Positions 1-64,000 of a DNA stretch of 64,000 nucleotides are shown piece after piece; within the stretch, counting starts at the first letter, position 1, and every line of letters begins with the position of its first letter. The stretch is from Nonlabens sp. GTDB taxonomy: Bacteria; Bacteroidota; Bacteroidia; Flavobacteriales; Flavobacteriaceae. A program made the translations under genes and the position numbers. The notes below the pieces were generated by a model that saw nothing but the letters and a program-made list of their open reading frames with translations, was not told the DNA's origin and ran no database searches. Location of the stretch: contig JAHDIQ010000002.1 in assembly GCA_020630715.1 (NCBI GenBank), positions 124,001-188,000 of the forward strand, written 5' to 3'.

Positions 1-546
1 GAACGTGCTATTCAAACCCTTTTTAGAACCGCATTACGTAATCATATTAAACTAAGTGATATAGCAGATACTAAAGCAAATATCTTACTTTCTGTAAATG
101 CTATTATTATATCTCTAGCGCTAGCTAATTTAATTCCTAAACTAGAACAGATCAGTAATCGTCATTTACTATGGCCTACTTTAATCCTTGTATTATTTTC
201 TGTAGCAAGTATTATTTTATCTATTATGTCTACCAGACCTAATGTAACTACTGGAGAATTTACAGATGAACAGGTGAAAAGTAAGAAGGTAAACTTATTG
301 TTTTTTGGTAATTTTCATAAAATGCCTCTAGATAAATACAAATCCTCTTTAATGAGTTTGCTGGATGAAAAAGAAGATGTGTATGAATCACTAATTAAAG
401 ATTTGTATTATTTAGGTATTGTTCTAGCTCGTAAATACAAGCTTTTACGACTTACTTACACCATATTTATGATAGGTATTATCCTATCTGTAGTGGCTTT
501 TGTAATATCATTTGCGACCTTAGATTTAGATGCGGTGGTGAGCTAA
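1..546 (+). CDS. Pycsar-effector-like membrane protein (DUF5706/PycTM type), 5' end cut by the window
   Basis: The reading frame is open from base 1, so the start lies outside the window; 181 C-terminal residues are visible. They contain three hydrophobic stretches: around ANILLSVNAIIISLALANL, around LLWPTLILVLFSVASIILSI, and LTYTIFMIGIILSVVAFVI near the C-terminus. The pattern LxDxADTKAN before the first segment, the STRPN after the second and the helical LLDEKEDVYESLIKDLYYLG before the third match the transmembrane module I know from Pycsar effector (DUF5706) proteins. In that family the module responds to cyclic pyrimidine nucleotides and damages the inner membrane; many flavobacterial versions carry an N-terminal HD domain, which would lie off this window. 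Function here is inferred; no cyclase gene is visible. The first ATG in frame is at 226, but the homologous sequence upstream shows that it is internal. Confidence 0.7.
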   Translation, partial: ERAIQTLFRTALRNHIKLSDIADTKANILLSVNAIIISLALANLIPKLEQISNRHLLWPTLILVLFSVASIILSIMSTRPNVTTGEFTDEQVKSKKVNLLFFGNFHKMPLDKYKSSLMSLLDEKEDVYESLIKDLYYLGIVLARKYKLLRLTYTIFMIGIILSVVAFVISFATLDLDAVVS

Positions 547-567
547 GAGGAATTTAATTGATGCTAA

Positions 568-1116
568 ATGAGAAGATTTATAATTTTAATTTCAGTTCTG
601 TTTTTCAACTGTAAAGGAAATAAAAATCTTCAAAAAGAGGAATTTTCTCAAACAGATGCCTATGAAATAATGAATGAACACTTAATTAAGTATTTTAAAA
701 AATCACATTCTACGATTTACATAAATAGCAGGCAGTTAAAACAACCTGAATTAGTTACAAAAGATAATAACGGTAATGTTATAGAACTTCCTTTTAATGG
801 GGAAGAGTTTGAACCTTTCCCCACTTTTACAAGTATATTATGGGATTTAGATCAGATTCATGGTGTAAACTTCATAGAATCAGAAGAATTTAATTATTAC
901 TTTAAAAAAAACGATTCTATTGATTTAAAGGAATTATGGGAATCTAAATATAACGGACACTTGATTCATAATGTTTCATATCCTATTTATGATTCTAAAT
1001 CAAAAACCGCTGTTGTTAAGGATTTTTTATACTCACCTTTTCTCTATTGTGGTACAAATCTAGATCAATTATACTACTTCAAAAAAACCGATAAAGGATG
1101 GATGATGGTAAATTAG
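568..1116 (+). CDS. Hypothetical lipoprotein
   Basis: The 182-residue product begins with a short signal peptide ending in a lipobox-like LFFNC (Cys at about residue 15), so it should be lipidated and held in the envelope. I recognise no domain. The C-terminal half has the pattern of flavobacterial small lipoproteins of unknown role: a 'Pxxxxxxxxxavv' strand, a Cys and a closing 'YYFKKTDKGWMMVN' strand. It starts 21 bases after the upstream membrane protein and could be co-transcribed with it; an AAGAGG stretch lies 18 bases before the start. The start was chosen because it places the lipobox correctly. It converges with the GAF gene, with only 4 bases between the stops. Confidence 0.6.
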   Translation: MRRFIILISVLFFNCKGNKNLQKEEFSQTDAYEIMNEHLIKYFKKSHSTIYINSRQLKQPELVTKDNNGNVIELPFNGEEFEPFPTFTSILWDLDQIHGVNFIESEEFNYYFKKNDSIDLKELWESKYNGHLIHNVSYPIYDSKSKTAVVKDFLYSPFLYCGTNLDQLYYFKKTDKGWMMVN

Positions 1117-1120
1117 GTGG

Positions 1121-3430
1121 CTACTCATACTTCACCATCACCCTAATCGCTTTTAAGCCTACTACTCCTTGCACATCGCTTAATTCTAAAAGCTCGACCT
1201 GATCTGTGAGATAACCTTGTTGCTGTAAGAAAGAAATGTATCTTAAATACTCGCGCTTACTATCATCATTAGTGTAAACGATAGCGATCTTTCCTTTTTG
1301 GGTAATGCGCTCTTGGGTATTTTTAATATGTGCTTTATCAATACGCTTTTTAATCACCTCATATCTCGCATTATAAGCGCCATCAACATCAAAACGCTTC
1401 TCGTCTACTCGATATCTTACACTCAACGTATTCCCGAAAACTAAAATCATACTAGCGGCTTCAATAGCTACCGGCAACTCTTTTTGATATTCATAAAAAC
1501 GCCGTTCCATCTCTATCATGGTTTGCAATTGCCACAATCTTAAATTTGAAAGATACACCTGATCAAAGGTAGATTGAGCCGTAATACTATCTCCTATATA
1601 GATATTATGCTCAATTCCATCTGTTTTAAAACGCTCAAAAAAGTGTGGATGGATTTGTTGTGCATCCTTTTGCTTTTTGTCTAGATAGCGTGCTAATTTC
1701 TCATTAACCGTTTGTACGGTACGGTCATAATTATCTCTATGTACATATATTACATCACTAACATCATTTAAATCTGCCTCGTAGGCTTGGACTTTAGATT
1801 TTAATTCTGGTGATAAATTCTTGACATGTTTCATCAGTGGATTTACCTCATTTTTAAGGATTCCAGTGATTTCATTTTCCGTATTTGCGGTAACACCTTG
1901 CGATACTAACTCTTCTTTATATTGTTGAATACGATGATTTGTTTGATCGTAAATAGGTAGTGGTTCTTTTGCTTTCGCGAAAGCGAAAATCTCATAAACT
2001 CTTTCTAATTGATGTACTAAATCGTTCTCAACAGCCTGATTACGAGCATTACTGCTTCCCACAATATCAATCTGACCAAATAATGGATAGACATCTGCAA
2101 ATCTGATATCTGTGAAACTATCTTCTTTTTGGGCCAGATTAGAACGTAACAATCTACGTGCTTCTTTTTCAAATTTCCATTGCACGCTAGGATGAATGGA
2201 TGTACATTCCGTCTGTATCAATGCTTTTACACTATTGTTATATTCTTGATTAGAACGTACTAATGCGGCTCTTAAATAATGAGATATTGAATCTAATTTT
2301 TTAGCATTAAAAGAGTTAAGCTCATAGCCGTTATTACTTACCAGCTCTAGAACTCCTAACAGCTTACCATCATTGTGGATAGGATAAAAAATCGCACTTT
2401 TAAAACCTTTTAATTCTAAGTTTTTAGGTAAAAAATCGTTGTTTACTAGGGTTTTATAGTGAGAAACATCTGGGATAATAAGTGGTTCAAAACGAGCTAG
2501 TAATCTCTCATAGGAGTCTTTGCATAGCGCAAGATCGCAATGCTTCTCTGTCTCATCACCTAATAAAAAACTAGAGCTGTCGCCATATACCATCGTTTCA
2601 AACAAACGGTCCTCATGATTATATACTGTAAATCCTACCTCTAGATCAGGAAGTTTAAAAATCTGTCTAAAAATCAATTTAATATCTTCGTTAGTGTGAG
2701 TTTTATCATCCACACTACTCATAAGGATCGTCTTTAAATCAGAAATAGCTACATCTACAGTCACATCTGTCAATGAAACAATCCCAAAACCTACAAATGA
2801 ATAACTACCAGCTGGAAATTTCTCTTTCCATAAATCTAAATTATCTGGTTCTTTAAGCAAATGCTTGATACAATCATCTGATAGTTCATGATTTTTGTCT
2901 TTTAAATGAACCTCTACAAAATCTGCATTATAAGTAACTCTGTAAGTCTTTAAACTACCCTTTCCATCAGGTATCTTACAGTGCATAGGTCTACTTAGGT
3001 CTATTTGAAAATTGTAGCATTGATTTAAAATAACACCACAAGCCATTTTAAAATAATCAAAATCAGCATTCTCTAAAAAAGAAAAATCATCTGTAGCACC
3101 GGCATCTCTTAGGATATTTTCAAATCGCTGTGATTTATTAAATAGGAAATCTGAAAAAGGAATCGTCGCTGCCTTAATTTCATTTAGTGTTAACGCTGTA
3201 GGAAATAAATCTGCTAACAGTACTTTTATAACTTCCTCCTTTTTATCAAAGTCATTTATGGAAATTCCTGTTTCTAGTTCAGGATTACGAGCTACAAAAT
3301 CTAAAATATTTTGTAAGTACTGTTTTGAAATAGGATCATTTGTTGCCTCGTAACGGCTTTTATAGTGTTCTATCACCTTGTGAAAACTTAAGGTGACTTC
3401 CATCATAAAATCATCAGGTAATTGGTTCAT
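1121..3430 (-). CDS. Large GAF domain-containing protein
   Basis: The 769-residue product has no signal peptide or membrane segment and is probably cytoplasmic. Residues about 240-400 look like a GAF small-molecule sensor domain: it ends in the typical ...FKSAIFYPIHNDGKLLGVLELVSNN strand pair. The N-terminal ~240 and the C-terminal ~370 residues match no domain I can name; the C-terminal half is helix-rich. No output domain (kinase, cyclase, HTH) is seen. Similar long single-GAF proteins occur in other flavobacteria without assigned function. The peptide FAFAKAKEPL about two thirds of the way along is encoded by one copy of the genome palindrome (1971-1984). Confidence 0.65.
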   Translation of the reverse strand: MNQLPDDFMMEVTLSFHKVIEHYKSRYEATNDPISKQYLQNILDFVARNPELETGISINDFDKKEEVIKVLLADLFPTALTLNEIKAATIPFSDFLFNKSQRFENILRDAGATDDFSFLENADFDYFKMACGVILNQCYNFQIDLSRPMHCKIPDGKGSLKTYRVTYNADFVEVHLKDKNHELSDDCIKHLLKEPDNLDLWKEKFPAGSYSFVGFGIVSLTDVTVDVAISDLKTILMSSVDDKTHTNEDIKLIFRQIFKLPDLEVGFTVYNHEDRLFETMVYGDSSSFLLGDETEKHCDLALCKDSYERLLARFEPLIIPDVSHYKTLVNNDFLPKNLELKGFKSAIFYPIHNDGKLLGVLELVSNNGYELNSFNAKKLDSISHYLRAALVRSNQEYNNSVKALIQTECTSIHPSVQWKFEKEARRLLRSNLAQKEDSFTDIRFADVYPLFGQIDIVGSSNARNQAVENDLVHQLERVYEIFAFAKAKEPLPIYDQTNHRIQQYKEELVSQGVTANTENEITGILKNEVNPLMKHVKNLSPELKSKVQAYEADLNDVSDVIYVHRDNYDRTVQTVNEKLARYLDKKQKDAQQIHPHFFERFKTDGIEHNIYIGDSITAQSTFDQVYLSNLRLWQLQTMIEMERRFYEYQKELPVAIEAASMILVFGNTLSVRYRVDEKRFDVDGAYNARYEVIKKRIDKAHIKNTQERITQKGKIAIVYTNDDSKREYLRYISFLQQQGYLTDQVELLELSDVQGVVGLKAIRVMVKYE
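1971..1984. repeat. Palindrome GCTTTCGCGAAAGC, copy 1 (coding)
   Basis: An exact 14-bp palindrome inside the GAF protein gene. In the gene's frame it reads Ala-Phe-Ala-Lys-Ala. The flanks are TTTT on the left and GAAAAT on the right, so only the right flank matches the extended consensus (G-N-AAT). Confidence 0.9.
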
Positions 3431-3517
3431 AGTTCAAAGGTACAGCTATAAATAGAACAATAATCGAGTTATTATTTTTTAGAAATACTTTAACCCATCA
3501 TACTTAAAGGAAACTCT

Positions 3518-3525
3518 TATTTTTG
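3518..3525 (+). promoter_or_regulatory. Bacteroidota -7 element TATTTTTG
   Basis: A perfect TAnnTTTG element 15 bases before the ATG at 3541. It overlaps the possible TTG start at 3523, which argues that translation begins at 3541. I see no clear TTTG at -33. Confidence 0.45.
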
Positions 3526-3540
3526 AAAAAATTCCTGATT

Positions 3541-4662
3541 ATGAAATATGTGATTTTTTCTTTGTCATTATTGTTTTTACTCACCTCATGTAATGAGAAA
3601 AAAGACATTAGCAACAACTTTATAGATGGTGACGCACCAGGTATTTATAATGGTATGCGTATTTACATGAATAAGTTAGGTCCTAGCAACAGACCTGTCC
3701 CAGTTGATACGGCTATTGTGATGGAAGAAAAGTTTGCCTTTAAAGACTTTGAAAACTTAACAGGTCCTGAATTACGTTTCATTACTATGGATACTGGACC
3801 ACAACGTTTTATTTTCATTAATGATAACAGTCCTTTAAAAATGACAGTTTATCAAGATAGTCTAGCTAAAAGTATTGTTACAGGTAATAAGGATAATGAA
3901 TTGCTTACTGCATTTAAAAAAGAGCAATTAAAACAATCAAAAAAGGCTACAAAATTAAAAAAAGAACGTACTGGAGCATTCCGTAACGGTAATCAAGAAG
4001 AAGGAAGTCGTATTACTGCCTTATGGCAAACTAGTGAAAAGGATTTTCTAAAAATGTCTACTGATATGGTAACATCTAATCCTAATAGTATGGTGAGTAG
4101 TATTATCATAGGTGACCTAATGAATTCTAAGTTAATTAACCCAGATAAAGCTAGAGAACTATTTGATTCATTAACAAAGGCTGGACAACAAAATCCTATT
4201 GCAAAAAGTTTAGAAGATATGTTACTTAAATATGAAGTAACTGGCATAGGTAAAAAAGCACCACCTTTTGAAGGTAAAACACCAGATGGAAAAATAATGA
4301 GTTTAGAAGATGCAATGGGAAAGGTAACTTTGATTGATTTCTGGGCGTCGTGGTGCGGTCCATGCAGACGAGAAAATCCTAATGTCGTTGCTGCTTATAA
4401 AAAGTATCACGCAAAAGGTTTTAACATTATGAGTGTTTCACTAGATCGTCCTAATGCAGATGCTGCATGGAAGGCTGCTATTGAAAAAGATCAAATGACC
4501 TGGTCACATATTTCAAATTTAGCCTATTGGAATGACCCCATCGCTAGAATGTATAATGTTAAGGGTATTCCAGCTACATTTTTAATAGATGAAAACGGTG
4601 TAATCATAGCAAAAAACTTACGTGGTAAAGCACTTCACGATAAACTAGAAGAAGTCTTATAG
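3541..4662 (+). CDS. Thioredoxin-like lipoprotein (TlpA family, DUF4369-type N-terminus)
   Basis: The product has a lipoprotein signal peptide ending in LLFLLTSC, an N-terminal ~200 residues of the DUF4369 type, and a C-terminal thioredoxin fold (last ~140 residues) with the redox motif WCGPC in FWASWCGPCRREN and the cis-Pro loop KGIPATFLID. Such proteins are extracytoplasmic thiol-disulfide reductases in Bacteroidota; the substrate is unknown. An in-frame TTG at 3523 would add six residues, but it lies inside the -7 promoter element, so ATG 3541 is preferred. The gene converges with the rhomboid gene with 2 bases between stops. Confidence 0.85.
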   Translation: MKYVIFSLSLLFLLTSCNEKKDISNNFIDGDAPGIYNGMRIYMNKLGPSNRPVPVDTAIVMEEKFAFKDFENLTGPELRFITMDTGPQRFIFINDNSPLKMTVYQDSLAKSIVTGNKDNELLTAFKKEQLKQSKKATKLKKERTGAFRNGNQEEGSRITALWQTSEKDFLKMSTDMVTSNPNSMVSSIIIGDLMNSKLINPDKARELFDSLTKAGQQNPIAKSLEDMLLKYEVTGIGKKAPPFEGKTPDGKIMSLEDAMGKVTLIDFWASWCGPCRRENPNVVAAYKKYHAKGFNIMSVSLDRPNADAAWKAAIEKDQMTWSHISNLAYWNDPIARMYNVKGIPATFLIDENGVIIAKNLRGKALHDKLEEVL

Positions 4663-4664
4663 AG

Positions 4665-5303
4665 TTATATGTATCTTAATTTTTTCATTACAAACAAAGC
4701 AATAATAGGTAGGGTCATTAAACCTACCGTAAGTGTCTGATCAAAAACAATTTGATAATTATATGCAATGGTGACAATAAAACCTGCTACGGCACCACCG
4801 AAGTGTGCGTCATGACCTATATTATCATTTCTTTTCTTCATTCCATATAAGGTATAAAAAAGGTATCCTATTGCAAATACGTAGCCTGGTACTATTCCAT
4901 AGATGTATAAATCAGGTTCTAACAGTATACCCGAATATACAATTCCCATTACAGCACCACTTGCACCAATAGAACTATAGTGATATTCATTCTTATGAAA
5001 TAAGTAGCTTAATCCATTACCCGCAAAAAGACCTGCTAAATAAACTGCTATAAAACCTGTTGTTCCAATGTTTTGAACTACATAATGGGCAAAAAAATAC
5101 AACGTAATCATATTAAACGCCAGATGTTGCACATTAGCATGTAAAAAAGCACTTGTGAAAAAACGGTACTGTTCGCCATTTTGTATTCCAGCAATCCAGA
5201 ATTTAAAATTATTAAAAAAAGTTAAATCCTTAAATCCTTTTATACTTACTATGACGCAGGACAGAACAACTACTATAGTAACTATATCTAAAGGTATATT
5301 CAT
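4665..5303 (-). CDS. Rhomboid family intramembrane serine protease
   Basis: The 212-residue, highly hydrophobic protein has about six membrane segments. The rhomboid signatures are present: HLAFNMITLYFF in the second segment (oxyanion His and Asn), GASGAVMG with the catalytic Ser (about residue 115), and HDAHFGGAVAGF with the catalytic His (about residue 168). It would cleave membrane-spanning substrates within the bilayer; the substrates are not evident from context. Length is usual for the short bacterial form without extra cytosolic domains. Confidence 0.88.
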   Translation of the reverse strand: MNIPLDIVTIVVVLSCVIVSIKGFKDLTFFNNFKFWIAGIQNGEQYRFFTSAFLHANVQHLAFNMITLYFFAHYVVQNIGTTGFIAVYLAGLFAGNGLSYLFHKNEYHYSSIGASGAVMGIVYSGILLEPDLYIYGIVPGYVFAIGYLFYTLYGMKKRNDNIGHDAHFGGAVAGFIVTIAYNYQIVFDQTLTVGLMTLPIIALFVMKKLRYI

Positions 5304-5332
5304 AGTCTTATTTTTCTAGGCCTACAAGATAG

Positions 5333-5340
5333 TATATTTG
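5333..5340 (+). promoter_or_regulatory. -7 element TATATTTG for the acyltransferase gene
   Basis: A perfect TAnnTTTG element, 14 bases before the ATG at 5355, in the space between the divergent rhomboid and acyltransferase genes. No good -33 TTTG is seen. Confidence 0.45.
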
Positions 5341-5354
5341 CCAAAAGCTTTTTT

Positions 5355-6269
5355 ATGCAAGCCGTTGCTTTTTATATGTTTTATCCTGTAATCTGGATTA
5401 TTTCTAGATTTCCTCCTAGACTAGCTTATCTATTAAGTGATCTGGTCTTTCTAGTACTTTTTTATCTTATCAAGTATAGAAAAGATGTAATCACTAGTAA
5501 CTTAAAAACTGCATTTCCCCATAAGAACGATCAAGAAATCAAAAGACTATATAAAGCAAGTACGAAACATTTTTGTGATAGCTTTATTGAAGTTATTTTA
5601 TCAATGGGATTATCACATGAGGAAATGCGTAAACGATTTGTGTTTAAAAATATTGATTTGGTTCAATCGTTATACGAAGAGAAAAGGCCTGTCGTTATAC
5701 TATTTGGACATCAAGCAAGTTACGAGTGGACCATGTGTGTAGATGGCCAATCAGGATATAAAATAATAGCCGTTTATAAGCCTCTAGCTAATAAGTATTT
5801 CAACAATTTAATTGTGAAAATTAGAAAAAAGTTTAATTCTACCTTAATTCCTAGCCACAAAGCTACCAAAGAGATAGGAAGTTCAATTGATAGTGGTGAA
5901 CTCGCGTTATACGGCCTAGTTGCAGATCAAGCGCCTGCCAGATATAGAGCCACTCATTTCACTACTTTTTTTAATAAGACCAGTGCTGTATTTACAGGCG
6001 GCGAACGTATAGCTCGTAAATACAATACTGCGGTTTTATTTCTTGCAGTTGAAAAAGTAAAACGTGGGTTTTATGAAGCAACGTTTCATACTATCACAGA
6101 GAACGGTGCCCAAACTGAGGAATGGCAAATAACAGATGGATTTTTTGACTTATTAGAAAAACAAATCAGAAAACAACCAGAATATTACCTATGGTCACAT
6201 AAACGCTGGAAAGTGACACCAGAAAATGCTAAGCGTGATGTTGTGCTATCTCCTCGAGCTCAGCAATAA
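5355..6269 (+). CDS. Lysophospholipid/lipid A acyltransferase family protein (LpxL/HtrB-like)
   Basis: The 304-residue protein has an N-terminal membrane anchor (residues about 1-40) and an acyltransferase core. The HX4E catalytic motif is visible as H-QASY-E in LFGHQASYEW at about residue 125. The spacing and the later block GLVADQAPA followed by the TTFFNKTSAVFTGGERIA region fit the LpxL/LpxM family, which adds secondary acyl chains to lipid A at the inner membrane. The Lpx genes at 21-26 kb give it a pathway context, but the substrate is inferred. The last 41 bases overlap the 3' end of the convergent glmM gene. Confidence 0.83.
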   Translation: MQAVAFYMFYPVIWIISRFPPRLAYLLSDLVFLVLFYLIKYRKDVITSNLKTAFPHKNDQEIKRLYKASTKHFCDSFIEVILSMGLSHEEMRKRFVFKNIDLVQSLYEEKRPVVILFGHQASYEWTMCVDGQSGYKIIAVYKPLANKYFNNLIVKIRKKFNSTLIPSHKATKEIGSSIDSGELALYGLVADQAPARYRATHFTTFFNKTSAVFTGGERIARKYNTAVLFLAVEKVKRGFYEATFHTITENGAQTEEWQITDGFFDLLEKQIRKQPEYYLWSHKRWKVTPENAKRDVVLSPRAQQ

Positions 6270-7623
6270 AACGTGTCGCTAAATCATCTGCGGCTTGTTG
6301 TGAAAAAGCTTCTGTGTAAATGCGGATGATAGGTTCTGTATTTGATTTTCTCATATGAACCCAATTCTCTTCAAAATCAATCTTAACACCATCAATAGTA
6401 GTTAATTCTTCACTATTATATTTAGTAGCAATATCGTTCAAAATCGCATCTACAGGCATTCCTTTTACTAAATTGACCTTTTTCTTACTCATAAAGTATG
6501 AAGGATAGCTCGATCTTAATTCGCTTACTTTCATATCCTTTTCCGTTAGCAATGATAAGAACATCGCTATTCCTACAAGTGCATCACGACCATAATGGGA
6601 TTCTGGATAAATAATACCGCCGTTTCCTTCTCCACCTATGACAGCATTTACCTCTTTCATTTTATTAACGACATTAACCTCGCCTACGGCGGCAGCATGA
6701 TAATTACCACCGTGTTTAACTGTTACGTCGCGTAAGGCTCTAGAAGATGATAAATTAGAAACTGTATCACCTTTTTTATGACTTAAAATATAATCTGCAC
6801 AAGCCACTAGAGTATATTCCTCGCCAAACATTTCACCTTCCTCTGTCATGAAGGCTAGTCGATCCACATCAGGATCAACGGTAATACCTAAATGAGCTTG
6901 ATGTTTTTTTACAGCTTCGGCCAGATCTCCTAAGTGTTCTTTTAAAGGTTCTGGGTTATGTGGAAAATGTCCAGTAGGTTCACAATATAGCTCTATCAAC
7001 TCTACTCCTAATTTTTTAAGTAAAGCAGGTACGGCAATTCCACCTGTAGAATTTACCCCATCTACCACAACTTTAAGATTCATTGCCTTAATTGCATCAA
7101 CCTTTGTTACTGGCATGGCTAAAACTAGTTCTACATGTCTATCTATATAATCTTCAATTACCGTAACTGTCCCTAGATCGTCAACAGATGCATAAGAAAA
7201 ACTTTCCTCATCTGCTGCATCTAGAATTTTTTGTCCTTCTACTCCATTTAAAAACTCTCCTTTATGGTTAAGTAATTTAAGAGCGTTCCATTGTTTAGGA
7301 TTATGACTAGCCGTTAGGATGATTCCTCCATCTGCTTTTTCCAATGGTACTGCAATTTCAACTGTAGGTGTGGTACTCAAACCTAAATCAATCACGTGAC
7401 ATCCTGAACCTATTAAAGTATTTTGTACTAAAGACTGAATCATAGCACCGCTTAATCTAGCGTCTCTTCCTATAACCACAGTAGGTGCATTCTTAGATGA
7501 TGCTTCTTTTATCCATTTCGCATAAGCGCTAGCAAACTTAACAGCATCTAATGGCGTTAAATTTTCTCCTGGTTCACCACCAATAGTACCACGAATTCCT
7601 GAAATAGATTTAATTAAGGTCAT
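6229..7623 (-). CDS. glmM: Phosphoglucosamine mutase
   Basis: The 464-residue product belongs to the alpha-D-phosphohexomutase family. It has the phosphoserine loop TASHNPKQWNALK (about residue 100), the metal-binding DPDVDRLAF, the sugar-binding GGEGNGGIIYP and the phosphate-binding RKSNTEPIIRIY near the C-terminus. The enzyme converts glucosamine-6-P to glucosamine-1-P for UDP-GlcNAc, the precursor of peptidoglycan and of the Lpx pathway. An in-frame ATG at 7671 would add 16 residues, but MTLIKSISGIRGTIGG is the usual start and a promoter lies between 7647 and 7678, so 7623 is chosen. Some family members are phosphomannomutases, which I cannot exclude. Confidence 0.88.
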   Translation of the reverse strand: MTLIKSISGIRGTIGGEPGENLTPLDAVKFASAYAKWIKEASSKNAPTVVIGRDARLSGAMIQSLVQNTLIGSGCHVIDLGLSTTPTVEIAVPLEKADGGIILTASHNPKQWNALKLLNHKGEFLNGVEGQKILDAADEESFSYASVDDLGTVTVIEDYIDRHVELVLAMPVTKVDAIKAMNLKVVVDGVNSTGGIAVPALLKKLGVELIELYCEPTGHFPHNPEPLKEHLGDLAEAVKKHQAHLGITVDPDVDRLAFMTEEGEMFGEEYTLVACADYILSHKKGDTVSNLSSSRALRDVTVKHGGNYHAAAVGEVNVVNKMKEVNAVIGGEGNGGIIYPESHYGRDALVGIAMFLSLLTEKDMKVSELRSSYPSYFMSKKKVNLVKGMPVDAILNDIATKYNSEELTTIDGVKIDFEENWVHMRKSNTEPIIRIYTEAFSQQAADDLATRFIAELEEIAQHHA

Positions 7624-7646
7624 AGAAATAAAGATTACATTTACTG

Positions 7647-7678
7647 CAAAAGTAAGCCTAGCGACAGCCAACTACAAA
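7647..7678 (-). promoter_or_regulatory. Promoter for glmM: -33 TTTG and -7 TACTTTTG
   Basis: On the minus strand TTTG (7678-7675) is followed after 20 bases by TACTTTTG (7654-7647), fitting the Bacteroidota consensus TTTG-N17-23-TAnnTTTG. The glmM start codon lies 23 bases further on. The promoter falls within the longer open frame, so it supports the shorter protein. Confidence 0.6.
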
Positions 7679-7687
7679 CCTGTATTC

Positions 7688-8263
7688 ATGAATTATCTTG
7701 CACATATTTATCTTTCAGGTGATGACACAGAATTACGTATCGGTAATTTCATAGCAGATTCCGTACGTGGCAAAGATTTTAGCGCGTTTCCAGATCGTGT
7801 TGCAGATGGAATTATACTGCACAGGCACATAGATACGTTCACTGATTCTAATGAAATCGTTAGAAAAAGTAAAGATTTACTACGTAATGAATACGGTCAC
7901 TGGAGTAGTGTCATTGTAGACTTATATTATGATCATTTTCTAGCACGCAATTGGAATGATTATCATGAAGAATCGTTAGATATTTACGTAGGAAAATTTT
8001 ACAACGATTTGAATTCTAATTTCAATATACTACCTAAAAAGGTACAGAAATTCATGCCTTATATGATCCAGCAAAACTGGCTTTTAAGTTATGCGACCAT
8101 TGAAGGTATCAGTGATATTTTTCATCAAATGAATAGACGTACAGGTAACCGTAGTAAAATGAACTTTGCTCCAGTAGAACTAAAGATACACTACCATGAG
8201 CTAGAAGGCCATTTTAGATTATTTATGGAAGAGCTACGGATTTATGTAGAATCTATGATATAA
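7688..8263 (+). CDS. Acyl carrier protein phosphodiesterase-like (AcpH family) protein
   Basis: The 191-residue product starts MNYLAHIYLSGDDTELRIGN and continues FIADSVRG, the typical N-terminus of the AcpH/DUF479 family, with HRHIDTFTDS (metal ligands His and Asp of an HD-type fold) at about residue 47 and YDHFLARNW later. AcpH removes the 4'-phosphopantetheine arm from acyl carrier protein in E. coli; activity here is inferred from family. It is divergent from glmM with 64 bases between the starts and ends at a bidirectional terminator. Confidence 0.82.
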   Translation: MNYLAHIYLSGDDTELRIGNFIADSVRGKDFSAFPDRVADGIILHRHIDTFTDSNEIVRKSKDLLRNEYGHWSSVIVDLYYDHFLARNWNDYHEESLDIYVGKFYNDLNSNFNILPKKVQKFMPYMIQQNWLLSYATIEGISDIFHQMNRRTGNRSKMNFAPVELKIHYHELEGHFRLFMEELRIYVESMI

Positions 8264-8290
8264 AAAAACCTCTCATTTGAGAGGTTTTTT
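8263..8290. terminator. Bidirectional rho-independent terminator
   Basis: The inverted repeat ACCTCTC-ATTT-GAGAGGT is flanked by A6 on the left and T6 on the right, between the convergent AcpH-like and TPR genes. It should work on both strands. Confidence 0.85.
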
Positions 8291-8315
8291 TGAATTAAAG
8301 CTTAATTAAATTCGT

Positions 8316-9545
8316 TTATTGAAATCTCGCCTCTAGTGCCTTTTGCTTATCCTCCATTTTAAAATATCCATATAGAGGCAGTAAATTCTGCGCTACATTA
8401 ACATTTGTTGGGTCTAATTTTAAGGCTTTCTCCAGATAATTTAATGCTTTCATGTATGTGTTTTTTCTGTTATCATTAAATGCTTCTACAGCTTCCCTAT
8501 AATTCCCTGTAACCTTGTCCTTATCAAATGTCAAATTGTTTGCCACTTGAATAAATGCGTTAGCCGCATTATTTAGTGCTGCTAAATTATCACCTTGAAG
8601 TTCTAAGCTCTTGTCATAAAACGTTATCGCCTCTTCATAGTTACCAGCATTAAGTGCAGCATTAGCAAGGTTTTGAAAAACGGTAGGATCTTTTCTACCA
8701 TTAAGTAATTTATCCATTGCAATTTTATATTCATCCATCATACCTAATTGCAAATAAATATTTGAAGATGCATCTACAAGTGAAGAATCCGATGGGTATT
8801 TATTAAGCATAGTTGCCATCAACTTCTTGCCTTTATCAATACTTCCATTTTGAACATACATCCACGTAAGGTTAGTTACTATTTCACCAATACGTGAACT
8901 TGACGTATCCATTTCCATACTTTTAAACTGACCTGTTTGAATACCTATTTCAATTGCTGATTTTGACATTGGCACTTTACTACCCTTATCATCAATACCG
9001 TAATACGTTGTTCGTTGTCCCGTATATCCTTTTTCCAAAAGAGCTTCATAATCCGCAGTAGCAATTTCAAATTTTTGAGCTTGATAAGCTAAGGTTGCCG
9101 CATTATAAAGCATCTCTAAATTATCAGGATTGGCCTTGTACAGATCTTTAACAACGCCCAATGCCTCATCCGTTTTCTCTTCTTTTAGAAGTTTCTGAGC
9201 AAGTGCAAATCTACCTTCATTAATAATAGAGGTCATGAATTGAATGTAGTTTTGATTCTTAAATCCCATTTTGATTGATTCCTTTAAAGCTATATCTGCT
9301 TTATTAAAATCACTAACTGATGGCATTTCATTGCCTGTAGGGTTTGTTAAGCTTGCAGCTTTATAAAAAAGATAATCAGCCTTATATTTTTCCTCAACAC
9401 TGTTAGGGTCTATGGTTTTGAATATTTCCGTAGCCTTTTTATAATCGTTTTGGGCAATTGCCTTTTCAATTTTCTTGATTTCCTTTTTCTGCGCAAAGGC
9501 AATACTTGCGACTGCTAGGAAAAGTATGGTCAATCTAATTTTCAT
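8316..9545 (-). CDS. Secreted TPR repeat protein
   Basis: The 409-residue product has a signal peptide (LTILFLAVASIAFAQ, likely cut after AFA-Q at about residue 18) and several tetratricopeptide-like helical repeats; clear ones are DPTVFQNLANAALNAGNYEE and the following YDKSLELQGDNLAALNNAAN, and a final one around ALNYLEKALKLDPTNVNVAQ. TPRs mediate protein-protein contacts; the protein is predicted to be periplasmic. It starts 17 bases after gyrA stops and is probably in the same transcript, an arrangement I know from other flavobacteria. Its own function is unknown. Confidence 0.75.
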   Translation of the reverse strand: MKIRLTILFLAVASIAFAQKKEIKKIEKAIAQNDYKKATEIFKTIDPNSVEEKYKADYLFYKAASLTNPTGNEMPSVSDFNKADIALKESIKMGFKNQNYIQFMTSIINEGRFALAQKLLKEEKTDEALGVVKDLYKANPDNLEMLYNAATLAYQAQKFEIATADYEALLEKGYTGQRTTYYGIDDKGSKVPMSKSAIEIGIQTGQFKSMEMDTSSSRIGEIVTNLTWMYVQNGSIDKGKKLMATMLNKYPSDSSLVDASSNIYLQLGMMDEYKIAMDKLLNGRKDPTVFQNLANAALNAGNYEEAITFYDKSLELQGDNLAALNNAANAFIQVANNLTFDKDKVTGNYREAVEAFNDNRKNTYMKALNYLEKALKLDPTNVNVAQNLLPLYGYFKMEDKQKALEARFQ

Positions 9546-9562
9546 AATAAAATGTTTTTAAA

Positions 9563-12079
9563 TTATTCTTCGCTATCATCGTTTGCAACAGTCGTGCCAG
9601 CGTCATTAACATCTTCTACGTTCTCATCAACCTGGGCTTCTTCTTCTTTTGCAACTTTTGCAACAGCTGCGATAGAGTCACTACCTTTTAGATTAATCAA
9701 TCGCACACCTTGTGTAGCACGTCCCATCACACGTAAATCCTTAACATCTATACGTATGGCAACACCAGATTTATTGATGATCATCAATCCATCATCATCT
9801 GTTACATTCTTTAAAGATACTAAACCTCCAGTTTTTTCTGTAACAGATATGGTTTTTACACCTTTTCCACCACGGTTAGTCTCTCTGTAATCCTCTAAAC
9901 TAGAACGTTTACCATAACCTTTCTCTGAAACAACAAGGATATTAGACTCCATGTCATTAACAGCAACCATTCCTATAACTTCATCATCTTCACTGGCTAA
10001 TCGTATACCGCGTACACCACTAGCATTACGACCCATAGATCTGGTTTTCTTCTCGTCAAAACGTATCGCCTTACCACTGCGTAATCCTAACATTACATGG
10101 CTATCACCAGTAGTTAACTTTGCTTCTAGTAATTCATCACCATCTTTAATCGTGATCGCGTTGATACCATTAGCTCGTGGTCTAGAATATTGTTCTAAAA
10201 GTGTTTTCTTAACGGTTCCTTTTTTAGTTGCCATGATTACATAGTGATTATTGATGTAATCTTCATCCTTAAGATCTTGAGTACAAATTACAGCTTTTAC
10301 TGTATCATCTTGCTCAATGTTAATTAGGTTTTGTATTGCTCTACCTTTTGAGGTACGACTACCTTCTGGAATTTCATAAACGCGCATCCAGAAGCATTTT
10401 CCTTTCTCTGTAAAAAATAACATGTACTGGTGATTTGTTCCTATAAAAATGTCTTCTAGGAAATCTTCATCACGAGTAGTGCTTGCTTTTTGACCTACAC
10501 CACCACGATTCTGAGTTTTGTATTCACTAGTAGGCGTACGTTTAATATATCCAGCATGAGAAATAGTAATCACTACTTGCTCATTAGGAATCATATCCTC
10601 AATACTTAAATCACCACCAGCATATTCAATTTGAGATCTTCTTTCATCACCATACTTCTCTTTAATCTCAAGAAGCTCTTCTTTAATGATCGACATACGA
10701 CGATCTTTTTGATCTAAAATTTCTTTTAAGTCTGCAATGGTTTTTACGAGATCATCGTATTCTCCACGCAACTTATCTTGCTCTAGACCTGTTAATTGCC
10801 TCAGTCGCATTTCTACGATCGCACGTGCTTGAATTTCAGAAAGTTCAAAACGCTTAATTAATTTCTCACGAGCTTCTTCACCATTCTTACTACCACGTAT
10901 TAAAGCAATTACTTCATCAATGTTATCAGACGCGATAATTAATCCTTCTAGGATATGGGCGCGCTCTTCTGCCTTGCGTAGTTCATATTGTGTACGGCGC
11001 ACTACAACGTCATGTCTATGCTCCACAAAATAGTGGATCATTTCCTTAACGTTTAATAATTGTGGTCTACCATTTACAAGTGCGATATTATTCACACTAA
11101 AACTAGACTGCAACGCTGTATGCTTATATAACTTATTTACTACGATATTAGGAATAGCGTCACGTTTAAGGATATAAACGATACGCATCCCTTTACGGTC
11201 AGATTCATCCCTAATTAAAGAGATGCCTTCTAACTTTTTATCATTAATAAGGTCTGCTGTTTTTTTAATCATATCAGCTTTATTCACCTGATATGGTAAT
11301 TCATCTACGATGATACACTCTCTACCTTTCACCTCTTCAATACGCACTCTACCGCGTATTTTAACGCGTCCACGACCAGTATGCATAGCATCTTTAACAC
11401 CATCGTAGCCATAAATAATTCCACCAGTAGGGAAATCAGGAGCTTTTACGTGTTGTATTAACTCTTCTATCTCTATGTCATTATTATCAATGTAAGCAAT
11501 TGTACCGTCCACAACCTCTGTAAGGTTGTGTGGTGGCATATTTGTAGCCATTCCTACTGCGATACCACTAGCACCATTCACTAATAAATTAGGAATACGC
11601 GTAGGCATTACGGTAGGCTCATTTAAGGTATCATCAAAGTTAAGTTGAGTATCAACCGTTTCTTTATCAATATCTGCTAGAATTTCTTCAGAGATTTTGC
11701 GCATACGCGCCTCTGTATAACGCATTGCCGCAGGTGGATCACCATCTACACTACCAAAGTTTCCCTGACCATCTACCAGCATGTAACGTAGTGACCACTC
11801 TTGAGCCATACGTACCATCGTATCATATACAGATGTATCACCATGTGGATGATACTTTCCTAGTACTTCTCCTACGATTCTCGCACTCTTTTTATAACCT
11901 CTATTAGAAAGTACTCCTAATTCATACATTCCATAAAGAACACGCCTATGTACTGGTTTTAAACCATCGCGCACATCTGGCAGTGCTCGTGACACTATGA
12001 CTGACATCGAGTAATCGATGTATGCTGACTTCATTTCATCCTCGATGTTAATCGGGATTAACTTTTCTCCATCTGCCAT
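9563..12079 (-). CDS. gyrA: DNA gyrase subunit A
   Basis: The 838-residue product carries the whole GyrA layout: N-terminal winged helix with the catalytic Tyr121 in [10 protein letters not shown], the quinolone-determining region [10 protein letters not shown] (Thr82 where E. coli has Ser83, Asp86 for Asp87), a coiled-coil with [10 protein letters not shown], and a six-bladed C-terminal DNA-wrapping domain. The GyrA box reads QNRGGVG instead of the usual QRRGGKG. The tail is acidic (about 28 residues, [11 protein letters not shown]). With GyrB, encoded elsewhere, it introduces negative supercoils. The gene is divergent from clpC. Confidence 0.97.
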
Positions 12080-12249
12080 GTAAAATTCTTTTAATTAATT
12101 TGGTTTCATTAATAACACAGCAATTTAATGAAATAGCTAGTATTAATAGGGCTTGGCACTAGATATGCGTAGCTTTTTATTAACAGATTATCAGCTTAAA
12201 TGTGGATAAGTTTAACAAGATGTTTTCTAGACCTAAATGGCTGTATTTG

Positions 12250-12271
12250 TTACGCTTTCGCGAAAGCGTAA
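12250..12271. repeat. Palindrome GCTTTCGCGAAAGC, copy 2 (intergenic, 22-bp arms)
   Basis: The core is at 12254-12267; the perfect palindrome extends to 22 bp (TTAC...GTAA). It lies in the gyrA/clpC divergent region, 80 bases before the clpC start. The rest of this 271-base region holds no clear TAnnTTTG element that I can find. Confidence 0.92.
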
Positions 12272-12350
12272 TCACCACAACCCTACTTTTAACAATATGG
12301 TATGCGTATTGTACTATCATAAATCATTACATTTAACTCAAAGTAGCAAT

Positions 12351-14957
12351 ATGGACGATAATTTTTCACCAAGAGTAAAAGACGTGATCGCATACAGCAA
12401 GGAAGAAGCGCTGCGATTAGGTCACGATTTTATAGGAACAGAACATTTAATGCTAGGACTATTACGTGACGGCGATGGTAAAGCAATTGATATATTAAAT
12501 AATTTGCAAATTGATTTAGATCACCTGCGTCGTAAAGTGGAGATCTTAAGTCCTGCAAAACCAGAAACTCAAGTAGCTGCAAATGAAAAGAAGAACTTGC
12601 ATCTGACTAGACAAGCAGAGCGTGCGTTAAAAACTACTTTTCTAGAGGCAAAATTATTTCAAAGCTCATCTATTAATACGGCTCATTTAATCTTATGCAT
12701 ATTGCGTAACGAGAATGATCCTACCACAAAGCTGTTGAACAAACTGCGTGTGGATTATGATGGCGTTAAGGAAGAGTTTAAGAATATGATTTCTAATGAC
12801 GATACATATACAGAAACTACAGATATAGAAAGTAGTTTTGACGATTCAAGTGGCGATGATGAAATGGCTGGTGATGACAAAGAGAACTTATTCTCTCCAT
12901 CTGGAGCTGGAACTAAGACTAATAAAAAGAGTAAAACGCCAGTTTTAGATAACTTTGGTCGTGATCTTACAAAAGCGGCAGAGGATGGAAAACTAGATCC
13001 TGTAGTAGGTCGTGTGGAAGAAATACAGCGTGTTTCACAAATCCTAAGTCGTCGTAAAAAGAACAATCCATTGTTAATAGGAGAACCTGGTGTAGGTAAA
13101 AGTGCCATTGCAGAAGGTCTTGCATTACGTATCGTACAGCGCAAGGTGTCTCGTATTCTTTATGATAAAAGAGTAATTACGCTGGATTTAGCAAGTCTAG
13201 TTGCTGGAACTAAATATCGTGGGCAGTTTGAAGAGCGCATGAAAGCGGTTATGAATGAGTTAGAAAAGAATGAAGATATTATTCTATTCATAGATGAGAT
13301 TCATACCATCGTAGGAGCTGGTGGCGCTGCTGGTTCACTAGACGCTAGTAATATGTTTAAACCAGCATTAGCTCGTGGTGAGATTCAATGTGTAGGTGCA
13401 ACCACACTAGATGAATACCGTAATAGTATTGAAAAAGATGGAGCGCTAGAACGTCGTTTCCAGAAAGTAATGGTAGAACCTACTAGTGTAGAAGAAACGA
13501 TTACCATATTACATAATATTAAAGGTAAGTATGAAGATCACCATAATGTATCTTACACAGATGCTGCACTAGAAGCTTGTGTAAAGCTGACTAATCGTTA
13601 TATGACAGATCGTTTTTTACCAGACAAAGCGATTGACGCGCTAGATGAAGCTGGATCTAGAATTCATATTAATAACATAGAAGTACCAGAGCAAATTCTA
13701 GATCTTGAAAAACAGCTGGAAGATGTTAAAGAAGAAAAGAATACGGTTGTTAAAAAGCAAAAGTATGAGCTAGCGGCAAAACTGCGTGATGATGAGAAAA
13801 AACTTATCAAAGCACTAGCCGAAGCTCAAGAAGCATGGGAAGAAGCTTCAAAATTGCAAAAAGAAACCGTTACAGAAGAAAACGTTGCAGAGGTAGTAAG
13901 TATGATGACTGGAATACCAGTTAATCGTATCGCTACTAAAGAAATGAATAAGCTATCTAACCTAGGAGAAACTATCAAAGGTAAAGTGATAGGTCAGGAT
14001 AATGCAGTTAAGAAAGTGGTGAAAGCAATACAACGTAATCGCGCCGGATTAAAAGATCCTAACAAACCTATAGGATCATTTATATTCTTAGGACAAACTG
14101 GTGTGGGAAAAACACAACTGGCTAAGGTTATTGCTAGTGAATTATTTGACTCTGCCAGCTCACTTATACGTATAGACATGAGTGAATACATGGAGAAATT
14201 TGCCATTAGCAGGTTGATAGGTGCGCCTCCAGGATATGTAGGTTATGAAGAAGGTGGACAACTTACTGAGAAAGTACGTCGTAAACCTTATGCGGTAATT
14301 TTACTAGATGAGATTGAAAAAGCACATCCAGATGTCTTTAATATGTTACTTCAAGTTCTGGATGATGGTTATTTAACAGATAGTCTAGGTCGTAAAATTG
14401 ATTTTAGAAACACGATCATTATTATGACTAGTAATGTAGGTGCGAGAAAATTAAAAGATTTTGGGTCTGGCGTAGGTTTTGGAACTGCTGCTCGCAAGGA
14501 TGCAGAAGATGCAAATGCACGCGGCGTTATAGAAGCAGCTCTTAAAAAGACCTTTGCTCCAGAATTTTTAAATCGTATTGATGATGTGATTGTATTTAAT
14601 TCATTAGAACGTGAAGACATTCATAAGATCATTGATATAGAACTGGCAAAACTATTTGCTCGTATTAAGGATATAGGCTACGACCTTACCTTAAGTGAAA
14701 AAGCAAAAGATTACATTGCAGATAAAGGATTTGATAAGCAATACGGTGCAAGACCATTGAACCGTGCTATTCAAAAATACATTGAAGATGCACTTGCAGA
14801 GGAGATCGTGAACAACGGTCTAAAAGAAGGCGACAGTATCTTTATGGATCTAGATAAGAAAAAAGATGAATTAGTGATCAAAGTAAAGAAAGCTAAGGTG
14901 TCAAAATCTGAAGAAGAATCATCAGAATCTGAGGCAGAGCAGGAATCTGAGAATTAA
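12351..14957 (+). CDS. clpC: ATP-dependent Clp protease ATP-binding subunit ClpC
   Basis: The 868-residue product starts MDDNFSPRVKDVIAYSKEEA, the normal ClpC N-domain with two Clp_N repeats (about 1-145). D1 has Walker A GEPGVGKS (about 244-251) and Walker B ILFIDEIHT; a UVR-like coiled-coil insertion KYELAAKLRDDEKKL follows; D2 has GQTGVGKT and VILLDEIEKAH. It unfolds substrates for ClpP. The frame is open back to 12237, but those 38 residues are unlike ClpC and come from the intergenic palindrome region, so the start at 12351 is chosen. The C-terminal tail is acidic and rich in Ser and Glu. Confidence 0.95.
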   Translation: MDDNFSPRVKDVIAYSKEEALRLGHDFIGTEHLMLGLLRDGDGKAIDILNNLQIDLDHLRRKVEILSPAKPETQVAANEKKNLHLTRQAERALKTTFLEAKLFQSSSINTAHLILCILRNENDPTTKLLNKLRVDYDGVKEEFKNMISNDDTYTETTDIESSFDDSSGDDEMAGDDKENLFSPSGAGTKTNKKSKTPVLDNFGRDLTKAAEDGKLDPVVGRVEEIQRVSQILSRRKKNNPLLIGEPGVGKSAIAEGLALRIVQRKVSRILYDKRVITLDLASLVAGTKYRGQFEERMKAVMNELEKNEDIILFIDEIHTIVGAGGAAGSLDASNMFKPALARGEIQCVGATTLDEYRNSIEKDGALERRFQKVMVEPTSVEETITILHNIKGKYEDHHNVSYTDAALEACVKLTNRYMTDRFLPDKAIDALDEAGSRIHINNIEVPEQILDLEKQLEDVKEEKNTVVKKQKYELAAKLRDDEKKLIKALAEAQEAWEEASKLQKETVTEENVAEVVSMMTGIPVNRIATKEMNKLSNLGETIKGKVIGQDNAVKKVVKAIQRNRAGLKDPNKPIGSFIFLGQTGVGKTQLAKVIASELFDSASSLIRIDMSEYMEKFAISRLIGAPPGYVGYEEGGQLTEKVRRKPYAVILLDEIEKAHPDVFNMLLQVLDDGYLTDSLGRKIDFRNTIIIMTSNVGARKLKDFGSGVGFGTAARKDAEDANARGVIEAALKKTFAPEFLNRIDDVIVFNSLEREDIHKIIDIELAKLFARIKDIGYDLTLSEKAKDYIADKGFDKQYGARPLNRAIQKYIEDALAEEIVNNGLKEGDSIFMDLDKKKDELVIKVKKAKVSKSEEESSESEAEQESEN

Positions 14958-14975
14958 AAGAATTATTCAAAAACC

Positions 14976-15009
14976 AAAAAATGCTATCTCGTGAGAGATA
15001 GCATTTTTT
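14976..15009 (+). terminator. Rho-independent terminator after clpC
   Basis: Arms ATGCTATCTC and GAGATAGCAT enclose GTGA; A-rich before and T6 after. It can also act on the minus strand but lies beyond the stop of the convergent gene at 15038. Confidence 0.85.
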
Positions 15010-15037
15010 ATTTGTACTATAATGGTATTTCTAAAAG

Positions 15038-15604
15038 CTAAGACTTAATAATGTTCACAATAGAATCAACTTGAGTACTATAAATATTATGATCTGTATA
15101 AAATTTAATCTCTTGCTTTTCATACTTAACTTCTTCATTAAGTAATATTCGAATTGAATTATTCATTCTAGTTCTCAATTCTATAAAACTAGAATCTCTT
15201 AAAGAAGACACCGATTTGATTTGATTCAATAATAAAGCAAAGTCTTCTTCAACTTGTTTATTAGCTTTTAAATAGTTTAAAGTAGCATCATAAAAACGAG
15301 AATCATTATGATTAGAAATATCTTGGTTTATAAATTTCTTACTTTCGGCATAATTTAAATCCATTATACTGGATAATTTTGATATGGTATCTAATAAAGA
15401 TTTTGGTGGAGCTTTATCAATTTCTAAATACTCACTTAATTCCAATATGAAATCATTTCGTTGATTACTGATTACACCAATCTTGTGCTTAATCTTTAAG
15501 GAATTATAGGATTGTGATAAAGCATCCTTTTTAGAGTAATCAATACTATTATTACATCCGACCACAACAAAATATAGAACAAGAATATTGTAATATTTAC
15601 ACAT
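15038..15604 (-). CDS. Hypothetical lipoprotein
   Basis: The 188-residue product has a short signal peptide with a lipobox-like FVVVGC (Cys at about residue 17) and then a polar, mostly helical sequence with many Lys, Glu, Ser and Asn. I recognise no family. It lies 15 bases downstream of the prohibitin gene on the same strand and may share its transcript. The base composition is lower in GC than the neighbours, as is common for poorly conserved lipoproteins. Confidence 0.55.
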   Translation of the reverse strand: MCKYYNILVLYFVVVGCNNSIDYSKKDALSQSYNSLKIKHKIGVISNQRNDFILELSEYLEIDKAPPKSLLDTISKLSSIMDLNYAESKKFINQDISNHNDSRFYDATLNYLKANKQVEEDFALLLNQIKSVSSLRDSSFIELRTRMNNSIRILLNEEVKYEKQEIKFYTDHNIYSTQVDSIVNIIKS

Positions 15605-15619
15605 CGATGATACTATGTT

Positions 15620-16435
15620 CTACTGATTCCCAAGAATAATCGGTAATCCACCACTCTCGCCACCACCTATAACAATGACCTTTGAATTAGGGGATTGAGA
15701 TAACATTAAAGTAGCTTCAATTCCTTTTTCCGTCAGAATCTTATCTGTAAGTGATGCACTTAAAATACGGTTTGCTACTGCTTTACCTTCAGCATCAATT
15801 TTTTGACGTTGAGCTTCTTTTGTAGCTTTAGTAAGACGGAATTCATATTCTAGAGATTCTTGCTCTTGCTTTAACTTGCGCTCTATGGCTTCCTTAATTT
15901 TTATAGGTAAGGTTACATCTTTAACCAGTACTCTATTCACGATTACGTATTGAGTCTCTAGTTCTTTTTGAACTTCTTCTAGAATCTCAGCCTGAATAAC
16001 ATCTCTTTTACTAGAATACAGTTGTTCTGGTGTATAACGGCCTACAACACTACGTGCAGCAGCACTTATAGCTGGTGCAAGAATTTCAGATTCATAATTA
16101 CGCCCTTTTTCCTGGTGTAGGAATGGTAATTTCTCATATTCTGGCATGTACCATACTGTAGCATCTACCTTAACTTCTAGACCATTTACTGATAGAACTT
16201 GCATTTTATCAGATATAGACTGCTGCCTTGTAGGGTAAACAATCATGTCATTCCACGGCGCGATGATATGAAATCCTTCTCCATAAGTACTTTCTAAATC
16301 AACACCATTTCCTAGTGTTTTAAATAAAACACCAGCTTGTCCTGCTCCTATTACTACAGAGCTTTTCAAAATGATAATAACAAAAAAGATAATTCCTATA
16401 ATGGCAAATAAGCCAGCTTTGGGTAAACGTTCCAT
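15620..16435 (-). CDS. Prohibitin/SPFH domain protein
   Basis: The 271-residue product has one N-terminal membrane segment (about residues 9-30, GLFAIIGIIFFVIIILKSSVVI) followed by an SPFH/band-7 domain starting GAGQAGVLFKTLGNGVD and a helical region rich in Glu, Lys and Gln (EEVQKELETQ, KLKQEQESLEYEFRLTKATK) that would form oligomers. It resembles bacterial prohibitins, membrane scaffold proteins that often regulate FtsH-type proteolysis. The C-terminus is Gly-rich (VIGGGESGG). It is separated by 81 bases from the upstream VWA-like gene. Confidence 0.82.
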   Translation of the reverse strand: MERLPKAGLFAIIGIIFFVIIILKSSVVIGAGQAGVLFKTLGNGVDLESTYGEGFHIIAPWNDMIVYPTRQQSISDKMQVLSVNGLEVKVDATVWYMPEYEKLPFLHQEKGRNYESEILAPAISAAARSVVGRYTPEQLYSSKRDVIQAEILEEVQKELETQYVIVNRVLVKDVTLPIKIKEAIERKLKQEQESLEYEFRLTKATKEAQRQKIDAEGKAVANRILSASLTDKILTEKGIEATLMLSQSPNSKVIVIGGGESGGLPIILGNQ

Positions 16436-16516
16436 GAATTTTTAGTTTAAAATTTAATGGTGAAAATACGATACAATCAAATGTGTGATTTAAAAACTAT
16501 CGTTAAAAAAAGAAAA

Positions 16517-18538
16517 CTAAATCAACCCATTGTACTTACGTAAGAACCATTCAAGACCTAGTAATACTAGAATGATACCTAGTAAATATTCCCAATCAAT
16601 TAAGGTGGCATACTCTGTTTTTAAGCGTTGTACTGGTTTAAACAAAGGATCGTTTTTCAATTGATCAATAACTTGAGCCGTGTTACCACTATAATAAACT
16701 TGATCTGTTCCTAATAGTTGTTTCATACCACTAGCATTTGCACTCACAAATTGTTGCTCTATGTCAAATTCTAAAATACTAAAATTACCACTGCGTGAAA
16801 GCACATCATTTTCTACAGTTACCGTAAAGCTATATGCTCCAGCATCCAGACCACTTAAGTCTACTAAATAACTGTTTCCTTCAAGAATAAATGGTCTCAC
16901 TTCAACAGCATTCAAAGATTTATTTTTCAATCGTAAATTCAAGATACCATTGTCCTCAAATTCATAATTTTTATCTAGGTATTGTGCATTTATGGTAATC
17001 TTATTGTTCTGATAATAAAAGGACTTATAATCTACCTCTAGCCTATTGCGCTTTTTATTACTAGCTAGATATTGCACCTGACTGCTCACAAGATCATCCC
17101 AGTTTTTAAAATCTTTTTGATCCAGATAACTTTGTGCGCGCCATCTCCAGAAACCTTCTGCTAGTAGTACCGAGTGTCTACTTTCACCATCTTCATAATT
17201 GTACCATAATGGTTGTACGGTTTCCACATTTCCTATTTTCTTATACATCAAAATGCTAGGAGCTGTATTCATACTCACACTACCAAAGGGAACTTTCACT
17301 GGTGGAAAATCGCCATAATCAAATTCCTCTAAATTAAAGCTAGCATAGGCCGTGTTTAAGATAGGTTGTGCGTCATCAAATTCCTCATCAGGTTCTATTT
17401 GATATGCTTTGGTGACGGTATTTAAAAAATCATAATCCGTATCTGGTCCTGTGATGGTCCATGTGTTTTTATTTAATAAGGCTGCTTGTGAATACGCTTT
17501 CGCGAAAGCTGAATCTGGACTATACATAATGACCACATTATAGTCATTTAAGTCTGGCTTATCACCAGTGGTAGCAATCGTTACAGAACGTTGCTGGTTA
17601 GATTCTATAGCTTTTTTCAAAGCACCTAAATCTGGATGCATGATATCGCTTAAGATCAAAATCTTAGTTTGTTGATCAATCACTTCAACGGCAAAATTCC
17701 TATAATTATTAGAAGTATTCTTTTCTGATTCTAGTGGTGCAATCGTTGCGCGCATGGATTGTGTTCCTACTCGAGTACTGGTGATATTTACAGTGACCAC
17801 TTGCGACGGATTCTCTGGTGAGAAGTTAAGTCGTTGTTGATGTAGTTGCTGTTTCCCGTTTGTGATTCTAAAATTAGTAGTCACAGCTGTGTTACCAGAA
17901 TAGTTTAAAAATACTTCTACAGGAAATTCGTTCTCTAGATAAGAATAACGATTCACATTAAGTTGAGTGATTTTTAAATCTGGATATTGTGTAGTATCGC
18001 CATAAATAATGGGATATAATTTAGTTTTAGCATCTACTTGTGCATACTGGTAATCTGCACCTACGGTCTGGTTTCCATCTGTGAAATAGATGATGGCTTT
18101 ATTACGATTCTTAAAAAGCTCTTGTGGTTGTGTGATCCCTAATTCTAGTCTAGAATCAGATTGAGAAAATGTTAGACTATCTAATGTTGCAAGCTCGTTT
18201 CCTACTGTAAATTGCTCAATTTCAAATGAGTTAGAAATCACATTTGACTGGTTAATGGTAGCTAGGTCTTTCTCAAGGTTTTGTCTCGCTTTTAAGTAAT
18301 CAATAGATTTAGAATCATCTACTACTAGCGCTAGAATAGGTTTTACTTCTTGAGATGTGGTGCGATTAAATCTAGGACCAATAAAGAGTAATAAAATAGC
18401 AAAAACCGTGAGAAACCTCAATAAGGCAAACCACGGTTTACGTGTACTTTTCTTTTTACTTGTAAAAATATAACCGTACTGGAATAAGGCTACAACAGCT
18501 GCTACAATCGCAGCAAGAATTATCCACAATAAGGTCAT
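16517..18538 (-). CDS. VWA-like membrane protein
   Basis: The 673-residue product has two N-terminal membrane segments (about 3-26 and 38-58), a large extracytoplasmic region, and one C-terminal segment (LLGIILVLLGLEWFL). Just after the second segment, ALVVDDSKSI carries the DxSxS metal-site motif of a von Willebrand factor A fold, and NKAIIYFTDGNQTVGADY fits a later strand. This resembles BatA/BatB-like or CARDB-type VWA membrane proteins of Bacteroidota. No MoxR ATPase is nearby, so the usual Bat operon context is missing. The gene starts 10 bases after fabG stops. A palindrome copy encodes AFAKA in DSAFAKAYSQ. Confidence 0.65.
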   Translation of the reverse strand: MTLLWIILAAIVAAVVALFQYGYIFTSKKKSTRKPWFALLRFLTVFAILLLFIGPRFNRTTSQEVKPILALVVDDSKSIDYLKARQNLEKDLATINQSNVISNSFEIEQFTVGNELATLDSLTFSQSDSRLELGITQPQELFKNRNKAIIYFTDGNQTVGADYQYAQVDAKTKLYPIIYGDTTQYPDLKITQLNVNRYSYLENEFPVEVFLNYSGNTAVTTNFRITNGKQQLHQQRLNFSPENPSQVVTVNITSTRVGTQSMRATIAPLESEKNTSNNYRNFAVEVIDQQTKILILSDIMHPDLGALKKAIESNQQRSVTIATTGDKPDLNDYNVVIMYSPDSAFAKAYSQAALLNKNTWTITGPDTDYDFLNTVTKAYQIEPDEEFDDAQPILNTAYASFNLEEFDYGDFPPVKVPFGSVSMNTAPSILMYKKIGNVETVQPLWYNYEDGESRHSVLLAEGFWRWRAQSYLDQKDFKNWDDLVSSQVQYLASNKKRNRLEVDYKSFYYQNNKITINAQYLDKNYEFEDNGILNLRLKNKSLNAVEVRPFILEGNSYLVDLSGLDAGAYSFTVTVENDVLSRSGNFSILEFDIEQQFVSANASGMKQLLGTDQVYYSGNTAQVIDQLKNDPLFKPVQRLKTEYATLIDWEYLLGIILVLLGLEWFLRKYNGLI
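17496..17509. repeat. Palindrome GCTTTCGCGAAAGC, copy 3 (coding)
   Basis: An exact core inside the VWA-like membrane protein gene, in the AFAKA frame. The palindrome does not extend beyond 14 bp here (C on the left, T on the right). Confidence 0.9.
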
Positions 18539-18548
18539 CTATAATCTA

Positions 18549-19295
18549 TTAGGTTAACATACCGCCATCCACATTAAGTGTCTGACCAGTTACATAAGTT
18601 GATAAATCACTACCTAAGAATACACAAGCATTTGCAACATCTTCTGGAGTACCACCGCGTTTAAGAGGTATACCATCGCGCCATCCTTGAACTACTTCTT
18701 CATTTAATTTACCCGTCATTTCTGTTTCAATAAATCCTGGCGCTATCGAATTACAACGGATATTACGTGACCCTAATTCTAAGGCAACCGATTTACTAAA
18801 ACCTATGATTCCTGCTTTACTAGCTGCATAATTAGTCTGTCCAGCATTACCTTTCACACCTACCACACTACTCATGTTTATAATACTACCAGAGCGTGCT
18901 TTAAGCATGGTGCGTTGAACAGCTTTAGTCATATTAAAAACAGATTTCAAGTTCACTTCTATCACTTTGTCAAAATCTTCCTCGCTTATCCTCATAAGCA
19001 GATTGTCTTTTGTAATACCAGCATTATTAATCAAGATATCTACCGTACCGAAGTCCTTTACCACATTTGCAACAAGATCCTGAGACTCTTGAAAATCTGC
19101 AGCGTTACTTTTATAAGCTTTTGCTTGAACTCCTAATGACATTAACTCTTTTTCTAATTCTAGTGCTGGACCTTCAGAACTAGCATAGGTAAATGCAACG
19201 TTTGCTCCATGCTGTGCATAGACTTGTGCAATTCCTTTACCTATTCCACGACTACCGCCGGTGATTAATGCTGTTTTTCCTTCTAGTAATTTCAT
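18549..19295 (-). CDS. fabG: 3-oxoacyl-ACP reductase FabG
   Basis: The 248-residue short-chain dehydrogenase has the NADPH-binding TGGSRGIG (about 12-19), the NNAG motif, the catalytic Ser in NMSSVVG, and YAASKAG with catalytic Tyr and Lys (about 155-159), ending with the tetramer-contact C-terminus TLNVDGGMLT. FabG reduces 3-oxoacyl-ACP in fatty acid elongation. The Lpx/FabZ genes upstream on the same strand supply a shared context of 3-hydroxyacyl-ACP use. The gene starts 3 bases after the preceding gene stops. Confidence 0.93.
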   Translation of the reverse strand: MKLLEGKTALITGGSRGIGKGIAQVYAQHGANVAFTYASSEGPALELEKELMSLGVQAKAYKSNAADFQESQDLVANVVKDFGTVDILINNAGITKDNLLMRISEEDFDKVIEVNLKSVFNMTKAVQRTMLKARSGSIINMSSVVGVKGNAGQTNYAASKAGIIGFSKSVALELGSRNIRCNSIAPGFIETEMTGKLNEEVVQGWRDGIPLKRGGTPEDVANACVFLGSDLSTYVTGQTLNVDGGMLT

Positions 19296-19298
19296 AAT

Positions 19299-19844
19299 CT
19301 ATATTTTGTTTTTGAAATCTGGTAATAACTTACCTTCTTTAACAAACCAATTTTGTAATCCTAAATATTTTGTTCGTGAACCTTTCTTTGCATAAGAATC
19401 AATAGGTTCATCATTCTTTCTCATGTAAAAAACGGCACCTACTATTTTCTTGCGTACGTTTTCAAAATCAGCATGATCTAATTTGAACTTAACAATCGCG
19501 TAATTTGCAAGATCATCGTAAGAAAGTGGTTTTTGCTTTGCCTTTAACTGGCTTATGATAAAAGTTCCCCATTTAGACTTACGACCTCTGGGACTTTTCT
19601 TAATAACAGGTTTTTCAATACTAGCATTAAAACCTACTGTAGCACGTTTTTTAGCTTTAGATAACTTTTTTGACTTTAAAATAGAAGTTGTAGCATCTTC
19701 TACAGCTGCTACAACTTCTACATCTTTTAATTCATCCAGTACCTCTTTTAAAGATGCTAATTCCTGCAACTTTTGCTGATACTCATTAAGGTAATGAGAC
19801 TTTATACGTTTAAGGACATCGTCACTTAATTTTACAGTTCCCAT
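19299..19844 (-). CDS. Conserved unknown protein with a winged-helix-like C-terminal part
   Basis: The 181-residue soluble product has an N-terminal helical region (HYLNEYQQKLQELASLKEVL), a basic linker rich in Lys, Arg and Ser (SKKLSKAKKRATVGF, KKSPRGRKSKWG) and a C-terminal ~95 residues that look like a helix-turn-helix with a wing: QKPLSYDDLANYAIVKF followed by NVRKKIVGAVFYMRKNDEPI and GLQNWFVKEGKL. I cannot assign a named family; nucleic acid binding is an inference from basic charge and fold impression. It sits tightly between sucD and fabG. Confidence 0.6.
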   Translation of the reverse strand: MGTVKLSDDVLKRIKSHYLNEYQQKLQELASLKEVLDELKDVEVVAAVEDATTSILKSKKLSKAKKRATVGFNASIEKPVIKKSPRGRKSKWGTFIISQLKAKQKPLSYDDLANYAIVKFKLDHADFENVRKKIVGAVFYMRKNDEPIDSYAKKGSRTKYLGLQNWFVKEGKLLPDFKNKI

Positions 19845-19884
19845 AAAGATGTTGTATTATATTTAAAAAGTTACGAATTAGGAA

Positions 19885-20757
19885 TTATCCTAAAACTTCA
19901 GCAACTTTTTTACCTATTTCTGCTGGAGAATCTACTACGTGGATTCCACATTCTCGCATGATTGCTTTTTTAGCTTGTGCTGTATCTTCAGATCCACCTA
20001 CGATTGCTCCTGCATGTCCCATAGTACGTCCGGCTGGTGCTGTTTCTCCTGCGATAAAGCCTATAACTGGTTTTTTGTTACCGGTTTCTTTAATCCAGTT
20101 TGCCGCGTCTGCTTCTAATTGTCCACCTATTTCACCTATCATAACGATAGCTTCTGTTTCTGGATCATTCATGAATAATTCAACAGCTTCTTTTGTAGTA
20201 GTACCTATGATCGGGTCACCACCTATTCCTATCGCCGTAGAAACTCCATATCCTTGTTTTACTACTTGGTCTGATGCTTCATAAGTAAGAGTTCCTGATT
20301 TAGAAACGATTCCTACTTTACCTTTCTTGAATACAAAACCAGGCATGATTCCTACTTTTGCTTCGTCTGGAGTAATAACACCTGGACAGTTAGGTCCTAC
20401 AAGACGGCAGTTTTTATCTTTAATGTAATCTGCAGCCTTTACCATATCTGCCACTGGAATACCTTCTGTAATTGTAATAATTACTTCAATTCCTGCATCT
20501 GCAGCTTCCATAATTGCATCTGCCGCAAAAGCTGGTGGTACAAAAATGATAGTTACGTTTGCTCCTGCTTTTTCTACAGCTTCTTGAACTGTATTGAAAA
20601 CAGGTTTATCTAGATGAGTCTGTCCACCTTTTCCTGGAGTAACACCACCTACTACGTTAGTACCGTAATCAATCATTTGACCTGCGTGGAATGTTCCCTC
20701 GCTACCAGTAAAACCTTGTACTATAATTTTAGAATCCTTGTTAACTAAAACGCTCAT
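19885..20757 (-). CDS. sucD: Succinate-CoA ligase subunit alpha
   Basis: The 290-residue product has the CoA-binding [16 protein letters not shown], the conserved LVGPNCPG, and the phosphohistidine site [10 protein letters not shown] (His at about residue 247). With SucC it makes succinyl-CoA/ATP (or GTP) in the TCA cycle. SucC is not next to it and must be elsewhere, a common arrangement in Bacteroidota. It lies 24 bases after the NTF2-like gene on the same strand. Confidence 0.95.
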
Positions 20758-20781
20758 TTATATCTATTTAAGTTGTATTTA

Positions 20782-21156
20782 TTAATTTTCTGCAGGATGA
20801 CTAGTTTGATGTATTTCTAGTATTTTATCATCCTTTATTTTAAAAATAGAGATAAAGTAACCTACTGGCACTTCTTCTCTAGGGTTTTCTAATGTTCTTA
20901 CATACACTGTAAAACGTGCTGCTACTTCTTCTTTCTCACTAATCATGTGAGAAATATCTGTTCTCATACTTTCATAACTAGCTGCTGTTACATGAGTAAT
21001 ACGCTCATACTCATCGTAGTCAAAATCTCTATATCCTGATGACGCATGCCAGTGCATTTTAAAATCACGGTGAAAAAAAGAATCAAAATTATCTGCTTTC
21101 ACAAATACATCTGAATCTAAAAATGCGGTCACAACTTTCTTTGCTTTTGCACTCAT
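20782..21156 (-). CDS. NTF2-like (SnoaL-like) small protein
   Basis: The 124-residue soluble protein has the pattern of a cone-shaped NTF2-like fold: an N-terminal helix AKKVVTAFLDSD, FHRDFKMHWHASSGYRDFD, then paired strands EVAARFTVYVRTLEN and VGYFISIFKIKDDKILEIHQ. Family members are enzymes or binding proteins of many kinds, so the function is open. Its ATG follows the stop of the lpxD-like gene with no intervening base, so translation is probably coupled. Confidence 0.7.
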   Translation of the reverse strand: MSAKAKKVVTAFLDSDVFVKADNFDSFFHRDFKMHWHASSGYRDFDYDEYERITHVTAASYESMRTDISHMISEKEEVAARFTVYVRTLENPREEVPVGYFISIFKIKDDKILEIHQTSHPAEN

Positions 21157-22074
21157 TTACGAATTTTTGATAAAGTTAGGTAACATTCTTAAGGCAGCCA
21201 TCTCTTTAAACTTTTGTTTAGCATTTGAAGCTGGTGAACCAAATAATATATCACCTGGTTCTACATCTTTTGAAACACCACTTTGCGCCATGATTTCACA
21301 TCCAGCTCCTAATCGTATATCACTGCGTATTCCTACTTGGCCCCATATTTTAACGTCATCTTCTATAATAACGCATCCAGAAATACCCGTCTGACTGGCG
21401 ATTAACACATGTTTTCCCAAAACAGTGTCATGACCTATATGCACCTGATTATCTAGTTTACTACCATAACCTATGGTAGTATCGCCACTTACGCCGCGAT
21501 CAATAGTACATAACGCTCCTATTTCTACCTGATCTTTTATGATCACACGTCCATTACTCAATAACTTATCATAACCATCTGGTCTACGTTTATAATAAAA
21601 CGCATCTGCTCCTATGGTAGTTCCTGAATGAATGGTAACATTATCGCCAATAATACATCGATCATTAATAGATACATTACTATGTATAAAACAATTGGAA
21701 CCTATCACTACGTCTGATCCTAAATGAACATGAGGTTGTAATACTGTTCCTTTTCCTATTTGAGGCTGTTTGGATTCCGCTTTCGCGAAAGCGAGAAAAT
21801 GAGATGTTAGTGTATTAAAATCCCGAAATGGATCTTCTGAAATCAATAGCGCTTTACCTTCTGGAGCGTCTACTTTTTTATTGATCAATACAATGGTAGC
21901 AGCACTATTTAAGGCTTTATCATAGTATTTAGGATGATCTACAAACACAATATCACCTGGTGTTACCACGTGGATTTCATTCATTCCTGTTACCGGAAAA
22001 GTAGGATCACCTACAAACTCACAATTGAGAATCGCAGCGATATCCTTTAAATGATGTGTTTGTGTAAATTTCAT
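21157..22074 (-). CDS. Second LpxD-like UDP-3-O-acylglucosamine N-acyltransferase
   Basis: The 305-residue product has an N-terminal uridine-binding-like domain (about 1-95, with GDIVFVDHPKYYDKAL) and a left-handed beta-helix of hexapeptide repeats (about 105-285, VVIGSNCFIHSNVSI, IGADAFYYKRRPDGYDK, NQVHIGHDTVLGKHVLIA, SGVSKDVEPGDILFGSPAS). The His in HIGHDTVLG aligns with the catalytic His of LpxD. It is a paralogue of the lpxD gene four genes upstream, shorter by about 34 residues. It probably N-acylates a UDP-sugar, possibly a different one. A palindrome copy (AFAKA) sits in the linker between the two domains. The ATG abuts the efp stop. Confidence 0.8.
   Translation of the reverse strand: MKFTQTHHLKDIAAILNCEFVGDPTFPVTGMNEIHVVTPGDIVFVDHPKYYDKALNSAATIVLINKKVDAPEGKALLISEDPFRDFNTLTSHFLAFAKAESKQPQIGKGTVLQPHVHLGSDVVIGSNCFIHSNVSINDRCIIGDNVTIHSGTTIGADAFYYKRRPDGYDKLLSNGRVIIKDQVEIGALCTIDRGVSGDTTIGYGSKLDNQVHIGHDTVLGKHVLIASQTGISGCVIIEDDVKIWGQVGIRSDIRLGAGCEIMAQSGVSKDVEPGDILFGSPASNAKQKFKEMAALRMLPNFIKNS
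21779..21792. repeat. Palindrome GCTTTCGCGAAAGC, copy 4 (coding)
   Basis: An exact core, 16 bp with its CG closing pair, in the lpxD-like gene in the AFAKA frame. The left flank ATTCC matches the extended consensus. The paralogous lpxD gene has YQMAKMSK at the aligned place without a gap. Confidence 0.9.
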
Positions 22075-22641
22075 TTACTCTTTTATGCGCTCGTGATAAG
22101 CTCCTTTTTCTGTATCGATACGTATTTTATCACCTTCATTTATAAAAAGAGGTACGTTAACACGTGCGCCAGTTTCTACAGTTGCTGGTTTTGAAGCATT
22201 TGTAGCGGTATTTCCTTTTAAACCAGGCTCTGTAGCAGTAACTTCTAGGATCACATATTGAGGCATGTCTACAGATAATGGTGAATCATCCTCTGTATTG
22301 ATTTGGATTTTTACGTTTTCACCTTCTTTTAAAAGATCTGGTGCATCCAGTACAGATTCTGGTAATTGAATTTGCTCATAAGAATCCGTATTCATAAAAT
22401 GATACATTTCACCATCATTATATAAATACTGGAACGTATGTGTCTCCACACGGATATCGTCAATTTTATGACCTGCAGAAAAGGTGTTGTCAATCACTTT
22501 ACCAGAGGTAACGCTTTTCAATTTAGTTCTTACAAATGCAGGACCTTTACCAGGTTTTACGTGTAAAAACTCTATAATTTTATAAATATCGTGGTTGTAA
22601 CGTATGCACAATCCTTTTCTAATATCACTTGTACTTGCCAT
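22075..22641 (-). CDS. efp: Elongation factor P
   Basis: The 188-residue product has the three beta-barrel domains of EF-P (KOW-like, and two OB-folds). The modified loop is EFLHVKPGKGPAFVRTKLK, with a Lys at the tip (about residue 33). EF-P relieves ribosome stalling at polyproline. The Lys could carry a modification, but no EpmA/EpmB genes are in view. It lies 9 bases after lpxA and directly abuts the lpxD-like gene, so it is embedded in the lipid A series. Confidence 0.95.
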   Translation of the reverse strand: MASTSDIRKGLCIRYNHDIYKIIEFLHVKPGKGPAFVRTKLKSVTSGKVIDNTFSAGHKIDDIRVETHTFQYLYNDGEMYHFMNTDSYEQIQLPESVLDAPDLLKEGENVKIQINTEDDSPLSVDMPQYVILEVTATEPGLKGNTATNASKPATVETGARVNVPLFINEGDKIRIDTEKGAYHERIKE

Positions 22642-22650
22642 AATGTATTT

Positions 22651-23436
22651 TTAATTACTACCGACGTATCCTCTCATGATACCTCGCTTTGAGTTTTTAA
22701 TAAATTCTATGATTTCATCACGCTCATTTGTTGCACTCATCTCTGCTTCTATAATTTGAACTGCTTGTGAAACGTTATAATTCTTTTGATACAAGATTCT
22801 ATAGATATCTTGTATTTCTCTAATTTTTTCTAGTTCAAAACCACGACGTCTTAATCCTACAGAATTAATTCCCACATAACTTAGTGGCTCACGACCAGCT
22901 TTTACAAATGGTGGTACATCCTTACGTACTAAAGATCCACCAGTTACAAATGCGTGACTTCCTATCTGGCAAAATTGCTGTACTGCCGCCATTCCTGCTA
23001 GTACTACGTGATCACCTACAGTAATGTGTCCTGCCAGCGTGCTATTGTTTGAAAAAATACAGTTATCACCTACTACACAATCATGTGCAATATGACAATA
23101 AGCCATAATCCAGCAATTTTTACCTACTACTGTTTTCATACGATCTGAGGTACCACGATTAATGGTTACACATTCTCTAATCGTCGTGTTATCACCTATT
23201 ACCGTAGTAGTATCCTCATCTTCAAATTTCTTATCCTGTGGAATGGCGCTAATCACCGCGCCTGGAAAAATACTTACGTTTTTACCTATGCGAGCACCTT
23301 CCATAATGGTAACGTTAGATCCTATCCATGTTCCTTCACCTATGATTACATCATTATGTATAGTGGTGAACGGTTCTATCACCACATTTTTGGCGATTTT
23401 TGCTCCTGGATGTACGTATGCTAGTGGTTGATTCAT
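22651..23436 (-). CDS. lpxA: Acyl-ACP--UDP-N-acetylglucosamine O-acyltransferase
   Basis: The 261-residue product is a hexapeptide-repeat beta-helix (AYVHPGAKIAKNVVIEPFTT onwards) with the catalytic His in IMAYCHIAHDCVVGD, followed by the helical C-terminus VGLRRRGFELEKIREIQDIY of LpxA. It catalyses the first step of lipid A synthesis, moving a 3-hydroxyacyl chain from ACP to UDP-GlcNAc. The start codon overlaps the lpxC-fabZ stop by one base (TAATG), suggesting coupled translation. Confidence 0.94.
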   Translation of the reverse strand: MNQPLAYVHPGAKIAKNVVIEPFTTIHNDVIIGEGTWIGSNVTIMEGARIGKNVSIFPGAVISAIPQDKKFEDEDTTTVIGDNTTIRECVTINRGTSDRMKTVVGKNCWIMAYCHIAHDCVVGDNCIFSNNSTLAGHITVGDHVVLAGMAAVQQFCQIGSHAFVTGGSLVRKDVPPFVKAGREPLSYVGINSVGLRRRGFELEKIREIQDIYRILYQKNYNVSQAVQIIEAEMSATNERDEIIEFIKNSKRGIMRGYVGSN

Positions 23437-24839
23437 TATTTAACTTTTGAGATTTGTGCCATAAGCTCTGCCTCGGCACATAAATGACCATTTGCATAAG
23501 CATAGGCCTGCATGTGAGCAATACCACGACGAATAGGCGTGATTAAATTACTCTTAAAGATTAAGGTGTCACCTGGCATCACCTTGCGTTTAAATTTCAC
23601 ATTATCCATTTTCATGAAAAATGTCAGATAGTTTTCTGGATCTTCTACAGTGCTTAAAACTAGAATACCACCAGATTGAGCCATTGCCTCTACAATCAAT
23701 ACTCCTGGCATAACCGGTGCACCAGGAAAATGACCATTGAAAAATTGCTCATTCATTGTCACGTTCTTTAAACCTACCACATGAGTATCTGATAATTCAA
23801 ATATTTTGTCTAGCAGTAAAAACGGTGGTCTGTGCGGTAACATAGCCATGATCTGATTGATGTCCATCAACGGTTCTTGATTGATATCAATGTGTGGCAC
23901 GTTATTACGTAGTTCTTTTTTAATCTGTTTTGCCATTTTCTTTGCAAACTGAGTGTTTACATAATGTCCTGGCTTATTTGCAATAACCTTACCTCTAATA
24001 CGCATTCCTATTAAAGCAAGATCACCTATAACGTCTAGTAATTTATGTCGTGCTGCTTCATTAGGATAATGTAGCGTTAAGTTATCTAAAATTCCATTAG
24101 GATTAACAGAGATATTATCTTTATTAAAGGCCTTTTTTAGGCTTTCCATGGTTTTATCAGATAACTCTTTATCCACATAAACAATCGCGTTATTTAAGTC
24201 GCCACCTTTAATTAGTCCATGATCTAAAAGCATTTCTAATTCATGTAGGAAGCTAAAGGTTCTAGCGTCTGAAATTTCTTCTTTAAAATCTGATAAGCGA
24301 TCTAAAGTTGCATTTTGCGTACCTAAAACTTTAGTACCAAAATCAACCATAGTCGTTACCTGATAAGAGTCTGATGGCATTAATATGATCTCGCTACCGC
24401 TTTCTTCATCGCGATACGTAATGATATCTTTTACAACATATTCTTTACGGTACTCTTCTAACTCAATACTACCTACTTTTTCTAATGCTTCTATGAAATA
24501 CTTAGAAGAACCATCCATAATAGGTGGTTCACTATTATTTATTTCAATATGACAATTATCGATTTCAAGGCCTACTAATGCGGCTAGAACATGCTCACAG
24601 GTATTAATATGAACACCAGATTTATCTAGGGTTGTACCACGTTTTGTGTCTGTAACAAAATTTGCACTAGCTTCAATTACTGGTTGTCCTTCAAGATCAA
24701 TGCGTTGAAATTGATAACCATGATTTGCAGGTGCTGGCTTAAACACTAATGTTACCTCGTTACCAGTGTGCAATCCTACTCCAGAAAGTGAAACTTGCTG
24801 TGCGATTGTGGTTTGTTTGTGGTGAGTTGTAGTTATCAT
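23436..24839 (-). CDS. lpxC/fabZ: Bifunctional UDP-3-O-acyl-GlcNAc deacetylase / 3-hydroxyacyl-ACP dehydratase (LpxC-FabZ fusion)
   Basis: Residues about 1-305 are LpxC: VSLSGVGLHTGNEVTLVFKP, zinc-binding His in NTCEHVLAALVGLEI, and the KHKLLDVIGDLALIG-like block seen here as ARHKLLDVIGDLALIGMRI. Residues about 320-467 are FabZ: NQIMAMLPHRPPFLLLDKI with catalytic His, NEQFFNGHFPGAPVMPGVLI with catalytic Glu/His region. This fusion is characteristic of Bacteroidota. It commits UDP-acyl-GlcNAc to lipid A and dehydrates 3-hydroxyacyl-ACP for fatty acids, competing for the same substrate. Confidence 0.95.
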   Translation of the reverse strand: MITTTHHKQTTIAQQVSLSGVGLHTGNEVTLVFKPAPANHGYQFQRIDLEGQPVIEASANFVTDTKRGTTLDKSGVHINTCEHVLAALVGLEIDNCHIEINNSEPPIMDGSSKYFIEALEKVGSIELEEYRKEYVVKDIITYRDEESGSEIILMPSDSYQVTTMVDFGTKVLGTQNATLDRLSDFKEEISDARTFSFLHELEMLLDHGLIKGGDLNNAIVYVDKELSDKTMESLKKAFNKDNISVNPNGILDNLTLHYPNEAARHKLLDVIGDLALIGMRIRGKVIANKPGHYVNTQFAKKMAKQIKKELRNNVPHIDINQEPLMDINQIMAMLPHRPPFLLLDKIFELSDTHVVGLKNVTMNEQFFNGHFPGAPVMPGVLIVEAMAQSGGILVLSTVEDPENYLTFFMKMDNVKFKRKVMPGDTLIFKSNLITPIRRGIAHMQAYAYANGHLCAEAELMAQISKVK

Positions 24840-24841
24840 TG

Positions 24842-25861
24842 TTAAGAATTCTTTTTCTCTAAGGCAGCGATACGGCTGTCCATGCTTTTTAAATTTTTAA
24901 AATATACGTAAGAACGGTTCCAGTCTCCGTAGTTAAATGCAGGTGAACCTTGAATATTTTCACCTGATCTGATTTTTTTTCCCACACCACTTTGCGCCTG
25001 TATACCTACATTATCTCCTATAGATATATGTCCCGCAACACCTACCTGACCACCTATTCTACAGCTCTTGCCTATTTTTGCGCTTCCCGCAACGCCTGTT
25101 TGAGCAGCTATTACCGTATTCTCTCCTATTTCTACATTATGTGCGATCTGGATCTGATTATCCAGTTTCACTCCTTTTTTAATTACGGTAGCTCCTAAGG
25201 TAGCTCGATCTATGGTAGTTAATGCTCCTATATCTACATGATCTTCTATAATAACAATTCCTGTTTGAGGTACTTTTTTATAAGTTCCATCTTCCAAGGG
25301 CATAAAGCCAAAACCGTCTGCACCGATAACACAACCAGAATTAATAACCACGTTGTTACCTATCACGGTATCTGACATTATTTTTGCGCCACTATGGATG
25401 ATACAATTATCACCTATGGTTACGTTTTGTCCTATATGTGTGTGCGAAAATATCTTTGCATTCTCTCCTATGGTTACATTCTCTGAAACATAAGCAAATG
25501 CTTCTAGATATAATCCATCGCCATAAGTTGCACTGCTGTGAATAAAACAAGGCTCTTGAATACCAGTTTTACTCATTTTTGCCATTTGATAGTATTCTAA
25601 TAACTTAGAAAACGCCTGATAGGAATCTTCTACACGTATTAAAGTAGCTTCTATTTTTTGCTCTGCTTTAAAATCGTTGTTAACGATTACGGCACTAGCT
25701 TTTGTGGTATATATATAAGGAGTGTATTTCAAATTAGAAAGAAAACTAATACTACCGGCAGTACCTTCTTCGATTTTAGATAATTTACTAAGCTCTATAC
25801 TAGGATCACCTTCTACGGTTCCTTCTAGTACATCAGCAATTTGTTGGATGGTAAATTTCAT
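24842..25861 (-). CDS. lpxD: UDP-3-O-(3-hydroxyacyl)glucosamine N-acyltransferase
   Basis: The 339-residue product has the LpxD uridine-binding domain (about 1-100; [20 protein letters not shown]), a hexapeptide beta-helix, and a C-terminal helix ([11 protein letters not shown]). The catalytic His is in [20 protein letters not shown] and the substrate loop is [20 protein letters not shown]. It adds the second 3-hydroxyacyl chain in lipid A synthesis. It is the first gene of the Lpx series. A -7 promoter element ends only 5 bases before the ATG, so the mRNA is probably leaderless or nearly so. Confidence 0.94.
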
Positions 25862-25866
25862 TCTCG

Positions 25867-25874
25867 CAAAAATA
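25867..25874 (-). promoter_or_regulatory. -7 element TATTTTTG directly before lpxD
   Basis: A perfect TAnnTTTG on the minus strand, in the 23-base space between the HD gene and lpxD. The G is 6 bases from the A of the ATG, so transcription should start at or next to the start codon. No -33 TTTG at the proper distance. Confidence 0.4.
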
Positions 25875-25884
25875 CTAAATTAAG

Positions 25885-27111
25885 TTAATCCTGTAGCTTT
25901 GGATAGCAATAGTAATATTTCACTACTTTTTTGCTTAATGCTTTCATGGTAGATCGGTCACCAGCGTCTGTTAAACTCTTTATTTTTCCTGATTTAGTAA
26001 GGATGTTGATGGGTTTTGCTTTCGCGAAAGCGAGATTACTCACAGCACCAGAGAACACAAAATACTGCGCCTGTTCTATAGTTAAGTCATAGGCTTTCTG
26101 TAACTTATGAATCTTGCTCTCTAATTTAGAAGTCACGACTGGTTGATCTGTAAACTTGATTTTAAGTAGTTGACGGTTTAGAATCATCTGGCATAATTCC
26201 TTCAACACAAAATCTGAATGACCTGCACCTATTTTAAGCGCAGTGATTAAATCTGTATCATCCAGCCTAGCAAATCGCTCTAGTGTTGTCGCTTTAAAAT
26301 CTGCAACGGTGACGTTATGACTAAGAAAGTATAACAAATCTGGTGGTAGATGAAACTCCATTCCTGTGTTCATTAATTCCTTATATCGCTTAAAAACAGA
26401 CTGGAATAGATGCTCTGCTCCAATACCTGTTTTATGTAGGTATACTTGCCAGTACATGAGTTTTCTACCAGTAAGGAAATGTTCTACGCTATAAATTCCT
26501 TTTTCTTCTACAACGAGTTGCTCATTTGAAACGTTAAGCATGGAGATTAATCGCTCGCTGTTGATATTACCTTCTGCAACGCCTGTGTAGAAACTATCAC
26601 GTTTTAAATAATCTAATCGATCCATATCCAGCTGGCTAGAGATCAATTCCATCATGAATGGTTTGTGGTATTTGCCTTGGAAGATCTGGATGGCAAGCGT
26701 TAAACTACCGTTAAACTCGGCATTTAAAGCTTCCATAAACTGGATTGATAAATCCTCGTGACTCACATTTTCTATAATGCTATGTTCCATCGCATGAGAA
26801 AATGGACCGTGGCCTATATCATGTAAAAGAATAGCTTTGTAGAGTGCGTCTTCTTCATCTACTGAAATACTAACATCCTTAGAACGTAGCACTTGGACTG
26901 CTTTTTGCATTAAGTGTAAACAACCTAGCGCATGATGAAATCTGGTATGATGTGCACCTGGATAGACTAAATAACTCAATCCCATTTGAGTAATGCGACG
27001 CAATCTCTGGAAATAAGGATGCTCTATTATTTTATAAACATCCTCATTAGGTATGGTAATAAAACCATATATCGGGTCGTTTAATATCTTAAGTTTGTTG
27101 TGTTGTTTCAA
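25885..27111 (-). CDS. HD domain phosphohydrolase (dGTPase/SAMHD1-like)
   Basis: The 408-residue product has HTRFHHALGCLHL (about residue 55), the HD motif in AILLHDIGHGPFSHAMEHSI (about 92-110) and a later Asp in QLDMDRLDYLKRDSF, the metal-binding set of HD phosphohydrolases related to dNTP triphosphohydrolases. Substrate is unknown. It is divergent from porX and upstream of lpxD. A palindrome copy encodes NLAFAKAKPINI near the C-terminus. Confidence 0.82.
   Translation of the reverse strand: MKQHNKLKILNDPIYGFITIPNEDVYKIIEHPYFQRLRRITQMGLSYLVYPGAHHTRFHHALGCLHLMQKAVQVLRSKDVSISVDEEDALYKAILLHDIGHGPFSHAMEHSIIENVSHEDLSIQFMEALNAEFNGSLTLAIQIFQGKYHKPFMMELISSQLDMDRLDYLKRDSFYTGVAEGNINSERLISMLNVSNEQLVVEEKGIYSVEHFLTGRKLMYWQVYLHKTGIGAEHLFQSVFKRYKELMNTGMEFHLPPDLLYFLSHNVTVADFKATTLERFARLDDTDLITALKIGAGHSDFVLKELCQMILNRQLLKIKFTDQPVVTSKLESKIHKLQKAYDLTIEQAQYFVFSGAVSNLAFAKAKPINILTKSGKIKSLTDAGDRSTMKALSKKVVKYYYCYPKLQD
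26018..26031. repeat. Palindrome GCTTTCGCGAAAGC, copy 5 (coding)
   Basis: An exact core in the HD phosphohydrolase gene in the AFAKA frame. The right flank is GAGATTA; the left flank is TTTT. Confidence 0.9.
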
Positions 27112-27136
27112 CGGGAACAGCCTTTTAAATAGAAAG

Positions 27137-27144
27137 CAAATATA
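27137..27144 (-). promoter_or_regulatory. -7 element TATATTTG for the HD gene
   Basis: A perfect TAnnTTTG on the minus strand, 25 bases before the HD start codon, in the 38-base space shared with porX. No -33 element at the right distance. Confidence 0.42.
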
Positions 27145-27149
27145 GTATT

Positions 27150-28700
27150 ATGGCAGACATTAAAATTCTTTGGGTAGATGATGAGGTGGATCTTTTAAAA
27201 CCACACATCATTTTCCTTGAAAATAAAGGCTACAACGTAGATACTCGCATAAGCGGTACAGAAGCACTAGAAGCAATTGAAGAGACTAGATACGATATTG
27301 TATTTCTAGATGAAAATATGCCTGGACTTACTGGTTTAGAAACTTTGCACGAGATTAAAGAGAAACAAGCTAATCTTCCCGTGATCATGATTACAAAGAG
27401 TGAGGAAGAATATATTATGGAGGAAGCCATAGGTTCTAAAATTGCAGATTACCTAATTAAACCAGTGAATCCTAATCAGATTTTACTTTCACTTAAAAAG
27501 AACCTGGATCACTCTAGACTTATTACAAATAAAACCACATCTGATTACCAGCGTGAGTTTAGAAAAATAAGTATGGATTTAAGCATGATCAATTCCTATG
27601 AAGAATGGGTACAGATGTATCATAAACTATTGTACTGGGAACTAGAACTAGAAGATGTTGAGGATACTGGAATGTTAGAAATCCTAAATACCCAAAAGAC
27701 TGAAGCTAACAACCAGTTCTGTAAATTCATAGATGATGAATATCCTGACTGGTTTAAAGATCCAGAACATGCGCCTACCTTATCGCACCAGCTTTTTAGA
27801 AAACGAGTGCTACCGCATTTAAAACAAGAACAACCTGTATTAATGGTAGTGATTGATAACCTAAGACTAGACCAGTTTAAAGTTATTGAAACAGAAATCA
27901 ATAAATACTACAAGAAAACCGAAGAAGAAACCTATTGTTCCATCCTACCTACCGCAACTCAGTATGCTAGAAATGCAATATTCTCTGGTTTAATGCCAGC
28001 AGATATGGAGAAGCAACATCCAGACCTATGGTTAAATGACACAGATGAGGGCGGAAAAAATATGCACGAGAATGATTTCTTAAAAGCACAATTAAATAGA
28101 CTGCGATTAGACATCAAACATCAATATCATAAAATTACTAATGAAAATGCAGGTCGTAAACTAGCAGATAGTTTTAAATCTCAAAAAGATAATGATCTTA
28201 CGGTAGTCGTTTACAACTTTGTAGACATGCTTTCACACTCTAAAACAGAAATGAAAGTAATCAAAGATCTAGCGAGTAATGATAAAGCCTATAGATCATT
28301 AACCTTAAGCTGGTTTAAAAATTCACCGTTATTTGATATCATCCAGCGTGGTCAGGAATTAGGTTTTAAATTAATTCTTACAACAGATCATGGTACTATT
28401 AACGTAACTAACCCTACTAAGGTCATAGGTGATCGTGATACCAGTCTAAACTTACGTTATAAAACAGGTAGAAGTTTGACATGGGAAGATAAAGACGTAC
28501 TAGCCGCAAAAGATCCTAGCAGTATTAAATTGCCAAAGATTAATATGAGTAGTAGTTTTATTTTTGCAAAAGGTGATTTGTTTTTTGCTTATCCCAATAA
28601 TTACAACCATTATGTAAGTTATTATCGCAACACCTACCAGCATGGTGGAGTTTCATTAGAGGAAATGTTGATTCCTTTTTCGATTTTTGATCCTAGATAA
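27150..28700 (+). CDS. porX: PorX: response regulator fused to a PglZ-type phosphatase domain, T9SS regulator
   Basis: The 516-residue product has a CheY-like receiver domain (about 1-120; ILWVDDEVDLL, phospho-Asp in DIVFLDENMPG, the TKSEEEY and YLIKPVNP blocks) and a C-terminal PglZ/alkaline phosphatase-like domain with MVVIDNLRLDQF, LPTATQYARNAIFSG and LILTTDHGTINV metal-site motifs. PorX with the kinase PorY controls type IX secretion genes and gliding machinery in Bacteroidota. PorY is not in the window. The stop codon is followed at once by the tsaE ATG. Confidence 0.93.
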   Translation: MADIKILWVDDEVDLLKPHIIFLENKGYNVDTRISGTEALEAIEETRYDIVFLDENMPGLTGLETLHEIKEKQANLPVIMITKSEEEYIMEEAIGSKIADYLIKPVNPNQILLSLKKNLDHSRLITNKTTSDYQREFRKISMDLSMINSYEEWVQMYHKLLYWELELEDVEDTGMLEILNTQKTEANNQFCKFIDDEYPDWFKDPEHAPTLSHQLFRKRVLPHLKQEQPVLMVVIDNLRLDQFKVIETEINKYYKKTEEETYCSILPTATQYARNAIFSGLMPADMEKQHPDLWLNDTDEGGKNMHENDFLKAQLNRLRLDIKHQYHKITNENAGRKLADSFKSQKDNDLTVVVYNFVDMLSHSKTEMKVIKDLASNDKAYRSLTLSWFKNSPLFDIIQRGQELGFKLILTTDHGTINVTNPTKVIGDRDTSLNLRYKTGRSLTWEDKDVLAAKDPSSIKLPKINMSSSFIFAKGDLFFAYPNNYNHYVSYYRNTYQHGGVSLEEMLIPFSIFDPR

Positions 28701-29108
28701 ATGGAAATTACTTACCGTATAGATGAAATAGATAAAGTAGCTGGAAAGATTCTCGCTTTCGCGAAAGCAAAATGCATCATCTTTAATGCTCCCATGGGCT
28801 CTGGTAAAACGACATTAATTAAAGCTTTATGTAGACATTTAGGTGTAAAGGACGATGTTTCATCACCTACATTCTCACTAGTTAACGAGTATCACGGTAA
28901 AGATTGTGCTATTTATCATTTTGATTTGTACCGAATAGAAAATCCAATCGAACTGGTAGAAATAGGCATAGAAGAATATCTAGACAATGATCATCACCTA
29001 TTTGTAGAGTGGCCAGAATACGCAATACCTTATTTAGAAAACTATTTAGAACTTCATATCTCTTCCTTGTCTGATACTCAACGATCTATTTCCTTAAAAA
29101 ATTATTAA
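28701..29108 (+). CDS. tsaE: tRNA threonylcarbamoyladenosine biosynthesis ATPase TsaE
   Basis: The 135-residue P-loop protein has Walker A NAPMGSGKTTLIKAL (about 28-42), the SSPTFSLVNEYHG switch and FDLYRIENPIELVEIGIEEYL, all typical of TsaE, followed by LFVEWPEYA. TsaE powers the TsaB-TsaD complex that transfers threonylcarbamoyl to A37 of ANN-decoding tRNAs. Its ATG abuts the porX stop, an order known from other flavobacteria. A palindrome copy encodes KILAFAKAKCI just before Walker A, at the place where relatives have other residues but the same length. Confidence 0.92.
   Translation: MEITYRIDEIDKVAGKILAFAKAKCIIFNAPMGSGKTTLIKALCRHLGVKDDVSSPTFSLVNEYHGKDCAIYHFDLYRIENPIELVEIGIEEYLDNDHHLFVEWPEYAIPYLENYLELHISSLSDTQRSISLKNY
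28755..28768. repeat. Palindrome GCTTTCGCGAAAGC, copy 6 (coding)
   Basis: An exact core in tsaE in the AFAKA frame, 8 residues before Walker A. Only the 14-bp core is symmetrical here. Confidence 0.9.
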
Positions 29109-29266
29109 AGAAACGGTGTCAAATGTGATACGTTCACCGAATTAAATAGCAAATTGTGTTCTTTTAACAATTATTCAGGTCGTTTATCTTTTTTTTAATT
29201 ATTGTAGTTTTTTTTATTGCGGTTTGTACGTAACTTCATACCACTTATTTACTTAAACCCTTTATT

Positions 29267-29470
29267 ATGAACAAGAAATCTATCAAGGCATTAGCCTTAT
29301 TAGCAATCTTCAGTGTATCAATCGCTGGAGCCACAGTTTTAACTCAAGAAACTGCAAAAGAAGCACAAGAACAAAGTTTAGCGGAATTCAAAGCGCCAAC
29401 TGAAAAGAAAATCAGAAAGAAAGATATTTCTAGAAGATTACAAATCGCTAAGGAGAAAGGTTACATATAG
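29267..29470 (+). CDS. Small secreted peptide of unknown function
   Basis: The 67-residue product has a plausible signal peptide (MNKKSIKALALLAIFSVSIA then GATVLTQ) and a short charged mature part ending KKIRKKDISRRLQIAKEKGYI. No family is recognised. It stands alone: 158 bases separate it from tsaE, and a strong terminator follows 24 bases after the stop, so it is a monocistronic unit. The 158 bases upstream are AT-rich with T-runs and contain no exact TAnnTTTG that I can find. Confidence 0.55.
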   Translation: MNKKSIKALALLAIFSVSIAGATVLTQETAKEAQEQSLAEFKAPTEKKIRKKDISRRLQIAKEKGYI

Positions 29471-29493
29471 AGAACTTTACCTTTAATATTTAC

Positions 29494-29520
29494 AACTCCG
29501 CTTTTGCGGAGTTTTTTTTT
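29494..29520 (+). terminator. Rho-independent terminator after the small peptide gene
   Basis: Perfect arms AACTCCGC and GCGGAGTT enclose TTTT and are followed by a long T-run to 29520. The loop also holds a TTTG that could be the -33 box of the next gene. Confidence 0.88.
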
Positions 29521-29531
29521 GAATATATTTG
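29503..29531 (+). promoter_or_regulatory. Promoter TTTG-N17-TATATTTG overlapping the terminator
   Basis: TTTG at 29503-29506 lies in the terminator loop and stem, and TATATTTG at 29524-29531 follows after 17 bases, fitting the Bacteroidota consensus. The next ATG is at 29538, six bases after the -7 box, so the transcript should have almost no leader. Confidence 0.5.
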
Positions 29532-29537
29532 TGTTAT

Positions 29538-30029
29538 ATGAAAAATAAATCTAACCGAAATAGTACTTTAAGATTTGGTAGTATAGTAGCAGTACTACTA
29601 GCACTTTTACCGTATTTATTCTTTTCTTATGAAGCTTTTCCAGAAGATTTTTGGAATATTGGTTGGCTTAACAGGATAAAGGAAGACTTAGGTGGCGATG
29701 CTTATATCACAGGTTGGATTATAATGCAAAAATTAGTTCCTGCTGTCTTACTTGCTATATGGTTTATATCTTGTAAACATTGGTGGTATCATGTTATTGC
29801 AATCCCATTTTCCATGTACTTATTTCAATTGATAGTGGTTTTCACTCCGTTCTTTGAATATTTAGACCATTTTGAAATATACTTTGTGATTCCAATTGTA
29901 ATCATCTCTTTATCACTATCCTATTTAGCAAGGATAAAGATCTACGATAAAATCCACGATATTGACCTCACAAACTTAGAAGAGCAAATAACAAAACCTA
30001 GCGACAAACTCTTCAATAAAAATGACTAA
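29538..30029 (+). CDS. Hypothetical membrane protein
   Basis: The 163-residue product has about four membrane segments (FGSIVAVLLALLPYLFFSY; IIMQKLVPAVLLAIWFISC; WYHVIAIPFSMYLFQLIVVF; IYFVIPIVIISLSLSYLA) and a charged C-terminal tail of about 35 residues that should be cytoplasmic. No family is recognised. The start is ATG 29538; an in-frame TTG at 29529 would lie inside the -7 promoter element. It is followed 21 bases later by the alanine dehydrogenase gene. Confidence 0.6.
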   Translation: MKNKSNRNSTLRFGSIVAVLLALLPYLFFSYEAFPEDFWNIGWLNRIKEDLGGDAYITGWIIMQKLVPAVLLAIWFISCKHWWYHVIAIPFSMYLFQLIVVFTPFFEYLDHFEIYFVIPIVIISLSLSYLARIKIYDKIHDIDLTNLEEQITKPSDKLFNKND

Positions 30030-30050
30030 CTTTAGGAAGAATATCCTTTT

Positions 30051-31247
30051 ATGAGTCAGCTAAGTCCATTTACCAAAGAACAACTTATTCCTAAAGAAGA
30101 ACGTCTGGAAATTACTCCATCAAAACAGGAGTTGTTAATAGGCATTCCTAAAGAAAATCAACTACTAGAGAAACGTATTGTTCTAACACCAGATGCCGTT
30201 GCGGCTCTAAGTGCTCATGGGCATCGCGTGATCATGGAAAAAGGTGCTGGTGATGGCTCAAATTTTTCAGATAAACAATACAGCGAGGCTGGTGCAGAAC
30301 TTACCGCAGATAAAACAAAGGTATTTTCTTGTCCTACTATTTTAAAAGTAGCACCACCATCGTTAGAAGAAATTGAACTCATTAAACCTAAGGCTGTTTT
30401 AATATCTGCACTGCAAATTAAAACCAGGAATAAGGAGTACTTTCAAAAATTAAGTTCTAAAAAAATTACAGCACTAGCATTCGAATTTATACAAGATGAT
30501 GCTGGAACTTATCCTGCTGTAAGCTCGTTAAGTGAAATTTCTGGAGTAGCCGCTATACTTATTGCTAGTGAACTATTAAGCAGTGGTGATAATCGTACTG
30601 GTCAGCTATTTGGTAACATCACAGGTGTTCCTCCTGTAGATGTGGTTATCATAGGTGCTGGTGTAGTAGGTGAATTTGCGGCAAGAACAGCGATAGGATT
30701 AGGCGCTAATGTAAAGGTTTTTGATAATTCTATATCACGATTACGTAATCTGCAAGATAAGGTTGGAAAACAATTGTACACTTCTACCCTACAACCTAAA
30801 TACTTGTCAAAAGCTTTACGACGTTGTGATGTTGTAGTAGGTGCATTAGGTGGTACCAATCGCGCACCGGTCGTAGTCTCAGAAACTATGGTTGAAAATA
30901 TGAAAATAGGATCTGTTATCATGGACATTAGCATCGATATGGGTGGATGTTTTGAAACTAGTGAAATCACCACGCATAAAAACCCGACTTTTGTAAAATC
31001 CGGTGTCACTCACTATTGTGTTCCTAATATTCCATCTCGATATTCTAAAACTGCTTCCATCTCACTAAGTAATATATTCACACCTTACATTCTTAACATG
31101 GCAGATGACGGCGGAATCGAGCATGCCATTAGACTAGATAAAGGCCTTAAATGTGGTATTTACCTATACCATGGAATTGTTACTAATAAATCTGTAGGTG
31201 AATGGTATGATTTGCCTTGTAGCGACGTAAATTTGCTGATCTTTTAG
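30051..31247 (+). CDS. ald: Alanine dehydrogenase
   Basis: The 398-residue product belongs to the alanine dehydrogenase/PNT family: IGIPKENQLLEKRIVLTPDA with substrate-binding Arg, VAPPSLEEIE, and the NAD-binding VVIIGAGVVGEFAARTAIGLGA (Gly-rich loop at about residue 205), then YCVPNIPSRYSKTAS. It oxidises L-alanine to pyruvate and ammonia, or the reverse. An N-terminal extension of about 25 residues precedes the usual IGIPKE start; this longer form is familiar from flavobacteria next to porX and tsaE. A saccharopine-type role is less likely. Confidence 0.87.
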   Translation: MSQLSPFTKEQLIPKEERLEITPSKQELLIGIPKENQLLEKRIVLTPDAVAALSAHGHRVIMEKGAGDGSNFSDKQYSEAGAELTADKTKVFSCPTILKVAPPSLEEIELIKPKAVLISALQIKTRNKEYFQKLSSKKITALAFEFIQDDAGTYPAVSSLSEISGVAAILIASELLSSGDNRTGQLFGNITGVPPVDVVIIGAGVVGEFAARTAIGLGANVKVFDNSISRLRNLQDKVGKQLYTSTLQPKYLSKALRRCDVVVGALGGTNRAPVVVSETMVENMKIGSVIMDISIDMGGCFETSEITTHKNPTFVKSGVTHYCVPNIPSRYSKTASISLSNIFTPYILNMADDGGIEHAIRLDKGLKCGIYLYHGIVTNKSVGEWYDLPCSDVNLLIF

Positions 31248-31257
31248 ATCTTTTTTA

Positions 31258-31644
31258 ATGGCGATGAAATTTGTAAACAGATTAGCATATTACCTAGGTG
31301 GTTTATCCTTAGGTATGATTTGCTTTTTCTTCTTTTTTATAGGCAAAGGTGCTCCTAGTTGTACATGGTTTCCAGAAGGTAGAGTACTTAATGACTTTAA
31401 ACGTAAAGCAATCTATTTCTCACCAGAGATTAGCAATATGCTAGAAAATAAGGATATTGACACTTTGTCTATTCAAATGATACTAGCCTATGGAGATGTG
31501 GATTTTTCTAAATCCATTACAGATACGGTTCCTTGTAAATTCTATCATGTATCTGGAAAACAAGAGCTTAAAGATGTTACCTTATGGGTTAAAAATTGTA
31601 GCAATAAATTAATTGTAGAGAAAGTTCTACCTGTAGAGGAGTAA
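31258..31644 (+). CDS. DUF4258-type small membrane-anchored protein
   Basis: The 128-residue product has one N-terminal membrane segment (YYLGGLSLGMICFFFFFIG) and a soluble part with CTWFPEGRVLNDFKRKAIYFS and a C-terminal strand LKDVTLWVKNCSNKLIVEKVL. I recall this pattern as a DUF4258-like protein found after alanine dehydrogenase in Flavobacteria; function unknown. It starts 10 bases after ald and converges with proline dehydrogenase with one base between stops. Confidence 0.65.
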   Translation: MAMKFVNRLAYYLGGLSLGMICFFFFFIGKGAPSCTWFPEGRVLNDFKRKAIYFSPEISNMLENKDIDTLSIQMILAYGDVDFSKSITDTVPCKFYHVSGKQELKDVTLWVKNCSNKLIVEKVLPVEE

Positions 31645-31645
31645 T

Positions 31646-32818
31646 TTATAATCCTCTACGTTCCATTTCTTGTTTAATTAAAGATAATTCTCTTCCCATT
31701 TGTCCAGCTACACTGGTATTCTCTTGAGCACGACGTATTAAATAAGGCATCACCTCTTTAATAGGGCCAAAAGGTAAAATTTTAAACGTGTTGTAATTTA
31801 ATGCTGCAAGATTATAAGTAAGGTTATCACTCATTCCATACAGTTGCCCAAACCATAAGTCTTTGCTATCTGCCTTAATGCCTTTATCCATTATGATTTG
31901 CATTGCCATTAAAGTACTTTGCTCATTATGAGTTCCTATACACAACTTTATACGATCTAATCGATCTAAAATGAACTGCATCACACTATTAAACATGTCG
32001 TCTGTAGCTGGTTTATCCTTGCATATAGGTGAATCATAACCTAATTCTAGGGCGCGTTCTCGTTCTTTTTCCATATAAGCGCCTCGTACAATTTTTGCAC
32101 CTACTATAAAATTGTGTTCTACTGCATCTTCATACAAAGCCTTGATATAATTTAAACGATCATGTCTATAACATTGAACTGTGTTGTAAACAATGGCTTT
32201 GTGTTTATTATACTGCGCCATCATGTCTCTAATAAGATCATCTGCTGCATCTTGCATCCATGTTTCTTCACCATCAAAAAGTAAAGGCACATCATATTCA
32301 ACAGCGGTTTTACATAATAAATCTACTCGATCTTTAATGCGTTGCCATTCTGCTTGCTCTATATCTGTAAGTCGTTGTTTCTCAGTGATTTTTTGCCAAA
32401 TATAAAAACGACCTATTCCAGTAGGTTTTACCACTTCATAAGGTAAGGCATCGTTATTAGAAGCATGCTTAATTAAGGATAATTTCTTCTCAATTACTCG
32501 GTCAAATTCTACTTCATCTTCTTTTCCCTCTACGCTATAGTCCAGAATACAGTGAACTCCTTTAATATAGAGTTTTTCTACAACAGGCTCACACTCTGCA
32601 ACTGTAGTACCACCACAAAATTGTTCAAAAACTGTATCCTTAATAATTCCTTTGATAGGCAGATTAAGCTTTAAGGCCGTATTTGTAAATGCAGATCCTA
32701 AATTTACGAGTTTAGGATATCCCATCATTTTAAATAAAAAATGAGACTTCTTCAATTGCTTATCGTTTTTTAATGAAAATGCAATAGCAGTATTGTTAAA
32801 CGGATTATCAATTTTCAT
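31646..32818 (-). CDS. Proline dehydrogenase
   Basis: The 390-residue product is a monofunctional PRODH with an (alpha/beta)8 barrel: CILDYSVEGKED, LFDGEETWMQDAADDLI, VGAKIVRGAYMEKERERA with the conserved Arg and Tyr, CIGTHNEQSTLMA, and near the end LPFGPIKEVMPYLIRRAQEN, which carries the proline carboxylate-binding RRxxE. It oxidises proline to pyrroline-5-carboxylate with FAD. No P5C dehydrogenase is adjacent; the aldehyde dehydrogenase at 47 kb is another type. A -7 element sits 4 bases before the ATG. Confidence 0.9.
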   Translation of the reverse strand: MKIDNPFNNTAIAFSLKNDKQLKKSHFLFKMMGYPKLVNLGSAFTNTALKLNLPIKGIIKDTVFEQFCGGTTVAECEPVVEKLYIKGVHCILDYSVEGKEDEVEFDRVIEKKLSLIKHASNNDALPYEVVKPTGIGRFYIWQKITEKQRLTDIEQAEWQRIKDRVDLLCKTAVEYDVPLLFDGEETWMQDAADDLIRDMMAQYNKHKAIVYNTVQCYRHDRLNYIKALYEDAVEHNFIVGAKIVRGAYMEKERERALELGYDSPICKDKPATDDMFNSVMQFILDRLDRIKLCIGTHNEQSTLMAMQIIMDKGIKADSKDLWFGQLYGMSDNLTYNLAALNYNTFKILPFGPIKEVMPYLIRRAQENTSVAGQMGRELSLIKQEMERRGL

Positions 32819-32822
32819 AATA

Positions 32823-32830
32823 CAAATATA
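32823..32830 (-). promoter_or_regulatory. -7 element TATATTTG directly before proline dehydrogenase
   Basis: A perfect TAnnTTTG on the minus strand, with 4 bases between its G and the A of the ATG at 32818. Predicts a leaderless transcript. No -33 TTTG is seen at 17-23 bases. Confidence 0.42.
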
Positions 32831-32887
32831 GTAGCAATATGGTTCACTAATAACACTACGGATCGTACTTTTACAATGGATTTATGA

Positions 32888-32911
32888 ATTACGCTTTCGC
32901 GAAAGCGTAAT
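32888..32911. repeat. Palindrome GCTTTCGCGAAAGC, copy 7 (intergenic, full 24 bp)
   Basis: The core is at 32893-32906 and the perfect palindrome runs 24 bp, ATTAC before and GTAAT after the core. It lies between the divergent proline dehydrogenase and aroB genes. It is the most symmetrical copy in the window and matches the extended consensus fully. Confidence 0.93.
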
Positions 32912-32961
32912 CTCAACACAATTGCATAACAATCAAACTTCTAGACCGCTAGAAACACTTT

Positions 32962-34023
32962 ATGAAACCCATTGAACTCAATAATAGTACTATTTACCAA
33001 GTAGATCGAGATTTCACCGTTTTAAATGAATACATCAAAAAACAATCGCCTAGTTCGATTTTTATCCTAGTAGATGATCTGACGATGGAAAACTGTTATC
33101 CTTACTTTATATCTCATCTAGAAACTGTTGCTCGTTTAGAGGTTATTGAGATAGATAATGGTGAGGAATTTAAAAATATAGAAACCTGCACTGGAGTCTG
33201 GAATGCTATGATAGAGCTAGGTTCTGATCGCAATAGTCTGATGATCAATCTAGGTGGTGGCGTGATAACAGATCTAGGTGGATTTGTGGCAAGTACCATT
33301 AAACGTGGTATTGCATTTATACACGTTCCTACTAGTTTGTTAGGTATGGTAGATGCCTCAATAGGTGGAAAAAATGGCGTGGACATAGGTTCCTTAAAAA
33401 ACCAAATAGGTGTTATTAATCCGCCAGTGATGACCGTGATTGATCCTGGGTTTTTAAACACCTTATCCTATCAACATCTCGTAAACGGAAGCATTGAAAT
33501 GTTTAAACACGGCCTTATCGCAGATCGTGCCTACTGGAATGATATGAATAACGCAACAGATTATCATAGTGAGTTATTCAATGCGCTGATTTATCAAAGT
33601 ATACTTATTAAATCAGACATCGTACGTTCTGATCCATTTGAGAAAGGTGCTCGCAAAGCCTTAAATTATGGTCATACTATAGGACATGCTATTGAATCCT
33701 ACTGCATGGATGAAGAAGCTCTTACTACTCTATTACATGGCGAGGCTATCGCAGCAGGACTGCTTTTAGAATCCTTTTTAAGCGTGCAGTTCGCAGGATT
33801 ACCAAAATCAGATTATAAGGAGATCAAAACATGGTATGATGCCTTAGATTTAGATATCACATTTGACAATTCACAAATAGAGGATATTATCGCTTACATG
33901 CAACATGATAAGAAAAATGTGAATGGAGAGATCCGGTTTGTTCTTTTAGAACAGATAGGTAGTTTTAAAACAGATCAAGTAGTATCTGAAGATTCTATTT
34001 ATAAAGCATTTGAGCAATTGTAA
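32962..34023 (+). CDS. aroB: 3-dehydroquinate synthase
   Basis: The 353-residue product has the NAD-binding and metal-site blocks of AroB: INLGGGVITDLGGFVAST, FIHVPTSLLGMVDASIGGKNG, HGLIADRAYW and the metal-binding NYGHTIGHAIE plus LLHGEAIAAG. It catalyses the second shikimate pathway step, DAHP to 3-dehydroquinate. A small inverted repeat TTCTAG-N4-CTAGAA (32939-32954) lies 7 bases before the ATG and might be an operator, but is too short to call. The gene ends at a strong terminator. Confidence 0.93.
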   Translation: MKPIELNNSTIYQVDRDFTVLNEYIKKQSPSSIFILVDDLTMENCYPYFISHLETVARLEVIEIDNGEEFKNIETCTGVWNAMIELGSDRNSLMINLGGGVITDLGGFVASTIKRGIAFIHVPTSLLGMVDASIGGKNGVDIGSLKNQIGVINPPVMTVIDPGFLNTLSYQHLVNGSIEMFKHGLIADRAYWNDMNNATDYHSELFNALIYQSILIKSDIVRSDPFEKGARKALNYGHTIGHAIESYCMDEEALTTLLHGEAIAAGLLLESFLSVQFAGLPKSDYKEIKTWYDALDLDITFDNSQIEDIIAYMQHDKKNVNGEIRFVLLEQIGSFKTDQVVSEDSIYKAFEQL

Positions 34024-34028
34024 CACAT

Positions 34029-34058
34029 AAAAAAAGACCTGATTAACAGGTCTTTTTT
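34029..34058. terminator. Bidirectional terminator between aroB and the T9SS-sorted protein gene
   Basis: Arms AAAGACCTG and CAGGTCTTT enclose ATTAA, with A-run and T-run at either side. The convergent genes stop on either side, so it should serve both. Confidence 0.87.
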
Positions 34059-34082
34059 AATTCAAATTATGTGAAGTAATTC

Positions 34083-34871
34083 TTACTCCATGAATTTAAT
34101 GGATTGTACGCTATCATCTAATTGTACTCTAGCTATATATAAACCAGATGCAAAATCCTGAGTATCGATTTCAATACGGTTAGCTTGTGGTGATATGGTT
34201 TTCATCAATTGACCAGCCGTATTAAACAGTTGAATCGTTGTTGCTTCCAGAGAGCTATGAGATAACACTAAATTCATTGAACTATTTTGGAAATAATTTA
34301 CTTGCTCTTTGTTAAAATCATCGTTAGATAATAATGCCGTAGGCGTTAATCTTAAATTATTAAAGTAGACTTCTAATGTAGCAGAAAATGAAAATCCAAA
34401 AATTAAAAACTCATTGATGTCTGTTGCAAAAGCAACATTTGCAGGATCTACTACAAATGTTCCTGAACCACCTGGCTGTATTGTAGCTTGTGCTGATATA
34501 GGATTATTGTTAGTATCACCTATAATAAAGGTATGCGTGCCACCTCCAAAATGTTGATATTCTACACTTTCAAAATTAAAATTTACATTTTGACCTGTAC
34601 TAACTATTCTTACAGTCCAATTTTGCTCTGAACGAGCACCAGTAGTGCCTTTGATAAATTTGTCATTTGCTCCTAAAGTATGAAGGTCTGCACCGCCAGG
34701 CGCATCGTGTTCTATTTTAACCTGATAATTAACACCATTTACAATGGCGTTTTGAGAGATTTCTGTAAGGTTGCTAGAAACCGTTGCGTTGTCAAAATCA
34801 TATAAAATTGTTTGAGAAAAACATATCGTAGTTATCAAGGCAAAAGAGAGAGAAAGTAATAGTTTTTTCAT
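34083..34871 (-). CDS. Secreted protein with a type IX secretion sorting domain
   Basis: The 262-residue product has a signal peptide (LLLSLSFALITTICFSQ) and a C-terminal ~75-residue type A sorting domain: a strand pair with ATTIQLFNTAGQLMKTIS and the ending DFASGLYIARVQLDDSVQSI. Such domains send proteins through the T9SS, after which they are cleaved. The central ~165 residues look like a beta-sandwich carbohydrate/adhesion-like module, without recognised catalytic motif. It fits with porX at 27 kb. Confidence 0.78.
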   Translation of the reverse strand: MKKLLLSLSFALITTICFSQTILYDFDNATVSSNLTEISQNAIVNGVNYQVKIEHDAPGGADLHTLGANDKFIKGTTGARSEQNWTVRIVSTGQNVNFNFESVEYQHFGGGTHTFIIGDTNNNPISAQATIQPGGSGTFVVDPANVAFATDINEFLIFGFSFSATLEVYFNNLRLTPTALLSNDDFNKEQVNYFQNSSMNLVLSHSSLEATTIQLFNTAGQLMKTISPQANRIEIDTQDFASGLYIARVQLDDSVQSIKFME

Positions 34872-34909
34872 GGTATTTATTTTAATAAATTAACAATAAG
34901 TAAAAGGCA

Positions 34910-36919
34910 TTAATCTAAATATCCATAGTTTTTTGAATACATCAACATTTGATCTTCAAAGGATTGTGGTTGATCTATTCTAAATTCTTTAATTTCACCA
35001 GATTCCATAATAGGAACAATGACTGGATTCACAAAACCTCTATAAGCTGGCGACCTAAATTTAGCGTTACGCTCTAAAATCTCTTTATGCAATTCTTGAT
35101 CCACTTTTACACCATAATTCTCTACTAATTCTTGTCCTGCTTTAAAGTCTCCTTCACTAGTAATGCGCTGTGTTTCTCTTAATAATTCTCCAAAAAGCTC
35201 TCGCAATTTCTCGTAATCATTAATGTTATAATAGGTTTTACCGTCTTTTGTAATTTTTTCTATAACATTAGAATCTTTTCCTTTTTCATAAACCCATGCA
35301 CTTACCCATTGTCTATTACGCATATGAGCTTCCTCTATGTCTTGTCCTAATTCTAAACGAACTAATTGAGACACTAATCCGTTTCTAATATAACCATCAT
35401 AAGCAGCAGTTCCTGCTTTTTCCCAATCATCAACTAATCCTAATTCTTCGATTTTAGGATCCATTAAATAATACAATCCAAATAAATCTGCTCTACCTTC
35501 TTCTATGGTTGATTTATAACTTTTCAGTGTTTCCTTAGGTGTACCTACTCCATCATTAATTTGTCCAGATGCATGACCTACTACTTCATGTAAAGCGGTA
35601 TGCAGTTTATCTGCAATCGCGCCATATTCTTTTTCTAAAGCAATTTCTTCTTCATCAAAAGCAAATTCTTCTAATCTACCGGTACTTCCAGCACTACCAT
35701 AAGCACTAATGATATTTCCTAAAGAAACAGATTTACTACCATGGACTTCTCTAATCCATACATTATTAGGTAAATTAACACCTATAGGTGTGGCAGGAGA
35801 TGCATCACCAGCTTCACCAGCTACATTTACAGTTTTATAACTAACGCCCGTAACTTCTTTCTTTTTATGTTCTTCCATTAGTGGAGAATTATCCTCAAAC
35901 CATTGAGCATTTTCACTTAATACTTCCATTTTACGTGACATATCAAAATCCTTAATTTGCACAATTGTCTCATAACTACCCTTATAGGCAATAGGATCAT
36001 TATAAACCTCAACAAATCCAGTGATCCAGTCCACAGCACCATCTGTAGATTTTGCCCAGGCGATAGCGTACTCGTCCCATTTTTTTAGATCACCACTTTG
36101 ATAATACTCGATTAAAAGACCTAGTGCATTTTGCTGTTGCTCTGTTTCTGCGACTTCTTTTGCCTTTTCTAGCCAGTAGATCATTTTATCTATCGCTTCT
36201 CCATAAAGGCCACCGCTTTTATACATTTGTTCTACTAGTCTACCATTTTGCTTTACTAATCTGGAATTTAACCCAACTTCAATAGGTCTTTCCTTGTCAA
36301 CTTTAATACTACTGTAGAAATCTCTCGCTTCTGCAGTGGTAACATTAGGACCATAAAAGTTCACTGCGCTCGCTAGAACGATATCTTTATCTAAAACTAC
36401 TTTCTTAACATCTTTATCATTAAACATTACCTGCCAGGCTTCATTAGGAATAGTAACATCTGCTTCTTCCATTAAAGTTTTAAAATAATCCTTAGAAAAA
36501 CCAGGCTTCATTTTATCCATGCTATAATGGTGATGTATTCCATTTGCAAACCACACACGGTTTAAATATTTAACAAATTCCTTCCATGCTGCAACGGTTT
36601 TATCTCCACTATAGTTCACGTAAATATCTTCTAGACCTTTTCTAATAGCCAAATTATGGCGGTAATTTTGATCCCAGATGATATCACGACCACTTAATCC
36701 AGCTTGGGTTAAATAATAAACCAGCTTTTGCTGCTTTAATGTAAGTTCTTCCCATCCTGGAATTTGATAACGCAACACACCTATATCTGCAAATCTGCCT
36801 ACATTATAATCAAAATCATCTACCTGTTTTGCGATTTCCGGTTCTGCTTTATTAGCATCATTACAAGAAGTAATAGAGATCGTCATCAATATTATTAAAA
36901 GCCAATTCAATTGTTTCAT
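34910..36919 (-). CDS. Dipeptidyl-peptidase III-like (M49) metallopeptidase lipoprotein
   Basis: The 669-residue product has a lipoprotein signal peptide (WLLIILMTISITSC). The M49 motif appears as HEVVGH in LHTALHEVVGHASGQ (about residue 440) where classical DPP III has HELLGH, and the second zinc-ligand motif is EEGRADLFGLYYL (classical EEXRAE). DPP III enzymes remove N-terminal dipeptides. As a lipoprotein it should act in the envelope rather than the cytosol, as in other flavobacteria. It is 38 bases upstream of the T9SS-sorted gene. Confidence 0.82.
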   Translation of the reverse strand: MKQLNWLLIILMTISITSCNDANKAEPEIAKQVDDFDYNVGRFADIGVLRYQIPGWEELTLKQQKLVYYLTQAGLSGRDIIWDQNYRHNLAIRKGLEDIYVNYSGDKTVAAWKEFVKYLNRVWFANGIHHHYSMDKMKPGFSKDYFKTLMEEADVTIPNEAWQVMFNDKDVKKVVLDKDIVLASAVNFYGPNVTTAEARDFYSSIKVDKERPIEVGLNSRLVKQNGRLVEQMYKSGGLYGEAIDKMIYWLEKAKEVAETEQQQNALGLLIEYYQSGDLKKWDEYAIAWAKSTDGAVDWITGFVEVYNDPIAYKGSYETIVQIKDFDMSRKMEVLSENAQWFEDNSPLMEEHKKKEVTGVSYKTVNVAGEAGDASPATPIGVNLPNNVWIREVHGSKSVSLGNIISAYGSAGSTGRLEEFAFDEEEIALEKEYGAIADKLHTALHEVVGHASGQINDGVGTPKETLKSYKSTIEEGRADLFGLYYLMDPKIEELGLVDDWEKAGTAAYDGYIRNGLVSQLVRLELGQDIEEAHMRNRQWVSAWVYEKGKDSNVIEKITKDGKTYYNINDYEKLRELFGELLRETQRITSEGDFKAGQELVENYGVKVDQELHKEILERNAKFRSPAYRGFVNPVIVPIMESGEIKEFRIDQPQSFEDQMLMYSKNYGYLD

Positions 36920-37053
36920 TATGCGTAGTTCTGAATTATTATTTTGAAAGCTCTAAAATAATCAAATAATATCTTCCACATAAACTCTATATCGCAAGCT
37001 TGTTAACGTTCGTCAACATTAGTGTATTTTAGAGCCTATTATTTTCCCTACTT

Positions 37054-38001
37054 ATGAAAAACTCACTTAAAACTTTTTTGTCTCTAATAGTCATGATTAT
37101 GATTATGTCATGCAAGGAAGATCGCAGTCCTACAAACGTGTTTCAACCAGCGCTAGTCACTAATGATGCTACTATTGAAATTAATGAACCACTAGAAAAA
37201 AGTGAGTTGATTATTATACCTCAATTTAAATCAAATCACATTGATAGTCGACAGGTGGAGATTTATGTGCCTAAAGGATATCCTGAAACTAACACAAAGT
37301 ATCAAGTGTTGTACATGCATGATGGTCAAAATGTTTTTAATAAAAACACATCAACGTATAACGAGTCTTGGGAAATCGATGAAAAAATGGATTCTTTACT
37401 TGCTATAAATGCGATAAAACCTACCATCGTCGTTGCGTCGTGGTGCCATCCTAAAAAACGTTTTAATGAATATATGCCTCAGCAACCTAGTGATTTATTA
37501 GATGCTGCTTTCGCGAAAGCAGAATTAAAAAAGCAAACCGGTTACGATGAGCTTTATTCTAACGATTACTTAAAATTTATCACTACCGAATTAAAGCCAT
37601 TTATGGACGAAAAATTCAATACCAATGCACAGGAATCCATCATCATGGGAAGCAGTATGGGTAGTTTAATATCACTTTACGCCTATATAGAATATCCAGA
37701 AATCTTTAAAAAAGCAGGTTGTTTGAGTACGCACTGGCCAGTACCTGTTCTAGGCGACGAATTCATCAATAGCCTACTAGAAAGCCTACCAGCATCCGAT
37801 GGAAGAAAGATATACTTTGATTACGGTACTGAAACATTAGATAAAGATTATGAACCATACCAACTCAAAGTAGATACTTTATTTATGAAAAAAGGTTATG
37901 ATCATTCAAATTACAAATCCCTAAAATTTGAAGGTCATGAACATAACGAAATGTACTGGAGAAAACGTGTAGCGATACCACTAGTGTTTTTATTAAATTG
38001 A
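37054..38001 (+). CDS. Esterase-like alpha/beta hydrolase lipoprotein
   Basis: The 315-residue product has a signal peptide ending in MIMIMSC (lipobox) and an esterase D/enterochelin esterase-like fold: RQVEIYVPKGYPETNTKYQV, YMHDGQNVF, the nucleophile elbow IMGSSMGSLISLYAY, and a C-terminal His in KFEGHEHNEMYW. It should hydrolyse an ester in the envelope; substrate unknown. The peptide AAFAKAELKKQ, encoded by a palindrome copy, sits before the KFITTELKPFMDEKF helix. Confidence 0.8.
   Translation: MKNSLKTFLSLIVMIMIMSCKEDRSPTNVFQPALVTNDATIEINEPLEKSELIIIPQFKSNHIDSRQVEIYVPKGYPETNTKYQVLYMHDGQNVFNKNTSTYNESWEIDEKMDSLLAINAIKPTIVVASWCHPKKRFNEYMPQQPSDLLDAAFAKAELKKQTGYDELYSNDYLKFITTELKPFMDEKFNTNAQESIIMGSSMGSLISLYAYIEYPEIFKKAGCLSTHWPVPVLGDEFINSLLESLPASDGRKIYFDYGTETLDKDYEPYQLKVDTLFMKKGYDHSNYKSLKFEGHEHNEMYWRKRVAIPLVFLLN
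37507..37520. repeat. Palindrome GCTTTCGCGAAAGC, copy 8 (coding)
   Basis: An exact core in the esterase gene, extending to an 18-bp palindrome (CT...AG; 37505-37522). It is read in the AFAKA frame. It is only 684 bases from copy 9, the closest pair in the window. Confidence 0.9.
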
Positions 38002-38189
38002 AGAAACCCAAGTAACTATTCAATACTCAGATAAGTTAAGTATGGCTATTTATTAGAACCCTTAAACGTATAGTAATCATATTTTGGATCATAATATATT
38101 TTTAAGAACAGGTAACATCATATTGGTGATTCTTTTTGACTTTATCTAGAATTTAGTGAATTAAAAAATGTAAATGTGTTGTTGTATTC

Positions 38190-38205
38190 CGCTTTCGCGA
38201 AAGCG
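38190..38205. repeat. Palindrome GCTTTCGCGAAAGC, copy 9 (intergenic)
   Basis: A 16-bp palindrome (core 38191-38204) in the 245-base space between the esterase gene and pheT, 42 bases before the pheT ATG. The left flank ATTCC fits the extended consensus. I see no TAnnTTTG or clear terminator elsewhere in this space. Confidence 0.9.
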
Positions 38206-38246
38206 TACTTAATACTATCTTTACCGCCTTAAATAAACACCTATAT

Positions 38247-40670
38247 ATGAAGGTTTCTTATAGCTGGATACGCGACTTTATAAATATTCCTGAGGCGATT
38301 GATGAACACAGTGCATTACTTACGGCGCTAGGTCTTGAGGTAGAAGGATTAGAAGAATTTGAAAATATAAAAGGCGGATTAAAAGGCATAGTTGTAGGTC
38401 ATGTAAAAACCTGCGTGCAACATCCTAATGCAGATAAGTTGAAGCTTACTACAGTAAACATAGGTGATCAAACGGTTCAAATCGTTTGCGGTGCACCTAA
38501 TGTTGCTGCTGGTCAGAAAGTTCCCGTTGCAACTATAGGAACTACTTTATATACAGAGACTGGTGAGGCATGGAAAATCAAAAAAGGGAAAATACGCGGT
38601 GAGGAAAGCCACGGAATGATCTGTGCAGAGGATGAATTAGGTCTAGGGAAATCTCATGACGGTATTATGGTACTAGATGATGCATTAGAAGCTGGTACCA
38701 CTTTTAGCGAGGTGATGAAGATCTCAAATGATCAGGTCATAGAAATAGGTCTTACTCCTAACCGTGCAGATGCGATGTCACATCTAGGTGTAGCACGTGA
38801 TTTACGTGCCGGACTAGCAATAGATAACGATCCGTTAGAGTTCATGACGCCATCTGTAAGTAGTTTTCATGTAGATACACGCAGTCATCGTGTAGATATC
38901 GAAGTGATGGATGCAAATTTAGCACCACGATATTGTGGTGTAACGCTTACAGGTATTAAAATTCAGGAATCACCTGACTGGATGAAAAACAGATTAAAAG
39001 CGATAGGCATTACGCCCAAAAATAATGTCGTAGATGTCACTAACTATGTGATGCATGAGTTAGGACAGCCGTTACATGCTTTTGATCTTAACCAGATTGA
39101 AGGAAATAAAATCGAAGTAAAAACACTTCCTGCAGGAACAAAATTCACCACATTAGATGGTGAAGAACGTGAATTGCACGAGGAAGATCTAATGATATGT
39201 GATACCGTAAAACCATTATGTATTGCTGGTGTTTATGGTGGATTAAACAGTGGTGTTACAGAAAGCACAAATGGGATTTTCCTAGAAAGTGCTTACTTTA
39301 ATCCAGTTAGTGTGCGTAAAACTGCAAAACGTCATGGATTAAACACAGATGCGTCGTTTAGATTTGAGCGCGGTATAGATCCTAATATTACAGAATATGC
39401 TTTAAAACGTGCGGCTATTCTGATTCTAGAAACGGCTGGTGGTTCTATCAGTTGTGATATTACTGATGTGTACCCTAAAAAAATTGAAGATCAACAGGTA
39501 TTCTTACCTTATGAAAAGGTAACGCAACTGATAGGTCAGGAAATCCCTAAGGAAGAAATCAAAGGAATACTATCTACATTAGACATTAGTGTTAATAGCA
39601 TCACAGATGGTGGAATGGGACTTACCATTCCTGCATATCGCAATGATGTCACCAGACCAGCAGATGTGATTGAAGAAATCTTACGTGTCTATGGCTATGA
39701 CCGTATAGAAACGAGTGAAAAGTTTAATGCCAGCATCGCTCCTACTTCTAGACTAGATAATCACCGTGTTCAAGATGTGGTGGCAAATCAGCTAGCTGGT
39801 CAAGGTTTTGTAGAGATCATGGCAAATAGCCTAACGGCAGATAAGCATCATACCATCACAGATCAAATCAAACCAGAGAATGAAGTGCGCATGTTAAATC
39901 CTTTAAGCAGTGATTTATCTGTAATGCGTCAAAGTTTGATCTACGGTGGATTAGAAGCGGTAGCACATAACCTTAACCGTAGACAGGAACATTTACGTTT
40001 GTTTGAATTCGGTAACAGTTACCATCAATATCAAGACAGACAGTTTACAGAACAAAAGCACTTAACAGTTTTAACTACTGGTGCTATTAACGATAATAGC
40101 TGGACAGGTGATACTACACCAGCAAACTTCTTTTACCTAAAAGGAATTGTAAGGTCTATTTTACAACGTTTAGGAATTAACGGTGTCTCAGAAAAACCTA
40201 CAAAATTAGATTTCTTAAGTGAAGGAATTGCATTTAATGCAGGCGTTAAAATTGCCGATTTAGGTGTCGTAAAAAAATCAGTATGCAAGCATTTTGATAT
40301 TGATACTACGGTTCATTTTGCTAATATCTATTGGGGCGAAGTTTTAAAACTACTTAAAGAAGAACGCCGTAAAGTAACAGATATCCCTAAATTTCCTGCC
40401 GTAAAACGCGATCTAGCCTTACTAGTGGATGAGAAAGTAAGCTTTCAAGAATTACACGATATTGCTACAAAAACAGAGAAGAAACTGCTAAAAGAAGTGC
40501 AGTTATTTGACGTTTATGAAGGTACGAATCTACCTGATGGTAAAAAATCTTATGCTCTTAGTTTCACACTAGTAGATGAACATAAAACACTTACAGATAA
40601 GCAGATTGATAAGGTAATGCGTAAAATACAACAACAGTTAGAACAGCAAACTGGCGCTCAATTACGTTAA
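38247..40670 (+). CDS. pheT: Phenylalanine--tRNA ligase subunit beta
   Basis: The 807-residue product has the full PheT layout: N-terminal tRNA-binding EMAP-like domain (about 40-150; VGHVKTCVQHPNADKLKLTT, CGAPNVAAGQKVPVA), B3/4 editing domain (EIGLTPNRADAMSHLGVARD precedes it), B5 domain, catalytic-like core (FRFERGIDPN; FVEIMANSLTAD) and C-terminal FDX-ACB anticodon-binding domain (PKFPAVKRDLALLVDEKVS). It works with PheS, which is not adjacent. A terminator follows. Confidence 0.95.
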   Translation: MKVSYSWIRDFINIPEAIDEHSALLTALGLEVEGLEEFENIKGGLKGIVVGHVKTCVQHPNADKLKLTTVNIGDQTVQIVCGAPNVAAGQKVPVATIGTTLYTETGEAWKIKKGKIRGEESHGMICAEDELGLGKSHDGIMVLDDALEAGTTFSEVMKISNDQVIEIGLTPNRADAMSHLGVARDLRAGLAIDNDPLEFMTPSVSSFHVDTRSHRVDIEVMDANLAPRYCGVTLTGIKIQESPDWMKNRLKAIGITPKNNVVDVTNYVMHELGQPLHAFDLNQIEGNKIEVKTLPAGTKFTTLDGEERELHEEDLMICDTVKPLCIAGVYGGLNSGVTESTNGIFLESAYFNPVSVRKTAKRHGLNTDASFRFERGIDPNITEYALKRAAILILETAGGSISCDITDVYPKKIEDQQVFLPYEKVTQLIGQEIPKEEIKGILSTLDISVNSITDGGMGLTIPAYRNDVTRPADVIEEILRVYGYDRIETSEKFNASIAPTSRLDNHRVQDVVANQLAGQGFVEIMANSLTADKHHTITDQIKPENEVRMLNPLSSDLSVMRQSLIYGGLEAVAHNLNRRQEHLRLFEFGNSYHQYQDRQFTEQKHLTVLTTGAINDNSWTGDTTPANFFYLKGIVRSILQRLGINGVSEKPTKLDFLSEGIAFNAGVKIADLGVVKKSVCKHFDIDTTVHFANIYWGEVLKLLKEERRKVTDIPKFPAVKRDLALLVDEKVSFQELHDIATKTEKKLLKEVQLFDVYEGTNLPDGKKSYALSFTLVDEHKTLTDKQIDKVMRKIQQQLEQQTGAQLR

Positions 40671-40699
40671 ATTTTATTCACCTTGATAGGTTTTGAACT

Positions 40700-40736
40700 C
40701 TGCTACGACCTAGCTTGTAGCAGGGTTTTTATTTTT
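40700..40736 (+). terminator. Rho-independent terminator after pheT
   Basis: Arms CTGCTAC (40700-40706) and GTAGCAG (40717-40723) with a 10-base loop, followed by T-rich sequence. Confidence 0.7.
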
Positions 40737-40778
40737 AAGCTCTTTGTATTAATTTTAAATATCTAATTAGGAGAATTT

Positions 40779-41498
40779 ATGTTAGAGCGTACAGATATTG
40801 AAAAACAACTTAAGAAAGCTAGAGATAAAGCTTTTAAAGAACAAGACTTACTAGAACAAGTGGCACAAATCCTAGAGCAGGAACAGCTTAAGGAAGATGC
40901 GATTATGGCTAGAATGAAGAGTCCGCAAAAACCTACACCACGTAATCATTTTAATATAGACTTGTTAGAAACAGATCGTATTTTTCACGTGGATCAAATA
41001 CGCGATATCTGTGTAGACTACCGTTTACGCTTTCTAGATACTAAGTATTTTAAAAACAAAATTCCCGCAGAAGCGATCAGTGAGATTAAACAATTAGAAA
41101 AAGATCACGATATCACCTTAAGAGGTTTTAAGATCGTGGCACCATCTAAAATGTTCAAGTTAGAGAATGCAGATGATCCGTTACTTTTTGCTCCTATAGG
41201 AAACGGATATTTCTACTTGATTCATAAATGGGGAAATGACTTAACACCATGGAGAAAATTATGGGCATGGAATTTTAAAAGTTTTGAGAATCTAATCGTT
41301 TCTACTTTACTGGTGAGTCTTTTAGCTAGTTTGTTAGTTCCTAGTGGTTTGTTTTCACCAGGAACTAGCGGAGTCCAATTTGTTCTGATTTTCTTTTTTA
41401 TGTTTAAGTCTATTGCGAGTATCGTTTTATACTTTGCTTTTGCAAAAGGAAAGAATTTCAATACAGCCATCTGGAACAGTAAGTATTTTAACGCATAA
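40779..41498 (+). CDS. Hypothetical membrane protein with helical N-terminus
   Basis: The 239-residue product has a charged helical N-terminus (LKKARDKAFKEQDLLEQVAQ), a soluble middle part (FHVDQIRDICVDYRLRFLDT; PIGNGYFYLIHKWGNDL) and two membrane segments near the C-terminus (ENLIVSTLLVSLLASLLV and VQFVLIFFFMFKSIASIVLY). I recognise no family. The sequence AFAKGKNF near the end is encoded by a diverged look-alike of the genome palindrome (41436-41449). A terminator follows 25 bases after the stop. Confidence 0.6.
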   Translation: MLERTDIEKQLKKARDKAFKEQDLLEQVAQILEQEQLKEDAIMARMKSPQKPTPRNHFNIDLLETDRIFHVDQIRDICVDYRLRFLDTKYFKNKIPAEAISEIKQLEKDHDITLRGFKIVAPSKMFKLENADDPLLFAPIGNGYFYLIHKWGNDLTPWRKLWAWNFKSFENLIVSTLLVSLLASLLVPSGLFSPGTSGVQFVLIFFFMFKSIASIVLYFAFAKGKNFNTAIWNSKYFNA

Positions 41499-41523
41499 CT
41501 TATTGCCCTAGAATAAGTAAACG

Positions 41524-41560
41524 AACCTTTGAAACTCAGCGGAGTTTTGAAGGTTTTTTT
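41524..41560 (+). terminator. Rho-independent terminator
   Basis: A long stem, AACCTTTGAAACTC with GAGTTTTGAAGGTT (two internal mismatches), loop AGCG, followed by T5. Confidence 0.75.
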
Positions 41561-41599
41561 ATGCAAAAGGTTTAAGTTTAACAAGGAACATTCAACATT

Positions 41600-41627
41600 G
41601 GAACTTGGAACTTGGAACTTGGGACTT
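41600..41627. repeat. 7-bp tandem repeat (GGAACTT)3 + GGGACTT
   Basis: Four head-to-tail 7-bp units, the last with one change, in the intergenic space between convergent genes, 6 bases before the stop of the DUF4294 gene. Confidence 0.9.
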
Positions 41628-41633
41628 AAGATA

Positions 41634-42464
41634 CTATGATCTTTTTGCTTGTCGTTTTTTCTTACGCGCTAGCTTACGATTTTTCTTCTTACGCTCTTTA
41701 GCTTTTTTCTCACGATATTCCTTAATACGCTGTGCGCGGTTTGCAAGGTTAATGCTGTCATAAGACTTTGGCAAGGCATCTTCATAAGCATTCCAGTTAG
41801 CACGACCTTTAAAATAGTCAAAGCTTATGGCACTTTCCTGTTCTGGTAAGGTTTCGTTTTTAAACTCATTGATTAAAATATCCTCGATATAAAAATCTTG
41901 AATTTCATTTTCTGGATCAAATTGAGCTTTTAGATCTAGATCAAAGACCTTTGCCGTATTATTCATCCAGAAAGCGCTCCAGCCATTACGTAAGTTTTTC
42001 ATTAATTCAAACGCTGTAATTCCCGTCTGTCTATGAATTAATTTGATTAAAATGTTACCATCTGTAGTAGAAAATTTCTTTAAATCTGCGGTAAGTTCTT
42101 CCTCCAGATATTCCTGAACCGCCTTAGTATAACGTTTTTTATCATTAACATATTCTAGTTGATCTAGTCGCTCATTAAGAACGGTAAGTCGCTCTGCAGC
42201 TAGCTTTGCATACGGCCATACCTTTTTTACTTTACGTTTTAAGATTTGGTATTTGATGTTCTCGTACTTACTGTCAAATTTCAAGGATTGGACTAACATG
42301 ACGCGGTCTAATTCAATCGCACTTACAGAGTCTCCATCGATAAAAAAGTATTCAGGCGTCGTGACCGTATCTTTTTTGATAGGTAATTGTGTGGTAGGTG
42401 GTTGCGCTTTCGCGAAAGCGAAATTCAAAACAACTAAAACAATACTCACCACTCTAAAACTCAT
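41634..42464 (-). CDS. DUF4294 domain-containing secreted protein
   Basis: The 276-residue product has a signal peptide (VVSIVLVVLNFAFAKAQ) and a DUF4294 region: YFFIDGDSVSAIELDRVMLV, KVKKVWPYAKLAAERL and LIKLIHRQTGITAFELMKNL. The C-terminal ~40 residues are very basic (KEYREKKAKERKKKNRKL). Function is unknown; it is predicted to be periplasmic or outer-surface. The AKA before the predicted signal peptidase site is encoded by the genome palindrome. Confidence 0.8.
   Translation of the reverse strand: MSFRVVSIVLVVLNFAFAKAQPPTTQLPIKKDTVTTPEYFFIDGDSVSAIELDRVMLVQSLKFDSKYENIKYQILKRKVKKVWPYAKLAAERLTVLNERLDQLEYVNDKKRYTKAVQEYLEEELTADLKKFSTTDGNILIKLIHRQTGITAFELMKNLRNGWSAFWMNNTAKVFDLDLKAQFDPENEIQDFYIEDILINEFKNETLPEQESAISFDYFKGRANWNAYEDALPKSYDSINLANRAQRIKEYREKKAKERKKKNRKLARKKKRQAKRS
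42406..42419. repeat. Palindrome GCTTTCGCGAAAGC, copy 10 (coding, at signal peptidase site)
   Basis: An exact core, 16 bp with closing CG, in the AFAKA frame, at residues about 16-20 of the DUF4294 protein, so AKA forms the -3/-1 cleavage motif before QPP. The right flank GAAAT matches the consensus. Confidence 0.9.
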
Positions 42465-42564
42465 AATTAACCTGTTGCCAAAAGCATTCCAAAAATAAGA
42501 AAGCTACCTTTTAATAGCGATTTTATACCGTCTTTATTATCTTCACACCGCTAAAAATATAACT

Positions 42565-43674
42565 ATGGCTTCAAAAAGCATATTGAATAAAAAATCATTA
42601 GATTTTCTAGAAGAATATTTAAACACCGCATCACCTACTGGCTATGAATGGAACGGTCAAAAAGTGTGGATGGACTACCTAAAACCTTATGTAGATACCT
42701 TTATTACAGATAATTACGGTAGCGCCGTAGGTGTGATTAATCCAGATGCAAAATTTAAAGTAGTTATAGAAGGACACGCAGATGAGATCTCGTGGTACGT
42801 GAATTACATTACAGATGATGGACTCATTTATGTGATACGCAATGGAGGATCTGATCACCAAATCGCGCCTAGTAAAAAAGTGAATATTCATACTAAGAAA
42901 GGCGTGGTAACTGGAGTTTTTGGCTGGCCAGCAATTCACACGCGCAGCAAGGCAAAAGAACAACCACCTAAACTAGATAACATCTTTATAGATGTAGGTT
43001 GTGAGACTAAAGACGAAGTGCTAGCACTAGGTGTAGACGTAGGTTGTGTCATCACCTATCCAGATGAGTTTTTTGTGCTGAATAAAAACAAATTTGTGTG
43101 TCGTGCGCTAGATAATCGTATGGGTGGTTTTATGATTGCCGAGGTTGCTCGTCTATTAAAAGAGAATAAGAAAGAACTTGATTTTGGCCTTTATGTAACA
43201 AACAGCGTACAGGAAGAAATAGGATTACGTGGTGCCGAGATGATTACCCAAACCATCAAACCTAACATAGCGATCGTAACAGATGTAACTCACGATACTA
43301 CAACGCCTATGATCGATAAGAAAACAAATGGCGATGCTGCCATAGGAAAAGGTCCTGTCCTAGCCTATGCACCTGCGATCCAGAATAACCTACGTAATCT
43401 AATTATGGACGCAGCAGATGCGGCTAATATTCCATACCAGCGTCGTGCAACTAGTCGTTCTACAGGAACAGATACAGATGCTTTTGCTTACAGTAATGGT
43501 GGTGTTCCTAGTGCGTTAATCTCATTACCATTGCGTTATATGCATACCACAGTAGAAATGGTACACCGCGATGATGTAGAGAATGTGATTCAAATGATCT
43601 ATGAATCCTTATTGAAAATTGAAAATAATCATGATTTCAATTACTTTAATAATGGGAATGATGGGTTGTATTAA
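42565..43674 (+). CDS. M42 family metallopeptidase
   Basis: The 369-residue product has the M42 aminopeptidase layout: metal His in VIEGHADEISWYV, the bridging Asp in CRALDNRMGGFMI, catalytic Glu pair in VTNSVQEEIGLRGAEM, Asp in VTDVTHDT, and the last metal His in LRYMHTTVEMVHRDD. The PDZ-like insertion (about 75-170) is present. M42 enzymes are usually oligomeric, cytoplasmic aminopeptidases (glutamyl/leucyl); no signal peptide is seen here. Confidence 0.9.
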   Translation: MASKSILNKKSLDFLEEYLNTASPTGYEWNGQKVWMDYLKPYVDTFITDNYGSAVGVINPDAKFKVVIEGHADEISWYVNYITDDGLIYVIRNGGSDHQIAPSKKVNIHTKKGVVTGVFGWPAIHTRSKAKEQPPKLDNIFIDVGCETKDEVLALGVDVGCVITYPDEFFVLNKNKFVCRALDNRMGGFMIAEVARLLKENKKELDFGLYVTNSVQEEIGLRGAEMITQTIKPNIAIVTDVTHDTTTPMIDKKTNGDAAIGKGPVLAYAPAIQNNLRNLIMDAADAANIPYQRRATSRSTGTDTDAFAYSNGGVPSALISLPLRYMHTTVEMVHRDDVENVIQMIYESLLKIENNHDFNYFNNGNDGLY

Positions 43675-43713
43675 TAAAAAATAATTTCCCAGTACGACAA
43701 ATTATCAAGGAAG

Positions 43714-43747
43714 CAATCTGTTATTATAAATGATAGGTTGTTTTTTT
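43714..43747 (+). terminator. Rho-independent terminator after the M42 peptidase gene
   Basis: CAATCTGTTAT pairs with ATGATAGGTTG using G-U pairs, loop of 5, then T7. Confidence 0.65.
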
Positions 43748-43767
43748 ATTATTAATCTAAATTGCTA

Positions 43768-43965
43768 ATGGAATTATTAGAATTATTATCGGAGATTTTA
43801 TTGCATAATGGTAGAAGAGTTGCCGGTGTTGTTTGTATAATTTTTGGTATAATTTTTATAATTTTAGGATCCACAGATCAAGACAATCAAATATATCTCT
43901 ACGGCGCGAGTTCTATAATTCTAGGTTTATGCTTAATCGTCTGCAAACTAAAAAGTAGCAAATAA
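43768..43965 (+). CDS. Small hypothetical membrane protein
   Basis: The 65-residue product has two membrane segments (VAGVVCIIFGIIFIILG and YGASSIILGLCLIVC) separated by the polar turn STDQDNQIY. Nothing more specific can be said. ATG 43768 is preferred over the in-frame TTG at 43762. It converges with the following hydrolase gene, with 5 bases between the stops. Confidence 0.45.
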   Translation: MELLELLSEILLHNGRRVAGVVCIIFGIIFIILGSTDQDNQIYLYGASSIILGLCLIVCKLKSSK

Positions 43966-43970
43966 GTTAC

Positions 43971-44831
43971 TTATTCCACTTCCTGAATCAATTTAAGAAT
44001 GTAAGGAATAATTAATTCCGGATTTTTCCATGCGATCTCATGTCCTTTATTTTCAAAAGTTATGATCTCTACATTTTGAAAATTCTGTTTTGAAAATTCA
44101 ACATTTATATAAGGTACAATATCATCTGTTGTTCCATGTAAATGATAAACCCGTTTGTTCATTTTAGACCAATCATCTTCAATGAATCCTAGTTCTTGAG
44201 CGTGTAGTTCCTTTTCATCGCCTGCTACTCGATAACTAGTAGGAACAATCCATCGTGTGATCTTCCATCGTGTGAATCTAGATGCCCAGATATCTTTTTC
44301 ATTATTAGGATCTATTGCTGGTGAAATCAGCATTATAGCTTTTACCCTATTATTGAGATATCCTATTCTCGCTGCCAGCGGACCACCATATGATGAGCCT
44401 ATAACAATTACATTAGTAAGTTTATAATTATCAATAAGAGCATCCATAATGTCGGCTTGTTGCTCTATGGATGTCATCGCACTACCAAAATTAGAATAAC
44501 CATAACCAGGCCTATCAATTGCGTACATAGTTGCATTACGTCGCAATGTGGAGTCTAGAAGATATCCATCCCATGCCGAAAGACTACTAGGCGATCCATG
44601 AAAAAACACCAAATTAATATTGCTATTTTCACTCAATACTGTCTGAACTCTTATTTGTAAATTTAAACTGTCAATATCATAATATGATATATCTGTTTTA
44701 ACCTTGCGTTTATCAAATTTTTCTTGAATCTCAAGATCAGAACTACGCCATTGTAACACAGTACAGGATAAAAAACTGAAGATAGCTGCAAGAGTTAGTA
44801 AGACATTTATATATGTTCTAAAATACTTCAT
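43971..44831 (-). CDS. Alpha/beta hydrolase lipoprotein
   Basis: The 286-residue product has a signal peptide with lipobox FSFLSC. The alpha/beta hydrolase motifs are complete: oxyanion VFFHGSPSS, YAIDRPGYGYS, nucleophile VIGSSYGGPLA (Ser at about residue 142), an Asp in GTTDDIVPY and the His in FENKGHEIAW. Substrate unknown. A -7 element lies 7 bases before the ATG. It is divergent from the antitoxin gene. Confidence 0.8.
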   Translation of the reverse strand: MKYFRTYINVLLTLAAIFSFLSCTVLQWRSSDLEIQEKFDKRKVKTDISYYDIDSLNLQIRVQTVLSENSNINLVFFHGSPSSLSAWDGYLLDSTLRRNATMYAIDRPGYGYSNFGSAMTSIEQQADIMDALIDNYKLTNVIVIGSSYGGPLAARIGYLNNRVKAIMLISPAIDPNNEKDIWASRFTRWKITRWIVPTSYRVAGDEKELHAQELGFIEDDWSKMNKRVYHLHGTTDDIVPYINVEFSKQNFQNVEIITFENKGHEIAWKNPELIIPYILKLIQEVE

Positions 44832-44838
44832 TATGAAT

Positions 44839-44846
44839 CAAACATA
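44839..44846 (-). promoter_or_regulatory. -7 element TATGTTTG for the hydrolase gene
   Basis: A perfect TAnnTTTG on the minus strand, with 7 bases between its G and the A of the ATG at 44831. Confidence 0.4.
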
Positions 44847-44916
44847 CAGATAATATTTAAGGTGAAAACCAGTAACAGCTTTCCCATAAACAATAAATTT
44901 GCAAACAGCTGTTTAA

Positions 44917-44953
44917 TATTTTTGTGTTTATGATGTATATTTACACCATAAAC
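44917..44953 (+). promoter_or_regulatory. Toxin-antitoxin promoter and likely operator
   Basis: TATTTTTG at 44917-44924 fits the -7 consensus, though the TTTG at 44898 is only 15 bases upstream. It is followed by the inverted repeat GTTTATG (44926-44932) and CATAAAC (44947-44953), with a nearly symmetrical GTATATTTAC between. This is where an RHH antitoxin would bind to repress its own operon; binding is inferred. Confidence 0.5.
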
Positions 44954-44961
44954 GCACCACT

Positions 44962-45201
44962 ATGCCTAGACAAAGTATTTCCCTGACAGAACCTAATGAT
45001 GAATGGTTAAAAGCACAAGTTGCTAGTAAAGAATACACTAGTAAAAGTGAATTGATGAATGATTTGATACGTCGCGCTAGACAACGATTTTCTAGGGATG
45101 AATATATTAAGTCTAGAATTATTAAAGGTGAACATTCAGGAGTCACAACAGATTCAAAACAAGATATCCTTAATGTCGCAAAAGCGAGATTAAATGTCTA
45201 A
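44962..45201 (+). CDS. ParD-like (CopG/RHH) antitoxin
   Basis: The 79-residue product has the ribbon-helix-helix pattern: strand QSISLTEPND, helix EWLKAQVASKEYTSKSELMNDLIRRA, then a charged flexible tail. In type II systems the RHH domain binds the operator and the tail neutralises the toxin. The stop overlaps the toxin start by 8 bases (ATGTCTAA), the usual coupling of antitoxin and toxin. The C-terminal AKARLN is encoded by a sequence that resembles half of the genome palindrome. Confidence 0.85.
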   Translation: MPRQSISLTEPNDEWLKAQVASKEYTSKSELMNDLIRRARQRFSRDEYIKSRIIKGEHSGVTTDSKQDILNVAKARLNV

Positions 45202-45481
45202 GCACCTAATAAGTAATGATGCTCGAGAAGATTTGATTAGAATTTATAACTACGGCGTTGGTACTTTCGGTGAACGACAAGCATCCATATACTATGACAA
45301 CTTCTTTGAATGCTTAGACAGGATTGCGAGATCTCCATTACTCTTTGAACGCGTTGCGTTAATGAGTAATTCATATCGCAAATGTGTTTGTGGATCTGAT
45401 GTCATCTACTATAAAATTAACAACGATCACGTGTTAATCACAGCGATCATAGGCTCACAAGACTTTCAAACCAGTGAATAA
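45194..45481 (+). CDS. ParE/RelE-family toxin
   Basis: The 95-residue product matches the ParE layout: N-terminal strand HLISNDAREDLIRIYNYGVGTFG, a helical pair (ERQASIYYDNFFECLDRIAR, SPLLFERV) and the C-terminal strands YRKCVCGSDVIYYKINNDHV then LITAIIGSQDF. ParE toxins poison gyrase; RelE toxins cleave mRNA. The lack of an obvious RelE catalytic set favours ParE, but this is inference. Its stop overlaps the following synthase gene by 8 bases. Confidence 0.85.
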   Translation: MSKHLISNDAREDLIRIYNYGVGTFGERQASIYYDNFFECLDRIARSPLLFERVALMSNSYRKCVCGSDVIYYKINNDHVLITAIIGSQDFQTSE

Positions 45482-46163
45482 ATCCATCCACCACCGTATT
45501 CTCCATGAAGACAATCACCTAATTGCTGTAAACAAGCAGTCTGGTGAATTAGTACAAGGCGATAAAACCGGTGATCCTATTTTACCAGATGCCGTAAAAG
45601 ATTACATCGCTGTAAAATATAAAAAAGCTGGTGCTGTCTATCTAGGTGTGACGCACAGGCTGGATCGTCCTACTAGCGGTGTGGTTATTTTTGCGCGTAC
45701 TTCAAAGGCATTACCACGCATGAATAAGCTGTTTGCAAATCATGAAACAGATAAAACCTATTGGGCAATTGTAGAAGGAAAAGCTCCTAAAAACCATGAT
45801 AGATTAGAGCATTATCTTGTGCGTAATCCTAAACAAAATAAAAGCTACGCTCACGATCATGAGGTACCTAATTCTAAAAAGGCGATTTTAAGTTATCAAG
45901 TCTTACAAGTCCTAGATCGCTACAGTTTATTAGAAATTAAACTAGAAACTGGTAGGCATCATCAAATACGTAGCCAGCTATCTAAAATAGGTTGTGTGAT
46001 TAAAGGTGATTTAAAATACGGTGCAAAACGCAGTAATAAAGACGCTAGTATTCATCTACACGCGCGCAATTTATCATTTATACATCCTGTAAAAAAAGAA
46101 TTAGTCTCTATTACCGCGCCAGTTAACGCTAACGATCCATTATGGAAAGCGGTGTCGATTTAA
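45474..46163 (+). CDS. RluA family pseudouridine synthase
   Basis: The 229-residue product has the RluA catalytic motif HRLDRPTSGVVIFARTSKA (Asp about residue 63), then TYWAIVEG and the substrate loop LETGRHHQIRSQLSKIG. It isomerises uridine in rRNA or tRNA; the site is not predictable. There is no S4 domain, so it is a short form. The start is GTG 45474, which overlaps the toxin stop (GTGAATAA); no ATG lies in frame nearby, and starting further in would cut into the N-terminal strand. Confidence 0.85.
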   Translation: MNKSIHHRILHEDNHLIAVNKQSGELVQGDKTGDPILPDAVKDYIAVKYKKAGAVYLGVTHRLDRPTSGVVIFARTSKALPRMNKLFANHETDKTYWAIVEGKAPKNHDRLEHYLVRNPKQNKSYAHDHEVPNSKKAILSYQVLQVLDRYSLLEIKLETGRHHQIRSQLSKIGCVIKGDLKYGAKRSNKDASIHLHARNLSFIHPVKKELVSITAPVNANDPLWKAVSI

Positions 46164-46221
46164 CGTCATCTTAGATTCTTTAACAGCAGTCATTTAGTAA
46201 TTTAGTGATTCTTAAATTACG

Positions 46222-47133
46222 ATGATGAAACATTTAAAAATTGCCCTAGACTGGACTCCTAATGCTAACCATGTAGGCTTTTATGTAGCACAAGAATTAG
46301 GATATTATAAGGATCTAAACATAGCGATTGAAATCATAGATACTAGTGTAGACAATTATGCCATTACACCTGCAAAAAAAGTGGAATTAGGTCTAGTTGA
46401 CTTGGCTTTATGTCCGCTAGAAAGTGTGATGAGTTATCGTTCTAAGGAAACCTTTTTCCCTATGATCGCTATTGCAACCTTTTTTCAGGAAGACTTAAGT
46501 GCGATTGTTACCACAAAAGATTCCTCTATTTCATCACCTAAAGAGCTTTCAGGAAAAACCTATGCCAGTTATAAAGCACGTTATGAAGATGCCATTGTAA
46601 AACAAATGATCATCAATGATGGTGGCGATAGTTCTCTAGATGTGATATATCCAGAAAAGTTAGGCATCTGGGATACGATTGTTAATGGAACTATTGACGC
46701 CACGTGGATATTTACAAACTGGGAAGGCGTTCAAGCAAGCCAAAACGGTTTAGAGTTGAACTACTTTAAACTTAAAGATTATGGGATTCCTTATTCCTAT
46801 TCACCAGTAATCGTGACTGATGAAAGCAAACTAGAAGCGCATAAAGCATCGCTTAAAAGATTTCTAGAAGCCACTAAAAAAGGATGGTATTACGCACAGC
46901 AACATCCAGAAAAAGCAGTTGCCATTTTACAACCACTGGTTCCACAAAAAGATCAGGATATTGATCTACTAGTCAGTATCAAAGAAACTTGTGCTGTTTT
47001 AGGTGATGCCACAAATTGGGGAACTTTAAATCATACTAAAGTAGAAGAATTTTTAACGTGGTTACAAGACCACGAGCTAGAGAACCATCAATTAAAAGCT
47101 GGTGATTTATTCACAAACCAATTCTTATCTTAA
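46222..47133 (+). CDS. NMT1/THI5-like substrate-binding domain protein without signal peptide
   Basis: The 303-residue product starts LKIALDWTPNANHVGFYVAQ, the typical opening of NMT1/THI5-type binding proteins of thiamine-precursor and nitrate/sulfonate/taurine ABC transporters; further blocks are PAKKVELGLVDLALCPLESV and LSGKTYASYKARYE. It has no signal peptide or lipobox, and no ABC permease or ATPase is adjacent. The Cys-rich motif of fungal Thi5 (HMP-P synthase) is absent. A cytoplasmic pyrimidine-related binding protein or enzyme is possible; the ligand is unknown. Two ATGs follow each other at 46222 and 46225. Confidence 0.75.
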   Translation: MMKHLKIALDWTPNANHVGFYVAQELGYYKDLNIAIEIIDTSVDNYAITPAKKVELGLVDLALCPLESVMSYRSKETFFPMIAIATFFQEDLSAIVTTKDSSISSPKELSGKTYASYKARYEDAIVKQMIINDGGDSSLDVIYPEKLGIWDTIVNGTIDATWIFTNWEGVQASQNGLELNYFKLKDYGIPYSYSPVIVTDESKLEAHKASLKRFLEATKKGWYYAQQHPEKAVAILQPLVPQKDQDIDLLVSIKETCAVLGDATNWGTLNHTKVEEFLTWLQDHELENHQLKAGDLFTNQFLS

Positions 47134-47140
47134 ACTCCTT

Positions 47141-48526
47141 ATGGATCATCATCAACTAGCGTCTTTATATCAACAGCAAAAAGATTATTTTAAATCTGGT
47201 GCTACAAAAGAAGTAAACTCTAGAATTAAAGCGCTAAAAAAACTGCATCAGGTTGTAAAAGCGCACGAACAAGAAATCTATAAAGCCTTAGCAACAGATC
47301 TAGGGAAAAGTACCTTTGAGGCCTATGTAACAGAATATCAGGTAGTCGTTTCAGAACTAAAAAAAGCTATTAAAAAAACAGCTAGATGGTCTACACCTAG
47401 AAGCGTGCGACCATCACTACTTAACTTTCCATCTACAGCGCGACAATATCCAGAACCTTATGGCAACGCCTTAATAATTTCGCCTTGGAATTATCCTTTC
47501 CAGCTAGCGATGGCGCCATTGATAGGTGCGATTTCTGCAGGAAATACGGTAATGCTAAAACCTAGCGAATTTTCTAGTGCCACTTCTACCCTATTAAAAG
47601 CGATTATTGATAAAGCATGCAATCCAGAATTAGCCGTAGTCGTAAATGGTGATGCTAGCGTTGCACAAGAGTTGACCAGTAAAAAATGGGATTATATCTT
47701 TTTTACGGGAAGTCCGCAAGTGGGAAAAATTATTTATCAATCTGCTTCAAAATTTCTAACTCCAGTAACCTTAGAATTAGGTGGTAAAAACCCAACGGTT
47801 ATTCATGAGAGTGCAAACTTAGAAGTTACAGCACGCAGGATTATCTGGGCAAAATTCCTGAATTGTGGTCAGACTTGTATTGCACCAGATTATCTACTGG
47901 TACATCATAGTATTAAAGAGGAACTGATCAAATTGCTAAAAGAACAGATCAAGAATTTTTACAGCGTTGATCCTCAATCCTCAAATGACTATGGCAACAT
48001 CATAAGAAATGATCATTTTGATAAGCTAATAGAAATGATGCAAGATGAAAACATCATTCACGGTGGCGATCACGATCGTGAGAACAAATACATCGCTCCT
48101 ACTCTTATTCTTGAACCTCATCGCGATAGCAAGATCATGCAAGGCGAGATTTTTGGCCCATTATTGCCTATCATATCCTATGAAACTACCGCAGATCTAG
48201 AAACGTGGATCGATAGTTATGAGAAACCTCTAGGTGCTTATATTTTTGCAAATGACACTAGTTTTGAGCAGTGGTTCATCAATAGGTTTTCTTATGGTGG
48301 TGGCGTTGTGAATGATAGTATTGTCCAGTTTTTAAATGACCGCTTGCCCTTTGGTGGCGTGGGAAACAGCGGTATAGGACACTATCATGGTAAGCACACC
48401 TTTGAGACTTTTTCTCATTTAAAAAGTGTCGTCCATCGTGGTACATGGCTGGATATTAAGGTGAAATATCCACCGTATGATGGAAAATTCAAGCTGGCAA
48501 AACAGTTTTTGAGCTGGTTTCAATAA
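47141..48526 (+). CDS. Aldehyde dehydrogenase family protein
   Basis: The 461-residue product belongs to the class 3-like ALDH group: NALIISPWNYPFQLAMAPLI, AGNTVMLKPSEFSSAT, the general base Glu in VTLELGGKNPTVI (about 208) and the nucleophile Cys in FLNCGQTCIAPDYLLV (about 242-246). The C-terminal region ends in a hydrophobic stretch FKLAKQFLSWF typical of class 3 enzymes. It oxidises aldehydes with NAD(P). ATG 47141 is 7 bases after the preceding stop; an upstream TTG-type start at 47102 would overlap that gene and is unlikely. Confidence 0.9.
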   Translation: MDHHQLASLYQQQKDYFKSGATKEVNSRIKALKKLHQVVKAHEQEIYKALATDLGKSTFEAYVTEYQVVVSELKKAIKKTARWSTPRSVRPSLLNFPSTARQYPEPYGNALIISPWNYPFQLAMAPLIGAISAGNTVMLKPSEFSSATSTLLKAIIDKACNPELAVVVNGDASVAQELTSKKWDYIFFTGSPQVGKIIYQSASKFLTPVTLELGGKNPTVIHESANLEVTARRIIWAKFLNCGQTCIAPDYLLVHHSIKEELIKLLKEQIKNFYSVDPQSSNDYGNIIRNDHFDKLIEMMQDENIIHGGDHDRENKYIAPTLILEPHRDSKIMQGEIFGPLLPIISYETTADLETWIDSYEKPLGAYIFANDTSFEQWFINRFSYGGGVVNDSIVQFLNDRLPFGGVGNSGIGHYHGKHTFETFSHLKSVVHRGTWLDIKVKYPPYDGKFKLAKQFLSWFQ

Positions 48527-48555
48527 CTAGATCTTGTAGTGTTTTGTTAGAATTA

Positions 48556-48571
48556 CGCTTTCGCGAAAGCG
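48556..48571. repeat. Palindrome GCTTTCGCGAAAGC, copy 11 (intergenic)
   Basis: A 16-bp palindrome (core 48557-48570), 30 bases after the aldehyde dehydrogenase stop. Both flanks fit the extended consensus (ATTAC before, GAAAT after). The rest of this 165-base space is AT-rich with nothing else I can call. Confidence 0.9.
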
Positions 48572-48691
48572 AAATTAAAAACACCTCCATAAATCACACA
48601 AAACCCTATAAAATAACCGACACCTAAAAAGTAGTTAAAATCGGTTTGAAATAAGCTTTTATGAAGTAACTTTATGTTTTACAATTAATTG

Positions 48692-48994
48692 ATGATCGCA
48701 TCCACAAACCATAACGCTAGTTTAAGTCTTGTTGCCCAAGATATACAATGGCTATTAGTGATCTCTTGTGTCATCATCATAGGCGCTAGCGTATTATTGT
48801 ACAAGTGGATGAATGATAGCAGTAAAACAAACCGCAAGGTATCTATCAAGATTGATAAAAATGGAAAATACCATTACCAAACTGATGAACAGGCTGGTAA
48901 TAGTAAATTGTTATTTTGGGTAAAGGTGATTCTTATTGTGATCGCAGGAATCATCGCCTTATTACCTTTTAAAGAATTGATCGTAAAAGACTAA
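48692..48994 (+). CDS. Small hypothetical membrane protein
   Basis: The 100-residue product has two membrane segments (IQWLLVISCVIIIGASVLLY and FWVKVILIVIAGIIALLPF) joined by a basic loop (DSSKTNRKVSIKIDKNGK). Unknown family. ATG 48692 is used; the TTG at 48689 adds one residue. It is 2 bases before the TsaC/YciO-type gene and likely in one operon with it. Confidence 0.5.
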   Translation: MIASTNHNASLSLVAQDIQWLLVISCVIIIGASVLLYKWMNDSSKTNRKVSIKIDKNGKYHYQTDEQAGNSKLLFWVKVILIVIAGIIALLPFKELIVKD

Positions 48995-48996
48995 TT

Positions 48997-49614
48997 ATGG
49001 CACAGTTAGTTAAAATTTATCCTGATAATCCTAATCCTAAAGAACTAAAAAAAATCGCTGATGCGATGCGCAATGGTGCATTAGTCATTTATCCTACAGA
49101 TACAGTTTATGGTCTAGGATGTGATATTAGGAACAAAAGTGCGCTAGAAAAAATCGCCCAAATCAAAGGCGTAAAACTAGAGAAAGCTAACTTCTCTTTT
49201 ATTTGTGATAGCTTAAGTAATTTAAGTGATTACGCTAGCCAGATGGATAATCGCACGTTTAAATTATTGAAACGCAACTTACCTGGACCGTTCACTTTTA
49301 TTCTTCCTAGTAATAATAATTTACCTGGTGTTTTTAAGAAGAAAAAAACGGTAGGTATACGTATTCCAGATAATAACATCGCAATTGAGTTAGTGCGTGA
49401 GCTAGGAAATCCTATTATTTCTACATCCATACGTGATGAGGATGAAGTGATTGAATATACCACAGATCCTAGTCTAATTGTAGAGAAATGGGAACATTTA
49501 GTAGACTATGTGATTGATGGTGGTTATGGTGATAACGTGGCATCTACCATTGTAGATCTTACAGGCGATGATCCAGAGCTTATACGTGAAGGTAAAGGTG
49601 ATTTACAATTATAA
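48997..49614 (+). CDS. L-threonylcarbamoyladenylate synthase family protein (YciO/TsaC/Sua5 type)
   Basis: The 205-residue product has the YrdC fold: VIYPTDTVYGLGCDIRNKSA (about 33-52), LPGPFTFILPSNNNLPGVFK, TVGIRIPDNNIA and the final ASTIVDLTGDDPELIREGKG. The opening KIYPDNPNPKELKKIADAM and the overall length are closest to E. coli YciO rather than to TsaC. It would make threonylcarbamoyl-AMP for t6A, with TsaE also present in the window; YciO itself has weak or unclear activity, so the assignment as the main synthase is uncertain. Confidence 0.85.
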   Translation: MAQLVKIYPDNPNPKELKKIADAMRNGALVIYPTDTVYGLGCDIRNKSALEKIAQIKGVKLEKANFSFICDSLSNLSDYASQMDNRTFKLLKRNLPGPFTFILPSNNNLPGVFKKKKTVGIRIPDNNIAIELVRELGNPIISTSIRDEDEVIEYTTDPSLIVEKWEHLVDYVIDGGYGDNVASTIVDLTGDDPELIREGKGDLQL

Positions 49615-49617
49615 ATT

Positions 49618-50022
49618 GTGGAACGTAAGATATCCTTATCCCTTTTTGCGCTGGCGATTATCACACTTATTCTATCCTTTATTCCAGTTACAGAAAGTGT
49701 CAACTTTAATGTTTATGACACCTATTACGTAATGGCGCATCAAGAAGCGTTATGGTTTTATGCTGGCTTTATCGCTGTAGTAGCCACCATTATTTATTTA
49801 TGGCATTCTTATACTGATTTTTACTCGCAATTACTTGCGTGGATTTTATTTGCGCTTATGATCATTTTCTTAAGTGGTGTTGTAGCAACCTCATATTTTA
49901 GTGAATCCATAGGATTGCAATATGGAACTTTCAATCTAGTAAGCACTTATAGTTTTATAGCTGTTTTAGGTCTTACTCCAGTATATACAATCGTTAAGTT
50001 AAACATGATGAGAAAATCCTAG
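49618..50022 (+). CDS. Membrane protein with cytochrome oxidase subunit I-like segment
   Basis: The 134-residue product has four membrane segments. FNVYDTYYVMAHQEALWFYA resembles the DTYYVVAHxHYVL helix of haem-copper oxidase subunit I, but the His following in the oxidase is replaced (AHQEALWFY), so haem binding is not supported. Similar short four-helix proteins exist in Bacteroidota. The start is GTG 49618, 3 bases after the preceding stop; no ATG precedes the first membrane segment. Confidence 0.6.
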   Translation: MERKISLSLFALAIITLILSFIPVTESVNFNVYDTYYVMAHQEALWFYAGFIAVVATIIYLWHSYTDFYSQLLAWILFALMIIFLSGVVATSYFSESIGLQYGTFNLVSTYSFIAVLGLTPVYTIVKLNMMRKS

Positions 50023-50091
50023 TATTCAATTCTTCACAGATTATTAAAAGAATTCTATTAACAGATTCTTATTTTTAAAAAAAACAAAACC

Positions 50092-50928
50092 ATGCCTTAT
50101 TTAGATAAAACAACCTCAAAAACAGATGCAGATGTAAGCATTTATTATGAAGATCAAGGAAAAGGACAAACCGTACTCCTGATTCACGGCTGGCCACTTA
50201 GTGGTGCCATGTGGGAATATCAAACGACTGCACTGGTAGAGGCTGGTTACCGTGTGGTGACTTATGATAGGCGTGGTTTTGGTAAATCATCCAGACCCTA
50301 TAGTGGTTATGACTATGTGACTATGTCTCAAGATTTACACGATCTTATGGAAAAATTACAACTAGATGATATCATTTTAGTAGGATTTTCTATGGGTGGT
50401 GGCGAGCTAGCTCAATATGTAGAAACCTATGGTACTAGTAAATTATCAAAACTAGTATTTATGAGTAGCGTCGCACCTTACCTGTTACAATCTCGCGATA
50501 ATCCTAACGGTGCACCAGATGATGTTTTTAAAGGTATGGAAGAACAAATCAAAACAAATCGCGCTGGTTTCCTAAAAGGTTTTGGTGCTGGATTTGTTAA
50601 TTATGAGAAGAATAAAAATCGAGTTTCTCAAGGACAACTAGATTACAATTTCCAGATCGCGGTAAGTGCTAGTCCTAAGGGAACGCTGGATTGTATCAAC
50701 GCTTTTGGGAGAACAGACTTAAGAGATGCTTTAAAAAAGATAGATATCCCTACACTATTCATGCACGGCGATGCAGATCAAATTGTACCTATCGCTCCTA
50801 CTTCAAAGGCTGGACACGAACTGGTGACAAACTCACAGCTAGAAATTATAAAAGATGCTCCTCACGGGATGTACGTGACACATAAAGATGAAGTGAATTC
50901 GATTTTACTTAACTTCATCGCTTCATAA
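50092..50928 (+). CDS. Alpha/beta hydrolase (non-haem chloroperoxidase-like)
   Basis: The 278-residue cytoplasmic product has LLIHGWPLSGAMWEYQ, VVTYDRRGFGKSSRPY, the nucleophile elbow VGFSMGGGELAQY (Ser about 102), the Asp in MHGDADQIVPI and the His in DAPHGMYVTH. The pattern fits the chloroperoxidase/arylesterase subgroup, enzymes that hydrolyse esters or form peracids; the true substrate is unknown. Confidence 0.88.
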   Translation: MPYLDKTTSKTDADVSIYYEDQGKGQTVLLIHGWPLSGAMWEYQTTALVEAGYRVVTYDRRGFGKSSRPYSGYDYVTMSQDLHDLMEKLQLDDIILVGFSMGGGELAQYVETYGTSKLSKLVFMSSVAPYLLQSRDNPNGAPDDVFKGMEEQIKTNRAGFLKGFGAGFVNYEKNKNRVSQGQLDYNFQIAVSASPKGTLDCINAFGRTDLRDALKKIDIPTLFMHGDADQIVPIAPTSKAGHELVTNSQLEIIKDAPHGMYVTHKDEVNSILLNFIAS

Positions 50929-50935
50929 ATTGACA

Positions 50936-51331
50936 ATGAGACAACTACTAGGCATATTTATAGTACTATTCATTAGTAAGAGTGCATTTGCACAAAGTGA
51001 TGAGATGACAAAGGTCACACCTTTTGAAATATCAATCACCATCATAGATAATGAATTACTGTTACAAGGAATAGAAGGAACAGCATGGATTGATCTATCG
51101 TTCCTATTAGAAAATGGATCAGAACAGGTTATTAATCAATCAGGAATGAGTTCTATAAAAGAATGTAATTCTCAAAAAGAGCAAGAGGATTCTTTTTGTT
51201 TTGTCTTAAAACGCACTGTTAACGGTATTGCCTTAACCAGTAATCATGGAACTAGCTGGCGCGAGCTCAGTTTTAGCTTAGGAAATTACAGCTCTCAAAA
51301 AATAGATCATCACGGTATGATTATGGAATAA
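50936..51331 (+). CDS. Hypothetical secreted protein
   Basis: The 131-residue product has a signal peptide (LLGIFIVLFISKSAFAQ) and a beta-rich mature part: two similar stretches, EGTAWIDLSFLLENGSEQVI and GTSWRELSFSLGNYSSQKID, look like an internal duplication about 60 residues apart. No family is recognised. ATG 50936 is chosen over TTG 50930. It starts 7 bases after the hydrolase gene and ends at a terminator. Confidence 0.55.
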   Translation: MRQLLGIFIVLFISKSAFAQSDEMTKVTPFEISITIIDNELLLQGIEGTAWIDLSFLLENGSEQVINQSGMSSIKECNSQKEQEDSFCFVLKRTVNGIALTSNHGTSWRELSFSLGNYSSQKIDHHGMIME

Positions 51332-51359
51332 AAAAAGCCTCGCGATGCGAGGCTTTTTT
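51331..51359. terminator. Bidirectional terminator
   Basis: Arms AAAAGCCTCGC and GCGAGGCTTTT enclose GAT, with A-run before and T-run after, between convergent genes. Confidence 0.88.
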
Positions 51360-51382
51360 GTATATCAAAAATGCTATAATCA

Positions 51383-52048
51383 TTATCGTCTACGACGATT
51401 ATTATTATTGTTATTAGACTTGTAATTTTTCTTACCACGTGATGGTTTTGAAGTACTGTGATCTCTACGTCCTACCGTTCTATGAATAAGCGCTTTAGAA
51501 TCTGCTAGTTCTTCTTCTTTTGTAGCAAGGTTAATCTCGCCATTACTCATTTCTTTTAAATGCTTAAAGATCACGATATCATCTACAGAGTCTTTGTTCC
51601 AGTTTAAGAAACATTTTTTCATGTGATTTGCTATCGTAAAAGAAAGTGCATCACGCTTCTCTCCTTTTTCCCAGCTTAACGCCACATCAATCATGTGCTG
51701 TATGTTATTCCCATAAAAACGATACTTAGGTCGTTTTTGAGGATAAGGCATGCGATCTGGCTTTGCGCTAAGAACTTCTTTACTAGGTAATGGGAATGGT
51801 GAATCTACATCCAGATCAAAATCTGCTATGATGAATAGTTGATCCCAAAGCTTATGTTTAAAATCTGGAACATCACGCAAGTGAGGATTTAAATTACCCA
51901 TCACACCTACAATGGCCGTAGCCATGCGATTGCGTTCTTCTTTTGATTCTAATTTTTTACAATGCTCTACGAGCTTCTGTATATGACGACCGTATTCAGG
52001 TATATTTAACTGATTACGCTCTGTATTGTATTCTAATGATGGTGTCAA
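51383..52048 (-). CDS. DUF4290 domain-containing protein
   Basis: The 221-residue product matches the DUF4290 family of Bacteroidota: LEYNTERNQLNIPEYGRHIQ at the N-terminus, MATAIVGVMGNLNPHLRDV, RFYGNNIQHMIDVALSW. The C-terminal ~30 residues are low-complexity and basic (RGKKNYKSNN, an Asn run and four Arg), a type of tail that suggests RNA binding. Function unknown. Confidence 0.85.
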   Translation of the reverse strand: MTPSLEYNTERNQLNIPEYGRHIQKLVEHCKKLESKEERNRMATAIVGVMGNLNPHLRDVPDFKHKLWDQLFIIADFDLDVDSPFPLPSKEVLSAKPDRMPYPQKRPKYRFYGNNIQHMIDVALSWEKGEKRDALSFTIANHMKKCFLNWNKDSVDDIVIFKHLKEMSNGEINLATKEEELADSKALIHRTVGRRDHSTSKPSRGKKNYKSNNNNNNRRRR

Positions 52049-52113
52049 TGTGTGTAATTACTTATTGTGAAGTGTTGCAAAATAAGCATTTTACAACAAA
52101 TGGATGAATAAAA

Positions 52114-52401
52114 TTATAAAGATATTACGCCTTCTACCTCACTTACTTCTTTATATTTTTCAATAACATGGTCTGGAGATTTCATACGTACTGCAATACT
52201 TATACTCGTATAGGTTCCTTTACTAGATTCTTTTTTAGTAATCACAGCTCCTAGATTATCAAATATAGTTTCTATTTGATGGATCTTATCTTCCTGTGAT
52301 GGAACAATAAATTTATATAAATACTTAGATGGCCACATACTCGTATCTGCAAGTTGTGTTTTCAATTTTTTGTAAAAATCCTCAGACTTTTTTGATTCCA
52401 T
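52114..52401 (-). CDS. DUF493 family protein
   Basis: The 95-residue product has the small ferredoxin-like alpha/beta layout of DUF493 (YbeD-like): YKFIVPSQEDKIHQIETIFD and YTSISIAVRMKSPDHVIEKYKE. Such proteins may be regulatory ligand-binding domains; no target is known. A -7 element lies 16 bases before the ATG. Confidence 0.8.
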   Translation of the reverse strand: MESKKSEDFYKKLKTQLADTSMWPSKYLYKFIVPSQEDKIHQIETIFDNLGAVITKKESSKGTYTSISIAVRMKSPDHVIEKYKEVSEVEGVISL

Positions 52402-52417
52402 AGTTCAATATTGCGTG

Positions 52418-52425
52418 CAAATATA
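52418..52425 (-). promoter_or_regulatory. -7 element TATATTTG for the DUF493 gene
   Basis: A perfect TAnnTTTG on the minus strand, 16 bases before the start codon at 52401. No -33 element at the right distance. Confidence 0.42.
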
Positions 52426-52478
52426 AGTCACTCTTTTCCTTGATCTAGCGCATTTTTGTTTAATTTGTGCTATTAGAT

Positions 52479-53012
52479 ATGAGCATCAAAAGAATACTAT
52501 TAATAGGTGGACCTGGAACAGGTAAATCTACTGTTATACATACGCTAGAACAACGAGGTTACCTAGTACATCACGAGATTTCTAGAGAAGTAACTCTAGA
52601 AGCACAGCAACAAGGAATAGAACAATTATTTCTAGAAGATCCTATGGCTTTTAGTAACAGATTACTCGCTGGTAGGATCAACCAGTTTAAGAATGCAACA
52701 CTAGGAATTAATTTCTATGATCGTGGTATTCCAGATGTTCCTGCTTATCATAAATTTACTGGTGACTCTATTCCACAAGAATATATAGACGCTTGTAACG
52801 ATTACCGTTATGATACGGTTTTTTCATTGCCACCATGGAAAGCAATTTATCAAAGCGATAATGAACGTTATGAAAGCTTTAATCAAGCCGTTACCATTAG
52901 TAATATCCTCAATGAGTATTATAAAGATTTAAATTACGATCCTATTGAAATCCCTACAGGAATGGTAGAAGAACGCATTGCATTCATAAAAAAGCATCTC
53001 GCTATTGAATAA
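52479..53012 (+). CDS. AAA/NTPase domain protein (AAA_28-like)
   Basis: The 177-residue product has Walker A IGGPGTGKSTVIHTLEQRG (about 9-16) and a kinase-like fold with HHEISREVT, NFYDRGIPDVPAYHKF (Asp/Arg lid region) and SNILNEYYKDL. It resembles AAA_28-type small nucleotide-binding kinases; the substrate is unknown. ATG 52479 is preferred to GTG 52467. Its stop overlaps the recQ start by 8 bases (TTGAATAA). Confidence 0.78.
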   Translation: MSIKRILLIGGPGTGKSTVIHTLEQRGYLVHHEISREVTLEAQQQGIEQLFLEDPMAFSNRLLAGRINQFKNATLGINFYDRGIPDVPAYHKFTGDSIPQEYIDACNDYRYDTVFSLPPWKAIYQSDNERYESFNQAVTISNILNEYYKDLNYDPIEIPTGMVEERIAFIKKHLAIE

Positions 53013-54888
53013 TCAGGCCTTACATACTTTACAACGTGTTTATGGTCATCAGGAATTCCGTCCACAGCAGGAAGCTATTATCAATGCCGTCTTAGAAAAG
53101 AAAGATGTCCTAGCTTTACTACCTACAGGTGGTGGGAAATCTGTTTGCTATCAAATTCCTGCAATCATCTCAACAGGAATCTGCATCGTCATATCTCCAT
53201 TAGTTTCTTTAATTAAAGATCAGATTGCCTCTTTAAGATCAAAAGGCATCAAAGCTACTGGAATAACTGGTGGGATTTCTTATGAAGAACTGGATGCAAC
53301 ACTGGATAACTGTATTTATGGACAGTATCAGTTTTTATACCTAAGCCCAGAACGGTTACAACAAGATATCGTGCAACAACGTATTTCTCAAATGCGTGTT
53401 TCATTAATCGCAGTAGATGAAGCTCATTGTGTAAGTCAATGGGGACACGATTTTAGACCAGCCTACCGTAAAATTCATGAATTAAGAGAACTACATAAAG
53501 AAGTACCACTAATCGCAGTAACAGCTACCGCAACCGCACAAGTGCAAGAAGACATGACCCAAAGTCTTCAAATGCATCATCCAGCCATTTTTAAAGCGAG
53601 CTATAAACGCAATAATATTGCTTATAACATCACAAAAACTACAGATAAACGCTCTGATTTAATTCAGTTTTATAAACAACATTCAGGAAGTTCTGTTTGT
53701 TACATACGCAGTCGCAAGAACTCTATTGAATTCTCTAACTTACTCAATAGCAATGATATTAAAGCACAATTTTATCACGGTGGACTACCGCATAAACAGC
53801 GACAAAAAACCGCAGAACAATGGATGAGTAATGAAACCCAAGTCATGGTGGCGACAAACGCCTTTGGGATGGGAATTGATAAGCCCGATGTGCGCACGGT
53901 CACGCACCTACAGTTACCAGATAGTATGGAGAGCTATTATCAAGAAACCGGTCGCGCCGGTAGAGATGGTAAACCTAGCGTCGCGCAGTTTTTCTTTAAT
54001 GAGAATGACATTGCGCATGCACGTAATCAGTTTGTGAAAAGTCTCCCTACACCAGATGTGCTTAAATTCATTTATCGTAAACTCAATAATTACCTGCGTA
54101 TCGCACATGGTGAAGGCGCACAGCAAACCTATTATTTCAGCTTTGCACAGTTCACTAGAACCTATGATATCAATGGATTACAAGGATATCATGCCTTACT
54201 AGCACTAGATCGTTTTAGTGTACTATCGTTTTCTCAAGGACATAAAAGACGATGTAGTATACGCTTTCGCGAAAGCGGAATCAACATCACAAATTACCTA
54301 CAACATCAACCCGATCACAACGCCATATTACAATCCATACTGCGCACCTACGGCGGAAGCAAACAGCAATATATAGACGTAAATCCTGCGCTGATTGCCG
54401 TACGTAGTAATACCACAGAAGAACTGGTCGTGACCGCGCTACAATCGCTTAAAGATAAAGAACTCATCGATGGCGAAATCACTGATGCAGATAGTCAAAT
54501 CACTATGCTAGAACCTCGTGATGACGATCGCACGATCAATAGATTTGCGAGAGAACTAGATGCCTATAACAAGATCAAAATTGATAAACTCAATAGCTTA
54601 ATAGAATTGCTTTCTAACGATTCTAAATGTGTGAATCAGGTGGTTTTGAACTATTTTGGCGAGGATACTACTACGACTTGTGGCAATTGCAGTAGATGTA
54701 CCTCTAAACAAACTGCTAGTTTATCAATTCAGAAACTAACAGCACTACTGAAAAATAAGTCCATGAGCATTCAGGAGTTTACGGCAATGGGTTATCAAAA
54801 AGAGGTATTAATACCTATGATTAAACAGTTACTAGATCAGGGAAAACTGATACTTTTGCCTAATCAAAAATATCAATGGAATGGATAA
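53005..54888 (+). CDS. recQ: ATP-dependent DNA helicase RecQ
   Basis: The 627-residue product has the RecQ motifs: motif 0/Q FGHQ-like YGHQEFRPQQEAI, Walker A LLPTGGGKSVCYQIP, DEAH box AVDEAHCVSQWGHDFRP, VTATATAQV, ATNAFGMGIDKPDVR and ETGRAGRDGKPS, plus the zinc ligands CVNQ...CGNCSRC near the C-terminus. It has no clear HRDC domain and ends in a short winged-helix-like segment. The start is TTG 53005 (no ATG in frame before the motif), overlapping the upstream gene. A palindrome copy reads RFRES in CSIRFRESGI, in the region after the core. Confidence 0.92.
   Translation: MNNQALHTLQRVYGHQEFRPQQEAIINAVLEKKDVLALLPTGGGKSVCYQIPAIISTGICIVISPLVSLIKDQIASLRSKGIKATGITGGISYEELDATLDNCIYGQYQFLYLSPERLQQDIVQQRISQMRVSLIAVDEAHCVSQWGHDFRPAYRKIHELRELHKEVPLIAVTATATAQVQEDMTQSLQMHHPAIFKASYKRNNIAYNITKTTDKRSDLIQFYKQHSGSSVCYIRSRKNSIEFSNLLNSNDIKAQFYHGGLPHKQRQKTAEQWMSNETQVMVATNAFGMGIDKPDVRTVTHLQLPDSMESYYQETGRAGRDGKPSVAQFFFNENDIAHARNQFVKSLPTPDVLKFIYRKLNNYLRIAHGEGAQQTYYFSFAQFTRTYDINGLQGYHALLALDRFSVLSFSQGHKRRCSIRFRESGINITNYLQHQPDHNAILQSILRTYGGSKQQYIDVNPALIAVRSNTTEELVVTALQSLKDKELIDGEITDADSQITMLEPRDDDRTINRFARELDAYNKIKIDKLNSLIELLSNDSKCVNQVVLNYFGEDTTTTCGNCSRCTSKQTASLSIQKLTALLKNKSMSIQEFTAMGYQKEVLIPMIKQLLDQGKLILLPNQKYQWNG
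54263..54276. repeat. Palindrome GCTTTCGCGAAAGC, copy 12 (coding)
   Basis: An exact core (16 bp with CG) in recQ, read in a different frame from the AFAKA copies: Arg-Phe-Arg-Glu-Ser. The right flank GGAAT fits the extended consensus. Confidence 0.9.
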
Positions 54889-55843
54889 AAGTTTACGTAT
54901 TGTGTTTTATGGCACACCATCATTTGCAACTGCAATTCTAGCAAAGCTACATGAATCGCATCATAAGGTTGTGGCTGTTGTAACAGCGGTAGATAAGCCT
55001 GCTGGTAGAGGTCGTAAAATCAATGAAAGTGACGTGAAAAAATATGCCGTTGCAAATGATATTCCAGTACTACAACCTAAGAATTTAAAGGCTCTAGAAT
55101 TTATAGAAGAATTGCAATCTTTTAAAGCAGATTTACAAGTCATCGTTGCCTTTAGAATGCTACCTAAAGTCGTTTGGGACATGCCAGCATTAGGAACCTT
55201 TAATTTACATGCGAGTTTATTACCTCAATATCGTGGCGCCGCTCCTATCAATTGGGCAATCATTAATAGAGAGAAAGAAACTGGTGTTACTACCTTTTTT
55301 ATAGACGATAAAATAGATACGGGCGCAATCATTGATCAATCGCGATGTGATATAGTAGAAGATGAAACGGTAGGTTCCTTATATATGAAATTACAAGATC
55401 TAGGAAAAGAGCTTACATTAAAAACGGTAAATGACATTGCTTCTGGAACTGCTACCAGCTCACCACAGGAAAATCCTGATAATCCATCAGATGCTCCTAA
55501 ATTAAATGTAGATAACACAACTATAGACTGGACCAAAACTGCTACAGAAATCGATGCACTAGTAAGAGGATTATCTCCTTTTCCTATTGCAAAAGCATTA
55601 TTATCTCAAAATGACAAAGTGGAACAAATTAAGGTGCACGAAACTGCTGTTGTATATAAGGAACACAAAATGATCGCTGGATCGATGATTCTAATAGATT
55701 CAGAATTACATATTGCATGTGGAAAAGATCTTTTACAAATCATAAAGATTCAATTACCTAATAAAAAAGCGATGAGTGTAAAAGACTTATTAAATGGCTA
55801 CGAATTCCACGCTAGCGCTATAATGATCAATAGAGAGGCGTAA
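54881..55843 (+). CDS. fmt: Methionyl-tRNA formyltransferase
   Basis: The 320-residue product has the N-terminal formyltransferase domain (LRIVFYGTPSFATAILAKL; VVAVVTAVDKPAGRGRK; the catalytic region FNLHASLLPQYRGAAPINWA; TTFFIDDKIDTGAII) and the C-terminal OB-like domain (PKLNVDNTTIDWTKTATEID). It formylates Met-tRNAfMet. The start overlaps the recQ stop by 8 bases (ATGGATAA). Confidence 0.95.
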   Translation: MDKSLRIVFYGTPSFATAILAKLHESHHKVVAVVTAVDKPAGRGRKINESDVKKYAVANDIPVLQPKNLKALEFIEELQSFKADLQVIVAFRMLPKVVWDMPALGTFNLHASLLPQYRGAAPINWAIINREKETGVTTFFIDDKIDTGAIIDQSRCDIVEDETVGSLYMKLQDLGKELTLKTVNDIASGTATSSPQENPDNPSDAPKLNVDNTTIDWTKTATEIDALVRGLSPFPIAKALLSQNDKVEQIKVHETAVVYKEHKMIAGSMILIDSELHIACGKDLLQIIKIQLPNKKAMSVKDLLNGYEFHASAIMINREA

Positions 55844-55991
55844 TTTGTCGTGATTTAAGCAATACTTATTAACAATCGGCTTGTTTTATAAACAAATGGG
55901 CTCTTTTACCGCAGTATCACTTGCATAGCCGTTAAATCCGTATAAATTTGTTTCACGTTTTAGTTTAACCAACATTAATTTAAATTCAATT

Positions 55992-56264
55992 ATGAACAAA
56001 ACAGATTTAATCGAAGGAATGGCAGAACATGCTGGCATTTCTAAAGCAGCAGCAAAAAAAGCATTAGAATCTTTCTTAGGAAACGTAGAAAAGTCTTTGA
56101 AAAAAGGTGACCGCGTATCTTTAGTAGGATTTGGATCTTTCTCAGTTTCAAAAAGAGCTGCACGTGAAGGAAGAAACCCACAAACTGGTAAGACTATCAA
56201 AATTGCTGCTAAAAAAGTAGTGAAGTTTAAAGCAGGAAGTGATTTACAGAAAGCTGTAAACTAA
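55992..56264 (+). CDS. HU family DNA-binding protein
   Basis: The 90-residue product is a standard HU: helical dimerisation part [20 protein letters not shown] and the beta-arm region [20 protein letters not shown] then [20 protein letters not shown]. It is a nucleoid-associated protein that bends DNA. The 148 bases before it are AT-rich with no exact TAnnTTTG; a terminator follows 23 bases after the stop. Confidence 0.95.
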
Positions 56265-56287
56265 GTCCTAGTTTTTCTAGAAAATTT

Positions 56288-56317
56288 AAAGCCCATCATT
56301 ATGATGGGCTTTTTTTA
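56288..56317 (+). terminator. Rho-independent terminator after the HU gene
   Basis: AAAGCCCATCA and TGATGGGCTTT with a very short loop, then T6. The arms are nearly complementary along their whole length. Confidence 0.85.
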
Positions 56318-56441
56318 TTCACTTTTGTTTAGTATTACCCTACTAATACATTCATATATCTGAATTTTTATAATTTCTTCAATGTTTTATTGTTATGTTC
56401 AATTTAATTGTTTTAAATTCAATCAAACAAAATGTTAAATC

Positions 56442-57002
56442 ATGGAACTTAAAGCACCCGTAAAAGGAAAGTTACTTGTATCAGAACCTAGTATTATAGG
56501 AGATGTTTCTTTTTCCAGATCTGTGGTTTTTATTACAGAGTTTGACGCAAATGGTGCTGTAGGTTTTATTCTTAATAAACCTATGGATTGTACCATGGAT
56601 GAGATCATTCCTGATTTTGACAAACCTTTAACTGTATATCAAGGTGGTCCTGTAGAAATGGATAATCTATACTTCTTACATAGAGTGCCACATTTAATAC
56701 CTAATTCTCATTTAATTAGTGATGGCATCTACTGGGGTGGAGATTTTACAGAGGTTTGTACCTTATTTAAAGAAGATAAAATTACTCCAGAAGATATCAA
56801 ATTCTTTTTAGGTTATTCTGGATGGGATAAGGAACAACTAAGTGAAGAAATTGAAAACCATTCTTGGGTGATTAAAAATAATCAATTAGATGACACCTTA
56901 CTATCTAGCAACATTCACGATTTATGGAAACGTGAAATGATCAACCTAGGTGGTAAGTATGAAATGTGGTCTAATGCTCCAGAAAACCCTTCTCTTAACT
57001 AA
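56442..57002 (+). CDS. YqgE/AlgH family protein
   Basis: The 186-residue product has the DUF179 pattern: KGKLLVSEPSIIGDVSFSRS, VVFITEFDANGAVGFILNKP, VYQGGPVEMDNLYFLHR and FFLGYSGWDKEQLSEEIENH. YqgE proteins are widespread, with function poorly known. The 177 bases before it hold AT-rich sequence without an obvious promoter motif. The stop overlaps the convergent aminotransferase stop by 8 bases. Confidence 0.9.
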   Translation: MELKAPVKGKLLVSEPSIIGDVSFSRSVVFITEFDANGAVGFILNKPMDCTMDEIIPDFDKPLTVYQGGPVEMDNLYFLHRVPHLIPNSHLISDGIYWGGDFTEVCTLFKEDKITPEDIKFFLGYSGWDKEQLSEEIENHSWVIKNNQLDDTLLSSNIHDLWKREMINLGGKYEMWSNAPENPSLN

Positions 57003-57834
57003 ATATCTTAATTCTAAACAAGGCCAGTAATTCTGTTGCTAATGTATTTGTGAATTCCTTTTTCCTATATCTAGTAACGCTAGTGATTCCATGAATCACA
57101 TTTGTAGTAAAAATTTCATCTGCACGTTGTAATTCAAAAGGTGTTACCGTTTCTTCAACAATAATATAATTAAGCATACGCTTTAATTGCTGTATAACTT
57201 GTTCGCGCATGATTCCATTTAAACAACCATCTAATACAGGTGGTGTTTTAACGGTATCGCCAGTTCTGATAAAAAGATTACCTGAAATACCTTCTGTAAT
57301 CATCTTTTTCTCATTTAACAAAAACATTTCTTGAAAATCATTCTCTAGAGCAAATCTTCCAGCTAGGATATTCACCATTTTTTGAGAGCTTTTAATAGTA
57401 GATAATAAACCTGACTGTACGTAATGATCTTTAAAAAGATCTGCTACTCTAGGCTTATTGCTTAATTCAAATGCATGATCTAAGCTACCGGCACTTATTG
57501 AATACGAGACACTGTTATCCAGCGGTGTGTAAAAGCCACCATTATTGCGCCATACCGTAAGTCGAACTCTTGCATGATTTGTATCTAACTCATTCTTTAC
57601 AAGTAACTCCTTAATACTAGTTTCAATAAATTCTGGTGTGAATGTATCAGGAATATCCATTCTTAAAATGCGCATACCAGCCATAAGCCTGAAGTAATGT
57701 GCCTCAAAAAAGATAGGTGTACCATCTAACACGCGCATAGTCTCAAAAATCCCATCGCCGTAATAGGTACCACGATTATCATAATTAATCGTAGCCTCAT
57801 CACTGTTCACTATGTTTCCATTAATATTCACCAT
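56995..57834 (-). CDS. Aminotransferase class IV (PabC/IlvE-like) protein
   Basis: The 279-residue product has the class IV fold: GNIVNSDEATINYDNRGTYY with GDGIFETMRVL, the likely PLP-Lys in TIKSSQKMVNILAG, MFLLNEKKMITEGISGNLFI and the phosphate loop of TNVIHGITSVTRYR. This group includes branched-chain aminotransferases and aminodeoxychorismate lyase (PabC); which reaction is not resolvable. The frame is open to 57864, but those codons are a terminator hairpin, so MVNINGN at 57834 is the start. The U-tract of that terminator abuts the ATG. Confidence 0.85.
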   Translation of the reverse strand: MVNINGNIVNSDEATINYDNRGTYYGDGIFETMRVLDGTPIFFEAHYFRLMAGMRILRMDIPDTFTPEFIETSIKELLVKNELDTNHARVRLTVWRNNGGFYTPLDNSVSYSISAGSLDHAFELSNKPRVADLFKDHYVQSGLLSTIKSSQKMVNILAGRFALENDFQEMFLLNEKKMITEGISGNLFIRTGDTVKTPPVLDGCLNGIMREQVIQQLKRMLNYIIVEETVTPFELQRADEIFTTNVIHGITSVTRYRKKEFTNTLATELLALFRIKIFS

Positions 57835-57861
57835 AAAAAAAGCCCTATTTAGAATAGGGCT
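57835..57861 (-). terminator. Terminator of the START-like gene, touching the aminotransferase start
   Basis: On the minus strand arms AGCCCTATT and AATAGGGCT enclose a 3-base loop, followed by six Ts and immediately ATG. It could end the upstream transcript or act as an attenuator for the aminotransferase. Confidence 0.75.
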
Positions 57862-57885
57862 CAAAATTAGGTATACTTAATAGGT

Positions 57886-58275
57886 TTAACTAGCACCTAA
57901 TACTTTTTTTAACGAACTGATTTGATTCTCCCAAAACATCTTTTGATCCTCTAACTCATCGTCATCATCAGCAAAATCTGTAATCATAAGAGAAACATCC
58001 TTTGTAATTTCATCTACCTGAATACGCATTTCAAAATACTTGTCTTCACCTTCATCATAATCCCACTGAAAACGTGCGCGCTCACCAGAAACGCGTTTGA
58101 TTATTTTTGCTTTTTCTTCCTGACCATCCCAGATAAATCGGAAATATTCACCACGACTATTTACATTATCTGCAAACCATTCTGACATTCCAGAAGGTGT
58201 TGCTATATATTGATATAATAAAGATGGAGAAACGTGTATAGGAAATTCAAGAGTAAACTCTAGTGCGTCTGACAT
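57886..58275 (-). CDS. START-like domain (SRPBCC) protein
   Basis: The 129-residue product has the helix-grip pattern of AHSA1/START-like proteins: FTLEFPIHVSPSLLYQYIAT, MSEWFADNVNSRGEYFRFIW, KIIKRVSGERARFQWDYDE and a C-terminal helix EDQKMFWENQISSLKKVL. An acidic run DFADDDDELED precedes the helix. It probably binds a hydrophobic ligand or partner; the function is unknown. It is followed by a terminator and the aminotransferase gene. Confidence 0.8.
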   Translation of the reverse strand: MSDALEFTLEFPIHVSPSLLYQYIATPSGMSEWFADNVNSRGEYFRFIWDGQEEKAKIIKRVSGERARFQWDYDEGEDKYFEMRIQVDEITKDVSLMITDFADDDDELEDQKMFWENQISSLKKVLGAS

Positions 58276-58357
58276 GGTTGATTAAGTTTGGTAGCAATAT
58301 AGTAGAAATAGTATTAACTTAAAAAAATGCTGAAGTAAAAATATTAAGATAAATACA

Positions 58358-58390
58358 TTTGGTAAACAATATGAAATAAGTATATATTTG
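58358..58390 (+). promoter_or_regulatory. Promoter of the tRNA gene: TTTG-N21-TATATTTG
   Basis: TTTG at 58358-58361 and TATATTTG at 58383-58390, spacing 21, match the Bacteroidota consensus. The tRNA begins 17 bases after the -7 box. This is one of the best promoter matches in the window. Confidence 0.68.
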
Positions 58391-58406
58391 CACCCGCAAA
58401 AGACCA

Positions 58407-58480
<74 letters not shown>

Positions 58481-58481
58481 C

Positions 58482-58513
58482 AAAAAATCCCTAGAATTTT
58501 CTAGGGATTTTTT
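58482..58513. terminator. Terminator after tRNA-Met, bidirectional
   Basis: AATCCCTAG and CTAGGGATT enclose AATTTT, with A6 before and T6 after. The T-run reaches into the stop codon of the convergent LacI-type gene. Confidence 0.85.
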
Positions 58514-59525
58514 ATTTTCTAGTGGTACCACGTTCTAAAAGCGTTGTTTTAACCGTAGTAATTTTCTTTTCTGTTGCTACACCATTTGCTTTAAACAATT
58601 GCAATATACGTTCAAAGGACTGCTCTCCTATTTGTGTAGCATGTTGATCCACTACAGATAAAACTGGATAAGAATATTGAGCCATGACACTATTAGAGTA
58701 ACAAATAATTTGCACATCATCCGGGACGTTTACTCCTAGTTCATGAACCTTTTGCAATGTGATCATACCAGATTTATGATCTACAGTGATTAAAGAATCT
58801 ATAATTCCATTTGACAAATGATTTTCTATCTGGGACGCCAGTTCATCATCATTAGAAGCTATAATAGGATGATAACTCACACCAGAAATCTGATCGATAC
58901 GAGAAGATATTCCTTGTTCTCTAAGTTGACCTACACTTAAATCGTTAATTGCAGAAACCATTGCAATATTCTTACCACCACGACTTACTAAAAAGTCTAC
59001 CATATTTGTTGCAGACTCTAAATCATCAACAATAATTTTATCACATTTTAAATCGTCTAGTACACGGTCAAACATCACTAATTTTAATCCCGCATCCATT
59101 ACAGACTGCAAATGGCTGAAGTTATTAGTCTGTTGTGTTTCACTAGAAGCTGCGATGATAAAACCATCTACTGCGCCATTTGAAAACATATTACAATAAC
59201 TCTTTTCTTTATCTACAGATTCATTAGAGATACAAGTTACCACACGATAACCATTCTCTGATGCTGCTTTTTCAATGCCCATTAACGCTTGTGCAAAAAA
59301 GTCATTAATGATATCTGGTACAATCACAGCAATGGTTTTAGTTTGCCTGTTTCTTAATGAAGCAGCAGCTGTGTTAGGCCTGTAATCTAACATTTTAGCC
59401 AGTGCTTTTACACGCTCTATGGTTTTTGCACTAATCTCATCAGAATCCTTTAATGCTTTTGAAACTGTTGATGTGGAAAGATTCAATTGTTCTGCAAGAG
59501 ATTTTAACGTAGGTTTTGAATTCAT
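58512..59525 (-). CDS. LacI family transcriptional regulator
   Basis: The 337-residue product has an N-terminal LacI HTH (TLKSLAEQLNLSTSTVSKAL, hinge RPNTAAASLRNRQT) and a periplasmic-binding-like effector domain (TIAVIVPDIINDFFAQALMG; NGAVDGFIIAASSET; FDRVLDDL; IDSLITVDHKSGM). It should repress genes in response to a sugar or purine; targets are not evident, as no sugar catabolic genes are near. It is 11 bases downstream of hisS on the same strand. Confidence 0.9.
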   Translation of the reverse strand: MNSKPTLKSLAEQLNLSTSTVSKALKDSDEISAKTIERVKALAKMLDYRPNTAAASLRNRQTKTIAVIVPDIINDFFAQALMGIEKAASENGYRVVTCISNESVDKEKSYCNMFSNGAVDGFIIAASSETQQTNNFSHLQSVMDAGLKLVMFDRVLDDLKCDKIIVDDLESATNMVDFLVSRGGKNIAMVSAINDLSVGQLREQGISSRIDQISGVSYHPIIASNDDELASQIENHLSNGIIDSLITVDHKSGMITLQKVHELGVNVPDDVQIICYSNSVMAQYSYPVLSVVDQHATQIGEQSFERILQLFKANGVATEKKITTVKTTLLERGTTRK

Positions 59526-59536
59526 TTGTATGGCTT

Positions 59537-60913
59537 TTAAACAGATTTAAGCACTTCTTGTACCGCTGCTATGTTCATTTCTTTTTGGGTTCCTTCTTTC
59601 ATATTTTTCAATGTAAGCTGGCCACTTTTAATTTCATTTTCTCCCGCAAGAATCACATAAGGAATGGCATTTTTATCTGCGTATTTCATTTGTTTATTCA
59701 TCTTACTATTATCTGGATATAATTCTGCTTTGATTCCGCTTTCGCGAAAGCGAAATACCGCATCCATCGCATATTCACTTTCTACCTCTCCAAAATTAAT
59801 AAACAATACGTCTACACCAGCACGTACTGAGTCTGGAAATAAATTTAATTCTTCAATAACAAGATAAATGCGATCTAAACCAAAACTAATTCCAACGCCA
59901 CTGACATCTTTTAACCCAAAAATCCCAGTCAAATCATCATATCTACCACCACCACCTATGCTTCCCATCTGTACTCCATCTGGTGCAGCAACTTCAAAAA
60001 TACATCCTGTATAATAGTTTAAACCACGAGCTAAGGTAATATCTAGATCTAAAACAGCTGTTTTTAAACCATTCTTTTTGATCCAATTGCTAATAGTAGT
60101 TAATTCTTCTATCCCTTTTAAACCTATAGCAGAGTCTTTAAGTAAGGTTTTCATCACCTCTAGTTTAGAAGTAAAATCACCATCTAGACTAAATACAGGA
60201 TCGAGTAATTCTATGGCACTAGCAGTGATGCCTTTATCCAGCATCTCTTGTTTTACCTTATCTGCTCCTATTTTATCTAACTTATCCAGTGCTACCGTAA
60301 AATCAATTAATTGATCTTGAGCACCTATCATTTCGGCAATTCCAGCTAGGATTTTACGATTGTTAATTTTAATGGTACAACCGGTTAATTTTAAATCAGT
60401 AAATACAGCATCATATAGTTTAATGAGCTCTACTTCCTGGAGTAAGGAATCACTTCCTACTACATCTGCATCACACTGCGTGAATTCTCTAAAACGACCT
60501 TTTTGAGGACGATCTGCTCGCCATACATTTTGCATCTGATAACGTTTAAAAGGAAACGCAATATCATTCTGGTGTTGCACAACGTATCTCGCAAACGGTA
60601 CTGTAAGATCGTAACGTAAAGCACGTTCACTTATTTGTGGTGTTACGGCACTTTCATTTTTTGATGTTAATGCGTCTGCATCCACTTTTTTTAAATAAGA
60701 ACCATTATTTAAAACCTTAAAAATCAAACGATCACCTTCATCTCCATACTTTCCCATTAGGGTACTACTGTTTTCAAAACTAGGCGTTTCAATAGGCATG
60801 AATCCATACAACTCAAAATGAGTTCTAATGATATTCATAATATATTGCCTGCGCTGTACTTCTACAGGAGAAAAATCTCTTGTTCCTTTAGGTATCGACG
60901 GTTTTTGTGCCAT
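59537..60913 (-). CDS. hisS: Histidine--tRNA ligase
   Basis: The 458-residue product has the class II motifs: motif 1 region ETPSFENSST, motif 2 FRADR-like QNVWRADRPQKGRFREFTQC, the HisA region ALARGLNYYTG-like LDITLARGLNYYTG and motif 3 SGVGISFGLDRI, then the C-terminal anticodon-binding domain. It charges tRNA-His. The frame is open to 60964, but a promoter element lies at 60931-60938 and the residues before MAQKPSIPKGTRDF are not HisS-like, so 60913 is used. A palindrome copy encodes RFRESGIKAELYP in the anticodon-binding domain. Confidence 0.95.
   Translation of the reverse strand: MAQKPSIPKGTRDFSPVEVQRRQYIMNIIRTHFELYGFMPIETPSFENSSTLMGKYGDEGDRLIFKVLNNGSYLKKVDADALTSKNESAVTPQISERALRYDLTVPFARYVVQHQNDIAFPFKRYQMQNVWRADRPQKGRFREFTQCDADVVGSDSLLQEVELIKLYDAVFTDLKLTGCTIKINNRKILAGIAEMIGAQDQLIDFTVALDKLDKIGADKVKQEMLDKGITASAIELLDPVFSLDGDFTSKLEVMKTLLKDSAIGLKGIEELTTISNWIKKNGLKTAVLDLDITLARGLNYYTGCIFEVAAPDGVQMGSIGGGGRYDDLTGIFGLKDVSGVGISFGLDRIYLVIEELNLFPDSVRAGVDVLFINFGEVESEYAMDAVFRFRESGIKAELYPDNSKMNKQMKYADKNAIPYVILAGENEIKSGQLTLKNMKEGTQKEMNIAAVQEVLKSV
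59738..59751. repeat. Palindrome GCTTTCGCGAAAGC, copy 13 (coding)
   Basis: An exact core in hisS, read as Arg-Phe-Arg-Glu-Ser. Both flanks fit the extended consensus (ATTCC before, GAAAT after). HisS relatives have the same length at this place, so no insertion is implied. Confidence 0.9.
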
Positions 60914-60930
60914 AATAAAATTGAAAGCTA

Positions 60931-60938
60931 CAAATATA
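60931..60938 (-). promoter_or_regulatory. -7 element TATATTTG for hisS
   Basis: A perfect TAnnTTTG on the minus strand, 17 bases before the MAQKP start codon. It lies inside the longer open frame and so supports the shorter protein. No -33 TTTG at the right distance. Confidence 0.45.
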
Positions 60939-61037
60939 CTTAGTTCTTTAAGGTAGCGCTTCATAATTATATTTTAAAGTACTGTATTTAATCCTCGTAA
61001 ACTTGTAACATTGTAGAAATGATTGAGTCTTACCTGC

Positions 61038-62279
61038 ATGGGATTATTACGCCAAAACATCAATATCGCACAACAAAGTATTAAAGGTCAATTCCTACGT
61101 ACGGCGCTTACAGTAATGATCATCGCGATAGGAATAACGGCACTGGTAGGTATTTTAAGTGGTGTTCAAGCTTTAGAAAGCACCATAGGCGGTGGATTTT
61201 CTGGAATAGGTGCAAATACGTTTTCCATTCAGCGCCAGCCATTTAGTATGCAACGTCGTGGTGGCGGTGAACGTACTAAAATCAATCCCGTAATCACCTA
61301 TCGGCAAGTTAAAGATTTTGAAGAACGCTATGATTTTCCTATGGCCAAAGTAGGAGTCTCTTTTCAAGCCACCAGCAGCGCAGAGGTTAAAAGTGAGGAC
61401 CGCAAAACTAAACCTAAGGTTATCATCGCTGGTGTCAATGCAAATTATATAGATAATGCAGGATTGAAAATAGGTGAAGGAAGAGGATTTTCTAGTTTTG
61501 ACATTGCTAACAATGCTAGGGTTTGTGTTATAGGAAAAGATTTAGAAGACAATCTTTTTGAAGGACTAAATCCTATAGGACAAACTTTAAGTATACGCGG
61601 TAATAAGTTTACCGTCATAGGCTTATTAGAAGAAAAAGGTGCCACATTTGGTAACAACCTAGATTTAAGAATCCTAATTCCCGTAGATGTAGCGCGCAGT
61701 ATCTATAGCGCTTCAACGATTAATTATGACGTTAGTGTAAAAGTTCAAGATCAACAATTAATGGATAGCGCAAAGGACCGCGCCATTGTCGTTTTTAGGA
61801 ACATACGTGGACTTGCACCTGTAGAGGAGAACAACTTTGGTGTGATTCAAAGTGATGAACTGCTTGCTACTGCAAATGAATTAAAAGGGATTCTATATTT
61901 TGCGGCAATCATTATAAGTGGTATCACCATTTTTGGCTCTAGTATCGCTTTAATGAATATTATGCTAGTATCTGTAACAGAGCGTACTAGGGAAATAGGT
62001 GTACGTAAAGCGCTAGGTGCAAAACGCGGTACCATATCTTGGCAATTTTTTATTGAAACCTTATTAATTAGTCAATACGGAAGTTTATTAGGTATCGTTC
62101 TAGGGATTTTAGTAGGATGGAGTTTTTCCAGTCTTGTCTTAGAAATACCGTTCTCAATGCCATGGACACCAGTAATATGGGCTACCATTATTTCCATCAT
62201 TATTGCTATTTTTTCTGGAGTATTACCAGCTATTAAAGCTTCAAAATTAGATCCTATAGAAGCGTTGCGTTATGAATAA
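61038..62279 (+). CDS. ABC transporter permease (MacB/FtsX type)
   Basis: The 413-residue product has one N-terminal membrane segment (TALTVMIIAIGITALVGIL), a periplasmic MacB-type core domain (about 45-250; PKVIIAGVNANYIDNAGLKI, RVCVIGKDLEDNLF, FTVIGLLEEKGATFGNN) and three C-terminal segments of the FtsX domain, with the coupling sequence TERTREIGVRKALGAKRGTI. No ATPase is adjacent, so the partner (usually a LolD/MacB-like ATPase) is elsewhere. ATG 61038 is chosen over TTG 61023. It overlaps ogt by 8 bases. Confidence 0.88.
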   Translation: MGLLRQNINIAQQSIKGQFLRTALTVMIIAIGITALVGILSGVQALESTIGGGFSGIGANTFSIQRQPFSMQRRGGGERTKINPVITYRQVKDFEERYDFPMAKVGVSFQATSSAEVKSEDRKTKPKVIIAGVNANYIDNAGLKIGEGRGFSSFDIANNARVCVIGKDLEDNLFEGLNPIGQTLSIRGNKFTVIGLLEEKGATFGNNLDLRILIPVDVARSIYSASTINYDVSVKVQDQQLMDSAKDRAIVVFRNIRGLAPVEENNFGVIQSDELLATANELKGILYFAAIIISGITIFGSSIALMNIMLVSVTERTREIGVRKALGAKRGTISWQFFIETLLISQYGSLLGIVLGILVGWSFSSLVLEIPFSMPWTPVIWATIISIIIAIFSGVLPAIKASKLDPIEALRYE

Positions 62280-62805
62280 CATAGCGATAGGCTATTATAA
62301 AACTCCTGCTGGCGAACTTATCATAGGATCATTTCAAGATCACATATGCTTATGTGATTGGCGTTATCGTAAACAGCGAGAGCATATTGATCAACGTATT
62401 AAAAATGGATTAAATGCAAATTTTCGCCACGATTTTACGACCTTACATCAGGAATTAATTACGCAACTAGAATCCTATTTCAATGGATCGCTACAGCAAT
62501 TTACTATTCCATTACTTACGGTAGGAACTCCATTTCAAAAAAAAGTGTGGCAGGAATTACAACAGCTTTCTTATGGTAGTACGGTTAGTTATGCCTCGCT
62601 TTCGCGAAAGCTAGAACAACCAGAAGCTATTAGAGCCGTTGCAACTGCAAATGGAGCAAATGCTATATCGATCCTAATACCATGTCATCGTATGATAGGT
62701 TCAAATGGCAGTTTAACAGGTTATGCTGGCGGATTAAACGCAAAGAAAAAACTCCTTCAATTTGAAGGAGCTTTAGGTAATGAGCAATTGGATCTTTTTA
62801 ATTAA
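62272..62805 (+). CDS. ogt: Methylated-DNA--protein-cysteine methyltransferase
   Basis: The 177-residue product has the alkyltransferase motif IPCHRMIG with the acceptor Cys (about residue 143), the helix-turn-helix FQKKVWQELQQLSYGSTVSY, RAVATANGANAISI and NGSLTGYAGGL. It repairs O6-alkylguanine. The start overlaps the permease stop (ATGAATAA). A palindrome copy reads SLSRK at SYASLSRKLEQPEA, where other family members have a residue stretch of equal length. Confidence 0.93.
   Translation: MNNIAIGYYKTPAGELIIGSFQDHICLCDWRYRKQREHIDQRIKNGLNANFRHDFTTLHQELITQLESYFNGSLQQFTIPLLTVGTPFQKKVWQELQQLSYGSTVSYASLSRKLEQPEAIRAVATANGANAISILIPCHRMIGSNGSLTGYAGGLNAKKKLLQFEGALGNEQLDLFN
62598..62611. repeat. Palindrome GCTTTCGCGAAAGC, copy 14 (coding)
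   Basis: An exact core in ogt, read in the third frame as Ser-Leu-Ser-Arg-Lys. The symmetrical part is limited to the 14-bp core. Confidence 0.9.
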
Positions 62806-63292
62806 GACCTGTATCTTTTCCTAATTCCACCAGATCGTCAAAATAATGGAATAATGTACCTTTTGTAATCACAGCACCTTGTTCTATTAAATTAAATTTA
62901 TCTGCATTAGGATCTTCACTATAAGTTTTAGTCGCGGTAAACAATTTTACACTTTCATCTAACAAGTTGTTTTGAAGCCATGCATATCCATTTTTTGTAG
63001 TAATATCAATATCTTCATTTCCTACCATGACAGATATGAGTGACATTTCCTTATCACCTAATTCAAATAAGTTCATGGTATTTGGAGAAATATGCTCTAG
63101 GAACTCGGCTTTATTTAAAACGCCTTCCCATACTAGATCAGAAAAAACATCTATTTCCTGTTCTGCAACTTGTGGTTGTGTGGCTTTAATCGTATCCCAT
63201 TCTTCCTTTGTAATAGATTGTGTAGCAAGGAAATTAATAAATTCAGGATGTAATTCTTCTAACTGTTCTTTTGATAGTCTTCTATACTTCAT
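62798..63292 (-). CDS. DUF6495-type protein
   Basis: The 164-residue product starts MKYRRLSKEQLEELHPEFIN, which I recall as the opening of DUF6495-type proteins of flavobacteria, and continues FLATQSITKEEWDTIK. It is acidic and soluble; the function is unknown. Its stop overlaps the convergent ogt stop by 8 bases. It lies downstream of the rplI terminator. Confidence 0.7.
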   Translation of the reverse strand: MKYRRLSKEQLEELHPEFINFLATQSITKEEWDTIKATQPQVAEQEIDVFSDLVWEGVLNKAEFLEHISPNTMNLFELGDKEMSLISVMVGNEDIDITTKNGYAWLQNNLLDESVKLFTATKTYSEDPNADKFNLIEQGAVITKGTLFHYFDDLVELGKDTGLN

Positions 63293-63304
63293 AATGAGTT
63301 TTCA

Positions 63305-63332
63305 TAAAAAAGCCGTTCCATAAGGAACGGCT
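63305..63332 (-). terminator. Terminator after rplI
   Basis: On the minus strand arms AGCCGTTCC and GGAACGGCT enclose TTAT, followed by T6. It ends the rpsR-rplI transcript, 12 bases before the next gene. Confidence 0.85.
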
Positions 63333-63354
63333 CATTGTAACTATGTATGTGCTA

Positions 63355-63804
63355 TTAATTAGCAGCTATAACGTCAAAGTTTAAAGTAGCTACCACTTCA
63401 CGGTGGAATCTTAAAGTAGCTTCATACTGGCCTAAACGTTTTACGTTACCACCAGCAATAGAAACAAATTTCTTGTCTAATTCTACACCACTTTTTCCTA
63501 AAGCATCTGCTACATCTTGAGTAGTTACAGAACCGAATAGTTTATCACCATCTGCGGTTTTTGCACCTATCTTAATTTCAGCATCTTTAAGTTTATCTGC
63601 TTGCTCTTGTGCAAGTTTGATATTATTAGCTTCTTTATGAGCTCTTTGTTTAAGAGTTTCTGCTAATTGCTTTTTTGCTCCAGGAGTTGCCATTACAGCA
63701 AGACCTTGTGGAATCAAAAAGTTTCTACCGTAACCAGGTTTCACTGTTACTACATCGTCAGTAAAGCCTACATGCTCTACGTCTTTCTTTAATATAAGTT
63801 CCAT
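63355..63804 (-). CDS. rplI: 50S ribosomal protein L9
   Basis: The 149-residue product is a normal L9: N-terminal domain MELILKKDVEHVGFTDDVV, VKPGYGRNFLIPQGLAVMAT, a long connecting helix (KKQLAETLKQRAHKEANNIK) and the C-terminal RNA-binding domain with LFGSVTTQDVADAL. It lies 15 bases after rpsR, the usual rpsF-rpsR-rplI order. Confidence 0.96.
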   Translation of the reverse strand: MELILKKDVEHVGFTDDVVTVKPGYGRNFLIPQGLAVMATPGAKKQLAETLKQRAHKEANNIKLAQEQADKLKDAEIKIGAKTADGDKLFGSVTTQDVADALGKSGVELDKKFVSIAGGNVKRLGQYEATLRFHREVVATLNFDVIAAN

Positions 63805-63819
63805 ATCGTTAATCTGGTT

Positions 63820-64000
63820 TTATTTTAATAAATCTCCTACGTATGGCATGATAGCGATGTGACGCGCACGTTTAACCGCTACAGCTACTTTACGTTGATA
63901 TTTTAATGAAGTACCTGTAAGACGACGTGGTAACAATTTACCTTGTTCATTTACAAATCCCATTAAGAAATCTGGATCTTTATAATCGATATATTTAATA
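63820..64000 (-). CDS. rpsR: 30S ribosomal protein S18 (C-terminal part, cut by the window)
   Basis: The minus-strand frame from the window end to the stop at 63820-63822 encodes about 60 residues, [20 protein letters not shown] followed by [20 protein letters not shown] and [18 protein letters not shown], the conserved C-terminus of S18. The start lies beyond the window. It is upstream of rplI in the same operon. Confidence 0.95.

What the first reader, a model, noticed from the sequence alone, without database searches (positions are those of the whole stretch)
1971..62611. A 14-bp palindrome, GCTTTCGCGAAAGC, occurs in 14 exact copies
I find exact copies beginning at 1971, 12254, 17496, 21779, 26018, 28755, 32893, 37507, 38191, 42406, 48557, 54263, 59738 and 62598. 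On an assumed GC content near 38% far fewer than 0.01 would be expected by chance. They are in unrelated genes and intergenic spaces, with no flanking mobile element. This resembles a highly iterated palindrome such as HIP1 in cyanobacteria, or an uptake or nucleoid signal. I know of no named element with this sequence in flavobacteria.
Basis: partly seen in the sequence, partly recalled or inferred. Interest (0 to 1): 0.92.

Follow-up and report, generated by a model that had tools for sequence, protein, structure and literature searches.

The report
Evenly spaced chromosome-wide 14-bp palindrome
Marine bacteria of the genus Nonlabens and two related lineages carry one exact 14-letter mirror-image DNA word hundreds of times, spaced unusually evenly, often conserved in place and shared by some of their likely phages, which looks like a chromosome-wide landmark read by a still unknown protein.

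Summary
GCTTTCGCGAAAGC occurs at all 14 coordinates, with no one- or two-mismatch copies in the window. The genome, a Nonlabens, holds 609 exact copies, the reversed control none. All 23 genus genomes examined have 288-857. Of 237 family genera sampled, only Nonlabens and two unnamed ones reach hundreds; the rest have 0-19. One Dokdonia MAG has 685. Own copies are evenly spaced: mean 5 kb, CV 0.47, 4 of 88 intervals under 1.5 kb (23 expected), 0 of 20,000 simulations as even. They arise largely by substitution and are conserved in place far above background. They use all frames and noncoding DNA, without a visible ori/ter trend. The full site is a symmetric ~70-bp footprint whose arms do not covary, so it is read as duplex, not hairpin. 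Some phage contigs, several temperate, carry sites; two related phages without annotated integrase carry none. Best reading: a coverage-type chromosome-maintenance landmark bound by an unidentified dimer. Type IV pilus uptake, C5-methyltransferase marking and ParB are disfavoured. Function is inferred.

The parts
1971..1984 (.). exact palindrome, inside ORF 1121-3430 (-), encodes AFAKA
12254..12267 (.). exact palindrome, at the 5' end of the longest ORF (12237-14957 +) of a Clp-type ATPase; could be leader DNA
17496..17509 (.). exact palindrome, inside ORF 16517-18538 (-), AFAKA
21779..21792 (.). exact palindrome, inside an LpxD-like gene 21157-22074 (-), AFAKA
26018..26031 (.). exact palindrome, inside ORF 25885-27111 (-), weak dGTPase-type match, AFAKA
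28755..28768 (.). exact palindrome, inside tsaE 28701-29108 (+), AFAKA
32893..32906 (.). exact palindrome, between divergent ORFs 31646-32818 (-) and 32962-34023 (+)
37507..37520 (.). exact palindrome, inside esterase-like ORF 37054-38001 (+), AFAKA; absent, without a gap, in the orthologues of G201 and G206
38191..38204 (.). exact palindrome, upstream of pheT (38247-40670 +)
42406..42419 (.). exact palindrome, near the start of a DUF4294 gene 41634-42464 (-), AFAKA
48557..48570 (.). exact palindrome, between ORFs 47102-48526 (+) and 48689-48994 (+)
54263..54276 (.). exact palindrome, inside recQ 53005-54888 (+), RFRES; exact in all 23 aligned rows that cover it (21 different genomes)
59738..59751 (.). 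exact palindrome, inside hisS 59537-60964 (-), RFRES; exact in 12 of 13 Nonlabens rows (two genomes appear twice), absent in N. ulvanivorans PLR and in G201; the Dokdonia orthologue has a site elsewhere in the gene
62598..62611 (.). exact palindrome, inside an O6-methylguanine methyltransferase gene 62272-62805 (+), LSRK; 5 of 7 aligned rows exact, 2 with one mismatch

Best explanation
The 14-mer is the core of a symmetric duplex-DNA protein-binding site of about 70 bp. I infer that a lineage-specific homodimer, not yet identified, binds it and uses it as a chromosome-wide landmark for DNA organisation or maintenance, such as anchoring of ~5-kb loops or loading of a maintenance complex. The selected quantity would be coverage: most of the chromosome should lie within a few kb of a site. 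A second site close by is then redundant and is lost; a long gap is costly and tends to be filled by point mutation at the best near-match, in genes or between them. Shown: exactness, abundance, even spacing, largely substitution origin, in-place conservation, independent half-arms, and presence in some phage genomes. Inferred: the binding protein, the dimer, and the organising or maintenance role.
For: Even spacing: own genome, 88 intervals, CV 0.47 against 0.96 simulated, 4 under 1.5 kb against 22.7, longest 11.9 kb against 23.6, 0 of 20,000 simulations as even. Two other genera, with mostly different site positions, also avoid close pairs (P(CV) 0.0013 for G251, 0.0065 for G190; G190, 99 intervals, P 5e-5). 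Threshold recognition: observed/expected 1.7e5, 527, 13, 1.4 at 0, 1, 2, 3 mismatches. In-place conservation: 480 of 486 species pairs keep the site in RecQ-region genes, against 3.3% for other 14-mers (three shared site columns); own vs G201 7 shared, 6 and 3 private, against 2.5% background at 70% nucleotide identity; parB carries a site in the same linker in 6 of 6 Nonlabens read. Location-independent: all three frames, 61 of 92 sites in ORFs that cover 90% of bases; 2-9 sites per 20 kb around a single-contig chromosome, no ori/ter trend by eye. Duplex half-sites: arms match each other no more than permuted arms, P 0.20-0.67 in four genomes; flanks are C-poor from about -28 inward, more so at noncoding sites (0.076 against 0.172 background). 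Phage contigs with an integrase or Mu-type transposase carry sites, some inside phage genes.
Against: No reader protein was found. Even spacing and substitution origin also fit uptake drive or a Chi-like role. Coverage is not absolute: G199 has gaps of 30 and 20 kb, and its 93 intervals are not more even than random overall (CV 0.92, P 0.25), though close pairs are still rare (17% under 2 kb against 36%). Part of its 30-kb gap is a Wadjet-type island, but a 22-kb gap in G190 holds, beside a 4,043-aa ORF, ordinary genes (RNA polymerase large-subunit and RF3 families). In G251 and G190 the longest gap is not shorter than chance (P 0.35 and 0.28), and my G190 stretches left out 80-100 kb, part of that gap. 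In one search a fourth site column, private to one species, meets gaps in the 12 others and adds no pairs. Turnover is real, and hisS lacks the site in two Nonlabens. Genes were called by simple ORF rules on part of each genome.
Confidence: 0.4

Rival explanations
1. DNA uptake signal: a receptor prefers DNA with the palindrome, and biased uptake plus recombination drives copies into the genome.
For: Gene-independent dispersal and substitution origin, as reported for Haemophilus signals (PMC1626085, passages); graded excess of near-matches, which PMC1939737 treats as a trace of uptake (passages); even spacing; absence from two related phages of the genus.
Against: 6 of 9 palindrome-rich genomes including the window's lack a T2SSE/PilB ATPase over cut-off, while 4 of 14 palindrome-free ones have it. 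Perfect palindrome, unlike the known signals (recalled). Temperate phage contigs carry sites. Other competence genes were not tested.
Confidence: 0.2
2. Chi-like recombination signal: the palindrome tells an AddAB/RecBCD-type enzyme to stop degrading and load RecA, and works from either side because it is a palindrome.
For: About one site per 5 kb and coverage logic; each strand leading 5'-3' into the core is G/T-rich and C-poor, a RecA preference as I recall it; a defence island without sites.
Against: Known Chi sites are short and oriented (recalled). Duplex half-site symmetry is not needed for single-strand recognition. A period-3 signal that RecA triplets might leave was not significant, P 0.26. 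No nuclease was tested.
Confidence: 0.15
3. HIP1-type by-product: methylation inside the palindrome, with methyl-directed repair, biases mutation toward the full word, without selected function.
For: Palindrome with a TCGCGA core; C6 to T is the commonest one-off in own (7 of 14) and G251 (6 of 18); Elhai 2015 proposes such a ratchet for HIPs in which a second nearby site adds nothing (PMC4390886, passages).
Against: 4 of 9 palindrome-rich genomes have no C5 methyltransferase match. TCGCGA outside the 14-mer is not in excess, 56 against 57. C6 to T is 0 of 7, 0 of 5 and 0 of 1 in the other three samples. Adenine and N4 methyltransferases were not tested.
Confidence: 0.1
4. Mobile or repeat-derived element (REP, MITE, palindromic insertion).
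For: Many exact copies. Some private sites have an indel within 30 nt, 6 of 10 in own vs G251.
Against: Private sites lie in gap-free surroundings in 5 of 9, 7 of 11 and 8 of 9 cases in the three best-sampled Nonlabens pairs, and in hisS between genera; flanks differ between copies; no paired arms.
Confidence: 0.02
5. Transcription terminator, promoter box or protein-level repeat.
For: Enriched in noncoding DNA in three of four genomes (G190 only weakly, 29 of 35 in ORFs).
Against: Mostly inside genes in three frames, no excess between convergent genes in the own sample; flanks T-rich before and A-rich after, the reverse of a terminator; arms do not covary.
Confidence: 0.02

Closest known systems
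HIP1 (GCGATCGC) of cyanobacteria and other HIPs (Elhai 2015, PMC4390886, passages)
   Same: Palindrome iterated genome-wide, unrelated to gene function, shared by a clade
   Different: Different sequence; 14-bp core plus ~28-bp arms instead of 8 bp; C5 methyltransferase missing in 4 of 9 genomes
Uptake signal sequences of Pasteurellaceae and Neisseriaceae (PMC1626085, PMC1939737, passages)
   Same: Hundreds of copies, arise by substitution, graded excess of near-matches; flanking motifs beyond the core in Pasteurellaceae
   Different: Perfect palindrome; 6 of 9 palindrome-rich genomes lack a type IV pilus-type ATPase; drop from 0 to 1 mismatch about 320-fold against 82-92-fold in PMC1939737
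Chi sites (RecBCD/AddAB), recalled
   Same: Density near one per 5 kb, dispersed through genes
   Different: Palindromic, long, duplex symmetry; enzyme link untested
CdbA of Myxococcus xanthus (PMC7156744, passages), a nucleoid protein with >500 sites
   Same: Hundreds of sequence-specific sites, about one third intergenic, organising role
   Different: CdbA's motif is a direct repeat found at about half of its peaks; here an exact palindrome
parS/Noc/matS chromosome-organising sites (recalled)
   Same: Palindromic sites read by a dimer
   Different: Those are few and regional; here hundreds without a visible ori/ter trend

Membership tests
Highly iterated palindrome as a descriptive class | palindrome far above expectation across the genome | tested here: met
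   609 copies, control 0; order-5 Markov
HIP1 | sequence GCGATCGC | tested here: not met
   the sequence is GCTTTCGCGAAAGC
HIP1 | a C5 methyltransferase goes with the palindrome | tested here: not met
   PF00145 absent from 4 of 9 palindrome-rich genomes, present in 8 of 14 palindrome-free ones
HIP1 | cognate adenine methyltransferase | not tested
   no genome search left
DUS/USS uptake signals | arise by substitution, not insertion | tested here: met
   with some sites in gapped surroundings
DUS/USS uptake signals | type IV pilus-type uptake machinery in the host | tested here: not met
   no T2SSE ATPase over cut-off in 6 of 9 palindrome-rich genomes incl. own
DUS/USS uptake signals | raises DNA uptake | not testable with these tools
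   needs an uptake assay
Chi | oriented, non-palindromic recognition | tested here: not met
   perfect palindrome with similar arms on both sides
Chi | alters RecBCD/AddAB nuclease | not testable with these tools
   needs biochemistry
parS/ParB or Noc | cluster near the origin | tested here: not met
   sites all round one chromosome
parS/ParB or Noc | a ParB-type protein whose specificity goes with the sites | tested here: not met
   one ParB_N match in 8 of 9 rich genomes (G204 has 2); the Dokdonia and G190 recognition stretch equals that of palindrome-free G007 and G100. Against this: Nonlabens ParB differs there from all palindrome-free ones read
matS/MatP | confined to the terminus | tested here: not met
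REP/MITE repeats | insertion at new places | tested here: not met
   gap-free alignments at many private sites

The most novel reading that the evidence does not exclude
A chromosome ruler: three flavobacterial genera keep a self-spacing, exact ~70-bp duplex site every ~5 kb, selected for coverage of the chromosome and adopted by temperate phages that live in it, read by an unknown DNA-binding protein whose loss should disturb nucleoid structure or repair.
Probability: 0.35. Interest if true: 0.93.

Novelty: new variant of a known kind. Interest (0 to 1): 0.85.

Why it matters
Sites selected by spacing would show that a bacterium measures its chromosome at a ~5-kb scale. It may also mark gene flow out of these genera, since islands in other genera still carry sites with shared flanks.

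Tried and rejected
Reader = ParB/Noc: PF02195 in 23 genomes; the recognition stretch does not go with the sites outside Nonlabens. Uptake by type IV pilus: PF00437, 3 of 9 rich and 4 of 14 palindrome-free genomes over cut-off. C5 methyltransferase: PF00145, 5 of 9 and 8 of 14. A canonical parS pattern was found in no locus held, so it says nothing. RNA/ssDNA hairpin: arms do not covary. The right half GCGAAAGC equals a stable mini-hairpin that I recall; outside the 14-mers it is mildly in excess, 21 against 12.7. Period-3 signal in the arms: P 0.26. Single origin of the rich lineages: the ParB tree shows 2 changes of state, one clade is not rejected, p-AU 0.346: unresolved. A plasmid search with a window gene gave one distant hit and led nowhere. 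Papers: the 14-mer in no open paper; TTTCGCGAAA in 10 papers, seen as a listing only, none on this subject by title; searches listed nothing that names this element. The Bacteroidetes LexA motifs in PMC8565304 (passages) differ from it.
Full report
Observation. All 14 copies are exact and placed as stated; shuffles give none. There are no one- or two-mismatch forms in the window. The genome has 609 copies in 2.98 Mb, the reversed control 0, and 765 within two mismatches, control 6. In 464 kb of this genome there are 92 copies where an order-5 Markov model gives 0.45, or 0.0003 with the sites masked.

Where it occurs. HisS relatives place the genome in Nonlabens: the six named Nonlabens loci are 75-78% identical, the next genera 70% or less. 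All 23 genus genomes examined carry 288-857 copies; the two lowest, 288 and 457, are in assemblies 77-78% complete. Named examples: N. ulvanivorans PLR 566, N. xylanidelens 664, N. antarcticus 611, Dokdonia sp. MAG-87 685. In a draw of 397 family genomes from 237 genera, 80 have any copy; hundreds occur only in Nonlabens and two unnamed genera (g190: 408; g206: 857), and the rest have 0-19. G251, the g206 genome, groups with the Dokdonia MAG in a ParB tree (94/87), so g206 may be Dokdonia; this was not shown. In 295 genomes drawn from the class, none outside the family has more than 2. The sporadic copies are partly clustered, some with near-identical flanks in different genera; the one such stretch whose proteins I read (L017) holds copper-efflux-type genes, by reading and not by a family search, consistent with transfer between genera. 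Whether the rich lineages form one clade is open.

Spacing. In the own sample 88 intervals have mean about 5 kb and CV 0.47; random placement gives 0.96, and none of 20,000 simulations is as even. Only 4 intervals are under 1.5 kb (22.7 expected) and the longest is 11.9 kb (23.6 expected). G251 and G190, whose sites mostly lie elsewhere, also avoid close pairs, but their longest gaps are as chance would give; the G190 sample left out 80-100 kb, part of a known gap, while the 99 intervals listed by the search, gap included, are still more even than random (P 5e-5). G199 is not more even than random over 93 intervals (P 0.25), because of long gaps, though close pairs are rare there too. Of its 30-kb gap I read 20 kb, a JetD/SbcC-type Wadjet island. 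A 22-kb gap in G190 holds a 4,043-aa ORF but also ordinary genes.

Origin and conservation. The recQ site is exact in all 23 aligned rows that cover it, 21 different genomes, while neighbouring codons vary; the hisS site is exact in 12 of 13 Nonlabens rows, and the Dokdonia orthologue has a different site, in gap-free alignment. G201 lacks the hisS site as well. With one locus per genome, 480 of 486 species pairs keep a site against 3.3% of other 14-mers; this rests on three shared site columns in 26 gene groups, and a fourth, private site meets gaps in 12 species. With more sites turnover shows: own vs G201 shares 7, with 6 and 3 private, against 2.5% background; own vs G206 4, 6 and 5; G201 vs G206 12, with 4 and 5 private, against 10.5%; own vs G204 5, 2 and 2. 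Between genera 0-2 sites per comparison are shared. parB carries a site encoding LSRK in 6 of 6 Nonlabens, and the parB loci of the Dokdonia MAG and G190 have a site at the same position of the cut stretch. Around recQ, sites recur at similar distances in related species, not always at homologous places.

Anatomy. In the own sample 61 of 92 sites lie in ORFs although ORFs cover 90% of bases; all three frames are used (AFAK 33, LSRK 15, FRES 13); G204 64 of 103, G251 35 of 59, G190 29 of 35. Beyond the core, C at -1, T at -3 and -4, and a C-poor, G/T-rich arm to about -28 are found on both sides, weakly in G190; C-depletion is stronger at noncoding than coding sites, so it is not a codon effect. 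The arms of one site match each other no better than arms of different sites, so symmetry comes from two independent half-sites, as for a protein dimer on duplex DNA, not from a folded strand.

Phages. Two related Nonlabens phages, P12024S and P12024L, have no copy in 70.7 kb, and I see no integrase among the listed features. IMG/VR contigs nonetheless carry sites, mostly with consensus flanks, several per contig: 5 in a 27-kb contig, at least 4 in a 29.6-kb one. Contigs with an integrase (L170, L188) or a Mu-type transposase (L210, L179) are among them, and sites lie inside predicted phage genes such as a head maturation protease. Several of these contigs share the same site and are related; hosts are inferred; and they were found through the site, so density is biased. 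The contrast of lifestyles is suggestive only.

Mechanism. Even spacing, exactness, indifference to gene context and presence in resident-type phages point to selection for coverage of the chromosome by a protein-bound duplex site. I put an organising or maintenance landmark first (0.4), then uptake (0.2), a Chi-like signal (0.15) and a HIP1-type mutational by-product (0.1). The last three are weakened but not excluded: no T2SSE ATPase in 6 of 9 rich genomes, palindrome and duplex symmetry, no C5 methyltransferase in 4 of 9.

Known relatives. As a descriptive class this is a highly iterated palindrome; it is not HIP1 by sequence. The sequence is in no open paper searched. Papers seen, as passages only: PMC4390886 (one search found none of its terms), PMC1939737, PMC1626085, PMC8565304, PMC7156744.

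Noticed in passing
L368 (G199:C4:299001-319000): A site-free stretch in a palindrome-rich genome holds Wadjet-type defence genes (JetD, SbcC-like, DUF3375) and a WYL regulator.
   Followed up: partly
L017, L019, L023 and other loci of palindrome-poor genera: Loci of different genera share sites with near-identical flanks and a 933-bp spacing; L017 looks like a copper-efflux island, a likely trace of transfer.
   Followed up: partly
L256, L257 (phages P12024S and P12024L): CGCG is avoided (9 and 10 against about 43 expected), and GGCC (0) and CCGG (2) are nearly absent, as if under restriction.
   Followed up: no
L210, L179 (IMG/VR contigs): Mu-like transposable phages of unknown, probably flavobacterial hosts, carrying the palindrome.
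   Followed up: partly
G000:C10:191675-191953, about 3.7 kb beyond the window's end: The chromosomal parB; in 6 of 6 Nonlabens read its linker carries the palindrome, encoding LSRK.
   Followed up: partly
own sample and G251: Among one-mismatch copies C6 to T is commonest (7 of 14 and 6 of 18), a possible hint of cytosine modification, not seen in the other samples.
   Followed up: no
G199:C4:336408-337520: The T2SSE ATPase match of G199 lies inside its second long site-free gap (332469-352822), so it may have been acquired.
   Followed up: no
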